From NCBI GenBank assembly GCA_018287875.1, contig JAGVVL010000021.1:1-64000 (forward strand): a stretch of DNA of 64,000 nucleotides, given 5' to 3'. A program made the position numbers and the translations under genes. Shown piece after piece: positions 1-64,000 of the stretch. The notes beneath the pieces were generated by a model that did no database searches, was not told the DNA's origin, and saw nothing but the letters and a program-made list of their open reading frames with translations. Each line of letters opens with the position of its first letter. The stretch's first letter is position 1. The stretch comes from Nigrospora sphaerica (lineage: Eukaryota; Ascomycota; Sordariomycetes; Amphisphaeriales; Apiosporaceae).

Positions 1-88
1 CGACCAGTGTTTAAGCAGACAAACGCTCTCTGTCTTTGACTGTACAAACCCTACGTCACGCAGTACTTAGGTGTAGCGAATCGTTACA
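1..88 (+). repeat. 3' end of an LTR-like repeat (start outside window)
   Basis: Bases 47-88 match, with few changes, the two flanks of the LINE insertion near 54.3 and 57.06 kb once that LINE is removed (shared words CCCTACGT, ACGCAGTACTTAGG and CGTTACA). There the sequence is the 3' part of an LTR starting TGTTACAACC. This is therefore read as the last part of a second LTR copy, ending CGTTACA at 88. No target-site duplication can be tested because the start is off the window. Confidence 0.5.
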
Positions 89-1278
89 AAACTATAAGAA
101 AGGAAGAGAGGAGGATATTTATACCTCCTAATATATTGATTAGGTAATAACTGTCCTCCGAGGACGTTTATATAGAATCACGTGGTCCCCTTTTAGCACT
201 TCACGTATCAGTCGCCCTATCTTATAATATAAATCTAAGCGGTGATAAGGAGGATGCAGGCCGGTGCATGAACCAGCCGTCGGTGCGATGCCGGCGCGGG
301 CGCTTCGGAGATAATCCCATGCCGTATTTCCAGGCGTCAGGGTTCCTTAAGTCTTCGCAGGAGATATTTCCGGCTATGGGAATCCACTTCCACGTGCATG
401 ATGTCTTCTACTGTTGGATGGTGTCAGTGCTGTTGCTGTTATGGAGTTGATGAACCTGGCCTGCTGGCCCAGCTGATTGTAGGTGCTCCACACGCCCGCC
501 TAATTCATGGGCACTTTAGACAATCCGTCTGTCAGGCGTCGCGATTGAACCATGGGAAAGATGCAATTCAATCAAGGCCTTCCCGAAGGGAGGGTAATTA
601 CGGGTGGGCCCGCGATAGGCCCAGTCATCGTAGCATCGCCGTTGAAGCCCCCCGGCCCGCTGCGCCTTGTCAGCGCGAGCGAGCACGTCGGGGACCAGCA
701 GCTTTGCCGAGTGGGCGCCGCTAACGAGAGCGCGCCGTCGGACCTCTGCCCAATCGCCTTTGAGGGCCAAATGACCTAGCGTGACAAGGTACAATACCCG
801 ATTTGGCCCCCCAGAACGCCCCAACCTACCGCCTCATGCAGATTACGTTGCGTGCAGGCAGGGCAGGGGTAGAGCAGACGAAGTGGAGCGACCTTGCTGA
901 CGTTGCCCGTATCGTGGCCCCCATTCCCCTCCTAGTGGGACTTGACAGCCTTGGCAACTGGGCGTTTGGCCACCAGAAATAGGATATCAAGGTCGACCTG
1001 CATATCAACTGATTGAGGCTGAGGTGAGAGCTAAGCATCTGTTGTCTCCCTTGTTGATCTTCACTGCCATCATCTTATTTCCTTTCCCAGGGGGCAAGGG
1101 TGCCAGAAAATAATGGCTCCAGGTTGAACCGTTGTATATAAAACTTACGTCGCCTCTCTGCTCCGTCCAAGTGGTTTTCATAGATCAACATAATATTCCA
1201 TCATCACCCCCTGTCTCCTTTGATACCCCTTTCTTTTTCTTCGTCTGTCTCATTTCCTTCACTCGTCTCTTCACCACC
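89..1278. other. Intergenic region, no supported gene; upstream region of the SDR gene
   Basis: Short overlapping open frames on both strands between 270 and 1040 show no family motif, no consistent splice structure and no codon pattern like the neighbours, so none is called. The last 150 bases hold a TATA box and a pyrimidine-rich stretch, which fit the promoter of the SDR gene that follows. Confidence 0.5.
1134..1142 (+). promoter_or_regulatory. TATA box of the SDR gene
   Basis: TATATAAA-type motif about 137 bases before the chosen ATG at 1279. It is followed by a CT-rich stretch (about 1190-1275), as is common just upstream of fungal start codons. Confidence 0.5.
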
Positions 1279-2475
1279 ATGTTCGCCCTCGGTTCCCCAA
1301 CCTTCACTGAGGCTTCGCTGCCCAGCCAGCACGGCAAAGTAAGTCACACCACCACAAACACGGCCATAGGGCCTTGCCGCACCTCTGTTTTCCTCCCAAG
1401 CTAACAGCTGCGCCTCCCAGGTCTTCATAGTAACCGGTGCCTCCAGTGGCTTCGGCCTTGAGCTCACCAAAATGCTCTACGGCAAAGATGCGACAGTGTA
1501 CGTGGCCACCCGCTCGGCGTCCAAGGCGGAAGCCGCCATAGCCACCGTCCGCGACTTGTTCCCGACCTCGCGGGGTGCGCTCTGGTTCCTGCCCCTAGAC
1601 CTTTCGGACCTGTCCATGGTCCCGACCGCCGCGGCGACCTTTGCCTCGAGGGAGACGCGGCTGGATGTCTTGTGGAACAACGCGGGCGTGATGCTGCCCG
1701 CCTCCGCCGAGGCGCGGACGAAGCAGGGGTTCGAGGCGCAGCTGGGCGTTAACTGCCTGGGCCACCTGCTCTTCACCATGGCGCTGCAGCCCCTCTTGGC
1801 CGCGACGGCCCGGACGGCCGAGCCCGGCACCGTGCGCGTCGCGTGGGTCTCGTCCCGGGCCGCCGGCTCGGCGCCCCAGCCCGCCATCGATTTCGATAAC
1901 ATTAACTACGAGGCCAAGGAGGAGGATGCCTTGACGCAGTACAGACGCAGCAAAGCCGGCGTCGTTATACTCGCCGCTGAGTTTGCGAGGCGCGCCGCTA
2001 TTGAGGGCATTTTGAGTGTGGTACGGAAGCCCTCTTCATCTCCGAGCTTACCTCGGTGCAAGAGCGCTGTACTGACGACTATTTTCATCACGTACAGAGC
2101 ATCGAGCCCGGCGTCGCGACAACCGACTTGCAACGTACCATGTCGCCTGGAAAACAATGCCTCGTCGTAAGTCGTCTGGACATTCCACTTCCGAGCAACT
2201 GTCTAACCTACCCTTAGAAAATGTTTGGGTATGATGCCAAGATGGGTGCTTACACTCAACTGTTCGCCGGCCTTAGCCCGGTCGTCTCTAAGGAGTATAG
2301 AGATGGGCTCTGGGGTATGGTTAGCGTCTTCGACTTAGGCGTTCTTTAATGCTAACAAAGATACATAGTTACTCCGATTGGTAAGCTTAAGCAAGCCCGT
2401 ACTGACATTTTTGAGGAGGAGACGAGGAGGAAATACTGGGACTGGGCAGAGAAGCAGGTTAAGCAGTATCTCTAG
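1279..2475 (+). CDS. Short-chain dehydrogenase/reductase (5 exons)
   Basis: NAD(P)-dependent oxidoreductase with a Rossmann fold, probably cytosolic; substrate unknown. Exons 1279-1338, 1421-2020, 2098-2166, 2218-2314 and 2369-2475 splice at GT..AG borders into a 310-residue protein. The cofactor motif TGASSGFG lies at residues 25-32, NNAG at 106-109, the catalytic Ser near 164-165 and the YxxxK pair at Y194/K198, in family order. The start is the first ATG in frame after a TATA box and CT-rich leader; the second exon alone would lack the N-terminal strand. Length is usual for the retinol-dehydrogenase-like/WWOX-like SDR group. All key residues are present and there is no sign of RIP, so the gene looks functional. 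If the LINE-mediated inversion described in the findings is undone, it lies about 2.3 kb from the isocyanide synthase gene, which suggests a tailoring role there (inference). Confidence 0.9.
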
Positions 2476-3309
2476 GTGTCACTACTGGTTGTCCTTGATT
2501 TGAGATCGTTTCCTTTGCTTTCCATAGAGGTGTTTAGCGAATTAGCGCAGGTGGCTGGTTGGGACATTATTGTAAGAATAATAATAAGCCCGGTAAAGCT
2601 CTAAACGAAGCGACCATCCAGACCTCTGCCCTTAGTGAAGAAGGAGACTAATTAGCGACCGGTTTAAATCTCTAGAGGCCCTAGAAGTGTCGCAAAGTTA
2701 AGGAGACTACGCAGAAGGGCTTCGTTCGAATTGCAGACGTGCGTAAAGTGAAGGGGGAACTGGCGTCGTTCACCGATGCTAAGGGCAAGGGCTGCGCGAC
2801 AAAGCGACAGTTAATTAAGCTCGGATCTTCGAGCGGATCGGAATCCGAGTCCGAGGATTGTATCACTGTCTCATAGAAAAAAAGCACTCAGTTTCTGATT
2901 TGGTTGTTGGGACATCGTTTTAGTGTCGGTGTTCTATTTCTCGAGGACGTCTTAAACTCTGCCGCACTGATGGGCTGGCACGTATATGGGTGCTCCACCT
3001 TACAAGTCTTAGCAAGTGCGGTTACGCTTACCGGGTGAGAAAGATTTATTTTGGTCCTCTCTTATGAATACCATAAACTTCGCTCTCCACAACCTCTCCT
3101 GTGCGACAGAAGCTGTACTCATTCATTGTAAACCATTTTCCTCGACATGGAGTACTAAATGTCTAGGCTGAAGCTTCTGGCTCCCCTTGCAACGTATAGG
3201 AGAGAACGTAATATAGAGCGCCGAGTATGTGTCATTCCAGGAGCCCTTGGTTCGTTGACTCCCACCGATCCATATCGGCCAGCGCTCTTAGCACCATATA
3301 CAGTGCCTT
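2476..3309. other. Intergenic region ending in a LINE target-site duplication
   Basis: No supported gene. The last 14 bases (3296-3309, ATATACAGTGCCTT) are the 5' target-site duplication of the LINE that follows. The matching copy is not at the 3' end of that LINE but beside the tail of the opposed LINE, as the reverse complement of 25583-25596. Confidence 0.6.
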
Positions 3310-3417
3310 GAAAAACCTTTTCGAAACCGACCCCACACAGCGATAACTTCACAACCGCGACTCTATAAGCTACCGGATAGCCCGGAAACTGTTCCTAGGG
3401 CTTCATTTAGCCTAGAA

Positions 3418-4776
3418 ATGGTCGATTCACCACCCTCGAGGCAAAGCGCGGGTGGTGGGAGCCGCCATAGGCCCGCCCCACCCCCCGAGCCGTCACCTCC
3501 GGACTCAAGAACACCATCGCCAGACAGCATTACAGCATCTGGACGCAGTCCAGAGGATATACGCAGCACTATAGACGACTTCAAACGCTTCCTAGCTGGT
3601 GAAGTCAACATTGCGGCGTTAGCCGCAGCAGTTCAAGCTGCCATTCCGGTCCTAGAGATAGCGGCTAAGGAATCGAACAGCCAGCCCAGCGTCGAAAGAC
3701 GTATCAATGCTATCGAGAACACACTACAAGCTATCTATAAGGAAATTAAAGCTCCTAAGACGTACGCTGCAGCCGCTACTGCCCTTACCGCCTCCCCGAC
3801 GCCTAGGGCCCCCTAGGTAGCCAAGACTCTACCTCCTCGACACGAACGGGAGGTAACGGTCAAGGCCGCAGGAACTGAAGGCCGCACCTACGAAGAGATC
3901 GTGCGGAAAGTCAATGCAGCAACAGGCAAAGAAACGGCAATAGCTGCACGGAAGCTTCCTAGCGGAGACTATGCTATCACCTGCAAGACAGTAGAAGAGA
4001 AGCGACAGCTGGAAACCGACTGGACCTGGACCACCGAGGCCTTCGGAGAGAACGCCTCTATCCAGAAGAGAAAGATCCTGGTGGTGGCCCATGGCATCAA
4101 CAAGGAGGCCATAGAGACGAACCAAGGGCAGCTAGAAGTCCAACTCCGGAACCAGCCTGGCGGCCCTATCGACGTCCTGGAGGCCAAGCTCCCTCGTAAC
4201 GCTAAGACCTCGTCTAGGAAGGTCACGGCCCTATATATTGCAGTACCCACGGTTCAACAAGCGGAACAGCTATGTCGAGACGGCCTTATTTGGCAGTATG
4301 GCTACTATCCATGCGAACCCTTCGCCGAAGGAGCCCAGCTTAAGCAATGCTACCACTGCTACCGTTATGGACATATCGCCCGTGTTTGCCGCCACGCACG
4401 CAGGTGTGGGCTCTGCTCTTCAACAAAGCATAACGATAAAGAATGCCCAGAAGCCGAGAATAAGAGCCGGTACTGCTGCCCAGCATGCCGAGGACCACAC
4501 ACTGCGTGGTCTAAGGAGTGTCCAGTCCGCCAGGAGCAGGTCCAGATCGCCAAGGCTGCTTATGTCACGAGACCGAAGGGGTTCGCACTGCCCTCGCAAG
4601 AATCTCCTAAACCAACAGCCGAAGACTGGCAGACAGTACAGCCGCGGAAGCGTCGAGCAACCAGCTGCCGTACTAGAAGCACTGGCAGAGCCCGCAGCAG
4701 AACCCACGAAGAGATAGACGACATGGACATCGAAACACCGGAGTCAACACTAAACAGCATCCACGCTCGACCATGA
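3418..4776 (+). pseudogene. LINE ORF1 (zinc-knuckle gag-like protein), one nonsense codon
   Basis: Nucleic-acid-binding protein of the LINE particle. The frame runs 453 codons and is broken once, by TAG at 3814-3816; the RIP-type copy near 30.95 kb has CAG there. The C-terminal half carries three zinc knuckles: CYHCYRYGHIARVC, CGLCSSTKHNDKEC and CPACRGPHTAWSKEC. A basic, Arg/Ser-rich tail follows. The N-terminal 130 residues are rich in Pro and Ser. Its stop codon overlaps the ATG of ORF2 in the tetranucleotide ATGA (4773-4776), an arrangement that suggests termination-reinitiation to make ORF2. Confidence 0.85.
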
Positions 4777-7700
4777 CAGCGCTAAGGATCCTACACTAGA
4801 ACACGCAGAAAAGCAAGAAAGCACAGATCCCGGTAGTCGATGCCATCTCCGAAGAGTACGACGTCCTAGCTATCCAAGAGCCCTGGCGAAACCCAAATAT
4901 GCCGACCACCTACTGCCCGAGATCCTCTCTATACTTCCTACTCTACGCAATCGAGGGAGGTAGGGCATGCATCTATATTAATAAGAAGTACACCCCAGCG
5001 CAGTGGACATACGAGGCGCAGCCAGATAAGTGTCACATCACAATCCAACTACCAGACGGTCCTATAACGGTTATCTGCATATACTCGCCTCCCCTGGGTC
5101 CACCAGCAGATCGGACCTACCCGCTATCGAAGCCCTCCATGACGAACCCCAGCTAAGACGAACAGTCCTCATGGGAGACTTCAACGTCCACCACCCCGTC
5201 TGGGGAGGATACAACGTCCGACCCCATAGGGCAGCTGATAAGCTGCTCCAGCTAGCAGAATCCTGGAGACTCCAGCTGATCACACCCCCTGGAACACCGA
5301 CATGGACACGAAAAGGATGCGCAGACTCTACGATCGACCTAGCCTGGGCCACAGACGATCTCCGGGTCGCCTATGACGGATACGCACCATACGCAGGATC
5401 CGATCACCTCCCTCAGGTGATACGCGTGGCTGGACCCGTATAGACCGCCAAGACAGGCTACGACGCAGCTGGAAAACAGCTGACTACGACCAGGCGAAGG
5501 CAGAGGCGGCATACCTACCACAGCCAGGGCAACTCGAGACACCAGAAGAAATCGATAGCTACACCGAGACGTTAACTAAGGAGCTAACACGGATAGCCGA
5601 CCTAGTTGCCCCCCTCCGCCACTCTAAGGGGAGAGGCAAGGCCTGGTGGAACCACGATATAAAAAGAGCTATAGAGGAGGAGAGACGAGCCCAGCGAGCA
5701 TGGCTATCCGACAGGACAGACGCAGCCTGGCGAGCCCTTCGGCAAGCATCCCTTACGAAAAAGAAAACGATCCGCACCGCAAAGACAGCGACCTGGAGAG
5801 GCATGCTTCACGAGACCTCTAGCCAGCCAGCTGGCGTCTGGAATATCGCGAGATGGGCAAGAACGGAAGGAGCAGCACCACCGTTACCCCCGGCAGTCCC
5901 TACACTCTACACACCGCGTGGCGAAGTAACGACCCATAAGGAGAAAACAGAGGCCTTCCGAGAGAGGTTCTATCCCCTCCCTAAGGCTACGTACACCGGC
6001 TTCCGAACAACGAACCGGCTCGCAGCGCCTCTCGATATGGACAGCAAGGTGACAGCAGAACAAGTCCAAGACGTCCTTACTAAGGCAGGCCAGTGGAAGG
6101 CACCTGGACCAGACCAGCTTCCGAACGGATTCCTTAAACGCCTAGGAAAGCCCCTCTTCCAGGCCTTGGCCTCCCTAGCGGAAGCGTGCTGGCATATAGG
6201 ATACTATCCAAGAGCGTTCCGGAAAGCAGTCACCGTCATCCTCCGGAAGCCAGGAAAGCAGCCAAACGAGTATCACCAAGCCGGCGGATGGAGACCTATC
6301 GCGCTGCTCAACACTATAGGGAAAGCGATCGAGAGCCTACTAGCGCAACGGCTAGCTAGCTTTGCCGAAGAGAACGGACTGCTCCCGGACGAACAGATGG
6401 GCAACCGGAAAGGCCGCTCCACGGAAACAGCCTTACGGTTGCTAACGGACCTAGTCCGTACAGCCTGGAAACATGGAGGCGCAGCAACCCTTCTTTCGCT
6501 GGATATTTCGGGCGCTTTCGACTCGGTCGACTATGGAAGGCTCCTCGCTAACCTGCGAGCGCTAAGGGTCCCTATATAGACTATTAGCTGGATCCGAAGC
6601 TTCTTATCTAACCGGTCCACTACGCTATTCTTCGACAGCCAGGAATCAGACGAGATCCCAGTTCCGGCAGGCGTCCCGCAGGGCTCACCCTTATCGCCCA
6701 TCCTCTTCTGCCTCTATACAGCCGGTCTTTATAAGGCTCTCCGCGCTATACCAGGAATAGCTACTATAGCCTTCGCAGACGACACGAACCTCGTGGGCTT
6801 CGGTTTGGACCCCGAGCAGACTTGCGAGCGGCTGGAAGCCGCTCACAGGATCTGTAAAGAATAGGCAGTCAGCCACGGTATGACCTTTGCAGTCCAGAAA
6901 TATCACCTAGTCCACTTCTCTCGAAGACGGAAAGGTCCGGACATAAAGATAGCCTTAGAAGGCCACGAAATCGAACCAGAAGACTCCTGCCGCGTCCTTA
7001 GCATCCAGGTGGATAGACGTCTCCGCTGGGACGTCCACATCCAGTCGATATCGAAGAAGATGGCGACGCAGGTCTATGCTCTAGACCGGATAGCCGGCTC
7101 GACATAGGGCGCGTCTCTCCAGCGAGCCCGCCAAGTCTATACAGCCGTCGTACGGTCTGCGATAGGCTATGGAGCTTTAAAGTGGCACCGCCAGATCTCG
7201 AAAAATAGAGCCAAGGCACTCAACGACGTCCAAATAGAGTGCCTTCGAAAGGTCACAGGAGCTTTCAAAGCCACGGCCACCGCAGTACTAGAAACGGAAG
7301 CTTACGTGTCCCCCTTAGACACGTGGCTCAACAGAAGGGTGGCGGTATCGGAAGAGAGGCTCCAACAGCCGCGTATCGCATCACTCATCCAAGCGAGATG
7401 CGATAGCGCAGCTAGATGGATCCTAACAAGACCGACTCGCCGGCGCAGACCGAAAGGCCCCGACGCTCCCGATCGTAAGAGGTGGCTAGACGAATGGCTA
7501 GCTGGAGACTCAGCACATAAGGCTGAGGAGAGAGACTGGCTTCAAAGATGGCAACAAGCGCAGCAAAATCGAATAGCACGAACCCCGACAGCAACTAAGA
7601 TGCCGCCAGACAAACACGTCCTTAAGCTCCATAAGGGACTCCATAAGGCCGAGAGCTCCATCCTTGTCCAAGCGAGGACTGGCAAGATTGGGCTGCGAGA

Positions 7701-7959
7701 CTTCCTTTTTAAGCGTAGGGTCCCGGGCTTCGACAGCCCCTGGTGCGTCTGTGGTCAGGGCAGGGAGACCGTCCGGCATATCCTCGTTTTCTGCCCACGG
7801 GAAAGAGAAAGACGAGAGCATCTCGTCCAAGCTCTAGGAGGACCGGTAGACACGGACAGGATGCTCGACACCCTAGGAAAAGCAGGAATTATCGCGAGAT
7901 GGCTACTCCGCTCGCGTAGGCTGGACATGTTCCAGCTGGCGAATCAACTCATCAGCTAA
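4773..7959 (+). pseudogene. LINE ORF2 (endonuclease-reverse transcriptase), broken
   Basis: It would encode an APE-like endonuclease (about 4800-5440; GDFNVHHPVWGG and a GSDHLP motif are visible), a linker, and a reverse transcriptase (about 6090-7100) with LLSLDISGAFDSVD, AGVPQGSPLSPILF and AFADDTNL. A C-terminal Cys/His cluster follows (CVCGQGRETVRHILVFC). It is not functional as read. There are stops at codon 9 (4797-4799), after RALRVPI (near 6577), in CKE*AVSH (near 6862) and in GST*GAS (near 7105). Frameshifts lie near 5090 and 5437. Several stops are shared by all three copies in the window, so they predate these insertions or recur at the same RIP-prone sites. No RNase H domain is present. 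Confidence 0.85.
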
Positions 7960-8152
7960 GAAGCGGGCGCGCTGAGCCCGATCTCGGTATGGCAGGTCAA
8001 AGAGCAGATAGAAGCGGTGCGACGCAGCGGAACCTAGGTTTTTCACCCGGCCGGACGTCAGCCCGGAACGGTTTTCCTAGGCTAAGATGCGCGGGGGGTC
8101 CTCATGGCCTAGATAGGTCGCTAGGTGTAAGAACAATAATAATAATAATAAT

Positions 8153-8593
8153 TTCCTTATAGATAGCTTGCAGCGTGTTCTCGATAGCATTGATACGTCT
8201 TTCGACGCTAGGCTAGTTGTCCGATTCCTTAACCGCTGTCTTTAAGACCGGAATAGCGGCTTAAACTACTGCGGCTAAGGCCGTAATGTTAACTTCACTA
8301 GCTAGGAAGCGTTTGAAGTCGTCTATAGTGCTACGTATATCCTCTAGACTGCGTCCAGGTGCTGTAGTGCTGTCTGGCGATGGTGTTCTTAAGTCCGGAA
8401 GTGACGGCTCGAGGGGTGGGGCGGGTCTATGGCGGCTCCCACCACCCGCGTTTTGCCTCGAGGGTGGTGAATCGACCATTTCTAGGCTAGATGAAGCCCT
8501 AAGAACAGTTTCCGGGCTATCCGGTAGCTTATAGAGTCGTGGTTGTGAAGTTATCGCTATGAGGGGTCGGTTTCGAAAAAGTTTTTTCTCTTT
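8153..8593 (-). mobile_element. Displaced 5' end of the RIP-type LINE (copy 4)
   Basis: The reverse complement matches copy 1 from its 5' end to about 3749 (5' UTR and first 110 codons of ORF1), with many C-to-T and G-to-A differences. Copy 4 at 30862 begins where this piece stops. The 15 bases beyond its 5' end (8594-8608) are the reverse complement of ATTTCCCTTGCAACA, which also follows the tail of copy 4 (35283-35297). This is therefore the missing 5' end of copy 4, moved by an inversion. Confidence 0.85.
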
Positions 8594-8608
8594 TGTTGCA
8601 AGGGAAAT

Positions 8609-9150
8609 GAATCGACGGCAAAACTTGGGCCGCAGCAGATAAACATGGGCGTGGTATGGCGAGACCGTGAGGACTGTCCAGAACGGGGCAAGAGGCGCCG
8701 CATCCGGGTCAATCTAAGCGGTCTAGCTCCGCGCCGGAATTAGGAAGAGACCTCGCATGCAGAATACCATAGATAACAGACAGGGGCTAGCCACTTTTCT
8801 GACATGAAAAATTACCTATCCGAACACCTGGTGGGCCACTGCTCGTCGCATGGTACGACGCCGCTTACATCACATGGTTCCGTAACGGGTGAGCCATTTT
8901 CCAACTGCATAGGAACCTGAAATCGTTCGTGAGGAATCGTGCCATCATCTGATACAGCAAGACCAGGCAGATATTGACCCACAGTGGACCCTTCCATAGA
9001 CATCTTTATGTTCCTAATTTCTTGGCAGCCTTTGTACTGAGCTCTTAGGTAAAGTGACTGACCAAAAGTCTGCGCACAGACTACATTATTAACCACTCGT
9101 TAGTTTTTACCCTTTAACTTTTATTATTAATCACGCACTTAATTCGATAG
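8609..9150. other. Intergenic, one unassigned open frame
   Basis: An open frame of 94 codons lies at 8812-9096 on the minus strand. It has no recognised motif, no signal peptide and no clear splice partners. It could be a remnant exon or chance. Before the inversion this stretch would have adjoined the sequence now at 35.3 kb. Confidence 0.3.
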
Positions 9151-9719
9151 TGTTACATGTATACAACTTATCTTATACCGTTCTCTATCACTACGAATTA
9201 AGCTATGCACTTAATGGAAAGCTAGTCCTTTAACCGAGCCTATCCTAGAGCTCCGGCCAGCTTACCCTGGAGCACTGGCTAGCTTACCCGCAAGTATGGC
9301 CCGCTTTACCCGCAAGCGTGGTGTACGCCAATTGGAAGCTTCTACAAGTTTCTACGAGTTTCCACGAGTTTCACGTATTCCCTAAAGCCCACATGCCCCT
9401 ATAGGCTCCATGAACCTCCATAAGGTTTCATATGCTTTTAAGCCACGTAATGACTTATGTAATCACTTACGCGTTCTTCTCTTCGTATTACTAAGAGGAT
9501 AAGGGTTTAATAGGTATAAGTAAGGGCTGAATCTCTCCTCTCTATGTATCTAGTTTATCCTTAAGCAAGCAAGTAAGAAAGCATACAAAATACACTCTCG
9601 TTCCTCTTAAAGAGAAGTTCCTTATTCTTCCGTGTTTCTTTATAAAAAACAACCTCCGTGATCAAAAGAGCCCTTATAAAGGATTGCTTCCTCTTCTAAT
9701 CAAACCATCACTTTTAACA
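9151..9719 (-). repeat. LTR-like repeat, TGTTGG family, RIP-type copy
   Basis: It is the reverse complement of the TGTTGGAAGTGG family also seen at 11696-12251, 14359-16770 and 43134-43684. It is mutated at the terminus (TGTTAAAAGTGATGG, G-to-A changes). Its borders are the other copies' TG..CA ends. No matching 5-bp flanks (GATAG / TAAAG) are seen. Confidence 0.6.
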
Positions 9720-11695
9720 TAAAGGCTTTGAGTTTATAGTTTAATATCAAGTACCGGAACTACATACTTAATATCTATTCACCTTTAGAGATCGAGATTT
9801 GGATCGTTTCGTAGTCTACTTCTATTAAAAGTTACGAGTCTACCTCTGCTACCGTGAAAGAGATGTTAAACAAAGCTAAATCAATAGTCGATCTTATAGC
9901 GTAGGTAAGGATTTTAATCTCTTTAATATAGTTAAGCCCGTTAGCAATAGCTTAATCGTGGATCTCGAAACATCTATTATAAGTTATAGCTATATCGGGG
10001 TGTTAAGCGTTATATTTAGTGTTAAAGTCTCTTATAACTATATAGTGAGTGTAACGAGGCGCTATACCTATAGTCTTGCGGGACGTAGGGTTTGTATAAT
10101 CAGGGACAGAGAGCGTCTATTTAGCTTAAACACTAGTCGCTAGGTAAATGAATGACTGAGGGTGCTTAACTGGGTAACTAGTCTGAACTTTACAATAGGT
10201 CGTTAAGGGATTACTCCTATCTATAGGTGAGATAGATACTTAGATTGATTATTAAGATAATAACTATCTATATAGGAAATCCTTCTAACTTGTATATTAA
10301 GTTATTCCCTTACTAATATCCTGGATTGCCTTTATCTTCTTAAGGCTCACTAGTATCTCTTAGGGACTACCAGTGATTCTCCCTTAGATTACTGTTAAGC
10401 CGTGATCTATCCTTAGTGATCTATTCTATACGTTATCCTAGCTTAAGGCTGAGTATGGGGTAGCTATAAGGTAATCATGGCTTATTCCTTTATAGCTAGT
10501 GGTAAGGGATGGTTAATCTATGCGTTATTCTCTAACGCTGGCTATAATAGGGTTGTTTACTTAACTTGGAATACAGCGCTGTTAATTTATAATATCACTT
10601 CCCCCCTTTTTAAGCCTTTGTCTTTAAGAATGAGTATATAAAAGGCTGCTTTACCTGTTATGCTAGTTCTTTATAAGTTTCATTCTTTCACTTCTCTTTT
10701 CCTTGCTTTTCTTATGATATCTACTTATTATATCTAATTATATCAAAAAGTCTTCTTTTAAGATGATGGATTAACGTTATAAGCTTTTCGCTGTTATTAA
10801 GGAATTTGGTTTCAAAGTTATACCTTACAATCTTTGTTTCAAACGGGGATGGAAGTGTTAAATAATGGAAGGGATGTCGCGTTATAAGGAGTGTGTTCGC
10901 TGTGGTCGTTCCCACGATAGTTCCGGCGTCCCCGTTTCTTCTTTATCGCGTATTATGGCCGAGTCTTAACGCCTTCGGAGTGAGTAAACGTAGACCGAGA
11001 AGGAGTTGGAATCCTTTCTTACGCAATCTTGCTCTATACAGTGACGTGTCGACAAATCTTTGTCTTGCCTTAAACGTCTTTGGTAGCAACGTGCTTCCTT
11101 ATTGTCTCAGGGTGCCGAGATAGTGAATTAAGGCCTCCAGTCTTTAGATAAGCTAGATAAGTCGGATCGCTAAGAGGTGGAGTTGGTCGCTAAGGCGCAG
11201 GCTTTAGGCGGTGTAGGCGTGGTTAATTAAAGCGCCGTGTTCGAGTAAGACTTAGAGTTGATTAACTAGCTTCCTACTAAAAATCTTTTAACGCTTATTG
11301 CGAGTTCCTTAAGTGCTCTATAGATTCCTATATATTTTCCTTTAGTGGTTATTCTTTCTATTTTATAAGGTATTTCTATAAATCCTTGTTTCTCTTTCTA
11401 TCGAAGATGGTCTCAACCTTATATTCCTGCTAATTTAACTCGATTTTTAACATTGATTCGAGTTTAGTGTTTGCTAACATAGGTTTGAGTAGCGAAATAT
11501 CAAATATGGAATAGATCTTTATATTGTTTAATAGCAATAGTTTATAGTGAAACTAAGAAACCCCAAACTATAGGGAGTCTAGTGGAAAGACACCGTCATA
11601 GGAATACTAGAGCACAGTATATAAGACCACGAGATACCCCTATAGGAAGGAAAACAGCCGAAACCCTCTAGGATCTACCTAATCAACTTAGAACA
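9720..11695. other. AT-rich, RIP-type sequence between two LTR-like repeats
   Basis: Low-complexity, stop-rich sequence without a usable frame. A TATATAAAAGG motif at about 10635-10645 and a CT-rich stretch (10680-10720) look like a decayed retroelement promoter. The two flanking LTR-like repeats have the same orientation, so this may be the gutted interior of one LTR element. However, no primer-binding site or protein motif survives to show it. Confidence 0.35.
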
Positions 11696-12251
11696 TGTTG
11701 CAGGTATGGGACTTATCCTATACCGTTCTCTGTCACTACGGACTAAGCTATGACTTAACGAGAAGCTAGTCCTTTAACCGAGCCTATCCTAAAGCTCGGG
11801 CCAGCCTACCTGGAGCACGGGCCAGCTTACCCGCAAGCATGGCCCGCTTTACCCACAAGTGTGGCGTTCGCCACGCGAAGCTTCGCAGGTTCCACGAGTT
11901 TCACGAGTTTCTACGTGGCTCCCTGAAGCTCCCACGAGGCCCCATGAGGCTCCACAAACCTCTATAAGGTTCCATATGCTTCTAAGCCACGTAATCACTT
12001 ACGCAATCACTTACGCGTCCTCTTCCTTGTATTACTAAGAGGATAAAGGTTTAACGGGTATAAGTAAAGGCTGAATCTCCCCTCTTCGTGTAACTAGTCT
12101 GTCCCAAGCAAGCACACGAAATACACTCTCGTTCCTCTTGAAGAGAAGTTCCTTATCCTTCCGTGTTTCTTTATAGAAACGACCTCCGAGATCGAAAGAG
12201 CCCTTATAAAGGGGTTGCTTCCTCTTTTCGATCAAACCACCACTTCCAACA
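11696..12251 (-). repeat. LTR-like repeat, TGTTGG family
   Basis: In reverse complement it starts TGTTGGAAGTGGTGG and ends near GGTATAGG..CAACA, about 556 bases. It is better preserved than the copy at 9151-9719. The flanks GAACA and ATAAT do not form a duplication, so it is either one LTR of a decayed element with the copy at 9151 or a rearranged solo LTR. Confidence 0.6.
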
Positions 12252-12848
12252 ATAATGCTATTTAAGGCGTGGGTAATCTTAGCTAGCACCAATTGTTAAG
12301 TGTTATCGTTTATTTATATCCCTTAAAATCGGGCTTAGTGTGTTAAAGACTAGGTAGTGTTTTTACATTATAGCTGCGGCTTTTTCCGTCATTGAAGTTT
12401 CTTGAATGTCGTTGACCTTCCTTTGGTTTAGTAGTAGTCCGTTTGTAAAGGCCTTATTTTACCTTGTTAGCTTCTTCCTATATACATAAGTGGGAAAAGC
12501 TTCTTTATAATAGTTAGGAGGATCGTTTCCCGTCATCACCTTATCGACGACGTCCTTATAAGGAGGTGAAGCTATCACGATAATAGTCTTAAAGTCCATT
12601 TAGCCTTTAAGTTAGCGTTAAGGGCCTGTTAAAGAGTTGTTAAGGATTGGGCAGTAAAAAGCGGGCTGGCACTAACAGTAGGTGCTAGAAAAGAATGGTC
12701 TTCTTAAGGAAGTATGTCGCGCTGTAAGGGTATTCCCAACGTTGGCAACCTGTTACTGGAGTCACGTGAGAAGCTCCATAGGAGCCTTGCCAAGCTTCGG
12801 TATATAGTCTGCCATGTCTGGCATATTTCCTTGTGTTAGTTTCCTTTA
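12252..12848. other. Intergenic, degraded sequence
   Basis: AT-rich, stop-rich sequence with no gene. The last two bases (TA, 12847-12848) are the target-site duplication of the pogo-like transposon that follows. Confidence 0.4.
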
Positions 12849-14902
12849 AGTCAGAGGATCCCCATTTTTCTCACATTTTGGCCACCCAAAAACCAGCCAC
12901 CAAATTTCCAGCCCCTTAACTTCTTTTCATATTTACTTCCGTAAATTTGCTTGAATCTATTTAAAACTTAGTTTCTACATTCTTCTCTTTAAAATAAAGC
13001 AGTATTTGAAAGCCGAACTTCGACAAGCCTTAGCTGCTATTGCAGCCGAGAAGTAGAATTAAGCAAATCTCTCGAGATTACGGTATACCAAAGTCAATAT
13101 TACAGAGCCGAATTAAAGGTCACTAACTTAAACTTAAAGCCTTTGCAGACTAACAAAGACTTAGACTAGTCTAGGAAGAGTTACTTACAACTTGGATCCT
13201 GACTTAAGCTGCCTTAAGGCTTCCGTCTTTACACGCTTAAGTTAAGGAGTTTGCCGAATGTATCCTTTAAGCTTAGGGCGATAGCGAGCCACTTGGAAAG
13301 AGGTGGCTGCAGGCCTTCCTATATAGAAATCTAGCTGTACAGGTTTAGAAGAGCCGGTCTATCGACTTGCAGTGTGTTAATGGCGCCTCAGTCGAGGTAA
13401 TTCGCTTATGGTTCCGATATTTTTAGCTGCCGGAGATCCAGAAGGTGAAGCCGGCTAACCGCCACAATATAGATAAAGCGGGACTCTTAGAAGGTGCTGA
13501 ATCGAACGGTCTAGTACTTGGAGGTTCGGAAAAACGCTCAGTACAAAAGAAACAGCCTGGTTCTTATACTTAGACGTCCTTTATTAAATGTATCTCGGCT
13601 TAGGCCTTGCGCCCCTGCCCTAATTAGTTATTTTTAAGGGCAAGACGGCTCAATAGCAATAGTTCCTAGTTGATTAAAGCTAATTTAAAGGCTGGCAGTT
13701 TATTGCAACCGAAAACGGATGGATTATAAACTAAACAGCGCTTGAGTGGCTAGAGAAAGTCTTTATCTCGAATACAGCGCCTAAGAACCCTTCCAAGTAC
13801 TGCCTACTCGTTATAGACAGTTATAGTAGCTATATAACAACTAATTCTATATATTAGTACTTCTTTTATTATATTTACCTTCTTTTTATACCCCTTATAC
13901 CTCTTATATTCTTTAATCTCTTGATTTAGCCGTTTTCAGGGCTTTAAAATCTGCGTATCGAGAAGAGCTTAGATTTGTAACTTAGTTAACAAACTTAACG
14001 GTTATTAGCAAGCGGAATTTCCTTACTTGCTATTAGAAGGCTTGTTTAGCCGGGCTTACTAATTAGAATATCCGGAATAGGTAGAAAGCCGGCGGTCTCT
14101 AGCTAGCTAATATAGTTAAACCGCTTTTAAACTGGAATTTAGTTTAAAATATATATTAAACAGCACCCGATATAACAAAATCGAAACAATCATACTCGAA
14201 TAGACTCTTCTTAACGCCTTTAAAAAGATTCTATACTTCTACAGTAGTGTGGTCCACTCTAAAGAAAACGTCGGACTTCAAGGACTAAGTACAGCTTTCG
14301 AACCAGTTAGCGGAACACTCAATCACCTAACGGCTACTCTTCGGGAAGATTCAAAAGGTGTTGGAAGTGGTGGTTTGATCGGAAAGAGGAAGCAACCCCT
14401 TTATAAGGCCTCTTTCGATCTCGGAGGCCGTTCCTTAAAGATAAAGGAACACGGAAGAGTAGGAACTTCTCTTGAGGGGGGTAGAGAGTGAGATCTCTAA
14501 GTTGCTTGCTTATTTCCGAGACTATGTACACGATAAGGGAAGATTTAGCCCTTATTTATACTCCTTTAACCCTTTATCCTCTTAGTAATACAAAGAGGGG
14601 ACGCGTAAGTGGACGCGTAAGCAGTGACGTAGCTTAGAAGCACGTGGACGCTTATGGAACCTCGTGGGACCACGTGGAGGCTTGTGGAACCTTGTGGAAA
14701 CTCGTAGAAACTTATAAAAGGTTCCGAGTAGCGTAGGCCATATATACGGAAAATGGCTTCTAGCTTTAGGATAGGGTGGCCCATGCTGTCGGGTAAGGTG
14801 GCCCGAGCTTTAGAGCAGTCTCGGTTAAAGGACTAGCTTTTCGATAAGTGCATAGCTAAGTCTTTAACGAAGGATAACGGTATAGGTAAGTCTCAACATC
14901 GT

Positions 14903-16754
14903 TGGATGTCATACGAGTGGGCCAGTCATACAAGTGGGCCACTTCTAAGCACCTTCACAACAAATCAATCAATTACTTAACCACAACGCCTTAAATTAAT
15001 TCAAACTAATCGGAATCCGACTCTCCAGATGTTTCTACGTCTATTTTACATGTTCGCGCATTATGCCCAGCCGTTCCGCAGATGCCACACCGCTGAGCGC
15101 GCGGTTCTGTCCTCGTCGCCCGACCACTCCTTATACACGTTTCCTCTCTTAACTGTGTATCGATATCCTTTTGATCTAAAAGATCTTAAGCCTCGCCAAT
15201 CTTGAGTGTTCCTCCTTACTATAGACGCGTCTTTTTCGCTTTCCGACGTTTTATGAGGCTGGAATTCGCCTCTCGAAGGGTCTTGTTCTCCGCCCGTAGA
15301 AGAGCGACCTTATGCATTATCGCCATTGCACCCTTAGCAAACTGGTCCACTGCCGATAAAATCGGTATTAGAGAGCTTCCTTGGTAACGGCGGACTCGAT
15401 TCTTAATAAAATCAGTCTGCGAAGTCGCCTCAATCGGGTTGTGTGGCGTCTGAGAGGCCTATGGGATACTCGCGGCCGGAAGGCTTCTAATAGGCGAAGG
15501 TGTTAATAACTTTATATCCAGCTTTACGAGCACTCTATCTAGGTCTAGAGGGACTAAACCGGCTCCGGCAAATCCAGCTTTAACGTTGTTAAATATGAAA
15601 ACCTTTAAAAAGGCTGCTTAAAAGGCGATTAGAAACTCGGCCTTAGTGATATGGTTAACGAGTGACTTAATAAACCCTTCGATTTCGCGACTGTACGCCC
15701 ACTTTAATGGGCTGAAACACCCCACATCAAGTGGCTAGAGTAGATGCGACGAGTGCGGAGGCATAGAGACCGTCACAATATTCTTCTCTTTACAAAAAGC
15801 CTAGAATTCGGCCGAAACGTGGCTCTCGTGCCCATCAATCACTAACAGACGATATCGGCCTGTTGCACGCGACGAGGTGTGTTTATCGAAATGCCGAATC
15901 CAGTCCAGGCCGGTCTCGTTATCTGTCTATCCATTCTGGGTCGGTTTAATTACCCAATCGCGCGGGAGAGTGCTGTCGGCGTACTAATTAGCGAGGTGGT
16001 AGGCGCCTTTTACCACGATAAACAGCAGGACACACCAGCCGTCGGAACAGACGCCCTGGATCACGGTAATCCATTCCCGATTGCCAGGCTGGACCTTTTT
16101 TCGCTTTCCGCTCCGATCGGCGCCAGTCACGACTATCGAGGACGTGATTTAGCCTATCATAAAGCCGGTCTTGTCCAAGTTGTAGATATCCTCGTCCCGA
16201 ATACCGTACTTAGCCTTCAGGTTCGCAAAGAGCGCGAACTAGCCCGCGATTTTTTTAGGATCTTCGCAGAGGCCCTCGATAGTCGTATACACGCGAAAAA
16301 CGCGTCCGGAGGTCTCGTTGTCGCTTAACGAAGTTCGCGGCCCAACGCGTCCCGACACGTGACGCGTCACGCGACGCGGTAATAACATTCGCCATATCTT
16401 CCACATCGTGCAACCGCGGCGCAAATCCTCGTGAATCTAGGTCGAGGATGTATCGGACAAGCGTCTTCTCTTCTAATTCGGTAAGACGAGTATTGTTGGC
16501 GCGTATATCGTGTCTAGCGTGTTTTCCGTTCATTCTGCGTTGGAGGGTAGTTCGCGAGATGTTGTAGATAGCCGCCGCTTGTCGGCAGCTAAGTTTAGGG
16601 TTCTTCTTAATCGCCTGGATCGCTAGAATGATTCTAGACTCGCTAGAAGATTGTTCCATAACTATTGGTTGAGTTAAAGGCAATTGAAGTTGGAAGAGTT
16701 GAAATGAGTGGAAAGTGGCCCACTCGTATGACTGGCCCACTTGTATGACATCCA
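14903..16754 (-). mobile_element. Pogo-like DNA transposon B (CENP-B-type), nested in the solo LTR
   Basis: The inverted ends of about 40 bases start TGGATGTCATAC and contain two oppositely read GTGGGCCAGTCATAC-type blocks. A CGT triplet is present on both sides (14900-14902 and 16755-16757). The expected TA duplication of pogo elements is not obvious, so the exact border may be off by a few bases. It carries a broken transposase on the minus strand. Confidence 0.85.
15030..16659 (-). pseudogene. Pogo-like transposase of element B, with nonsense codons
   Basis: From ATG at 16659, the N-terminus has a psq-type helix-turn-helix (KLSCRQAAAIYNISRTTLQRR) and a CENP-B-type HTH (TRLTELEEKTLVRYILDLDSRG). 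After frame damage near 16270, the DDE core is readable: YNLDKTGFMIG, PGNREWITVIQG, LLVIDGHESH and SMPPHSSHLL with PLDVGCFSPLK. A coiled stretch and a C-terminal zinc knuckle (CGICGTAGHNARTC in the unmutated reading near 15060) follow. Several TAG codons replace Trp or Gln (before ITSS, after YHLAN, after PTQNG), as RIP would give. Not functional. Confidence 0.85.
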
Positions 16755-17189
16755 CGTTATACTTTTAACAAAAGGCCTTTGATAAGAAGAATGTCTAATT
16801 AGCTACTGCTAAAGGCAGATTCAGGCTCTCAAAGCTAGAATTGAGACTATAAGACTAAGGAAGAGAAAGAAAGTGGATTTAAGCTCTAATTCAAAGTTCC
16901 CGAACATTAAAGACATCCACCGGGCTCAGTTTGCGGTCGGGGAGATTAAAAGTAGTCTAGATGAAGAGAGCGATAGCGAAAGCCTAAGTAAGGCTGGTTT
17001 TTGTATTAGAGTTGTCATTAATTAAGGCTGCACTTGAAGTTCTATTGATAGGGTTGGTTTTAAGCGTGGTGTTGCTGGGGGGCCGAAATGTGGGGGGGGG
17101 GCCGAAATGGGGGTCCTCTGACTTAATGAACAGCCTTGAAGTCCGTTTCCATCTTGCCAGTGCCGCTGCGGTGCGACATTAGCTAAACT

Positions 17190-18474
17190 CTATAAATGTC
17201 CAACCTGGATTCGATATGTAGTGAGAATAACCGAGGCTCCCGTAAACAAAACCACTCCGGCCCAGATCCAGGACGCATGGTATCCATACTCACCTTGCAA
17301 GGCCCCGCTGATTGGCGATCCGAAGAGCAAGGCCACCGACAGCACGGTGAACGCCATCCCGAACCGGGTCCCGATGATGGCGGGATTCTCTGTGAGACGG
17401 ACGAAGCACGTGGGCTGCAGGGAGAAGAAGGATCCAGTGAAGAAGCCGTAGAAGCAGGCGACGACGTACGTGCTCGTAATGCTCCGGCACCCGATGAAGG
17501 CGAGCGCGCAGGCCCCCAACGCTACCGCGGTGGCCACCATGACCGGTAAAACGCCGCCCCACCGCTGGGCCACGAGCGGCGGCGCGACGCGGCCAGGGAT
17601 CGAGGCCAGGTTCATGGCCATGATGATGTAGAAGCCCTCGCTCGGCGACGTGTGGCCCGACTTGACGGCAAACGCTGGGACGTGGAAAAAGGGCGTGTAG
17701 AGGCCGAGGAAGACGAAGAAGCACCCAAGGACGAATAAGGTGAAAGGCCAGTCTGACATCGAAGCCTTATCGATGAGGCGTCGGCGTCGCCCCGACGCCG
17801 GGGGGAGGCGAAGTAGGGCGTTGGTCAGGCCCATCAGCACGAGCTGCACGAACGCCATGGACCGGACAGTCCACCCAAAGCCGATCCGAGGCAAAAGGTT
17901 CCGAACCATCAAGGGAAAGAAGACACTGTGGCTCGGTATACACGGTCAGCAAACGAGCATGAACATTCATGCAGCCACCGCGAAGGCTTCGCACATACCC
18001 TCCCAGGCCGCTGCCAATGCCCGCGATTCCATTGGCAATAGGCAGCCGGTTCGTGAACCAGAGCGAGGGGATGGCGACACCCAGGATGGCGAGGGCGCCA
18101 CAGCCCACGCCGATGCAGAGGCCCTGGGCCAGCAGCAGCTGCCACAGGGTGGTGCAGAAGCTCTGGGCGATGGCGCCGCCGACGACGAGGACGGTGCCGG
18201 CGGCGAGGAGGTGGCGCGCACGGCCGGCGTCGTAGAGCGGGCCGGCGAAGAAGCCCAGGAACACGAGCAGGAAACTTTGCAGCGACCCAATGGTCGAGAT
18301 GGCAAAGGAGCTATAGGCGCCCGCCAGTATCTGGGTCTCGTAGTAGGCTTGGAACGTGCCGAAGGCAGACAGGAGACCCCATGTGTTGAAGTAGATGCAG
18401 AAGGCGCCCAAGACCTGAAGCCAGGCCATCAGCCCGCCGTTGGGGATGACACGGGCAGGGAGTTCCAAGCCCAT
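17190..18474 (-). CDS. MFS transporter, monocarboxylate-permease-like (2 exons)
   Basis: Major facilitator of the plasma membrane, monocarboxylate/riboflavin-transporter-like group. Substrate unknown; export or uptake of a cluster metabolite is plausible. Exons 18474-17999 and 17925-17190 are joined across a 73-base intron (GTATGT..CACAG) and give 403 residues. The N-terminus PNGGLMAWLQVLGAF matches the DGGxxAWxxV signature that opens these proteins. Glycine-rich membrane helices follow: LGFFAGPLYDAGRARHLLAAG in the first half and RFGMAFTVLSVALLFGSPISG in the second. About 12 helices are expected. The cytosolic N-terminus is short, so a small upstream exon may be missing. It lies 441 bases downstream of the FAD monooxygenase on the same strand. 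Before the inversion both would have been on the plus strand, next to the SDR end of the region. Confidence 0.88.
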
Positions 18475-18915
18475 GGTGTGCGTCGTTCGGCTGTGCGGGT
18501 GCAGGTGCTGAAGGGCATCGATACGTCGCTGACGGCGTGTTATCTCAGACTTGGCTGCTGCGAACGTGACTTGGGCTTTCCATTCCGACGCCCGTTGCGT
18601 TGGCGAAAGAAAGCGACAAGCCCCTGGGTACGACGAACGGAGGCCCTATTCCGCTTACGCGAGCTACTCACGCGTGAATATTTTAACTGGTGGAGCTTCG
18701 CTGCTAAGAACTCTATGCACCCTGCATCTGTAACATCTGACGGGGCCCCGTAATCCCCGCAAGGGCTGTCCAGAACAGCGACATTGTGAAGAAGCGCATT
18801 TGCCGTGGAAGGGAACTCGGTTCAATTTGAGCAGAATAGGATCGACCCCCAACATAGACCGCATGGGGTCGAATCAATCAGTCAACCCTCTTCAATCATT
18901 CAGTCGACCATCTAA
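18475..18915. other. Intergenic, promoter side of the MFS gene and 3' side of the FAD monooxygenase gene
   Basis: 441 bases without a supported gene. Both neighbours are read leftwards, so this holds the MFS promoter and the monooxygenase 3' UTR. A short tandem of ATCAATCAGTCGACC-like words lies near 18870-18925. Confidence 0.5.
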
Positions 18916-20827
18916 TCAGTCGACCCGCTTTAGCAGCTTGCTCAGGTACTTTGCGGCGCCGTCTTTGCTGCCCACGTAGCCTATATACATGTCGGGCCGG
19001 ACGACAACGGTAAAGGGCTCCTCCCCCAGTGCGACCTGGTCCGACACAAAAGCTCGGCTCTTGTCCACTCCGTGGCCGTTGCTGTCGGTGGCATCGCCGC
19101 ATGCGGATAGCACCCAGATATCAGCGGCGTCCCGAAACGGGTCAAGGAGTTGAATACGGCTCGACTCTCCGACCTGCAGGACCAGAAAACGACCGTACCG
19201 TATCAGCTCGTATAGAGGCTGTGGCGACGCCTCGGCGACGCCTGCGGGGGCCAAGACGATGTCAGGGCATCTCTTGCCGGCCTTCCAGATACCCCGCTGC
19301 GACTCCACCACCTGACTGGAGCCAAGATCGTGATAAGACACGCCCATGCCTGCCATCGCATTGGTCAGCGTGCCGATCCCCGCCTCTGCCCGTCGGGGGC
19401 GGCGCCGAATGGAGAAAACCTACCCGTGATGTAACCAGCGTTCTTCTGGATGGTGGCGACGTACTCCTCGGCCGTATTGAGGGTGTCGCGGACGAGCCGG
19501 GCGGCCACGCCAATCACGTCCTGGGCCACGGCCCGCCGCTCCGTCTCGTACGTGCCGACGAGGTCGCCCAAGTCCGTCCGCCAGCCCTCCTGGCAGGCCA
19601 GGGCCACGCGCCAGACCAAGGCGAAGGCGTCGGCAATACCCGTGTTGAGGCCCTGGCCCCCATTGACCGAGTGGACATGGGCGGCGTCGCCCGCGAGCGC
19701 GATGCGGCCCTGGCCCCCTTTGGTGACAAACTTCGAGGCAATCCGCTCGCGCACTACACGGTACCCAGTAGTCAGCACAACCCGCCTGTCAGCCCAACGA
19801 ATTCCGCCGGGAACAGCCCCCTGGAATGCCCACTCGCCTTCAAACGTGCTGAACCACTCGGTCCGCGCGAAATCCACCCGGTACGGGGCGAGGTGCTCCC
19901 GTATCGATGCCTCCGCCCGTGCCTGCGTAATCTCGCCCTCCAGCAGCACGTAGAACCTGGCCATGCCCCTCTCGCGCGGGATCCACGAGACACGCGACTG
20001 CCCCCGGAGCTGGAACGTGATGATTTCGGGGCAGACGGGGAAATCGGTGTCGAGGAAGGTGTCGAGCACCGCCCAGATCATTTCTGGTTTAGTCCCCTGG
20101 AAGGTAATGCCAAGAGCTTGGCGCACCATCGATCTGGCGCCATCTGCAGCGATCGCAAATTGACCTCGACTGACACGACCGGCGCTAGTTTCAACTGCCA
20201 CGCCCTGGGCATCCTCCCAAATCGACGTGACACGTTCCCCGAATCTCACGGGCGTGTCGAGCTGCCCTAGTAGCGCCCTCTCGACCTCAGGCTGGCCAAT
20301 CATGAGGAAGTTCCTGTGCTGGCAGTGCTCGAGGCTCATCCACCATTGGCTCTGCCGGGACTTAAAGACGCCCTCGGCGAAGGTCGAGCTCGCTGCCCGG
20401 CCCAGGTTAGTTGACGTGATCTCCGTCGCGATAAACACACATGCCCGGTGCGCCCGGCAACTCACTATTGCATTCGATGCCCTTTGCCCGGAGTTCGGTG
20501 AGTATGCCCACCACCTCGAGGTATTGCTGCGTTCGCGCATTTAAGGCGTCCGCTCGGCCTACCTGTAAGTAAGCTGGCTTTTCGTCTTTGTCACGTCGAC
20601 GTCAGCAAACTGGCAGGGAGAAGGAATGCGACGGGATGGAGCAATACCAATCACGGCCACGGAGAGCCCCAGTTGCCGGGCCAGGACGGCCGAGAGTAGT
20701 CCAGTTGGACCTCCTTGATTTCGCGTTAGCAACGTCACCTTGACAGGATTGCTGGGGTCCACTGGAGCCTTGCCGCCTCACCTCCAATCACCACGAGGTC
20801 GACGTTTTCTTCAACGAGCGAGTCCAT
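18916..20827 (-). CDS. FAD-dependent aromatic monooxygenase, PHBH/phenol-hydroxylase type (5 exons)
   Basis: Flavoprotein that hydroxylates an aromatic substrate using NAD(P)H and O2. Exons 20827-20782, 20713-20648, 20585-20466, 20392-19424 and 19349-18916 give 544 residues with all phases matching. The dinucleotide-binding motif VVIGGGPTGLLSAVLARQ is at residues 13-30; its GGG is assembled across intron 1. VIDEKP and GRADALNARTQQYLEVVG follow, then the DG motif (IAADGARSMVRQALG) and the GD motif (GRIALAGDAAHVHSVNGGQG). The C-terminal 140 residues form the thioredoxin-like domain of phenol hydroxylases (FVSDQVALGEEPFTVVVRPD.YIG). The start is the only ATG that gives a complete first beta strand. 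It diverges from the isocyanide synthase gene over 871 bases, so the two may share regulation. In a cluster context it would tailor an isocyanide-derived product (inference). Confidence 0.93.
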
Positions 20828-21698
20828 TGTTTTTCCTGCCAAACGAGGTCGCCGGGGTGTCTAAATCAAAATGCCGTGACAGTGATAGAAGGTAGATCCA
20901 ACCAGATGAAGAGCTACACAAGCTTTCCAGAGTGGCGTGATACATGAGCTCGAGACTCGCCATGAATGGCACGGGAACAGATATGCTATTTTATACGCAG
21001 GGATTCATAGCGTCGGCTCCATCAGGCCAAGTCCTCCGCATGCACAAACCTGTAACATCGGTACATGTCGGTACACATGCAGGGGTCTGCATTGCGAGAC
21101 AGCGGAAGCCAGTCGGCTAGTAGTGGGGTTAGGTGCACAGTAACGAGAGAACTGCAGCGAACACTTCGTTCCCCACATAGGTTGCCTCATCAAGCTCGTG
21201 GCTATGGGAAGCCGGGTTTATGCAACGGAAAATGGGGGTTGGAACTTCGTCCTCCACATCGCCGTATGAGGCGGGGTGAGCGTCGAACGTTTATCCATTC
21301 GCTGAACTGATCTTTCTAGTGCACAGTAGATGCACCCATGACCCACACAGGCATGATTTTGTTCCGGTCCCTTGGCTCGAAACCTGGCCGAGAACGCTGC
21401 ATGCTCAGGGCCTGGATTCGAATGGGTTTGGATGGGAAATTGGAGAAAAAAAGCCCTCAAGCAACACGACGGAGGGCAAACGTCATAGGGTGTGGCAGCC
21501 GGACGAGGGAAACGGGCAAGAATTCACAACTGGAAAGAGGGCCGAGGCGATAGGCGGATAATTCCGGGTCCTAAACTCTGAGCACCATCCGCTCGCGACT
21601 GAAATACAGGCTTTGGGTCGCGTGGTATCCAAGAGTCGCAAATACCGAATCGACCCTCAACGATCCGTTGAATCTTGTGCCTTCGAATCCAAGCCGCC
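20828..21698. promoter_or_regulatory. Divergent intergenic region between the FAD monooxygenase and isocyanide synthase genes
   Basis: 871 bases between two outward-facing start codons, with no supported coding frame. It must hold both promoters. No clear TATA box or repeated regulatory word was identified by eye. It is the natural place to look for shared binding sites, including those of copper- or iron-responsive factors, because some fungal isocyanide clusters are metal-regulated. Confidence 0.55.
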
Positions 21699-24076
21699 AT
21701 GTCGACCACCACAGTCATGGCCGCCCCGGTCGGCCTAGAACACCAGCCCGTTCAGGATGTGGCCAGCAATTTTCTGGGGTGCAATTCCAGAAGCTCCATG
21801 GCTCCCAACATGGACACAGCGGGCGAAATCCTTAGCGTCATCGAGCGTTATAGGATGTCACACGCGGGCCAGGCCGCCATCCCCGCAGACAGCCGGACCC
21901 GTTTCCTGAAACATATTGCTGCTCGCGTTGCCCAGGAGCAACCCGTTCGCATGTGCCTCCCCGCCTTTCCCTTCAAGTCTCCCAACACCGTCACCAAGGT
22001 GCTTGGGCGGCTGCCGGACAAGGCCGAAGAGTTTGCCCTCGCTCATCTCCATGGCATGTGTGCCGCGATCCAAGACATCTACAAGCCCGGGGCCAAGTTA
22101 ACCATCATCTCGGACGGTCTGGTGTATAATGGTGAGTGCTTTCAGCTGGTTCAGGGAGCGACGGGCTCAGTGACGCTCGCCTGTTCCTTGCGCCCTTTGT
22201 CGATTGAGAAGAGGAAATTTGCTGACAGAATCTATGTATCGACAGACCTCTTAGGCGTCGCAGACAGTGATGTCTGGGCCTACGGCACGGCGTTGAGGAC
22301 ACTGAGCGTCGAAAAAGGCTTCAGTCGACATCTTGGTTTCTCGCGCCTTAACGACCTGCTCCAGGCGGTGAATGACGGGGATGACGAGCTGGATGAGGCC
22401 TTCTACCTCGCTAAGGCCTCCGAATTCCGCGACACCTTCCTCAGTCGGTTCAGCGACGAGCAGCTCGACGTGTCGGAAAAGATTAAGGGAGACGACGATA
22501 CCTGTATGACGTACCGGGGCTACATCCGTTTCCTGGCCACAGACTTGGCGAATGTCTACCCGACGGGACCCAGCCGTTCTAAGTCCCAATACAAAAGAGA
22601 GATTGAGTCCATTGCGAAGAAGATGTTGCATAGGGGCGATGTGAGTTCCGCCCTACCCCCAATCCCTTTATCCTTGTTCTTTTTTCTTATCTGCTGACAC
22701 CAAATTGTCCAAAGGCCTTCGCCCGCGCCGTGAAAGAAAGGTTTTCCGATCATCTGCGCTTGTCCATCCACACCTCGACGCTCCAAAACAAAATATCCAT
22801 CTGTCTGCTGCCCACTGACACGACCTTCACCACCCCTTGGCACTCGAGCATCGCGTTCAGATTGGACGGAAGCGCGACCACAGGCCAGCGGGAATTCTTC
22901 GAGAGAAGCGAAGCCTGGGAGCTCGTCCACGAAAACGGCCGGCCCAGCTTCTTCCGGGAGCGGGCCGATCTGTACGCGTTGCTGCGCGTCCCGGACGAAG
23001 GCCCAAATCCGATTTCCATCACCCCCCTGTACCCCGCCGGTCTGCTGGTCCGCCCGGCGACCACACCGTCGAGCAACAACTACGGCAGCAGCGGCAGCTT
23101 GTCATTTCGCGATATCGACCCCCAGAAGCTCCGGGGTCTCGCGGAGCACAACTCGCCCGTCGTGCTGCGGGGCTTCGCCGGGACGACGGACCGGGACGCC
23201 TTTGTCGCCAAGGCCCATGAGCTCGGCGAACCGACCCCGTGGAAGTTCGGCCTTGTCCTCGAGGTCAAGGACCGCGGCGCCGATACTCGGGGCCTCAACA
23301 ACGTTCTCTCGGCCGAGTGGATGCCGTGGCACTATGACGGCCTCTTTAAGACGGAGAAGCGGAACAATGCGGACGGCACCGAGACTGTGGTTTCGACACC
23401 TCCAAGGTAACCTACATCCCTTCATATTTCACTTTAACAAGCGTTGGAAGAATTTTCGGCCCTCACCGCATGCTGTCGTTCATCGTATCTATAACGGAGT
23501 CTCCTTCCTCTTCCGGTCCCGATGCTTCTTCTTTCTTTCATCAACTTCGTTAACCCCTTTTAAGAACAGATTACGCTAACACTTGCCGCCTCAATCTCTA
23601 GGTTTCAAATGTTTACCTCCATCACGACGTCGCCCCCCAACACGGGCTTCACGCTCTTCGCGTCCTCAAGCCTCGTGACGCGGTACCTCCCGCGGCACCT
23701 GCCGCCGCTCGACGACCTGCGGGCCCGGACGTGGGCGGTGCAAACGGGCGGTTTCGAGAAGCTCGGCCTGGGCGACCTGCCGCTCTTCATGGACCACCCG
23801 ACGACAGGCCGGCCCTGCCTCCGGTTCCACGAGCCGTGGCCGCAGGCCAAGACGCGCTTCAAGCCCACGGCCGTCACCATCGAGCGCGAGGAGCCCGCCG
23901 CTAGCGACCGCATCTGTGAGGGTCTGAGCCAGGTGCTCCACGATCGCCGCGTGGCCTACTACCATGCCTGGGAGAAGGGGGACCTACTGTTAAGCGACAA
24001 TATCCTCGCCATGCACACGCGGAGCAATTTCACCGCGGGCTGCGACAGGGAGTTATGGAGGATCCATTTCGACTGA
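21699..24076 (+). CDS. Isocyanide synthase-dioxygenase fusion (DIT1/PvcA + TauD), 4 exons
   Basis: Two-domain enzyme. The N-terminal DIT1/PvcA-family domain is expected to turn an amino acid into an isonitrile (isocyanide), and the C-terminal TauD/PvcB-like Fe(II)/2-oxoglutarate oxygenase to modify it, for example by decarboxylation-desaturation. Exons 21699-22131, 22246-22640, 22715-23406 and 23602-24076 give 664 residues, phases consistent. Synthase-domain landmarks: FPFKSPN near residue 90, AEEFALAHLHGMCAAI near 108-123, the strand IISDGLVYND spanning intron 1, VWAYGTALRTL, and TYRGYIRFLATDL. Oxygenase landmarks: SPVVLRGFAG, the metal motif HYD at 482-484 (in MPWHYDGLF), PPRFQMF, and the distal His at 645 (AMHTRSNFTAGC) before the terminal RELWRIHFD. 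Intron 3 is long (195 nt). No NRPS module is fused. The amino-acid substrate and product cannot be told from sequence. This is the core gene of the cluster. Confidence 0.93.
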
Positions 24077-24297
24077 AGAAGGTGAGTAAAGGGTCTCTCT
24101 TCGAAGCTTGCTGGAATTATGCCCCTCTCTACCACTAACTGTGTCTGTGTTGCTCTTTATGTATATTAGGGTCTCTTCCCTCCTCTGGTTCTGATGCTTT
24201 TTACATCTTTGATTAACTGATTCACCGCCGTTTAACGAAGCATTTGTCACGGACAAGCCTAGCTAATCTAGCTGAAGCTGCTGAGATGGAGTCAAGG

Positions 24298-24756
24298 TTA
24301 GATTGAATAATTAGTTAAAGGTATAGAAGGGTTACGGCATGGGTACATAGGTAAAGGGCATGGGAGCGCATGGACCACTGGCCAGCAGGACGTACCGCTA
24401 GCTGGATATATTCCTGCCAAACAGTGACTGAGAGAAGCCTGTTCCTCTTCTTTTCCTATTGACCTGTAGTTTTCGCATCTCAATAGAACCTTCAGGGCAT
24501 CACCAGATCCCTCGTTCTTTGAACCGTGACAGCTTTGCGCCTTCTCCCGCACTTCCAATGTCGCTCGATGCATCTCCTTCGCCGCCTCATACTTCCTCTG
24601 ACTAGAGAGTACGACGGCCAGGTTGTTCATGCTGTTGAGTGTGAAAGGGTTCTCACGGCTTAGCACCGCCTCCCTTAGCTCTAGGGTCGCCTGGTGCATC
24701 TCCTCCGCCGCCTCGTACTTCCTCTGGCTATCGAGTAGGTTGCCTAGGTTACTCAT
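24298..24756 (-). pseudogene. TPR (kinesin-light-chain-like) repeat fragment
   Basis: 152 codons start with two 42-residue TPR units, each containing SQRKYEAAEEMHQATLELRE or a close variant with NPFTLNSMNNLAVVL. This is the pattern found at the C-terminus of fungal NB-ARC/TPR proteins. The upstream part of such a protein is missing: the frame starts right beside a 12-bp minisatellite. The 3' half is repeated, more decayed, at about 40880-41100. A fragment of an NLR-type gene is the best reading; function is unlikely. Confidence 0.65.
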
Positions 24757-24821
24757 AATGACGAGAGTGACTAGGCTCTTCTAACCCCCACCATGGACCG
24801 CCTCTCGAGCCTTACCTCCAG

Positions 24822-24902
24822 CCAGCCCTCCAGCCAGCCCTCCAGCCAGCCCTCCAGCCAGCCCTCCAGCCAGCCCTCCAGCCAGCCCTCCAGCCAGTCC
24901 AC
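24822..24902 (+). repeat. 12-bp minisatellite
   Basis: About seven direct copies of CCAGCCAGCCCT. It abuts the truncated 5' side of the TPR fragment. Confidence 0.9.
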
Positions 24903-25582
24903 CGACCCTTAAGGCAGTGCTTCGTCGGTTGACAGCATCCCCGAACCTCCTGCGAGCCCTGGTGGTTCGGACGGGTCTTCAGAAAGCGACGAGGGTGAGT
25001 TACCCTCACTGCAGACGAAGACGGAAGCGAAGACGAAGAGGAAGACGAAGAGTTGCCCCCTCCCAGCCAAGGGTACAGCTGGTGGAGGCGTGGGAAAGGC
25101 GCCGCCAGGAATCGTCTGCAACAGAGGAATCAGCCCTCCAGTCCTTCGGGCCTCCAGAGCCTATCGAGAACGCCAGCAGCGCTGGTGAGAGGCCTGTCCG
25201 GACTGGGGATGGCCTGGCGTTGGTGTTGCAATTGCAACTGCTAGCGGTTCCTCAAGCAGGCGGGGCCGCAGACGGGCTCCAGTGCAGTCCAGCCAGGCAG
25301 GTCAGTCTCCCCAGGCCTGCAGATGCCAGCCTTGCAATTGCAACTAACTAACCTACATCTAGTCCAGCCAGGCCAGCCTCCGCCATCCTCATCACCACCG
25401 GTAATTCAGCTAGGGACGCCGCTCCTAGCTGCGGAGACGCAGCGCTTGGAGCCTCAACGGCGCATCCTACGTCGAAGGAATCGCCGGCTCGCTGGCGCTG
25501 GCGCTGGCTTTGAGGTTGCAACTCAGCCCCCTCCAGCGGTGGCAGGACCCTCGACCTTGACGTCAGCGCGAGCGCCAACTTA
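24903..25582. repeat. Dispersed repeat, related to sequence near 36.2 kb
   Basis: In reverse complement the stretch 24900-25080 matches 36190-36350 over about 170 bases (shared GGAGGTTC, CTCGTCGCTTTC and ACTCTTCGTCTTC), the latter copy being RIP-mutated. On the plus strand it holds a low-complexity frame rich in Ser/Pro/Gln and acidic residues with no known domain. Before the inversion it would directly follow position 3309. Confidence 0.5.
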
Positions 25583-25787
25583 AAGGCACTGTATATTATT
25601 ATTATTATTATTATTCTTACACCTAGCGACCTATTTAGGCCATGAGGACCCCCTGCGCATCTTAGCCTAGGAAAACCGTTCCGGGCTGACGTCCGGCCGG
25701 GTGAAAAACCTAGGTTCCGCTGCGTCGTACCGCTTCTATCTACTCTTTGACCTGCCATACCGAGATCGGGCTCAGCGCGCCCGCTTC

Positions 25788-28700
25788 CTAGCTGATAAGT
25801 TGATTCGCTAGCTGGAACATGTCCAGCCTTCCGGAGCGGAGTAGCCATCTCGCGATAATTCCTGCTTTTCCTGGGGTGTCGAGCATCCTGTCCGTGTCTA
25901 CCGGTCCTCCTAGAGCTTGGACGAGATGCTCTCGTCTTTCTCTTTCCCGTGGGCAGAAAACGAGGATATGCCGGACGGTCTCCCTGCCCTGACCACAGAC
26001 GCACCAGGGCTGTCGAAGCCCGGGACCCTACGCTTAAAAAGGAAGTCTCGCAGCCCAATCTTGCCAGTCCTCGCTTGGACGAGGATGGAGCTCTCGGCCT
26101 TATGGAGTCCCTTATAGAGCTTGAGGACGTGTTTGTCTGGCGGCATCTTAGTTGCTGTCGGGGTTCGTGCTATTCGATTTTGCTGCGCTTGTTGCCATCT
26201 TTGAAGCCAGTCTCTCCTCAGCCTTATGTGCTGAGTCTCCAGCTAGCCATTCGTCTAGCCACCTCTTACGATCGGGAGCGTCGGGGCCTTTCGGTCTGCG
26301 CCGGCGAGTCGGTCTTGTTAGGATCCATCTAGCTGCGCTATCGCATCTCGCTTGGATGAGTGATGCGATACGCGGCTGTTGGAGCCTCTCTTCCGATGCC
26401 GCCACCCTTCTGTTGAGCCACGTGTCTAAGGGGGACACGTAAGCTTCCGTTTCTAGTACTGCGGTGGCCGTGGCTTTGAAAGCTCCTGTGACCTTTCGAA
26501 GGCACTCTATCTGGACGTCGTTGAGTGCCTTGGCTCTATTTTTCGAGATCTGGCGGTGCCACTCTAAAGCTCCATAGCCTATCGCAGACCGTACGACGGC
26601 TGTATAGACTTGGCGGGCTTGCTGGAGAGACGCGCCCCATGTCGAGCCGGCTATCCAGTCTAGAGCATAGACCTGCGTCGCCATCTTCTTCGATATCGAC
26701 TGGATGTGGACGTCCCAGCGGAGACGTCTATCCACCTGGATGCCAAGGACGCGGCAGGAGTCTTCTGGTTCGATTTCGTGGCCTTCTAAGGCTATCTTTA
26801 TATCCGGACCTTTCCGTCTTCGAGAGAAGTGGACTAGGTGATATTTCTGGACTGCAAAGGTCATGCCGTGGCTGACTGCCTATTCTTTACAGATCCTGTG
26901 AGCGGCTTCCAGCCGCTCGCAAGTCTGCTCGGGGTCCAAACCGAAGCCCACGAGGTTTGTGTCGTCTGCGAAGGCTATAGTAGCTATTCCTGGTATAGCG
27001 CGGAGAGCCTTATAAAGACCGGCTGTATAGAGGCAGAAGAGGATGGGCGATAAAGGTGAGCCCTGCGGGACGCCTGCCGGAACTGGGATCTCGTCCGATT
27101 CCTGGCTATCGAAGAATAGCGTAGTGGACCGGTTAGATAAGAAGCTTCGGATCCAGCTAATAGTCTATATAGGGACCCTTAGCGCTCGCAGGTTAGCGAG
27201 GAGCCTTCCATGGTCGACCGAGTCGAAAGCGCCCGAAATATCCAGCGAAAGAAGGGTTGCTGCGCCTCCATGTTTCCAGGCTGTACGGACTAGGTCCGTT
27301 AGCAACCGTAAGGCTGTTTCCGTGGAGCGGCCTTTCCGGTTGCCCATCTGTTCGTCCGGGAGCAGTCCGTTCTCTTCGGCAAAGCTAGCTAGCCGTTGCG
27401 CTAGTAGGCTCTCGATCGCTTTCCCTATAGTGTTGAGCAGCGCGATAGGTCTCCATCCGCCGGCTTGGTGATACTCGTTTGGCTGCTTTCCTGGCTTCCG
27501 GAGGATGACGGTGACTGCTTTCCGGAACGCTCTTGGATAGTATCCTATATGCCAGCACGCTTCCGCTAGGGAGGCCAAGGCCTGGAAGAGGGGCTTTCCT
27601 AGGCGTTTAAGGAATCCGTTCGAAGCTGGTCTGGTCCAGGTGCCTTCCACTGGCCTGCCTTAGTAAGGACGTCTTGGACTTGTTCTGCTGTCACCTTGCT
27701 GTCCATATCGAGAGGCGCTGCGAGCCGGTTCGTTGTTCGGAAGCCGGTGTACGTAGCCTTAGGGAGGGATAGAACCTCTCTCGGAAGGCCTCTGTTTTCT
27801 CCTTATGGGTCGTTACTTCGCCACGCGGTGTGTAGAGTGTAGGGACTGCCGGGGGTAACGGTGGTGCTGCTCCTTCCGTTCTTGCCCATCTCGCGATATT
27901 CCAGACGCCAGCTGGCTGGCTAGAGGTCTCGTGAAGCATGCCTCTCCAGGTCGCTGTCTTTGCGGTGCGGATCGTTTTCTTTTTCGTAAGGGATGCTTGC
28001 CGAAGGGCTCGCCAGGCTGCGTCTGTCCTGTCGGATAGCCATGCTCGCTGGGCTCGTCTCTCCTCCTCTATAGCTCTTTTTATATCGTGGTTCCACCAGG
28101 CCTTGCCTCTCCTTAGAGTGGCGGAGGGGGCAACTAGGTCGGCTATCCGTGTTAGCTCCTTAGTTAACGTCTCGGTGTAGCTATCGATTTCTTCTGGTGT
28201 CTCGAGTTGCCCTGGCTGTGGTAGGTATGCCGCCTCTGCCTTCGCCTGGTCGTAGTCAGCTGTTTTCCAGCTGCGTCGTAGCCTGTCTTGGCGGTCTATA
28301 CGGGGTCCAGCCACGCGTATCACCTGAGGGAGGTGATCGGATCCTGCGTATGGTGCGTATCCGTCATAGGCGACCCGGAGATCGTCTGTGGCCCAGGCTA
28401 GGTCGATCGTAGAGTCTGCGCATCCTTTTCGTGTCCATGTCGGTGTTCCAGGGGGTGTGATCAGCTGGAGTCTCCAGGATTCTGCTAGCTGGAGCAGCTT
28501 ATCAGCTGCCCTATGGGGTCGGACGTTGTATCCTCCCCAGACGGGGTGGTGGACGTTGAAGTCTCCCATGAGGACTGTTCGTCTTAGCTGGGGTTCGTCA
28601 TGGAGGGCTTCGATAGCGGGTAGGTCCGATCTGCTGGTGGACCCAGGGGAGGCGAGTATATGCAGATAACCGTTATAGGACCGTCTGGTAGTTGGATTGT

Positions 28701-28967
28701 GATGTGACACTTATCTGGCTGCGCCTCGTATGTCCACTGCGCTGGGGTGTACTTCTTATTAATATAGATGCATGCCCTACCTCCCTCGATTGCGTAGAGT
28801 AGGAAGTATAGAGAGGATCTCGGGCAGTAGGTGGTCGGCATATTTGGGTTTCGCCAGGGCTCTTGGATAGCTAGGACGTCGTACTCTTCGGAGATGGCAT
28901 CGACTACCGGGATCTGTGCTTTCTTGCTTTTCTGCGTGTTCTAGTGTAGGATCCTTAGCGCTGTCAT
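25788..28967 (-). pseudogene. LINE ORF2 of copy 3 (endonuclease-reverse transcriptase), broken
   Basis: Same domain order as in copy 1. The start ATG overlaps the ORF1 stop, followed by a TAG at codon 9, then endonuclease, reverse transcriptase (AGVPQGSPLSPILF, AFADDTNL) and a C-terminal Cys/His cluster. It is less damaged than copy 1: the frame is open from the end of the endonuclease through the linker to the start of the RT domain (28710-27691), and the Trp lost in copy 1 (GST*GAS) is intact here as GSTWGAS. It shares the frameshift near codon 105 and the stops before TISWIRSF and before AVSHGMTF. Confidence 0.8.
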
Positions 28968-30028
28968 GGTCGAGCGTGGATGCTGTTTAGTGTTGACTCC
29001 GGTGTTTCGATGTCCATGTCGTCTATCTCTTCGTGGGTTCTGCTGCGGGCTCTGCCAGTGCTTCTAGTACGGCAGCTGGTCGCTCGACGCTTCCGCGGCT
29101 GAACTGTCTGCTAGTCTTCGGCTGTTGTCTTAGGGGGTTCTTGCGAGGGCAGTGCGAATCCCTTCGGTCTTGTGATATAAGCAGCCTTGGCAATCTGGAC
29201 CTGCTCTTGGCGGACTGGGCACTCCTTAGACCACGCAGTGTGTGGTCCTCGGCATGCTGGACAGCAGTACCGGCTCTTATTCTCGGCTTCTGGGCATTCT
29301 TTATCATCATGCTTTGTTGAAGAGCAGAGCCCGCACCTACGTGCGTGGCGGCAGACACGGGCGATATGTCCATAACGGTAACAGTGGTAGCATTGCTTAA
29401 GCTGTGCTCCTTCGGCGAAGGGCTCGCATGGATAGTAGCCATACTGCCAAATAAGGCCGTCTCGACATAGCTGTTCCGCTTGTTGAACCGTGGGTACTGC
29501 AATATATAGGGCCGTGACCTTCCCAGACGAGGTCTTAGCGTTGCGAGGTAGCTTGGCCTCTAGTACGTCGATAGGGCCGCCGGGCTGGTTCCGGAGTTGG
29601 ACTCCTAGCTGCCCTTGGTTCGTCTCTATGGCCTCTTTGTTAATGCCATGGGCCACCACCAGGATCTTTCTCTTCTGGATGGAGGCACTCTCTCCGAAGG
29701 CCTCGGCGGTCCAGTTTAGGTCGGCTTCTAGGCCTCCTATTCCCCGGGTCAAGTTCTCTGCGCTTTCTATAGAAAGGGGGGGAATAGAAGGTTTGCACCT
29801 TAAGCAGCCCGCAAGGGCATATCCCTCTCTAGGACCACCGACATGCGCATCCGTCCTCTCGAGCCATAGCACGACCTCCTCGACCTGCAGCCTCCCAGGA
29901 TAGCACCTGCGCCAGCGACACTCCGACAGAGAAGATGCCCTTTGGCACAATCGAAGGCAGTCCGTCTCATCCTTGTCTCCAGGTCCCTGGGCTGGCCCAA
30001 TCCAGCTGTTCATCCCCTTCCACGGCAA
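28964..30028 (-). pseudogene. LINE ORF1 of copy 3, chimeric N-terminus, one nonsense codon
   Basis: From ATG 30028, the first about 105 residues (MPWKGMNSWIGPAQGPG.., ending near EADLN) are unrelated to ORF1 of copy 1. From WTAEAFGESASIQKRK onward the two agree, including the three zinc knuckles. A TAG replaces a Trp codon at 29111-29113 (after TAED). The frame then continues to the stop at 28964. Either the family has two ORF1 5' modules or this copy gained foreign 5' sequence by template switching. Confidence 0.7.
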
Positions 30029-30861
30029 GTCCTCGAACCGGTTCCATCTCTAGTCGACCCTAGTGCGAGTAGGGGACGTAGGGGCTACCCTGTTCTTCTG
30101 CTGGTCCCGCGGTCGTCGTGCTATGCTACGGCCCACCGGTGTCCTAGGGTGGCGAGCCCTAGACCGGCTTCCCGTTGCTCGCCGCCATCTCTGCCGGCGA
30201 GCCGACTATATCTTGCCGTAGGCCTTCGGTAAGGGGTACCACCACGCCGGCATAGTACCCTGTAAGGCCTCGACTAACCTGCCCTGATCCACCATATGTT
30301 CGTCTCCGGAGCGGTGCGCTGTCACCTTAAAGGGCGACACAGGCGGCCAGCCGTAGCCACTATTGCCTTAACGACTCCGTCCCTATGTTCTTAACAACTT
30401 CCATTACTCCGTACGCACGTCCACTTAGGTATTCGTTTGATGCCCTCGCGGCTGTTCGCTGCAAGCCGTCTCAGAGCTCGGCAGGGCCGAGGGTGTCCTA
30501 TCGTCGCTTCGAGAACCGAGTCGACGTCGGATGGTTTTTCTACCCAAATCCCTCTATAAAGACGAGGGCCTTCGCTGCGCGGCCGATTTGTCGTCGATTC
30601 GGCGTCGCGTGGTGTCGATTTTCGAGGATGCTTGCTACGTTTAGCGGGGGCGAAAAGTTTTCGGTCGTGCGACGCCCGAAAATCCCGCATCACAGATCGT
30701 ATCAGCAAAACTCCAGAGCAGCGACATAGCGACGCAGCAATAGCGCCTCGCTGCACTTTCGTGCAGAATGCGTCTCTACATCGGCTCTTCCTCAGTCAAT
30801 TGACCCAGGAAGATTTCCAGCCGGCGCCGCGGGGAGGCTGTAGAGTCCGACTTCGCCAGCC

Positions 30862-33800
30862 CTATAAGGAAATTAAAGCTCTTAAGACGTACGCCACAGC
30901 TACTACTACCCTTACCGCCGCCCCGGCGCCTAGGGCCCCCCAGGTAGCTAAGACTCTGCCTCCTCGACACGAACGGGAGGTAACGGTTAAGGCCGTAGGA
31001 ACTGAAGGCCGCACTTATAAAGAGATCTTGCCGAAAGTTAACGCAGCAACAGGTAGAGAAACAGCAATAGCCGTATAGAAGCTTCCTAATAAAGACTATA
31101 CTATTATCTGCAAGACAGCAGAAGAGAAGCGACAGCTAGAAACTGACCGGGTCTAGACCACTGAGGCCTTCGGAGAGAACGCCTTTATTTAGAAGAGAAA
31201 GATCCTAGTGGTGGCTTATAGCATCAATAAGGAGGCTATTAAGACGAACTAAGGGCAGTTAAAAGTCCAACTCCGGAAGCAGCCCGGCGGCCCTATCGAC
31301 GTCCTGGAGGCCAAGCTCCCTCGCAACGCTAAGACCTCGTCTAGGAAGGTCACAGCCCTATGTATTGCAGTACCCACGGTTCAACAAGCGGAACAGCTAT
31401 GCCGAGACGGCCTTATTTAGCAGTATGGCTACTATCTATGCGAGCCATTTACTGAAGGAGCATAGCTTAAGCAATACTACCACTGCTACCGTTATAGACA
31501 TATCGCCTATATCTGCTGCCACGCACATAGGTGCAGGCTCTGCTCTTTAATAAAACATGACGATAAAGAATACCCAGAAGCCGAGAATAAGAACCGGTAC
31601 TGCTGTCTAGCATACCGAGCACCACACACTGCGTAGTTTAAGGAGTGTCCAGTCCGCTAAGAGCAGGTCCAGATCGCTAAGGCTACTTATATCATAAGAC
31701 CGAAGGGATTTGCACTGCCCTTATAAGAACCCCCCAAGCCAACAGCTAAGGACTGGCAAACAGTATAGCCGCGGAAGCGTCGAGCAACCAGCTGCCGTAT
31801 TAGAAGCACTGGCAGAGCCCGTAGTAGAACCCACGAAGAGATAGACAACATGGATATCGAAACACCGGAGTCAACACTAAATAGTATCCACGCTCGACTA
31901 TGATAGCGCTAAGGACCTTACATTGGAACACGTAAAAAAGTAAAAAAGCACAGATCCCGGCAGTCGATACTATCTTTAAAGAGTACGACGTCCTGGCTAT
32001 TTAAGAGCATTAGCGAAATCTATATATGCCGACCACCTACTGCCCAAGATCCTCTCCGTACTACCTACTTTACGCGATTGAGGGAAGTAGGGTATGTATT
32101 TACATTAATAAGAAGTACACCCTAATGTAATGGATATACGAGGTGTAGCCGGATAAGTGTCGTATCATAATCCAACTACTAGATGGTCCTATAATAGTTG
32201 TCTGTATATACTCGCCTCCCCTTAGGTCCACTAGCAGATCGGACCTGCCCGCTATCGAAGCCTTCTATACCGAACCCTAGCTAAGACAAATAGTCCTCGT
32301 GGGAGACTTTAACGTCCACCACCCTATTTAGGGAGGATACAACGTCCGACCCTATAATGCAGCTAACAAGCTGCTCCAGCTAGCAGAATCCTGGAGACTC
32401 CAGCTGATCACTCCCCTTAGAACACCGACATGGACTCGAAGAAGGTACATGGACTCCACGATCGACTTAGCGTGGGCCACGGACGATCTCCGAGCTGCCT
32501 ACGACGGGTATACCCTATTTGCTAGATCCAATCACCTCCCCTAGGTGATACACGTGGCTGGACCCTGTATAGATTATTAAGACAGGCCACGACATAACTA
32601 GAAAACAGCTGATTATAACCAGGCGAAGGCAAAAGCGGCACACCTACCACAGCTAGGGCGACTCGAGACACCAGAAGAAATCGATAGCTACACCGAAACG
32701 TTAACTAAGGAATTAACTCGGATAGCTAACCTAGTTGCCCCCCTCCGCTACTCTAAAGGGAGAGGTAAAGCTTAGTGGAACCACGAGATAGAAGAAGCTA
32801 TAAAAAAGGAGCGACGAGCTTAGCAGACATCTCTTTCCAATAGGATAGACGCAGCTTAGCGAGCCCTCCGTTAGTCAACTCTCTTAAAGAAGAAAGCAAT
32901 CTAAGAAGCCAAGACGGCGTCCTAGAGATATATACTCCACGAGGCGTCTAACTAGCCAGCTGGCGTCTAGAATATTGCGAGATAGGCAAGAACGGAAGGA
33001 GCAGCACCGCCGTTACCCCCAGCAGTCCCTGCGCTCTACACACCGCGTAGTAAAGCAACGACCTATAAGGAGAAAACAGAGGCCTTCCGAGAGAGGTTCT
33101 ATCCCCTCCTTAAGGCTATGTACACCGGCTTCCGAATAACGAACCGGCTCGTAGCGCCCCTTGATATGGACAGAAAGGTGACAGCAGAACAAGTCTAAGA
33201 CGTCCTCACTAAAGTAGGCCAGTGGAAAGCGCCTAGGCTAGACCAGCTTCCGAACGGATTCCTTAAACGCTTAGGAAAGCCCCTCTTCTAAGCATTGGCC
33301 TCCCTAGCGGAAACATGCTGGCATATAGGATACTATCTAAGAGCGTTCCGGAAAGCAGTCACCGTTATCCTCCGGAAGCTAGGAAAACAGCTAAACGAGT
33401 ACTACTAAGCCGGCGGATAGAGACTTATCGCCTTACTTAACACTATAGGGAAGGTAATCGAGAGCCTGCTAACGCAACGGCTAGCGAACTTTGCCGAGGA
33501 GAACGGGATACTCCCAGACGAACAAATGGGGAACCGAAAGGGCCGCTTTACAGAAACGGCCCTACGTTTGCTAACGGACCTAGTCTGTACAGCTTGGAAG
33601 TACGGAGGCGTAGCAACCTTTCTATCACTAGATATCTTAGGCGCTTTTGACTCTGTGGACTATAGAAGGCTCCTTATTAACCTACGTGCGCTAAAGGTCT
33701 CTATATAGACTATTAGCTGGATCCGAAGCTTCCTATTTAACCAGTCCACAACGCTATTCTTCGATAGCCAGGAATCGGACGAGATCCCAACCCCAGCAGG

Positions 33801-35282
33801 CGTCCCACAGGGCTCACCCCTATCGCTTATCCTCTTCTGCCTCTATATAGCCGGTCTCTATAAGGCTCTCCGCGCTATACTAGGGATAATTGCTATAGCC
33901 TTTATAGACGACACGAACCTCGTGGGCTTCGGTTTAAACCCCGAGCAGACCTGCGAGCAGCTGGAAGCCGCTCACAGGATCTATAAAGAATAGGTAGTCA
34001 GCTATAGTATAACCTTCGCAGTCCAGAAATATCACCTAGTCTATTTCTCTCGAAAACGGAAAGGTCCGGATATGAAGATAGCCTTAAAAGGTCACGAAAT
34101 CGAACTAGAAGACTCCTGCCGCGTCCTTAGCATCCAGGTAAATAGACGTCTCCGCTAGGACGTCTATATCTAGTCGATATCGAAGAAGATAGCGACGTAG
34201 GTCTATACTCTAGACTAAATAGCCGGCTCGATATAGGGCGCGTCTCTCTAATAAGCCCGCCAAGTTTATACAGCGGTCGTACAGTCTGCGATAAGCTATG
34301 GAGCTTTAAAGTGGCACCGCTAGATCTCGAAAAATAAAGCTAAGGCACTTAACGACGTCCAGACAGAGTGCCTCCGAAAGGTCACAGGAGCTTTCAAAGC
34401 CACGGCTACCGCAGTATTAGAAACGGAAGCTTACGTGTCCCCCTTAAACACGTGGCTCAACAGAAGGGTGGCAGCATTAGAAGAGAGGCTCCAACAGCCG
34501 CGTATCGCATTACTCATCTAAGCGAGATGCGATAGCGTAGCTAAATAGATCCTAACAAGACCGACTCGCCAGCGCAGACTGAAAGGCCCCGACGCTCCCA
34601 ATTGTAAAAGGTGGCTAGACGAATAGCTAGCTGGAGACTCAGCACACAAGGCTAAGGAGAGAGACTAGCTTTAAAGATAGTAATAAACGCAGCAAAATCG
34701 AACAGCATAAGCCCCGGCAGTAACTAAGATGCCGCTAGATAAGCACGTCCTTAAGCTCTATAAGGGTCTCTATAAAGCGGAGAGCTCTATCCTTATTTAA
34801 GCGAGGACTAGTAAGATTAGGCTGCGAGACTTCCTTTTTAAGCGTAGGGTTCCAGGCTTCGACAGCCCCTAGTGTGTTTGCGGTTAAGGCAGGGAGACTG
34901 TCCGTCATATCCTCGTTTTCTGCCCACGGGAAAGAGAAAGACGAGAGCATCTCGTTTAAGCCCTAGGAGGACTGGTAGACACAGACAGGATACTCGACAC
35001 CCCAGGAAAAGCAGGAATCATTACGAGATAGCTACTCCGCTCCGGAAGGCTGGATATGTTCCAGCTAGCGAATCAACTTATCAGCTAGGAAGCGGGCGCG
35101 CTAAGCCCGATCTCGGTATGGCAGGTCAAAGAGTAGATAGAAGCGGTACGACGCAGCGGAACCTAGGTTTTTCACCCGGCCGGACGTCAGCCCGGAACGG
35201 TTTTCCTAGGCTAAGATGCGCAGGGGGTCCTCATGGCCTAAATAGGTCGCTAGGTGTAAGAATAATAATAATAATAATAATA
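30862..35282 (+). mobile_element. Non-LTR retrotransposon (LINE), copy 4, heavily RIP-type; 5' end displaced
   Basis: It matches copies 1 and 3 throughout but carries dense C-to-T/G-to-A changes and dozens of stops. It starts at the position equivalent to 3736 of copy 1. Its missing 5' end is the minus-strand piece 8153-8593. The tail is (AAT)n, about 35260-35282, followed by ATTTCCCTTGCAACA, the same 15 bases found beyond the displaced 5' end. Readable pieces include the zinc-knuckle region (31480-31680), the endonuclease GDFNVHHP (near 32310) and the RT (33500-34000). Where copies 1 and 3 have TAG at ORF2 codon 9, this copy has TGG, so the ancestral residue was Trp. Confidence 0.88.
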
Positions 35283-35297
35283 ATTTCCCTTGCAACA

Positions 35298-36040
35298 CAC
35301 CGCTTCGCAGAACAACGGGGACTGGACGTTCGGGAGCGGACCATCCGATTTATGTTCGGGTAAAGGGGAAAGCCAGCTACGAGCGAGCGGGGCGTAGAGA
35401 CAAGGCGCGCGTATCGACCCGAATGGTGGTGACCGCTGGCGTCCCGGACAAAGTGTACAACATTGTCGACCAAAGGGGTTTGGGCGGGGTTTGCCGCGAG
35501 TTCTATGTCATGCACCCGATACCCTGTCGTCCGCTGCTACTTGGTCCTCCAGGGCTCCGGAAAGGTCAGATCCCTGGCCTACCGATCGGAGGCATGCCAC
35601 TTAATATCGTGAGCGGGACAATGGCATAGCGCCCCGCAACGCTCACCGTTTTGCAACGGATTGCAACTCTAAGCGTATAGCACAGATTTTGGGTTAAGCG
35701 TCCATCTCGGACAGATTGGCGGCATCCTACGAGTGGTATCTCCCTGCCCAAATACGCTGCCATGCTTATAGCGGGCATGTCGGCTAGGATATTGTCGTAA
35801 CGTCGAGCAAGCAGCCCGTGGCAGCCGCTGCAGGTTTCTGCCTTCTCCAGCCCCTCGTCCTGCATAAGCCCGCTAGGTAGCGCTCAGGGCGCTGATGTGA
35901 CCTCGATTAGCGGTAGCAAAGGACTCTCAGATCTCTTTTTTCGCACTTCCTATCGGCCGTTCGCTACAGTGTCTCAACAGGGTCAGAAAATAGCGATTTT
36001 GGCCGAACTCTAATTAACCCAATCAGTGCACGCGAATTAA
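35298..36040. other. Intergenic, no supported gene
   Basis: GC-richer than the repeats around it. Small open frames on both strands show no recognised motif. A 60-codon frame on the minus strand (about 35300-35515) is cut by the LINE insertion; its continuation would lie at 8609 in the pre-inversion order, but the product is not recognisable. Confidence 0.35.
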
Positions 36041-36045
36041 GGTTC

Positions 36046-36900
36046 GGGGGCTGGAGAGTATTTACGCCACACTAAAAGTACATGAGGAAACGGTAGTACT
36101 TAGTCCCTAGGAACAGGGGTCTGTCGCCAGTTAGGGAGCGCTTAGTGGAGCGCTTGCCCTCACGATAATTGGCATGGTGTTGAGATCGTAAAAGGGGGTA
36201 ACTCTTCGTCTTCGTCTTCAACTTCGTCTTAGTGAGGTTGAATTTGACCTCGTCGCTTTCGGGGGACCCGTCCGAACCACTAGGGCTTACAGGAGGTTCC
36301 GGACGCTGTTAAACGTGGAGGTGCTACCTTAAGGATCGTTAGACTGTTGGATGGACTGCTGGCTGGCTAGCTTGAAGTGAGGCTTAAAGATAAGCTTAAG
36401 ATGTGGTCTATGCTGTAGATAGTGTAGCTAGTGCGAAAAACGAAGAATGTCTTAGTAGGTGCCCGAATTAGCAGTTATTAACGCACTTATCTTTTTGGGC
36501 CTGCGGTTAGACGATGTTGGTACAAACCTTAAGTGGACCAATTAAAAGACAACGCCTAAGGTTCCGAGGCTGGAGAGTACTTACGCCACACCATGAGTAC
36601 ACCAAAGGCCCGTAGTACATTGTCACCGGGGACAGGGGTCTGTCGCTAGTTAGGTCGCCGCTGGCTGTTGTGCTGGCTGGCTGTGCTGGACCTCACGATA
36701 ACTGGCATGGTATTGAGCCTGCTGCTGCTATTGAACTGGCTATTGAACTGGCTGCTGCTGCTTCTATTGAATTGGCTGCTGAACTAGCTGTTGGACTAGC
36801 TGTTGGACTGGCTGTTGGACTGGCTGTTAGGCTGGCTGTTGGGCTGGCTGTTCAACTGGCTGGCTGGCTGGCTGGCTGGAGCGCTGGCTTGAAGTGAGGC
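36046..36900 (+). repeat. Direct duplication of a dispersed repeat, with a Leu/Ala-coding minisatellite
   Basis: Words such as GGCTGGAGAGTA.TTACGCC, GGGGTCTGTCGC, TCACGATAA.TGGCATGGT and CTTGAAGTGAGGCT recur in the same order about 515 bases apart (starts near 36046 and 36560). The second copy ends in an irregular GCTGTTGGACTG / GGCTGGCT minisatellite (36715-36885). The stretch near 36190-36350 is related to the reverse complement of 24900-25080. Confidence 0.6.
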
Positions 36901-38039
36901 TCGAAGAAGGTTCCATATTTGCAGCTGCGTTGGGCTTGGCAGCTAAGCTAATTGGTAGATACAAGCCAAAGATGGAGCCTTTTATGGGCTGTGGCTAGTG
37001 TTGGAAGCTAGGAGTACTTAGTGTACATGTAGCGCATAGTGTTTTGTATGAGAGATCAAGTACCAGCTGTTACAAGGGCTTCTTATAAGAGACGTCTTAT
37101 ATATGTTCCGCCTTGTACAGGTGGGGCGGCGCTAAAATCGTCTATCCGCAGGCCTAAAGAGATAGACCTTTTTAAAAGGTGTCGCTAAATTTAAGAGCAG
37201 GGACTACCTGCAGTACTTTTAACACACGGTAATTTATATGGGGGACTAAATACTATTCGTAATAAGTGTTTATAGTAGGAGGTTTCGCCTAATCCCTATC
37301 TTGTATAGGTAGGTCGGCTTTAAAATCACCATTTTCTAAGCCTGTTGAGATAGCGATGGCACTAGGTATTCGCTACGCTCCCGTTAGGAGACTCTCAGCC
37401 CGTTGCTTAGGTGCGTCTTGTGCGTTGGGACCCTCCACCATTCAGTTTGATTGGGCTGGTTGATTCAAAGCACGCTCGTTTGACTCAGAGTAATGGCCCA
37501 CGCAGTTAAAACCGTCATGGTTGTCGAGAATGAGCGCCCGCATCGCAGATGCGGGACGGCGAGAGAAATAATCGGAAATTGTGATTCTGCCTTGTCATTA
37601 TTAATGGTGGCATCTACAGGCCTCGGGCTCTCGTTTCCATTTCCCACTAGGTACGGGATAACGCCACGACGATAGGCGCATCGAGAGAGGGAAGCTGTCA
37701 AAGGACCATTACATGGTACACGGGCAGTTTAGCACCAGCGTTACATTTAATGAACCCTATCCCGCGCTTGGCGTTGCGGGGCAAGCCCGGTAGAGAAAAG
37801 AAAAAGGCATTCAATAGTGCCACTACAGAGGGTCTGAGAAGCTGATGTCTCGTCATGCCGTCCTGAACGCAGAGACAGCCTAACGTCCATTAATCCTCGG
37901 CGGGAGGCGGCGGTCGTTACTGGTCATGCTAAAGCTCGGATTTTTCTATAAAAGGAGCTTGGTTACACGTCAGGCTCTGGCAGATAAACAGACACAAGGA
38001 TACCAAGAGAAGAGTGTACGTCTTCTTCCCCTTTTCATA
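36901..38039. other. Degraded repeats, then upstream region of the GMC gene
   Basis: Two diverged copies of a roughly 190-bp unit lie at about 37105 and 37297 (shared CTTGTA.AGGT.GG.CGGC.TTAAAATC). From about 37440 the base composition recovers. No gene is supported. The last 120 bases contain the TATA box of the GMC gene. Confidence 0.45.
37947..37954 (+). promoter_or_regulatory. TATA box of the GMC oxidoreductase gene
   Basis: TATAAAAG 86 bases before the chosen ATG at 38040, a normal spacing for a fungal core promoter. Confidence 0.6.
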
Positions 38040-40158
38040 ATGCGCGCTGCCCATATCCTTCTGACGCTCTTTCCCTGCGTCCTTTGCGCCCGAAATAACC
38101 CTGTTTTGCCGCGGGGGACTGCACCGGCGGCAGACTATGAGTACATCGTCGTGGGCTCGGGGCCCGGCGGCGGCACCGTGGCGGCAAATCTAGCCGAGGC
38201 CGGCCATAAGGTGCTGCTGATAGATGCAGGCGGTGATCATGGTGATGAGTTGGTCGAGCGCGTGGCGGGTCTTGTAAGTTGCGTCGGATTTTACCCCCTT
38301 CAAGCCCCTTTTAACACGAATCATACTCCCTGCACCCCCGTCTCACGCTGTCTTCGTCGTTTAGACAGAGATGCTATGCTACATGATTGGATGATGGCCG
38401 ATTTTGGGAGCCAGCTGAGACAGGTGATTGCAGTGGCCCCTGTCAACCGAGTATAACGAGACGCGCTGGGACTTCTACGCGACGCGTAGTCCGGATCCTG
38501 CCGTTGAAGCCCAGAACCCTATTACGTCGTACCGCAGCGCCGACGGCTCAATCTATACAGGTCCCAACCCGCCGGCAGATGCCACACCTATCGGCACGCT
38601 GTATCCGCGGGCCGGCACGCTCGGCGGATGCGCGCAGCACAACTCTCTCCTTGCCATCCGGGCCTTCGACAGCGACTGGGAGGCGGTGGCGCAGGCGACT
38701 GGCGACGACTCGTGGAGCGGTGCCACCTTCCGCCGTCTGTTCGAGGCCATAGAGAATTGCCAGTACTTGCCTAGCGGAACCGTGGGCCATGGATTTGCCG
38801 GCTGGCTGTACACAAGCCTCACATCGCTGGTGGTGGCCGCGCAGGACCTGAAGATCGCTAGCATCGTGGCCGCCGCACTGTCGGTGCCGGGCGGCCAGAC
38901 CCCTGCAAACGCGAACCGGGATGTTAATGGGCCCAGCCGTACCATCGCCGACGGTCCGTACCAGATGCCATTGACGATGAAAGACGGCTCCCGTAGCAGC
39001 GTGCGCGACCGTATTCTCGCTGTCGCCACTGCCGTCGACGACGGTGGCCGCCGCCGCTACCACCTTGATATTAAGCTGGACACCCTCGTTACCAAGGTCA
39101 ACCTCGACGACTGCCTGCGCGCCACGGGTGTCAGCTACCTCGAGGGCAAGAGTCTTTACAGGGCCGACCCGCGATCCCCGGCGGCCGGCACGGGCACCCC
39201 AGGTAGCGTTAATGTGACGCGCGAGGTAATCATCGCTGGCGGTACCTTTAATACGCCACAGCTTCTCCAGCTGAGCGGCATCGGGCCGCGAGCCGAGTTG
39301 GAGCGCCTAGGGATTCCCGTGCGCGCCGACCTGGGGGGCGTAGGCCGGAACCTGCGCGACCACATCGAAGTCGCCGTCGTTAGCGAGACCAGCTCAAACT
39401 TCACCGTTACCGAGGACTGCACCTTTCTGCAGGGGTACCCGGGCGTGCCAGACCCGTGCCTCACGCAGTGGCAGGCCGGCCCCACGCTCGATGACAAGGG
39501 CCCTTACGGGAGCAGCGGGCTGGCCCTCGGCGTAGCGCAGACTTCGTCGGCAGCGGCGGCGGCGCAGGAGGCCAATCCGGACCTCTGGGTCTACGGGGGG
39601 CCAGGAAACTTCCAGGGTTTCTTCCCAGGTTGGGCAGCGGCGAGCGCAGATCCGCGGTACTGGGTATGGATTACGCTCAAGGCGTCAACGCGGAATAGAG
39701 CAGGCGCCGTGACTCTCGCGTCGGCGGACCCGCGCGACGTGCCCACCATCGCCTTTAACACGTTTGAGGACGCCGCGACACGAGAGCGTGATCTGGCGGC
39801 ACTGGCCGAGGGCATCGCGCTCGCGCGTGGCATCATGGACCAAACCACGGCGGCCGACGGGTCGACCTTCACCGAGGCGACGCCCGGCCGCGCAGCCGTG
39901 CCCGCGGCCAACGAGGCGGCAGTCAAGGAGTACGCCCGTACCCACAGCTTCGGCCACCACGCCTGCTGCACGGCCTCTATCGGAGGCGACGACGACCCCA
40001 TGGCTGTGCTCGACCCCACTTTCCGTGTCCGAGGCGGCATTAAGGGCTTGCGCGTGGTTGACGCCAGCGCCTTCCCCGTCGTGCCCGGCTTCTTCATCCA
40101 GCTGCCCACGTATCTTCTCGCCGAGAAGGCTACCCAGGCCATCCTGGCCGATTACTAA
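38040..40158 (+). CDS. Secreted GMC-family FAD oxidoreductase (2 exons)
   Basis: Glucose-methanol-choline family flavoenzyme that oxidises an alcohol or sugar; likely secreted. Exons 38040-38273 and 38434-40158 (intron GTAAGT..TTGCAG, 160 nt) give 652 residues. A hydrophobic signal peptide (MRAAHILLTLFPCVLCA) precedes the ADP-binding motif VGSGPGG at 38-44. The family signature YPRAGTLGGCAQHNSLLAIR lies near residue 130, the second signature GGTFNTPQLLQLSGIGPR near 345, and the C-terminal block SFGHHACCTASIGG with the catalytic His is followed by VVDASAFPVV. The family's second active-site position (usually His/Asn in PxxxxxLTxYxLAEKAA) sits in the variant PGFFIQLPTYLLAEKA. No stop codons or RIP signature. 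It is separated from the isocyanide cluster by LINEs; cluster membership is possible but unproven. Confidence 0.92.
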
Positions 40159-41652
40159 GATGACGTTGGGCCAGGCCGGCTTATTAGTTTAGCAAGACGT
40201 TGTCCGTGGGAGGTGGGGGCAATCACATACGACTAACAGTGCTGATTAGTGGATAGCCTCTTAAAATAAGATAATGAAAACCTTCCTTCATGGTATTGTA
40301 AGGGATGGCAGGAGGTAATCACTCGCCCACAATGCCCAGAAGGCTAGCAGTGTCTCCATTTATACAGACGGACCCCTCTAATCCAGATCTGTAAGGACAT
40401 AGCGGGCAAGACGCAGCTGCAGCCCTTACAAAATCTTATTTTTCAAGTACTAAATATCAATTTTAAGATTAAATAAAATAAATAAAACGCCGCAACTATA
40501 AAAGTCTAGATCGTAGGAGTCTAGTAGAAAGTTGTAGCTGTGATGTCAGTTTTAATGGTTGATTAAATAAGGATACTATTGAATATAACAGTCTTTAATG
40601 TAAAACTATAAAAATAAAGTTAAAATTAATTATAGAAAGAATTGTAAGATGCTACAATTCAATATAGTGGTGTATTAAAAGAAGAGATAATCGTATTATC
40701 TCTTTAAGTATAAATCAAGTGTTACAGCGCGTTTAAACTAACTGATCGCTAAGGTATAAAGCAAGGGCTTCGGGGATGATTCACTTATTATAGTCATTCT
40801 ATTTAGTTTTATACTATAAAGCCTACTCTTATAGAAAAAAATCTGCTAAGCCATAACACTATACCCCCTTTTTAAGGGCATTGTCACGGTTCAAGGAACG
40901 AAGAATCTGTTGATGACCCAAGGGTTCTATTGAGATGCGAAAACTACAGGTGAAGAGGAAAAGAAGAGGAGGAACAGGCTCCTCTCAGTCACTGTTTGGC
41001 AGGAATATATCCAGCCAGCGGCGGTACGTACCGCCAGGCAGCGGTAAGTCGTCCATGCGTTGCCATGCCCTTGTACCTATGTACCCATGCCGTAACAGGC
41101 ATGCCCTCATACTAAGAGCGATAAGACCTTACGCAAGTGTTGTTAAGTATAGAAAAACTATAAGGTTTAGCTTGTTATAGTACATTGTAAGAGGTTTTAC
41201 ACAGGCTACGCTCGGAGGCCTGCTGCTAGCTAAGAGAGCAATATAATGTGGCAATATAAGGCTATCATTAGTTTCGCCCTTGAGATCACGTAAGAAGCTA
41301 CTTGTATTTGTAGTAGGTCTTATAGAGCATGTAGAGAGCAATCCCTAGCTACGAGTATGTAGTCTACTATCTTTAACAGTTTCTTTTATCCTTTCTAATA
41401 GATAACCTTAAACCTTTCGCTTTTCACGCCCTCTTTAAAGCGATAATCATAAGCCCGGCTTATATATAAACCTTTACTATACAATAGAGACGCTGCGTAA
41501 GACCCTTAAAGAGTGTAGAAATCATCTTCTATTACTTTCTTACTATTTAACTCTTTTTAACCTTTTAAACACTTTAATTAGCTTAATAAGTCACGTTTAC
41601 TATAGCTAACTTTAAAATCTAACGGGTTGCTCTTAGTATAAGATATGACTAG
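40159..41652. other. AT-rich, RIP-type region with a decayed TPR-gene fragment
   Basis: No intact gene. About 40880-41100 matches the reverse complement of 24340-24530 (3' part of the TPR fragment; shared CAGTCACTGTTTGGCAGGAA). About 40715-40830 and 41240-41460 recur, further diverged, at 45670-45790 and 45425-45640. The last five bases before the LTR (ACTAG, 41648-41652) are its target-site duplication. Confidence 0.5.
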
Positions 41653-42010
41653 TGTTACAGGTTGGGACCTAGGAGATAGGCTCAGGCGCACCTGGCCTGA
41701 GCGTCTCACGAACCCCTCATATGAGGCTCCGAGTAGGTCTCTCCATTCCAACGCCAGGCTAGTGGTCAAGACCTAGGAGGGGGGAGCTAAGCAGCGATCC
41801 GAACGTTCCGATCCGAACGTTCCGGTCCGAACGTTCCGATCCGAACGTTCCGGTCCGAACGTTCCTATCCGAACGTTCCGGTCCAGTCTCGCAAGATTTA
41901 ACGAGACGCTGCGCCCGGCCTCCTGAAGACGGTTCTCTTCTCTCTTTCCCATCTAGAAAATAAACAGCATTTGGCCCCTTCGATAGTGCTTCAAGGCTCA
42001 GCCTCTCACA
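41653..42010 (+). repeat. Solo LTR (TGTTACAGG family), 358 bp, with palindrome array
   Basis: TGTTACAGG..CTCTCACA ends are flanked by the 5-bp duplication ACTAG (41648-41652 and 42011-42015). A second copy of exactly the same length lies inverted at 44954-45311 with a different duplication. The centre holds six copies of a 14-bp unit containing the palindrome GAACGTTC (41796-41884). Confidence 0.92.
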
Positions 42011-43133
42011 ACTAGCTTAAATAGTATAATAAGCTTAGTATAGCTCTTAAAGAGCAACGTAATTAAAATTATATCGATTTAAAAGCCTTAACCTTTAAAT
42101 ATCTCTTAAACTTACTTAAGGTGCCTATTTATAAAGCATATTTAAAGAGCGAGATGATCTATGTAAAAGCTCTTACGTTATAAATCGTATGTATATACGT
42201 GAATTAAAGACTTACTGTTGCAGATATAAGACTTATCCTATATCGTTCTTCATCACTATGGACTAAGCTATGCACTTAACGGCATAAGGGCTCTTTAACG
42301 CGCGCGATCTCCGAGTCGGACTCGTCGTCGCTATTTAAGGGTGTAAGGATCCGAAGGAATCACAATGGCACCATCAGGTATAGGGTAGCGAAGGGCAGGC
42401 TCAATTCCACTGCAAGACTGATTCTTGCAGAATCTAAGTCCAGGTCGGGCGCCAGCGGTGCGCCCGCTCCTCGCTAGTAGGCCGCCGGTGGGTCTGTGTT
42501 GCAGGTCAGGTGACCAGCCTGCTGATGCACCTCTCCAGCGTCTTCTCCCTTATAAAGGGGACCTTTACGCGCTCCTTCTTATAGGCGCGGCTAGGGGGCT
42601 TACTTGCACCGCCGTCGTTAAGATATAAACCTAATGAGATGAAGTATGGGGTTCAAGTGATGTGTAAAAGAAGGCGTGCCTCCTTGCCAGGAATGGCAGC
42701 GAGGGGCAGCAGATATATTGTTCTATCTGCTAAATTAGGCCTAGTCAGCTAGGCAGAACCCCTCTAAATAAGTGTCCTACCCCTCCAGTTCTGGACCCAG
42801 GATGCCATTCACATATCGAAACCCTTAAAAGAGGACGAAATAGCTATACAATGTTAATAGCGACTATAAAGAAGCCTTAAGGAGATATTAACCGGCGGAC
42901 ATAGTAATAGTAATAATAGCGTTGGATAAGAGAGACTTTGATTAACGAGGTGGAGATATATATATATATATACGCGCATATAAGAAGGCTTTACAAGCGA
43001 TAATTAACATTACCGTTGTTAACAAAGCTAGCGAGATAAAAGATAAGGAGACTTATAATAATTTAAGAGACAAACAAAGAGAAGTAAAAACGTAGCTATA
43101 GTTAATAATACACTTTCACTATTTGTTGGAAGT
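42011..43133. other. Degraded repeats without a gene
   Basis: 42225-42287 matches the 3' end of the TGTTGG-family LTR in reverse complement, then breaks off. 42300-42650 is a GC-rich island with no recognisable product. 42955-42975 is a (TA)n run. The last five bases (CTATT, 43129-43133) are the target-site duplication of the relic that follows. Confidence 0.45.
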
Positions 43134-43684
43134 GGTGGTTCGATCGAAAAGAGGAAGCAACCCCTTTATAAGGGCTCTTTCGATCTCGGAGGCCGTTCCT
43201 TAAGGATAAAGGAACACAGAAGAGTAGGAACTTCTCTTGAGGGGGGTAGAGAGTGAGATCTCTAAGTTGCTTGCTTATTTCCGAGACTATGTACATAAAG
43301 AAGGAAGATTTATCCCTTATTTATACCCTTTTAACCCTTTATCCTCTTAGTAATACAAAGAGGGAACGCGTAAGTGGACGCGTAAGCAGTGACATGGCTT
43401 AGAAGCACGTGGACGCTTATGGAACCTCGTGGGACCACGTGGAGGCTTGTGGAACCTCATGGAAGTACATGGAAACTCGTAGAAACTTGTAGAAGGTTCC
43501 AAGTAGCGTAGGCCACGTATTCGGGAAAAGTGGCTCTAGCTTTAGGGTAGGGTGGCCTGTGCTATCGGGTAAGGTGGCCCGAGTTTTAGGGAAGTCTCGG
43601 TTAAAGGACTAGCTTTTTAATAAGTGCATAGCTAAGTCCTTAACAAAGGATAACGGTATAGGGGTAAGCCCTATACTTTTAACA
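43134..43684 (+). repeat. TGTTGG-family LTR, full length (551 bp)
   Basis: Runs TGTTGGAAGTGGTGG to ATACTTTTAACA and is the best-preserved full copy in the window. It contains MluI-like ACGCGTAAG words and the GGAACCTCGTGG-type short repeats shared by all family members. Confidence 0.8.
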
Positions 43685-44107
43685 CCCCCTCTCTTAACCT
43701 ATACCGTTAGAAGGCTTTATAAAGTAAGAGGAGTAGAAAGACTTATATTTATAAAGAAATGCTTTCTTTAAGGACTTATACCTTTAAAAAGAAGCCTTTT
43801 AAAGGACTTATAGCTGCTATAAAAGAGCATGCCTTTATACGGCAGTTTAAAGTTATGCTGAGGACTTAACACCCCCTCTTTTACACCTATATAAGGTATA
43901 AGGAGTAGAAAGACTTATATTCGTAAAGACATGCTTTCTTTAAGGACTTATACCCTTATAAAAGAAGGGAAGCCTCTTTAAAGGTCTTATAGCCGTGGAG
44001 ACGGATGCCTTTTTCTGGCAGTTTATAGTTATGCTAAGGACTAGTACGGCAGTTTATAGTCATGCTAAGGACTAATACGGCAGTTTATAGTCATGCTAAG
44101 GACTAGA
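43681..44107 (+). repeat. Tandem repeats inside the copia-like relic
   Basis: Two 187-bp units (starting AACACCCCCTCT at 43681 and 43868) are followed by three copies of a 31-bp unit containing CGGCAGTTTATAGTCATGCT (about 44016-44107). Confidence 0.8.
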
Positions 44108-44606
44108 GAAGTTCCATCCGCTTATCTTCTGGTATACACCCTTTAGTAAGATTTCGGCTATTTCTCTTATAAGAAGAGAAGCATCGCTATATCCGTAAAG
44201 GAGGGAAAGCGATATTCGGTTTCTCATTACCGAAAAGAGCCTCGAAATATCCGTATAATAGTTAACGGATAAATAACCGATAAAATCGGCAAACATCGAA
44301 TATAGCTTATTTAATTCCTAAGGGTAAGGAATAAATAAGTAGCCATATGTTCTTCGGGACGCCGAGAACGGCTAATTCGATAATATTCGCTTAAAGCGAA
44401 GCCGAGGACTTTAAGACATCCGTATCGTTTCGAAGTCCGGAACGAATTTGTAGCTTTAAGGACTTAAGGTCGCCTTTATAAGCTTTTCGGAGTCGTGAGA
44501 GCTATGGAAGACTTAGGGTCGCTTCCGAGTAGCTTATAAGCCGAGGGGTGTCCGAGGAAAACCGACGAAGGAGGTTAACGGGGCGTACATCGAAAGATAT
44601 CGGCCC

Positions 44607-44618
44607 GGGCTCATAACC
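44607..44618 (-). promoter_or_regulatory. Primer-binding site complementary to initiator tRNA-Met (half-tRNA type)
   Basis: GGGCTCATAACC on the plus strand is the anticodon-arm sequence of fungal initiator tRNA-Met. Read on the minus strand, GGTTATGAGCCC follows the LTR terminus CCAACA without a gap. Copia-type elements prime from a tRNA-iMet 5' half cut in the anticodon loop, and this is the expected site. Confidence 0.7.
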
Positions 44619-44799
44619 TGTTGGAAATGGTGGTTCGATCGGAAATAAGTAAGCAACTTAGAGATCTCACTCTCTACTCCCCTTAAGAGAAGTTCCTACT
44701 CTTCCGTGTTCCTTTATCCTTAAGGAACGGCCTCCGAGATCGAAAGAGCCCTTATAAAGGGGTTGCTTCCTCTTTCCGATCGAACCACTATTTCCAACA
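44619..44799 (-). repeat. Short fold-back LTR (181 bp) with inverted ends
   Basis: The minus strand follows the TGTTGG-family LTR for about 155 bases, then at TTATTTCCGA turns into the reverse complement of the LTR start. Both ends therefore carry the same 27-base inverted sequence (TGTTGGAAATGGTGGTTCGA and its partner). A fold-back or template switch at the microhomology TTTCCGA would explain it. Confidence 0.65.
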
Positions 44800-44953
44800 C
44801 TATTTATTTTATTTAACGCCTTTAAGAATTAATACTGAACGCGAATAGCAAGATTTTGAATAATTTTAACGATTAAAAGGATTAGTTATTATCCTAATCT
44901 TGAAGAAAATCAAATCCTAATTAACGCTTTATAAGATAACTAATAAGCTATTA

Positions 44954-45311
44954 TGTGAGAGGCTGAGCCTTGAAGCACTATCAAAGGGGCCAAATGCTGT
45001 TTATTTTCTAGATGGGAAAGAGAGAAGAGAACCGTCTTCAGGAGGCCGGGCGCAGCGTCTCGTTAAATCTTGCGAGACTGGACCGGAACGTTCGGATAGG
45101 AACGTTCGGACCGGAACGTTCGGATCGGAACGTTCGGACCGGAACGTTTGGATCGGAACGTTCGGATCGCTGCTCAGCTCCCCCCTCCTAGGTCTTGACC
45201 ACTAGCCTGGCGTTCGAATGGAGAGACCTACTCGGAGCCTCATATGAGGGGTTCGTGAGACGCTCAGGCCAGGTGCGCCTGAGCCTATCTCCTAGGTCCC
45301 AACCTGTAACA
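44954..45311 (-). repeat. Solo LTR (TGTTACAGG family), 358 bp, inverted copy
   Basis: Inverted relative to the copy at 41653-42010 and nearly identical to it. It is flanked by the duplication TATTA (44949-44953 and 45312-45316), so it is an independent insertion. It contains the same six-unit GAACGTTC array (45081-45169), one unit mutated. Confidence 0.92.
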
Positions 45312-46724
45312 TATTAACCAAGTTAAAATTATAAGGATAATTAACCTCTTAGATAAAGTTCGGCCTTAGTAGTTAAAGGAGGCTAAAAAGGGTTAGCGAA
45401 CGACAAAAAATCTATTAAAGGAGAGTGTAATAATATAAAGTTATCATTAGTTTCGTCCCTAAGATCATGTAAAGAGCTACCAATACTTATAGTAGATTTT
45501 ATAGAGCATATACGGAGCGATCCCTAGCTACGAGTATATAGTCTACTATCTTTAGCACTTTTTTTTCTTCTTTCTAATAGATAACCTTAAACCGTTTGCT
45601 TCCCACGCCTTCTTTAATGCGATATATATTTAAAGTGCGGAGAAATTAAACCCACGTCTCTTAGCAATGTAGTAATAAGTAGATGATTATATTATAGCGC
45701 GTTTAAATAACTAACCGCTAAGATGTAAAGTAAAAGCTTTAGGAATGATCTACTTATTAGGGTTATACTATCTAGTTCTGCACTATAAGTGCTTTAACCT
45801 TATTTTAACACTTATATTTAAATTTAAAAAGAAATGTTATTAGTTTGGTAGTTTTAAAAGTTCCTCTAAGGTCATGTAAGTGTTATATAATGAGACCGGG
45901 CCAGGGCTCTTACATAAGCCTTGATCAAGGGTTTACACAAGTATAAGTTAGGCTTCGGTAGTCCAGTTCATAGCTAGAGCGACAGCGCGCTTTTTCCCTT
46001 CTTTTAATACACTGCTACTCTTAGTACGATACTTCACGCTCATTTTTCGTGACTATTTTGAGCTTCTTTTACTTCCCTACGTTAAGGATCATCCTGATCA
46101 ACGATATCCTCACCTGATTCTTCCTTGGGATCGACCTCACGACCGTGTCTTTTTACCAGACTCCTTACAGTTTGGGGTTTCTTGGTTCCAATAATTCGCG
46201 TAGTTTATTAAGACGCACATCGTTTGATACTTTGTAACAATTCAATCAATCAAATATTAATAAAGCTGTAAAGTAATTATATACAAAAAGAGTTTAACTT
46301 TATAAAACAATGAGACGGCAAGTGGGCCGCCGTTTTGGGTGGGTTCTGTCGCCCAAAGAGGCGGCAAATTTGCCGGGAATGAGTCGCTGCTTTAAGCAGT
46401 CCTGTCACGCATATCACTGACCCAGGCTCCACTCTTTCCCACCATGGTGCCGACAAGTACCTGCGAAGCCCTGCAACCAGAAAGGCTTGGCCATTCCTCA
46501 CTTTTAGAATCAAATTCCAGTCGCGTACACCAGGCCACGAGCTTGACTTGATTCCTCCGTCATTGAAGTTAAAAGGCAGGACCTGACCTCTTCCTCTCTG
46601 TCTTTCCATCTCCCATCCATCCACCACATTCTTTTCATCATATTGAGCGAGCCCAGACTGGAGCAGTGATTTGCAATGCTTCCTCTTTCCTTCTATCCGT
46701 CAAGCACCTGTCATTTCTAGCAAT
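45312..46724. other. AT-rich repeats, then upstream region of the DUF3435 gene
   Basis: 45425-45640 and 45670-45790 are diverged copies of sequence at 41240-41460 and 40715-40830. From about 46280 the composition changes to that of the genes on the right, with no stop-rich signature. If a Starship starts here, its left end should fall between about 45900 and 46700. No terminal repeat could be identified by eye. Confidence 0.45.
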
Positions 46725-49124
46725 ATGCCGCGAACCCGTCTCCGCGAAGCTCGCCGGGCGGACTCCAATTTCTCACTCCCTTCCGGTGACATCCCTGTCT
46801 CTAAAAGTGGCGTTGCCAAGGACGACTCGGGCCCGGAAGCCACGAATATCGAGGCATTCGATCTCGACCAGGAAGCAGACGTCGAGGACCAGCTTTCGCT
46901 CTTCGACGGGAATGCTCATCCTCCAGAATACTATCGGCGCGCCATAGAGGAGTTTAATGAGAGTGACTTCGAGGGCGAGGATTACAGCCCAGGAACGATT
47001 GTGCTGATCGACGCCATTGAAGAGCAATGGGCCCGGTCCGTATTCTTCCACATCATTATATCCCTTTCCCAGTGGCTAACGGTCGCGTATTCAAGGTACT
47101 GCGGTATCGTTGGTCACTCTGAAGGGTTTTATTCAGTGTCGATAGGGCTACTTTCCTATTTCTTCACCTGGAAGTTGAACCAAAAGACCAATGGAGATGG
47201 TAGAAAACTACGCGGGACCACAAAGAAGAGTTCGCTCGGTACCTACTGGAAGCTATTTCGATTAGCTTTCGAGAGGGCAACTGGCGAAAAGATTGATCCC
47301 AAACTGAATCGCAACATGCATACGGTTCGTTCCCTGCGCCAGAATAATATCTTGAGCTAATAACTAGTAGGTCCTCCGGAAGTTAGCGAAAGAGCATGGT
47401 CTCAGCGACCAGAGGAGGGCCAACCGTTGTATGACAATCGACAATCTTGAGCAGCAAATCGAAACGACACTAAGCACGACAAAGAAGTCGTTCAAGGTCG
47501 GAGAAGAACGAATTCTTGCTGTCCTCTTCCTCCTCTTGCTTGCTCCGGCCGGTGCTCGCCCGACATCGATCCTGCGGCTTCGATTCGGTGATCTCGTCAT
47601 TGTGTTGGCACGAGATCCAGAAGGGGGGCCACATAACATCCTGCTCAAATTTACTCTTGCATTCACGAAGACATATCTGGGAGAGAAGGACGCGTAAGTC
47701 GCTTCACATCAAAATCGGATTTCTAATGCTAACACCGTGCAAGGAAAACCTACCCGCTTCCTGAGACATTGTTCGCCGACTCCCTGCTCCTCAGTCCTCA
47801 CATTTTTCTCCTGGGCATCCTTTTCCGGCATAGGGCTTTTCGTGCGCAGAGCCTTACGTCGCCGTATCATCTCAAGAAGCTTGACATTCACCCGGGGGAA
47901 TTAGAGATGCAGTTGCCACTAAGGAAGGACTTGGACGATGTCTTTGTTTTCCGCCGGGCTGTCCAAACGCTGACTGGGTATGAAATGTCGAACGACAAGC
48001 CCATCTCCTATGCCATGATGTCAACATGGATCCGGAGGATTGGTGAGATTATGGGCCTGGAGATCCCAACCATACCGTATAATCTACGCTATAATGCTGC
48101 CAATGAGTGGACTTCAAGCGGTTAGTCCAAGCCCGTCCCTGAAGAGGTGGCAGTCAACTGACTTGGCTGTGCAGGCGATGTCAGCGAGGCCCTACGGAAC
48201 TTGGCGATGGACCATGCCAACTCCGTTCCCCTGCAGAGACACTACCTTGGGCGCGAAATAGATAAGGATCTATTCAGCATTCTTCGGGGCATCAAGCCGC
48301 AACACGCACTGGTCAAGCAATCATGCAGTGTGGGGCACTCCATCAGCAAGCGTAGGCCTGTGGATCTTACAGCAGAGCAGTCCGCGTCCATCAGCAACCA
48401 CCCTCTGATTCGACGCTTGACTCGAGAGCTGTGCGGACTACGCAAAGGCTCACGAGATTACACCGATGTTGTTCAGCTGCGGCGAAAGGAAAAGCAACGG
48501 CTAAGACGGGACCTGAAGCAACAGATCAGACATCAATGGACAGCTGACCAAGCCGTCGAAGATATTGAACGTCAAATTCAGGGACTTGGCTTTGCTAATC
48601 CCACCCTAGTTGTCCCGGGGCAGCCCCAGCAGCCAGCTCAGAAGCGGCTCATGGAGGTACTCAGGACTCCTGCTGCTACGGACACTCAAGGGCAATACCG
48701 ACGCAGAGACAAGGCCATTGACCTGATAGCCGCATACTGCACAGTGGAAGAGGGATGCACCGTACCCCAAGGTCTGATCGCGTTGGCCGGGCCATCCCGT
48801 ACGTCACACCGCCTATACACCTCGACTACCAATAAGGTAGATGCCGCCATGCTGTCGGTCTTGGTACAAAACAAGAAGCAGAGGCCACGAAGATGCTTTC
48901 TCTGTGTCGGGAAGGCTCGCTCATTACCGCCAGACGATCACAAAATGGACCAGCTTCTCCGCGAGTTCTATACCTCGGGGGATCTCACTAAGCATGTTCA
49001 GCGCAGGCATTTGAAAATGCTGAAAACCCACGACCGTAGCTACTGCCAAGTGTGCAACATCAAACTCGAGCATAAGGCTCATCTCCAGAACCACGCAATT
49101 CGCATCCATGGTACCGTTACCTAG
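46725..49124 (+). CDS. DUF3435 protein (tyrosine-recombinase-like) with C-terminal zinc fingers, 5 exons
   Basis: DUF3435 proteins are crypton-like tyrosine recombinases; one branch are the captains that move Starship transposons. Exons 46725-47035, 47096-47324, 47371-47693, 47744-48120 and 48175-49124 give 729 residues with matching phases (introns 46-60 nt, one with donor GTTCGT). The N-terminal acidic region is followed by the core (about 100-450): LRGTTKKSSLGTYWKLFRLAFERATGEKI, an Arg box APAGARPTSILRLRFGDL with candidate catalytic R243, and HANSVPLQRHYLGRE with H427, R435, H436 and candidate nucleophile Y437. The C-terminus has two C2H2-like fingers, CFLCVGKARS..HVQRRH and CQVCNIKLEHKAHLQNHAIRIH. 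No stops or RIP damage although DNA to the left is heavily mutated. Whether it is a captain or an accessory DUF3435 paralogue cannot be decided here; zinc fingers are commoner in the latter. Confidence 0.88.
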
Positions 49125-50194
49125 GGCCGCAGCTCTATTTATAATGCTACGCTAACTTCATAAACAACTTGATAGGTACAAGCGGAGGATTGTTGCGTTA
49201 TTTTTCATACTATAGCTAGTAATAGATTCCTCTTCGATTTTGATCCACGTGGTGATCTACCATATACGTTGGAACAAAGTGGCCCATTTCCACAGGGTCA
49301 TGTGTTCCACAGGGTCATGTTTCCAGCATAAGACACCGCCTTCCACAAGCGCCCGCTTGTCTCCCACCGCCTTCCTAATACGTACAGTACCCACCTGCTC
49401 ACCTTTGCTCAGCCAAGCTTTTACACCATGATGCCTTCCGACCCTAAAGCCCTTGATACAATCTACCGTAATACTTCTTTCCGTGATATCTCATGCTAAA
49501 CCACTCAGCCCTTCAGTCTCTCTGGACTAGCCATTATAACCCAACTCTTCGCGCCTCGTATGAACCACCCTGCCCCGCGAATCTCTCTAGCCTCGAATTG
49601 ATCCTAATGCTGCTGAGGGGCTTGGACCACGCATAAAACCTTAATGAGACCACCATGTTTCGACTGATCCACTTTGCCGTGCATATTGCCATGCTCTGCT
49701 TCCTCTTGGGACCTCTTGTCCGTTTACAGAGTACTTCCCGTACAGCCATCAGATGCTTCCAGGCGTGCACATCAGTGCAGTATTTCTCTTGGTAGATTTT
49801 GTACGAACGTGAACTTTCACAAATAGGAATATGCGGATGTAGGGAAAGGCGAGCCACAGGCGAAAGCGCAAATTGACAAGGACACACATAGACGTATTCA
49901 ATTGTTTGCCTTTGGACTACTATTTGTAGGCCCAACACGCGGTACGTTTCGTCAGTCGTATGCTACACGGAAAAGAATGTAACCTAAAGTTGGTATACTG
50001 TTGATGACCCCCTTTGGCTAGCTTGCATTATCTGGCAAGGTCCGATTTCCCTCCTCGTCAACTGTTTATGTAGTCATTCCCATTCCTACACTAGATACTT
50101 GTTTCTTTTATCTATATGTGAGGTGCTCTAGCCCGTTGACTTGGCTTAAATGTCCGGTTAATGCTGCAAACAAGCGTGTCTGCCAGCTCGCCTA
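49125..50194. other. Intergenic, no supported gene
   Basis: Open frames on both strands are short and without motifs. Nothing else recognised. Confidence 0.4.
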
Positions 50195-50375
50195 CTCACC
50201 CTGCTCACCCTGCTCACCCTGCTCACCCTGCTCACCCTGCTCACCCTGCTCACCCTGCTCACCCTGCTCACCCTGCTCACCCTGCTCACCCTGCTCACCC
50301 TGCTCACCCTGCTCACCCTGCTCACCCTGCTCACCCTGCTAACCCTGCTCACCCTGCTCACCCAACTGCTCATGC
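50195..50375 (+). repeat. 9-bp minisatellite
   Basis: About 19 near-perfect copies of CTCACCCTG, decaying at the right end into CTCATGCTG / CTCATCCAA variants. Because the unit is a multiple of three, all frames stay open; these frames are artefacts of the repeat. Confidence 0.95.
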
Positions 50376-50847
50376 TGCTCATCCAACTGCTCACTAAGCT
50401 CAGCCACTCACCCGGCTACGTGCCATGCTCGCGCTACTGCTCCCCATGGTAGTATTCCTCGCCTGACTGCCCATCCAGTGGCTCCTTTACTCACTAATGG
50501 TAGCCAAGTAGTATACTGTTCCAGCGGCAGCTTTTACCCATGACTTCAATAAGGCAGCTGAAGCTAGCCTGGTTTGCTACTTCTGTTTCGCTTCTTAGGA
50601 CGGGCCTTTTGATTCTACATGCACAAACACAAGCTGCGAAAGCAATATTCATCCCACAAGCCAGAAGGGCATTACTGTAGGTGGCAGCATATCTTTCCAG
50701 CCGAGCAGAATCTGTAGCTGTAAGAGCCGGAACGAATCGAGGGGCCGGATAATCTTTAGAGCAAAAGACAATCCTCGGAACCAGAATAGCTCTGGGGAGC
50801 CAAACTGGGTTATAAAGTTAGATTGATTATAGAGCAGGAGTACAGCC

Positions 50848-51303
50848 ATCCGCGAAATCAGTGTCCTCTGGTTTACTCTCTTTTTTTTGATGCATAGGCC
50901 ACAATTGGCACTCTTGGCGCTAACCATGTACCTGGAGTACTTCGCCTGTACTTTATATGGATTTGACACGTAGGCGTCCCATTTTTGGCCCTAAATGTAG
51001 CATACACAGGTCTAACAGACCTCCATATACTCAAGCAAACCTCCCAGTAATGACCCATACCGTTTCCTTCCGACAGGCACAGTACATACGCCCCATTAAT
51101 GAAAGGTTTAATGTAATCTATAGGGGGCTGCCAACCCTCTGTACAATACATCAAGAGCCAGAAATGGAATGCTTACCTGTCAGATCCATGTACACTACGT
51201 CCAAGGTACTCATGATACATGGTCAGCGCCAAGAGTGCCGATTGTGGCCTGTGCACTAAAAAATAAGAGAGTGAACTAGAGGACACTGATTTCGCGGATG
51301 GCG
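50848..51303. repeat. Inverted repeat, about 120-bp arms (possible fold-back element)
   Basis: Left arm 50848-50969 and right arm about 51180-51303 are reverse complements with roughly 85% identity by eye (shared CGCGAAATCAGTGTCCTCT and GGCACTCTTGGCGCT). They are separated by about 210 bases. Weaker similarity of the outer flanks (AGCCGGA words) suggests the repeat once extended further. Confidence 0.75.
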
Positions 51304-51305
51304 GT

Positions 51306-52353
51306 ACCTACTCATACGGTCAGATTTCATCACGGGGCCAGATTTATCATAGAGCCGGATTTCTCAGAGCCGGAGTGCTGAAAGTGCTGGATTGATTTGT
51401 TATAGAGCGTCCAGACCAACTAAGGTACCACGATGCAGAAGCTTCAAGAATGGTACTGTACCCTTTACCACAACAATTTGAAAAAGTGAGGATGCCTGCT
51501 TACGTAGCTCATCGCAGTTAGCGGTTCGGCTGTTAACGTGCCTATAATGCCTGTACACAGTGTTATGTAGAAATGCTACTGTGCAGTACGTACCTCTCGC
51601 CAAAAGCGGCCCCGTATTTAGATTCTATGTGACAAAAAGTGGACGGTGAACCTGAACCCCACTGTACTATGCCATCATGTCCCCTGTTAGGTTTGGCAAG
51701 TGCCTGTTATCATCATTCGTGCATCCGTTGTTGGCCGCCTTCGTTGAGCAACACCCTCCGGAATAGGTACAATCCGTTTTTAGCTCCGTCGACTTTCGGA
51801 CCATGTCCATTACGGGTTCTAATTAGCTTTTTACTGTCTTCCACATTCCAGTGATAATTTTACATTCCAGTGACGTTCTACACTCCAATTGAAATGACCC
51901 ACACCCGATCCACTTGTGTCTACCGCTCTATCTGCTGCAATGAGTCTGTGCGCTTGCCGATAACAGATCCGTGCCGAGGCTTCCAGGGGGACTTAATGAA
52001 ACCGTTGACCAGCGTTTGAGGATCATAGCATATGATCCAAATATGCATGGACCAAGCAGCGAGTTTGCCTTCTTGCTGTGCACATAGGAGTCCGATTTCG
52101 TTACCGACCGTAGACTAGGATGACGGTACTTCGGACATGGCGTTTACGCCGTATTCAGTACCTCCACGCTTCCTAAGCTCAGAGTCTCAGCCTCAAAAAG
52201 TGGACGCTAGTTATGAAAGTAATTATTGGGAGCAAGAAGTTGTGGAGCAGGGAGATCTGTACTTGGCTGCCTCAACCGGGGGATGACTTATAAATACGAG
52301 AACTACACACGGTTTACCTTCCTATTTTCTTTAACTCACATCACCAATACAAA
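51306..52353. other. Intergenic, upstream of the orphan gene
   Basis: No supported gene. A TATAAATA box at about 52289-52296 lies 57 bases before the ATG at 52354, followed by a CT-rich stretch. Confidence 0.45.
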
Positions 52354-53436
52354 ATGGAACCTCGAGTAACACGATCTTCATCGCGGAGAAATTCCGTTGT
52401 TTCCTCTGGAATTAAAAAGAATGCCTCGACACCAGCCAAAAAAGCTCGAATCGATCCAGGCAGGATAGAAGAAGAGGCCGACGGGGAAGGAGTGCCGAAT
52501 GCTTCAAAAGCTAATCCACAATCATCGGAAAATATGGATGTAGATCTTTCAGAAGACGAAGAGATGAAGCAGGAAGAGGGTTTATTTGTACAAGACCCTC
52601 CAAATCCAGTGGACGAAAGTTCTCCACCCAAAGGAGGTGTACCGTCAGCGGAGGCCAGAGAAAACACCAAGGCCAAGAAGGCTGCCCCAAAGCTGGATAT
52701 CACAATCCGGGCTGATGATGGAACACCGACACCGCCAACACCCAATGAAGACGACGAAGATGTTCTTACAGCCATGCAAGCTTTTAGACAGATTTCCCTC
52801 GGCAAAGACGATGACGACTTGACGCCCGTAGGTTGGACACCAGGTCCTTTCGGGAAGGCGTTGGTTGTTCTACAGGATGGGCCAAGGAACGCGGCTAAAT
52901 TTCGCGTAAAAACGGCCGGGGATGTAAAGAGCGCCATACACATGGATGAGACGAATAACCTCAAACTCAACAGGGCTGGGGAGAAGATGGAAAATGGGAA
53001 GAGGGTTGTCACAGACATTCTTGCATTCCAAGGAGTAGCATGGAAGTACCCAAACAACGACCCATGCCCGATTCTCTTGCTGAACCCCAACAATTGGCCG
53101 ACCAACAAAAACGGCAGAAAAAGCACCCCACCAACGTTCGTCAAAGTCAAGATGAGACTTCAAGGCGAAATTGTAACAAGCTGGGAGACAAGGACAACCA
53201 TTCGAGCAATTTGGGGCAACAATCCAACGACATTGAAAGATGATCTCAAAATCGGCGATTATGTCCTTATACCCAGCGCTCAGTCAATAGGAAGCGCGGA
53301 TGCGGCTATTCTCGTTACTGCGGTGGCATGTGAAGCTCGTCACCAGGAATGGTGCAACAAAAAGCGAGAGGGCAAAGACAGATCCCCATCAGCCGTTCCA
53401 GACGTGGAAGGACTGCGAAGCACAACCCAGCAATAG
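52354..53436 (+). CDS. Uncharacterised 360-residue protein, single exon
   Basis: No family recognised. The N-terminal about 140 residues are low-complexity, rich in Ser, Pro, Lys and acidic residues, with a likely nuclear localisation signal (KKNASTPAKKARIDPG). The C-terminal half looks like a folded domain: TPGPFGKALVVLQDGPRNA, VVTDILAFQGVAWKYP, RTTIRAIWGN, LKIGDYVLIPSAQSIGSADA. The start is the first ATG after a TATA box and CT-rich leader, and the codon pattern is regular across the frame. A nuclear or nucleic-acid-linked role is only suggested by the NLS-like stretch. It lies between the DUF3435 and DUF3723 genes, so it may be cargo of the same element. Confidence 0.7.
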   Translation: MEPRVTRSSSRRNSVVSSGIKKNASTPAKKARIDPGRIEEEADGEGVPNASKANPQSSENMDVDLSEDEEMKQEEGLFVQDPPNPVDESSPPKGGVPSAEARENTKAKKAAPKLDITIRADDGTPTPPTPNEDDEDVLTAMQAFRQISLGKDDDDLTPVGWTPGPFGKALVVLQDGPRNAAKFRVKTAGDVKSAIHMDETNNLKLNRAGEKMENGKRVVTDILAFQGVAWKYPNNDPCPILLLNPNNWPTNKNGRKSTPPTFVKVKMRLQGEIVTSWETRTTIRAIWGNNPTTLKDDLKIGDYVLIPSAQSIGSADAAILVTAVACEARHQEWCNKKREGKDRSPSAVPDVEGLRSTTQQ

Positions 53437-53757
53437 TAAGGGATGATTCATGTTGGATTAGGACGGAAGGTTAGGCCTTCAGGTTGTTTTGCGGTTTCGA
53501 TTTCCTGGTTTCTTCTTTACCTGTTTCTTGACCTCTTTCTCACTTATTTTATTTCCCTTTTTTGAAATCTCCGAGCTAGCATTGGGGGTGTGCTTTGCGT
53601 TGCGAAACTTCAATCATGTGTTAGTTCTTGACTTCTTTCACTGCTAGATCGTTTCATTCCATTATTAAGCTTTAGAACATGAGTCATAGTAAATTTACAG
53701 CCTAGTTCCCTTTGTTGAAAGGCTATGCTAGTTGAGGCCAGTTCTCAGATGCTCTAC
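53437..53757. other. Intergenic, 3' flank of the orphan gene
   Basis: T-rich sequence with no gene, ending at the start of an LTR-like repeat. Confidence 0.4.
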
Positions 53758-54342
53758 TGTTACAACCCCCAGAAATCCAGGCCAAGAAGGGTGGCTGAGC
53801 ACCACACTAGTCACCAACAGACCTCTCCAGCCACAGAAGCAACAATCAAGTCAGAGAATGTACCACCAAGCGAGGAACAGTTCCCACGGGGCAAAGTTGC
53901 CTAGGCAAGGAAACAATCCCGGGTAAGGGCAAAACTTCCCCTTGAAAGGAAGGTCACGTGATAGATTGTAGGATCAACCATTGAGAATTCGCGATCCAAC
54001 GATCCAAGGGATCCACTGGATCATAGGATCGCAACTTGGGATTTCACGATCCAACGATCCAGCCTGTATCAGTGAGCGAATGATTTGGTATATAGGTCAG
54101 AATGATTTCCTAGTAGACAGCCATTACCTCAATGACCAATCTAAACATCTATCTTCCCATTGGTGGGCCTAAAGCCTAACGATTTATTGTGAATCGGTTC
54201 CTCAGCATCGCATCCCAGTTACTCAGTCACTTACCTTCAGCCAATCATCGGAAACCCATTATACAGGACAAGCAAGTCTTCGACTTACCTTTGGACGCTT
54301 TCTATCCCTGAAGGTATGAACCCTACGTACCGCATTACTTAG

Positions 54343-57057
54343 TTGGTTAGTTAGTTATATTTAATCGCTATTCGACAGGCTTGCCAGGCCTTCACACCCG
54401 TAGTGTACATAGCGCGCCCGGGACCGTTTAGTAACGCCCAGCGTATCTATCCTCCAATACCGTGTACTGGGTAGGCGTTCTATGTATAGACCGTTCCCGT
54501 TGCCACCGCCAGTTGTGGTCGTGTCCGGTGAGAGAGTCAGAGGGGGGTGGTCCGCGAGGGCCGTCCCCGTGCTGGTACCTAGCCGCCGGGTCAGCGGCTT
54601 GGTATCCGCGTTTTGTATGCGCTCCTAAGTTAGGCTAGGGCAGATCAGGTCGAACTTCGTCACACGGATGAAAGCCTCGAACTCTTTTGGTGACACTAGT
54701 TGGTGTTTCCAGAAGGTCATCGAGTCCATCTGCGTGGCTGGGGGTCTATCGGGGCCGAAGTGGTGCCACAGGTGTCGAAGCCGGGTTGTCTTCCGGCAGT
54801 GTGTCATGTGTTCCGGGGTTTTCTTCCTGCCGCATGAGCATAAGACCCTCGCGTTTGTGTGCCCGAACTTCCTGTGGTACCATGCAAAGTCGCCGTGTCC
54901 AGACCTAGCAGTGAGGAACCGGTGTAGGATGTTTCGTGGCATTGCGAGCCACTTTGGGCATCGTTCGGTAGCCGGCACCTTGAGGTCTGACCAACGTTTG
55001 TGTCTAGGTCCTTCGGCAGTCCACCAGCGCTGTAAGAGAGTCTGAGAGGCTTCCTTAGTTGTCCGTTTTACGTACGCGATCGTTGGGGGCCGTTCGGGGC
55101 CCGGTGGTGTCATCTCGGTACCTAGCTTCGCAAGATGGTCCGCTTCTTCGTTTCCTTGTATCTTGCAGTGTCCTGGGACCCAGTGGGCCATGACCCTTGC
55201 TGTCCGTGCTAGGGCTTGAAACTGGATGAAGGCTTTCTGCGAGCTGTCGGCGGGATTGTCCCTACGACAGGCCACCACTGAGGTGTTGTCGAGGCAGATG
55301 TGTATAGTATAGCGTTGCAGGCCGAGCCGGAACGCACCCTTTAAGCCTGCTAAGGCCCCTTCCGCTTCCGCGTCGAAGACCTCGGAAGGTCCTAGCCGTC
55401 CCGAGTCGCATTGTAGTGTGCGCCGGTTCTGGTAGATGACGTACCCCCAGCCTGTGCGCCCTTCGATCTGGGATCCGTCGGGAAAGACTACGACGTCTGT
55501 CGGCGGTAGCTCCTGCCACCACTTCTCGAAGGCCTTAGCTTTCGCCTTCTTCGACATGTCCGCCACCGGCTGTAAGGAGCCAGGTAGGTGTCTCGGGAGT
55601 AGGAGTATCGGCCTGTCGGGCTGTCCATACATCCTATAGGCTCGTTGCAGGCGTGTCCGTATCGGTTGGAGGCCACCAGCACTCTTGCCCTTTTGTCGTA
55701 GCCTCTGTGCTAGTCTTGGGACTAGCGGGTGCGCGGTGTCCACGGAGACTGTCCTGAAGGCCATTCGATGTCTAGCCTTCTCGAGGGCGACCTCGATCGG
55801 GGGGGGCCCTGCCTCTATAGGGAGGGTGCCGTTCGGGGTCGTCTTCCACACTGGCAGTATGGCTCGGAGGGCCGCGTTCCAGGGCTTCGACAGGGTGTCG
55901 ATGTTCCCTTGTTGGCCTGTGCTGACCGTCTGTGGCCTGTTCATAAGCCGGCTCGTCGGTGTCTTCGTCTTGCCCGGCCACCACGCCTCTGCCGCGTAGA
56001 GTAAAGTCGGGAGCACCACTGTCGAGACCGCCTTACGTATCTGCTGGGAAGGCGGGCCATATTTCGTGTTAGCGAGGTTGCGGATGTGGTTCGCTACCGC
56101 TAGGCCTTTCGCAGCCCTGATAGCAGCGTGTTTATGGAACTTAAGGCGGCTGTCGAACCAGACCCCTAGCCAGCGCATCGCTGGCTTGTCGTCTGAGTTA
56201 GGGTTAGTCGGTTGAATCACGAAGTTGTGTCTCTGGACCTTTATAATAGGTCCCGCGTCCTCCTGCCCGCTAGGGGGTTTTCTCCGGGTGAAATGCATCG
56301 CCTCCGCCTTATCCGGGTCGAAGACTGTCTTGTTTTCTAGGCCCCAGTCTAAGAGCTCTCCAACTAGCTCTGTGAGCTGCTTTGTAGTCGCTTCGTGTGT
56401 GAGCCCTTCGCAGCCGATGGCGATGTCGTCCGCGTATCCGAAGTGACTTTGGCCGGTCTTTGGGAAGGCGTCCGCGATCGACAGCATGAAGAGCACCGGC
56501 GAGACTGGGCTCCCCTGGGGGAGGCCGCACTCCGGATGGAAGCTGTCTGACGTGGCCCCGTCTAGGCGCACTCTGGCGCTCCTGTCTGTGCAAAATGAGA
56601 TCGCCCAGCGTACTAGGTTCCTTGGCCAGCCTTGTCGTAAGAGGGTAAGTCCAAGTCGGTTTTTCTGGACCGCGTCGAAGGCCCCTTGTACGTCTAGCGT
56701 AGCCACTGAGAATACTCTCTCCGACTCGAGCGCGTGCTCGATATCGTGAATAAGGCACGCGAGTAAGTCCGTAGCCGATCTCTTAGGTAGGGCGCCGCAC
56801 TGTTGGTGGTTAAGGATTCTTTCCCGTAGGGAGATCCGGGCCATGCGTCTCGCTACTAGCCTCTCCAGTCCTTTGCCTAAGCACGAGAGGAGTGCGATGG
56901 GCCGCCACGACTTTGGGGTCGTGTAGTCTGTTTTGCCGGGCTTCTGTAGCATGACGACCTCGGCTGAGCGGAACGCCCGTGGATGGTAACCTGTCTCCAG
57001 GCAGGCTTGGCATAGGGGGGCAAAGACGGGTCCGATAGCTTTCCATGCGGCTTTTCA
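54343..57057 (-). mobile_element. 5'-truncated LINE with RNase H (Tad1/I-like)
   Basis: A truncated non-LTR element of a different family from copies 1, 3 and 4. Near-identical 12-base duplications (CGCATTACTTAG at 54331-54342, CGCAGTACTTAG at 57058-57069) flank it. The empty site is seen at bases 57-70 of the window. The 3' end has a TAAC-type tail (reverse complement of 54343-54357). The reading frame is intact, so the insertion is young. Confidence 0.88.
54625..57055 (-). pseudogene. LINE ORF2: reverse transcriptase-RNase H, N-terminus missing
   Basis: One open frame from the truncation point (KAAWKAIGPVFAPLC..) to the stop at 54625, about 809 codons. Reverse transcriptase motifs: SWRPIALLSCLGKGLERLV, ATLDVQGAFDAV, CGLPQGSPVSPVLF and the active site HFGYADDIAIG. 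A type-I RNase H follows with the acidic residues in place: VFPDGSQIEGRTGWGYVIY, DAEAEGALAGL, LDNTSVVACR and GNEEADHLAKLG. The C-terminal zinc-binding cluster is CSCGRKKTPEHMTHC. The endonuclease and ORF1 are absent because of 5' truncation, so the piece cannot move on its own. Confidence 0.9.
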
Positions 57058-57086
57058 CGCAGTACTTAGGTATAACGTTCGTTACA

Positions 57087-57533
57087 CATCTCATGTCTAG
57101 CAAATTCACGTCGGAGAGCGACCAAAACACATGTACGTCATGGAACAGAACTATCTTTTAGAGGGACACAATGCTGACTAAGCAAGAAAGACGCGGATAC
57201 TGAGTTAGCAGCGGAAAGACAAGCGAGCAGCAGTCACTTAAGGTGGACGCAGCCCCGCGAATGATGCCGTGGCAAATACAGAATTATCAAAATGATGACA
57301 CCTGCGAAGGAGAAGTAGAAACCTTTATAGGCCCGGATACCGATTTTTTCATTCGCTTCACGGTGACGTGGCTGAGTAACTCTTTACAATAGGTTGAATG
57401 TGCCGGAAGCGACACACCCTTGCAAGCGATGTTGTTATGTATAACAGTGTAACATGGAAACAGGATGGCGATAGAGTGTTGGTTAGTCTGTTAATAATAT
57501 TTTAGTTAACCCCATGCTACATTAATTTTGAGA
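57087..57533. other. Intergenic, no supported gene
   Basis: 3' side of the DUF3723 gene (read leftwards). Nothing recognised. Confidence 0.4.
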
Positions 57534-59384
57534 CTACAAAAGTTTGTCAACTGCATGTCTCAGCTCATCGTTGATGCTAATCTTATCGACCTCCATGACG
57601 ATTACCGCATTCTTTCTACCTCTTATCGCCTCGTCGTAGCATTCATGCGGAAGTATTGGTCGCAACAGCATTGAAAATGTCTGTACGTTGGAACTCATAA
57701 GGCCTCGTGCCGCAGCTTCGATTTCGGCTCGTACTTCGATTTCAGTTCGTGTTTCATTTTGGGCAGGAATTTTCATCACAGTTTTCCATCCTCCGTTTTC
57801 GTAACTGATGAAGCGAATGGAGTGCGCGCCAATATTTGGATGTATAGGTCTATCTTCTGCTTCATTTTCGACTGGTGCGCCAATTTGCGATTGCAGCGGT
57901 ATTCCCATCCCTCTAGGCGTGCTGGGCGAGGATCCTAGCACTACGGGTGCTATGATTCCAGGATCCGCTGGACTCTGAGCTCGAATTAGGCCCAATGCGC
58001 TTTCAGATAGAACAATGCTATCCCAGTCTGACACGTCCTGTTGGTTTTCTAGCTCTTCGGGTGAGTCTTTTTGTCTAGAGGTTTTCCCCATAAAGGCCAT
58101 ATATACGCATTTGCGTACAAAAAATGAAGTGATGTCGCCGCCTTGCGTAAGCATTTGCGAAGGGACGTCCTCGTGCATGTTATCCAGAAAAAGAAGAGCT
58201 TTGTCGACAGCATGGTGATCAAGTTCGGGATATCCACACCGGCTTTTCAAATGCTTGGCCTTCACTGGCATTGGCTTTAACCTGGATTGCTCGTGGTGGC
58301 GGGTTTGTCCAGCGATGATGCCCTCGACATGTTCCATGATTGAATTGATCGAGTGCCAACAATCGTTTACATCGGGACGCAAACCTTTGACTAATGCCAA
58401 GCGAATCATTTCTGTATTCGTCGAGGTCAAAGCCTTCTGACCCAGTCTTGGTGTCTTGAATCCTAATCGACTGGCAAGTGTTGAAAACCCCAACAATGCA
58501 TCCTCTTCAGCCTTCTCTGGCCTCGGTTTTGTAAGCAGTCCTTTCCTCTCCTTAACGGGTGGCGACATATGAGGGTAATCCCGCATGACGCAAAGCCAAA
58601 GCTGCCGCTTACTTAGCTCGAGACGCTGACTGGACAAACAGCTTCGTACAGTGAAGTTTCCGTCTCCAAATTCCACTTCACAATAGCCTGGGTTTGAACT
58701 TGGCTCCTCGAAACAGGCCTCTAGGCTGGCGGAGAGCGTGAGTTTCTCATGCTGGAAACCCATGATTGATCTTATACTATCAGCACATGATTGCAAATAT
58801 TTCATGTCCTCGAAGAACGTATAGAGCGAAGGGATGATACAATCCAGTTGTACTAGGTTGTTCCAGATGAGTGTCCGTTCAAGGGTATTGAAATTTCCCA
58901 AAATCTCGCCAGCATCAAGCTTGACCCGAAGATCATGGGTATCTTGGACCGAAAGCCGTGGGCACCTGAGCTGGAATGCGCGGACTGTCTTAGGGTCGAC
59001 TTTCGCCAGCATTGAGGGCTCTTTCCCGACAAGCGTGGCCCAGACATCGTATACATGATTGAGATAATTCAAGATCTCCTGGGATCAATATTAGGAGGCT
59101 GTCCAGTTGCCAATAGAACTACTCACCTCATCGCACCTGCCACTAAGTAATTTGTGTAAGGTGCTGAGTCTCATATCCACCCAGAGCCCCGGAATAGCTA
59201 GAAGGCGATCAAATCCGTCTCTTAAGTGCTTTGACTCTACAAGCTTTTTGAAGTATTTCCGCTTGTGTTTTGAGAGATGAGATAACCAGAGGGATTCAAG
59301 CTCGACATTGTTTTCTTGTTGGAACTTTCGGAGGTTGAGGTAGAACTCTCCATCGGGAATCCTATCCCAGAACATGCCGTCCAT
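57534..59384 (-). CDS. DUF3723 protein (2 exons), N-terminally short
   Basis: DUF3723 proteins are of unknown function and are recurrent cargo of Starship transposons. Exons 59384-59127 and 59078-57534 (intron 48 nt, GTGAGT..CCCAG) give 600 residues. Diagnostic blocks: DGEFYLNLRKFQ, IPGLWVDMRLSTLHKLL, CDEEILNYLNHVYDVWATLVG across the intron, DCIIPSLYTFFEDMKYLQSCAD, SKRQLWLCVMRDYPHM, LLTKPRPEKAEEDALLGFSTLASRLGF-type, and GGDITSFFVRKCVYMAFMGK. Full-length relatives usually carry a further N-terminal region (from memory, with a ParB-like CLHGRHR motif). Here the start lies just beside an 18-bp minisatellite that may have replaced it, or upstream exons were missed. It is divergent from the pseudokinase gene across that minisatellite. 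No RIP damage. Confidence 0.85.
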
Positions 59385-59451
59385 TATTACTGAAAATTTT
59401 CAGGTATTTGTGGCTGGCACTTTTTTCCATTTAATTTATTAAATACTACAG

Positions 59452-60204
59452 ATGAAAGGATCCGGAACTATCCTAGGATTTGGAATGATCCTGGGCTCCA
59501 GAGCAATCCTGGGATTCAGAGCGATCCTGGGATCCAGAGCGATCCTGGGATCTGGAATGATCCTAGGATCCGGAACGATCCTGGGATCCGGAATACTCCT
59601 GGGATCCAGAGTGGTCCTGGGATCCGGAATGGTCCTAGGATCCGGAATGATCCTGGGATCCAGAGCGATCCTGGGATCTGGAATGATCCTAGGATCCGGA
59701 CTGATCCTGGGATCCGGAATACTCCTAGGATCCAGAGCGGTCCTGGGATCCGGAATGATCCTGGGATCCAGAGCGGTCCTGGGATCCGGAATGGTCCTAG
59801 GATCCGGAATGATCCTGGGATCCAGAGCGATCCTGGGATCTGGAATGATCCTAGGATCCGGACTGATCCTGGGATCCGGAATACTCCTAGGATCCAGAGC
59901 GGTCCTGGGATCCGGAATGATCCTGGGATCCAGAGCGGTCCTGGGATCCGGAATGGTCCTAGGATCCGGAATGATCCTGGGATCCAGAGCAATCCTGGGA
60001 TCCAGAGCGATCCTGGGATCCAGAGCGATCCTGGGATCCAGAGCGATCCTGGGATCCAGAGCGATCCTGGGATCTGGAATGATCCTGGGATCCAGAGCGA
60101 TCCTGGGATCTGGAATGATCCTGGGATCCAGAGCGATCCTGGGATCTGGAATGATCCTGGGATCCAGAGCAATCCTGGGATCCAGAGAGGTCCTGGGATC
60201 CTGA
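59452..60204 (+). repeat. 18-bp minisatellite with higher-order structure, in a divergent promoter
   Basis: About 41 copies of the unit GATCCTGGGATCCAGAGC and its variants (..CTGGAAT, ..CCGGAAT). A block of nine units (162 bp) occurs twice in a row: the variant GGACTGATCC recurs at 59698 and 59860. Being six codons long and stop-free, the array keeps frames open on both strands (ILGSRA on plus, DPRIAL/DPRIIP on minus). Almost every unit contains the palindrome GGATCC. It fills most of the 903 bases between the DUF3723 and pseudokinase start codons. Confidence 0.95.
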
Positions 60205-60287
60205 GATCTGAGTGATTCCTCTATTTTAGTATACAAGACTAAAATATAGTTGACACAGCCGCCTGGCCGACACATATCTGCTTCACA

Positions 60288-61383
60288 ATGAATGAACCTC
60301 TCAAGCGCCGCACTCAAATCGGTATCCTTACCCGTGAAGGACTTGGCTTTCCAAACAACGACCACCCACTACATAAATCAAATCAAGGAATACCATCACC
60401 AGCGTCTGCTAAATCCTTAATCGGGCATCGCGAAATCGACCGAAGAAGCCTCCGACGGGCGAGGTTGAGCAAAGACAAAAAGCTTGGAAACACGTTCACT
60501 TTGAGGCATGGGTCACCCCACAGTGATTACAAAATGACATTCAAACTCGACCTTGGTGGCTTGGTCACATTTGCAGTTCAAAAAAAAGCCCCATACACCG
60601 TTTTCCATGTGAAAGAGCATCCTGCCTCTCAGGCAACTGAAGTATTACAATGGTACCAGCGACTTCGCAACAAAAACGTCCTCGGCATCCATGAAGCCTT
60701 TTTAACGAACGATACTCTCTACACCATGCTGGAAGAGACTGCAGTGAGCTTGGAAACTGTGATCAGATGTCCGTTATATCCTGACGAAATTCAACTGAGC
60801 ACCACGGTCCAGCAGGTAACTCGATTCACCCTAGTTGATTCTACATACTAACATCCCAGCTTGTCGATGCATTAACCTACCTTGAGTCTGAACATATACT
60901 CTGTTCTCAGCTGAGCTGCGAGACTATCCTACTCAATCGAGAAGGGGAAGTCAAAATCGGTACGTAATCTTTTTGGGCGTCTTCTAGTCGCAGTCAATCA
61001 TTAATGCCAGTACAGCGAATCATGGATATCAGCTGCAAGAAAAAGATGCATTGCCCCAACAGTTTGCTCGTCATGTTGAACTGCTGCGATCCGTAACAGG
61101 GAGATTGATGTATAAAGTTTTAATGGACGAAGCTCCTTATACGAACGATACACGGTGGCCGCCATCTTCAGCCGCCAATCAGTTGTATGTCGCGGCTAAA
61201 TCTGCGGAATCCATCGCGGAGCTACTGAATGTGAGTTGCGAACCTGTTACCAGTCTTTCGTGCCTAACGATTTAGCAACCCCTTCTCTCTGCTCGCCATC
61301 CCAAAGAGTCATTAAAAGATTTGATTCGACTTGCCGGTATTGCTGTCCCATTCAACTACCAAATTAATTCTCGTCCATCATGA
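60288..61383 (+). CDS. Pseudokinase-like protein (4 exons)
   Basis: Protein-kinase-fold protein with a degenerate active site. Exons 60288-60815, 60860-60959, 61016-61230 and 61276-61383 give 316 residues, phases consistent, introns 44-56 nt. The N-terminal about 80 residues are basic and Ser-rich. The kinase-like part has the ATP-site lysine equivalent at K109 (VFHVKEH), a helix-C-like QATEVLQWYQRLRNKNVLGIHE, the hinge-like YTMLEE, and a catalytic-loop equivalent SQLSCETILLN in place of HRDLKPxN. NHG at 211-213 replaces DFG, so both catalytic aspartates are missing. The C-lobe is short. It may act as a scaffold or binding module; no function can be assigned. Divergent from DUF3723, it shares the minisatellite-filled promoter. 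Confidence 0.75.
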
Positions 61384-61760
61384 CGTAACCACCAATACCC
61401 GGTGTTAGGTGGCGTACAATATGAAGACAAAGGCCGTAATGATGCATTTTCTTTTGTAAAAAGCCACCATTAACAACGATGGATGTCTGGAGACTTGGGG
61501 ATATAGAAGGCCGAGGTTTCGATGTTTTTGTTCTCACATTACCACGAAGCTGGGAAATCTGTTTGTCACTGAAAACTATCATTCTGAGCTGCTGCATTTC
61601 GCCAACTATTATTGACCTTCCCATTGAGCCTGTACACTATTTCATTCCGGCTGATAATCCAGTTCTCTCATGAGTATATCTCGTGACACGTAAGGCTTGA
61701 CACAATCCCTCAACTTGTCTCTCAATTTGCCATCACCCGACACTGCTTGGGTATTAGCAT
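61384..61760. other. Convergent intergenic region
   Basis: Between the 3' ends of the pseudokinase (plus) and ferric reductase (minus) genes. Two overlapping frames of 64 and 86 codons lack motifs and are not called. Confidence 0.4.
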
Positions 61761-63402
61761 TCATTCACTAGTATGCAGAGGGGAAGTAGTACCCAGCAAG
61801 AGCATATTGCCGGACTCTCTTTTGAACTCCGCGAGAACCCTCTCGGACTGGGTGAGGTTGGTTGTAGCGCCTGTTTCGACTGGACAGCCCTCTACTTCTT
61901 GCTGGAGAATCCTTGCAAAGTCCGGCGTCCCCATCAGGACAGTAGCACGGCGGCCAAAGGGTACGTCACTGCTGCCCCGCTCGTAATATATAGATATCGA
62001 AAGAATCTCAGGATTGATCAGCTCATTGCTCTCAAAGGGCGGTCGAGGTACTTACATAGCTCCCGCCCAAAGTGTCGTCGTCCAGGGTGTTGTTTAAGAA
62101 TGATCGCGTTGCATTGGCTAATTCTGGACAACTTAGAATTGTGGCATGCCCATGGACAAGGTTCACCTACCGAGATCCTGGATCTGCCATATGAGGTGAA
62201 CCCTGCGGGTGCATCCTTTGCCGAAGTAGTAGCCATGGATCAACTTTGTCAGGTATGGCAGAACGGCAGCTACACCAGACCCGCTTGCAATGAGGAGGAC
62301 AGCCTTGTAATCCCATACGGGAATGCTAATTCCATGAGGGCCGCTGAGGAGGGCACGGCGCTGTATGTTTCGGCCACCATGTCTTTGACAGTGACGTGAG
62401 AGCTTTTCGCTGAATCCTCGCCGTGGCCGGACGATTATCTCTATGGAGTTTTGTTCGACCTCTGCCCAGGAAACTACGACAAACGGATGCACCTGAGTGG
62501 GCGCTGAGATGCTCACACAAGGTACCCAGAGCAATATGTATTGACCGGCGTCAATCTTCATTGGCCGTGGCATGTGGAGTCTAACGTGGGTGACCCCATG
62601 ACGGTCGTTCAGGATTGCTCGCGTGCTTTGTTCGCCCCATTTGATGTTTTGGTGCAGAGTCGTGATGGCCCGTATGAGGCCAAAACCCACGAGAGCTCCC
62701 AAATATGACACAAACACTCGAAATTGGGTGCTTGTGGTTGGAAGCAAATGTTGGCAAACTCCGGTCACGAAAATAAGAGCCAACAGTCGATGCATCCACA
62801 AGAAAATCTCGTAAGCCCTTCTACGAACTACGGGTAGCGCCGAGATGGCTATGGTACAAAACGATAGTGTTGCCTGCAAAAGGTCAGCAGGAGCCAAGCT
62901 GTGATTGGGGTATTCATCATACAGAGTAAGAGAAAATGCGTTCGTAAAACGCAGTACTACCACTCCTGGTAACAATGACCAGGACGTGGAAAAAAATGAG
63001 GCCGAAGGACATCAATCCAGTCACGCGATGAGCAAACAGAGCCGACCCTCTAGAAATGCCGAAGAGATCCGCTGAAATCCCAGGTTCGGCATTAAGAACA
63101 ATGGGAAACTGATTGAGCAAAGCCAAACTTCCAGCACGTAAAGCTGAAGCTTCCAAAGAAGGGGATCGGAACGAGAGGCAAAACGCATTGATGACAATAT
63201 AAGTGGAAATCAACATGGCCGACGCGAGCGTTACCGGCCCGAAAAGCCCCCGACGCTTCCAGAGAAATCTGTATGCTAGAAGCTTCACAGATTGTAGATA
63301 GATGCACCTCAGTCGAGACTGGTACCGGATGAACAGTCTGTAAATGGCCAGGACAAGCGGTAGGCCACACCATGCAATCGCGTAAATCAGTATTAATTCC
63401 AT
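61761..63402 (-). CDS. Ferric reductase-like transmembrane protein (FRE), 4 exons
   Basis: Membrane flavocytochrome that passes electrons from NADPH through FAD and two haems to ferric or cupric ions outside the cell. Exons 63402-62974, 62873-62171, 62123-62056 and 62006-61761 give 481 residues with consistent phases. Intron 1 uses donor GTTACC, with a branch-like GCTGAC before its acceptor. Haem-binding His pairs: AHRVTGLMSFGLIFFH, and WMHRLLALIFVTGVCQH in the next helix pair. The FAD motif is HPFVVVSW, and the NADPH-binding loop is LLSGPHGISIPVWDYKAVLLIASGSGVAAVLPYL. The C-terminal exons restore the NAD-domain end (LDDDTLGG, ILSISIYYERG). It is shorter than typical FREs (550-700), mostly at the N-terminus and loop after the third helix. 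FRE genes recur as Starship cargo, and its position near DUF3723 and DUF3435 fits that set. Confidence 0.87.
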
Positions 63403-64000
63403 GGCGAGATTGTTTGAAATGCTTCCACTGTAATGAAAACCGAACGGGTGCTGTAGAGCTGTACTAGCTCGCTAGCTAATGCGTGTGCCGCGAAATCATT
63501 CACCAGTTCAAAGAAAGCACCATTCATTAGGCGAAACCTGTGCACACGCGTGTTTTATGGTAAAGCACCCAAGGACCAAAACTGGCCACCACACGTGCCT
63601 TGGGGTGGAAGTGGCTGCTGCAATTAAAATCGTCGAAATTTAGCTGAAAAAATGAGGGATACAATAGGTAACGAAATTGGATTCCTATGCACACAGTTAG
63701 GACACAAATTCTCCGCTCCGTCCATGTCTATTTTTGGATCGTATACTGTGTTCCTCTCTGCTGGTGAACTGTGTCGTCAAATCACCCTGAAAGTCTTGGC
63801 AAGCATCTGTTATCGGCGGCCTGATAGGTCATTTACAGCAAAAATTCTGTTTCTGAACGTTGACGGCACTTCGCATGTAGCTCTGCGTTATTTTCTGGTC
63901 GCTTGGACAATGAGTCAGGCTTACGCTGTGACCTATTTGAGGCGACCATGCCGTTACAAAACGATTCAATAGCACACAGTACCCGCGTACTCGAAATCAA
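63403..64000. other. Upstream region of the ferric reductase gene, no supported gene
   Basis: A 106-codon open frame on the plus strand (63652-63972) has a weakly hydrophobic, Cys-containing product with no recognised motif. It could be an exon of a gene continuing past the window, or chance. Confidence 0.35.

Follow-up and report, generated by a model that had tools for sequence, protein, structure and literature searches.

Inversions between human and chimpanzee have arisen through recombination of opposed L1 or Alu retrotransposons. The locus described here is like them in that the elements concerned are retrotransposons in opposite orientation, although those cases involve mammalian elements. 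In Drosophila buzzatii, the inversion 2z3 was generated by the transposon Galileo (PMC2775673). Like the present locus, 2z3 has opposed copies at its breakpoints, exchanged target duplications and two copies that are both chimeric. Galileo is however a DNA transposon with 7-bp duplications, whereas the elements here are LINEs with duplications of 13-15 bp, and the non-inverted chromosome was sequenced for 2z3 while the inverted order alone is available here. Beyond the features of 2z3 given in the available part of that report (PMC2775673), the present locus has a third, nested element that gives an extra pair of duplications, and a visible conversion tract. The mechanism is thus of a kind already known from the Galileo inversions of Drosophila, and the present case is a well-documented new example.

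MINE elements of Magnaporthe are chimeras of WEIRD and MGL sequences (PMC2104539), and they resemble a second feature of this locus. As here, a full-length 1.1-kb module stands 5' of variably truncated LINEs in the same orientation, short target duplications flank the element, and some junction positions recur. Magnaporthe belongs to a different fungal group from the present host, the module is 1,131 bp long here compared with 1,113 nt for WEIRD, the likeness being one of architecture, and the LINE is about 4.8 kb long compared with about 6 kb in MINE (PMC2104539). The 5' RNA of these chimeras was described in 2007 as having no known function (PMC2104539). Several non-LTR elements, R2 and L1Tc/ingi among them, carry an HDV-like ribozyme at their 5' end (PMC3774820, PMC4035085, PMC7761336).

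Exchanged target duplications around the isocyanide block

In the window (the whole stretch of 64,000 nucleotides that was analysed), homologous LINE copies lie in opposite orientation on either side of a block (8609-25582) that is probably inverted. Copy 1 (3310-8149, forward strand) has a (TAA)n tail, and its 5' part would come from an element termed B and its 3' part from an element termed A. The LINE part of copy 3 (25597-29730, reverse strand, LINE position about 699 to the end) would have its 5' part from A and its 3' part from B. Pfam places a reverse-transcriptase domain (PF00078) in an open frame of copy 1 (5377-6576) and an endonuclease domain (PF14529) in an open frame of copy 3 (27694-28710). 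Six open frames of LINEs were scanned in this way, and RNase H was detected in none of them. Copy 4 is split into a main piece (30862-35282, forward, LINE position 426 to the tail) and a stranded 5' piece (8163-8593, reverse, LINE position 1 to 425), which overlap by exactly the 13 nt of a target duplication and, once joined, follow copy 1 through the junction. Both pieces carry RIP-type mutations. In copy 4, 379 of 470 substitutions are C>T or G>A and strongly favour CpA, and in the stranded 5' piece 21 of 24 are of these two kinds, which supports the original prediction that copy 4 is the oldest.

Target duplications are exchanged between the two ends of the inversion, and copy 4 provides a third pair. 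The 14-mer ATATACAGTGCCTT, which is the duplication of element B, is located at 3296-3309 (forward) and, inverted, at 25583-25596 (reverse). The 13-nt duplication of element A, CTATAAGGAAATT, is a LINE-internal sequence of copy 4 located at 8150-8162 (reverse) and 30862-30874 (forward). The duplication of copy 4 itself, the 15-mer ATTTCCCTTGCAACA, has its outer copy at 8594-8608 (reverse) and its tail-side copy at 35283-35297 (forward). All six repeats have exactly the sequence and position that had been predicted. Across the 51.6-Mb genome, ATATACAGTGCCTT has no site beyond its two given here, nor does ATTTCCCTTGCAACA, and the reversed sequences used as a control had no match genome-wide. Within the window CTATAAGGAAATT has an additional site at 3735 (forward), because it is internal to the LINE (LINE position 426-438); as the duplication of an element inserted inside copy 4 it is therefore weaker evidence when taken alone.

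Thirty-six LINE or module-LINE elements were surveyed for a duplication of their own, omitting L001, L031, L032 and L034, whose sites duplicate others, and L023. Such a duplication, of 10-16 nt, was present in 20 elements and absent in 16. Neither copy 1 nor copy 3 has one (the best match is 5 nt), yet each matches the other in register. When 5' and 3' ends were crossed between elements, 40 of 1,260 pairs gave a match of at least 10 nt, and 34 of these were LINE-tail sequence. The six non-tail matches include copy 1 with copy 3 in both directions; L006 with L035, also in both directions, is a segmental duplicate whose members have their own duplication as well, L025 with copy 1 is LINE-internal sequence, and L002 and L029 are adjacent elements.

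The inverted block contains exons of an MFS transporter (17193-18645, reverse), a FAD-binding monooxygenase (19368-20540, reverse) and a gene in which isocyanide synthase (DIT1_PvcA) is fused with TauD dioxygenase (21672-24073, forward), the last of which confirms that an isocyanide cluster lies in the block. The exon of a short-chain dehydrogenase (SDR) is located at 1370-2167 (forward). It is now 21.9 kb from the isocyanide synthase gene, and would be 2.6 kb from it with the inversion and element B both undone. The inversion itself would have moved that gene from about 7.5 kb to 21.9 kb off the SDR gene, shifting a natural-product cluster relative to it. The closest named proteins, among the matches listed, are from Apiospora and other Xylariales.

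Reciprocal hybrids and the origin of the probable inversion

Two subfamily types of the LINE are combined in copies 1 and 3, in reciprocal fashion. The 5' region has 41 sites at which the two copies differ; copy 1 shares the letter of L002 at 39 of them, and copy 3 shares 36-39 with every one of 11 elements of its own type. The pattern is reversed at the last 11 sites (LINE 4605-4825), where L002 has the letters of copy 3 at 11 of 11 and seven of the 11 copy-3-type elements have the letters of copy 1 at 10 or 11. L002 alone is a close match to the type of element B.

Between these two regions the copies share a tract (4660-6531 in copy 1, forward; 27213-29080 in copy 3, reverse) with no substitution over 1,867 columns, compared with 64 substitutions over the other 2,249 common columns, as expected of a crossover with gene conversion. 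None of 20,000 shuffles gave so long a tract (largest 755), and among 630 element pairs a longer run was found only in the segmental duplicate L006/L035, the next being 648. Copy 3 is X-like before LINE position 1401, and in 1401-2400 it differs from L002 at 0-2 sites per 200 and from the X-type L033 at 4-23. Neither parent type fits in 2401-2600, and both copies are X-like over the stretch from about 2600 to about 4550; element B must therefore have been a mosaic before the exchange.

From these comparisons it is very probable that a crossover with gene conversion between two opposed LINEs inverted a segment of 20.7-24.4 kb, which amends the earlier estimate of 17 kb between tails and up to about 27 kb with arms. 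Undoing a single inversion restores all three duplication pairs, as the original prediction held, and makes copy 4 continuous; the hybrids and the 1,867-column tract agree with it. As the sequence shows, the old LINE, copy 4, inserted with a 15-bp duplication and was then mutated through RIP. Element A inserted antisense into copy 4 at LINE position 426-438; an antisense insertion had been proposed, of a plain LINE, but the inserted element is a chimera of the 1,131-bp module and a 5'-truncated LINE. Element B inserted near the SDR gene in the opposite orientation with a 14-bp duplication, A and B in either order. Elements A and B would then have exchanged strands somewhere in LINE position 1351-3222 (4660-6531 with 27213-29080), flipping the intervening DNA. 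In the left part of the exchange zone element B was probably the donor, because copy 3 there becomes L002-like, which is the type of B. Copies 1 and 3 would be the reciprocal products of this exchange, and the duplications therefore look scrambled. Host homologous recombination would suffice, and a LINE enzyme would not be required.

The inverted LINE arms remain 98% identical over 4.1 kb, including the identical tract, whose lack of any substitution points to a recent last exchange. Both points would suit an inversion that is real but polymorphic or recurrent, in which the opposed LINEs keep flipping the segment and both orders coexist in the population or even in one culture. This is compatible with the single-inversion explanation rather than exclusive of it, but the assembly shows one order only and we regard it as rather unlikely.

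The inversion had been called proven, which is too strong since the gene order is known from the assembly alone: if the real chromosome were un-inverted, an assembler that switched between LINEs inside the identical tract would yield the same hybrids, which would then be false. The hybrid switch does fall inside the 1.87-kb substitution-free stretch, and the window sits at a contig end, being the very start of the contig, where no telomere repeat was found. Copy 3 also has five private indel columns but a single private substitution. Of 37 copies, 32 show no more than one such indel, and three besides copy 3 show 6-12; with this excess the consensus quality of copy 3 may be lower. Such a mis-assembly is nevertheless improbable. 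The assembly has 33 contigs for 51.6 Mb, and neither the window nor the first 30 loci examined, which hold many similar 4.8-kb LINEs, contain any N; this contiguity suggests long reads able to span a 4.1-kb repeat with 64 differences. Among the genome matches listed, the whole block is present once, with no second copy and only dispersed repeats of its parts, and the identical tract would even then require recent gene conversion. That two independent LINE insertions have lost their duplications and match each other by chance is scarcely credible, for although 14 other elements also have no clear duplication, two of the pairs match nowhere else in the genome, the exchanged duplications lie at exact offsets, the sequence hybrids are reciprocal, and the survey of 36 elements likewise makes simple chance or decay very unlikely.

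With the single inversion between A and B as the preferred reading, the locus documents a LINE-mediated inversion in a fungus at the molecular level with rare completeness, since three duplications, reciprocal subfamily hybrids and conversion tract can all be read. Whole genomes could be screened cheaply for such inversions by comparing own with exchanged duplications and by phasing the subfamilies.

The gene order of relatives was sought via locus numbers in protein names, and no usable gene-order pair was found among the 120 matches listed for each of the SDR, the isocyanide synthase and a GMC oxidoreductase. A gene restored by un-inversion was considered and rejected; the joined host flanks had no convincing frame, and the present junctions have equally long ones. 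Some LINEs are mosaic with no known inversion: among the 11 elements whose 5' ends are of the copy 3 type, mixed tails occur in L011, L014 and L038, and the combination found in L017 is that of copy 3 itself. Such mosaics, and the 14 other elements that likewise have no duplication of their own, were counted as points against the inversion, and so were the single close match (L002) to the type of B, the mosaic make-up that B must have had and the absence of a restored gene.

A module with a predicted ribozyme

Copy 3 had been read as a plain LINE, but its first 1,131 bases (29731-30861, reverse) are a separate, non-LINE repeat fused to the truncated LINE in the manner of WEIRD and MINE, and this repeat is fused to LINEs elsewhere too. 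The full-length module is joined directly 5' of a 5'-truncated LINE in the same orientation at 16 junctions, which fall at 15 positions (1565 twice); L039, L042 and L045 are omitted from this count as they are not joined to this LINE, and the intact LINE copies used as references were 86-100% identical to the chimeras. All 16 junctions overlap at CC, matching the GGCC 3' end of the module, whereas the MINE paper reports a GCC motif and no microhomology (PMC2104539). Target duplications of 13-15 nt lie outside the whole chimera in seven of nine module-LINE elements (L009, L018, L019, L024, L026, L028 and L029); those with none of their own are L030 and copy 3, the latter exchanged with copy 1.

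A HDV-like ribozyme is predicted at the exact 5' end of the module (30767-30861, reverse). It scores 30.2 bits against Rfam RF00094 in the window and at best 33.6 in the genome, below the curated 50 bits, and at curated cut-offs Rfam gave no match in the window. The double pseudoknot has helices P1, P2, P3, P1.1 and P4, all of which can form, with 98.4% of cells paired, and C78 after P4 is invariant in 22 of 22 alignment rows. Helix naming and the presumed role of C78 as the catalytic C follow the general scheme of the family. The alignment (A1) contains 22 of 47 sequences, since 24 omitted ones are identical over the 95 nt to a sequence that was kept and L094 differs by a deletion. The 24-pair structure was read off the same sequence, and that no second site in the window fits it is in part a consequence of this derivation. 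An energy fold of the first 95 nt, in which pseudoknots are impossible, has P1 and P4 and lacks P3. As to covariation, P1-P3 are nearly invariant, and two P4 pairs are changed on both sides, a number equalled in 111 of 500 shuffles and surpassed by one slid structure with 3; these changes occupy six cells (0 of 500 shuffles). The fold of the module's first 911 nt is not clearly more stable than those of its shuffles (z -1.73; 2 of 20 shuffles equal).

Like the ribozymes of R2 and L1Tc/ingi (PMC3774820, PMC4035085, PMC7761336), the predicted one would cut exactly at the 5' end of its element, but it stands on a non-LINE module joined, in our model, through template switching, and its Rfam score is below the curated cut-off. 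Among the matches listed in open-access PMC, no report of a HDV-like ribozyme in MINE or WEIRD was found. The ribozyme-tipped module, with its predicted self-cleavage, may be a more novel lead than the inversion. We are evenly divided on whether a module RNA of about 1.13 kb, its 5' end cut by the HDV-like ribozyme, spreads via LINE template switching at CC sites. The module RNA would have clean ends, a ribozyme-cut GGC... at the 5' side and a fixed ...GGCC at the 3' side. The LINE reverse transcriptase would jump onto it at CC sites of the LINE RNA, using 2 nt of microhomology, and repeated switching would spread an apparently non-coding RNA. If the ribozyme is active, this would provide a mechanism for fungal chimeric retroelements; if the WEIRD RNA of Magnaporthe is built likewise, it would explain why the 5' end of that RNA is constant and why a GCC motif has been reported at its junctions.

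To look for a solo source gene of the module, ten of its 3' flanks were compared: seven lead into this LINE, one (L039) into a truncated module copy and two (L042 and L045) into other sequence. About 1.9 kb downstream of the latter two contained neither a LINE tail nor any duplication exceeding 8 nt, so that L042 and L045 may represent source loci or else chimeras of the module with different elements.

Target duplications of the three LINE copies

The 64 kb under study opens contig C11, one of the 33 contigs of the assembly. Copy 1 (3310-8149, + strand) is a 4,840-bp LINE, equal in length to the longest copies seen, and has 4.1 kb in common with copy 3 (25597-30861, − strand), at 98.2% identity. 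An open frame of copy 1 contains the reverse-transcriptase domain, and an open frame of copy 3 the endonuclease domain. Copy 4 (30862-35282, + strand) begins at LINE position 426, and its absent first part is found as a reversed piece at 8150-8593.

All six short repeats lie exactly where the original prediction had put them: the 14-nt ATATACAGTGCCTT at 3296-3309 and 25583-25596, the 13-nt CTATAAGGAAATT at 8150-8162 and 30862-30874, and the 15-nt ATTTCCCTTGCAACA at 8594-8608 and 35283-35297. As had been claimed, a single inversion between a point in copy 1 and a point in copy 3 restores all three pairs. ATATACAGTGCCTT and ATTTCCCTTGCAACA each occur exactly twice in the 51.6-Mb genome, with no third place; CTATAAGGAAATT, being LINE sequence itself, has a further place in the window at 3735.

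Ends were compared across 36 genomic elements, either LINEs or module-LINE chimeras (the module is the repeat at the 5' end of copy 3). Twenty had an own duplication of 10-16 nt; the other 16 had none, including copies 1 and 3. Crossed 5'/3' pairs matched over at least 10 nt in 40 of 1,260 cases, 34 of them in LINE-tail sequence. The remaining six include copy 1/copy 3 in both directions and L006/L035 both ways, the latter a segmental duplicate whose own duplications match too. The match between L025 and copy 1 comes from LINE-internal sequence at the ends of both, and the sixth joined L002 with its neighbour L029. Exchange of duplications was seen solely for copies 1 and 3 among the 36 elements.

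L006 and L035 (C18:1559427-1564256 and C3:67629-71761) are identical across 4,824 aligned columns, with equal flanks and duplications. The module places L076 and L077, on C18 and C3, also have flanks in common, which together suggests a segmental duplication between these contigs. L091 (C13) and L092 (C14) likewise have common flanks.

The two copy 4 pieces, both continuous with copy 1 sequence, overlap in exactly the 13 nt of CTATAAGGAAATT; a LINE-like element thus inserted antisense within copy 4, with a 13-nt duplication. This part of the original prediction stood. The inserted element was not a plain LINE, as copy 3 is ruled out as a LINE throughout: its first 1,131 bases (29731-30861, − strand) are non-LINE. 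Substitutions in copy 4 were C>T or G>A in 379 of 470 cases (TpA/ApT 1.68), and the stranded piece had a like pattern (21/24). Since this RIP pattern is present in both pieces, copy 4 is probably the oldest, mutated prior to being split. Elements A (the module-LINE chimera inside copy 4) and B (the LINE near the SDR gene) would have followed in either order, and the inversion would have come last. The claimed order was thus kept for its first and last steps.

A second RIP-mutated LINE with an antisense LINE inside, at position 412-425, is located at C7:115847-123979 (L023, L025). This site directly adjoins positions 426-438, the insertion point in copy 4, and LINE positions 412-438 may be an insertion hot spot.

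Subfamily hybrids and the probable exchange zone

Of the 70 aligned sites that tell copy 1 from copy 3, 41 fall in the 5' region (early sites), 18 in the middle and 11 towards the tail (late sites, LINE 4605-4825). At 36-39 of the early sites, eleven elements agree with copy 3. Their late sites vary: seven elements (L006, L009, L013, L033, L035, L036 and L037) agree with copy 1 at 10 or 11 of them, L011, L014 and L038 are mixed, and L017 follows copy 3 throughout. L002 agrees with copy 1 at 39 of the 41 early sites and with copy 3 at every one of the 11 late sites. We infer that the pre-exchange elements joined the copy 3 5' end to the copy 1 tail and the copy 1 5' end to the copy 3 tail, and that the present copies are reciprocal hybrids; the seven elements and L002 thus provide existing types that match. 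Mosaic LINEs exist besides, so the hybrids back the duplications and are not independent proof. L017, which has the 5'/3' type combination of copy 3 and lacks a clear own duplication, is a candidate second exchange.

Over LINE 1351-3222, copies 1 and 3 had no substitution in 1,867 columns, small indels alone, and 64 differences in the other 2,249 common columns. None of 20,000 shuffles reached such a run (largest, 755), and just one of 630 element pairs, L006/L035, had a longer one. This is the pattern that a crossover with conversion leaves. Copy 3 is X-like (of the L033 subfamily type) further upstream, yet over LINE 1401-2400 it is nearer to L002, with 0-2 differences per 200, and shows 4-23 from X-type L033; the donor in this interval was therefore probably element B. 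Neither type is a good fit at LINE 2401-2600; beyond about 2600 both copies are X-like, so element B was already mosaic. With the zone mapped to 4660-6531 in copy 1 and to 27213-29080 in copy 3, the inverted segment comes to 20.7-24.4 kb.

The inversion, for which 'proven' had been too firm a word, is very probably real, to judge from the duplications, reciprocal hybrids and substitution-free tract. Mis-assembly, by which the present order would be false and the un-inverted order true, is improbable. The expected tail is absent from four of the 11 copy-3-type elements, which slightly weakens the case for inversion and slightly strengthens that for mis-assembly. Inversion by recombination between opposed LINEs is of a known kind, and its record here is exceptionally legible; the module with its predicted ribozyme is the more novel lead.

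Module-LINE chimeras and a predicted ribozyme

The genome has at least 41 near-full-length module copies. All 16 module-LINE junctions examined overlap a CC dinucleotide (9% of dinucleotides), at LINE positions from 93 to about 2,865. Two chimeras and the plain truncated LINE L025 share position 1565; position 1000 is common to a single chimera and the plain truncated LINE L022. The elements are alike in architecture to the WEIRD-LINE chimeras (MINE) of Magnaporthe described in PMC2104539. In L042 (C13:4662838) and L045 (C9:1192790) the module is followed by sequence other than copy 1-type LINE; they may represent source loci, or else chimeras of the module with elements of another kind.

Exactly at its 5' end, the 1,131-bp module carries a predicted HDV-like ribozyme (30767-30861, − strand), which has 51 other places in the assembly. 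Three HDV-like ribozyme models match the first 95 nt, starting 0-2 nt from the first base, all under their curated cut-offs. A genome-wide run of Rfam model RF00094 with an E limit of 10 gave 52 matches, the best at E 0.09 and all short of its 50-bit cut-off; being copies of one repeat, they count as a single piece of evidence. Thirty-nine lie at starts of the near-full-length modules and one at another module start; the remaining 12 have the ribozyme-like stretch in common. Two of the 41 near-full-length module starts had no RF00094 match, and sub-threshold matches also occurred in four of 14 control genomes.

The P2 pairs are present, though unscored by the Rfam model. All 24 P1-P4 pairs were found at just one of 127,810 window positions, the structure having been read off this same sequence. 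Covariation was slight and limited to P4, and the first 95 nt, folded by energy, showed P1 and P4 without P3. Seven module-LINE elements have a duplication of their own. In six of them it ends at most 1 base from the module start; the exception is L028, whose first 56 module bases are unmatched. For plain LINE copies, the distance between element end and duplication is 0-24 nt. The module tip may be an HDV-like self-cleaving ribozyme. Such ribozymes are already known in fungi, and no link of WEIRD or MINE to one was found among the open-access papers listed.

Cargo of the probably inverted block

The inverted block contains MFS, FAD-monooxygenase and fused DIT1_PvcA/TauD genes, the last bearing out the isocyanide cluster proposed there. 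Proteins from five species of Apiospora are 63-69% identical to the isocyanide synthase; for the GMC oxidoreductase, the best named match is an Apiospora arundinis protein (65%). These matches probably place the host within the Xylariales or close by. The SDR gene now lies 21.9 kb from the DIT1_PvcA/TauD gene; with the inversion undone, the distance would be about 7.5 kb with element B and 2.6 kb without it.

At 14903-16760 there is a DNA transposon of about 1.86 kb with numerous genome copies, terminal inverted repeats of about 42-47 bp and HTH_psq/Tc5-type DNA-binding domains. A long tandem repeat with an 18-bp period, open in frame on both strands, is located at 59331-60368.
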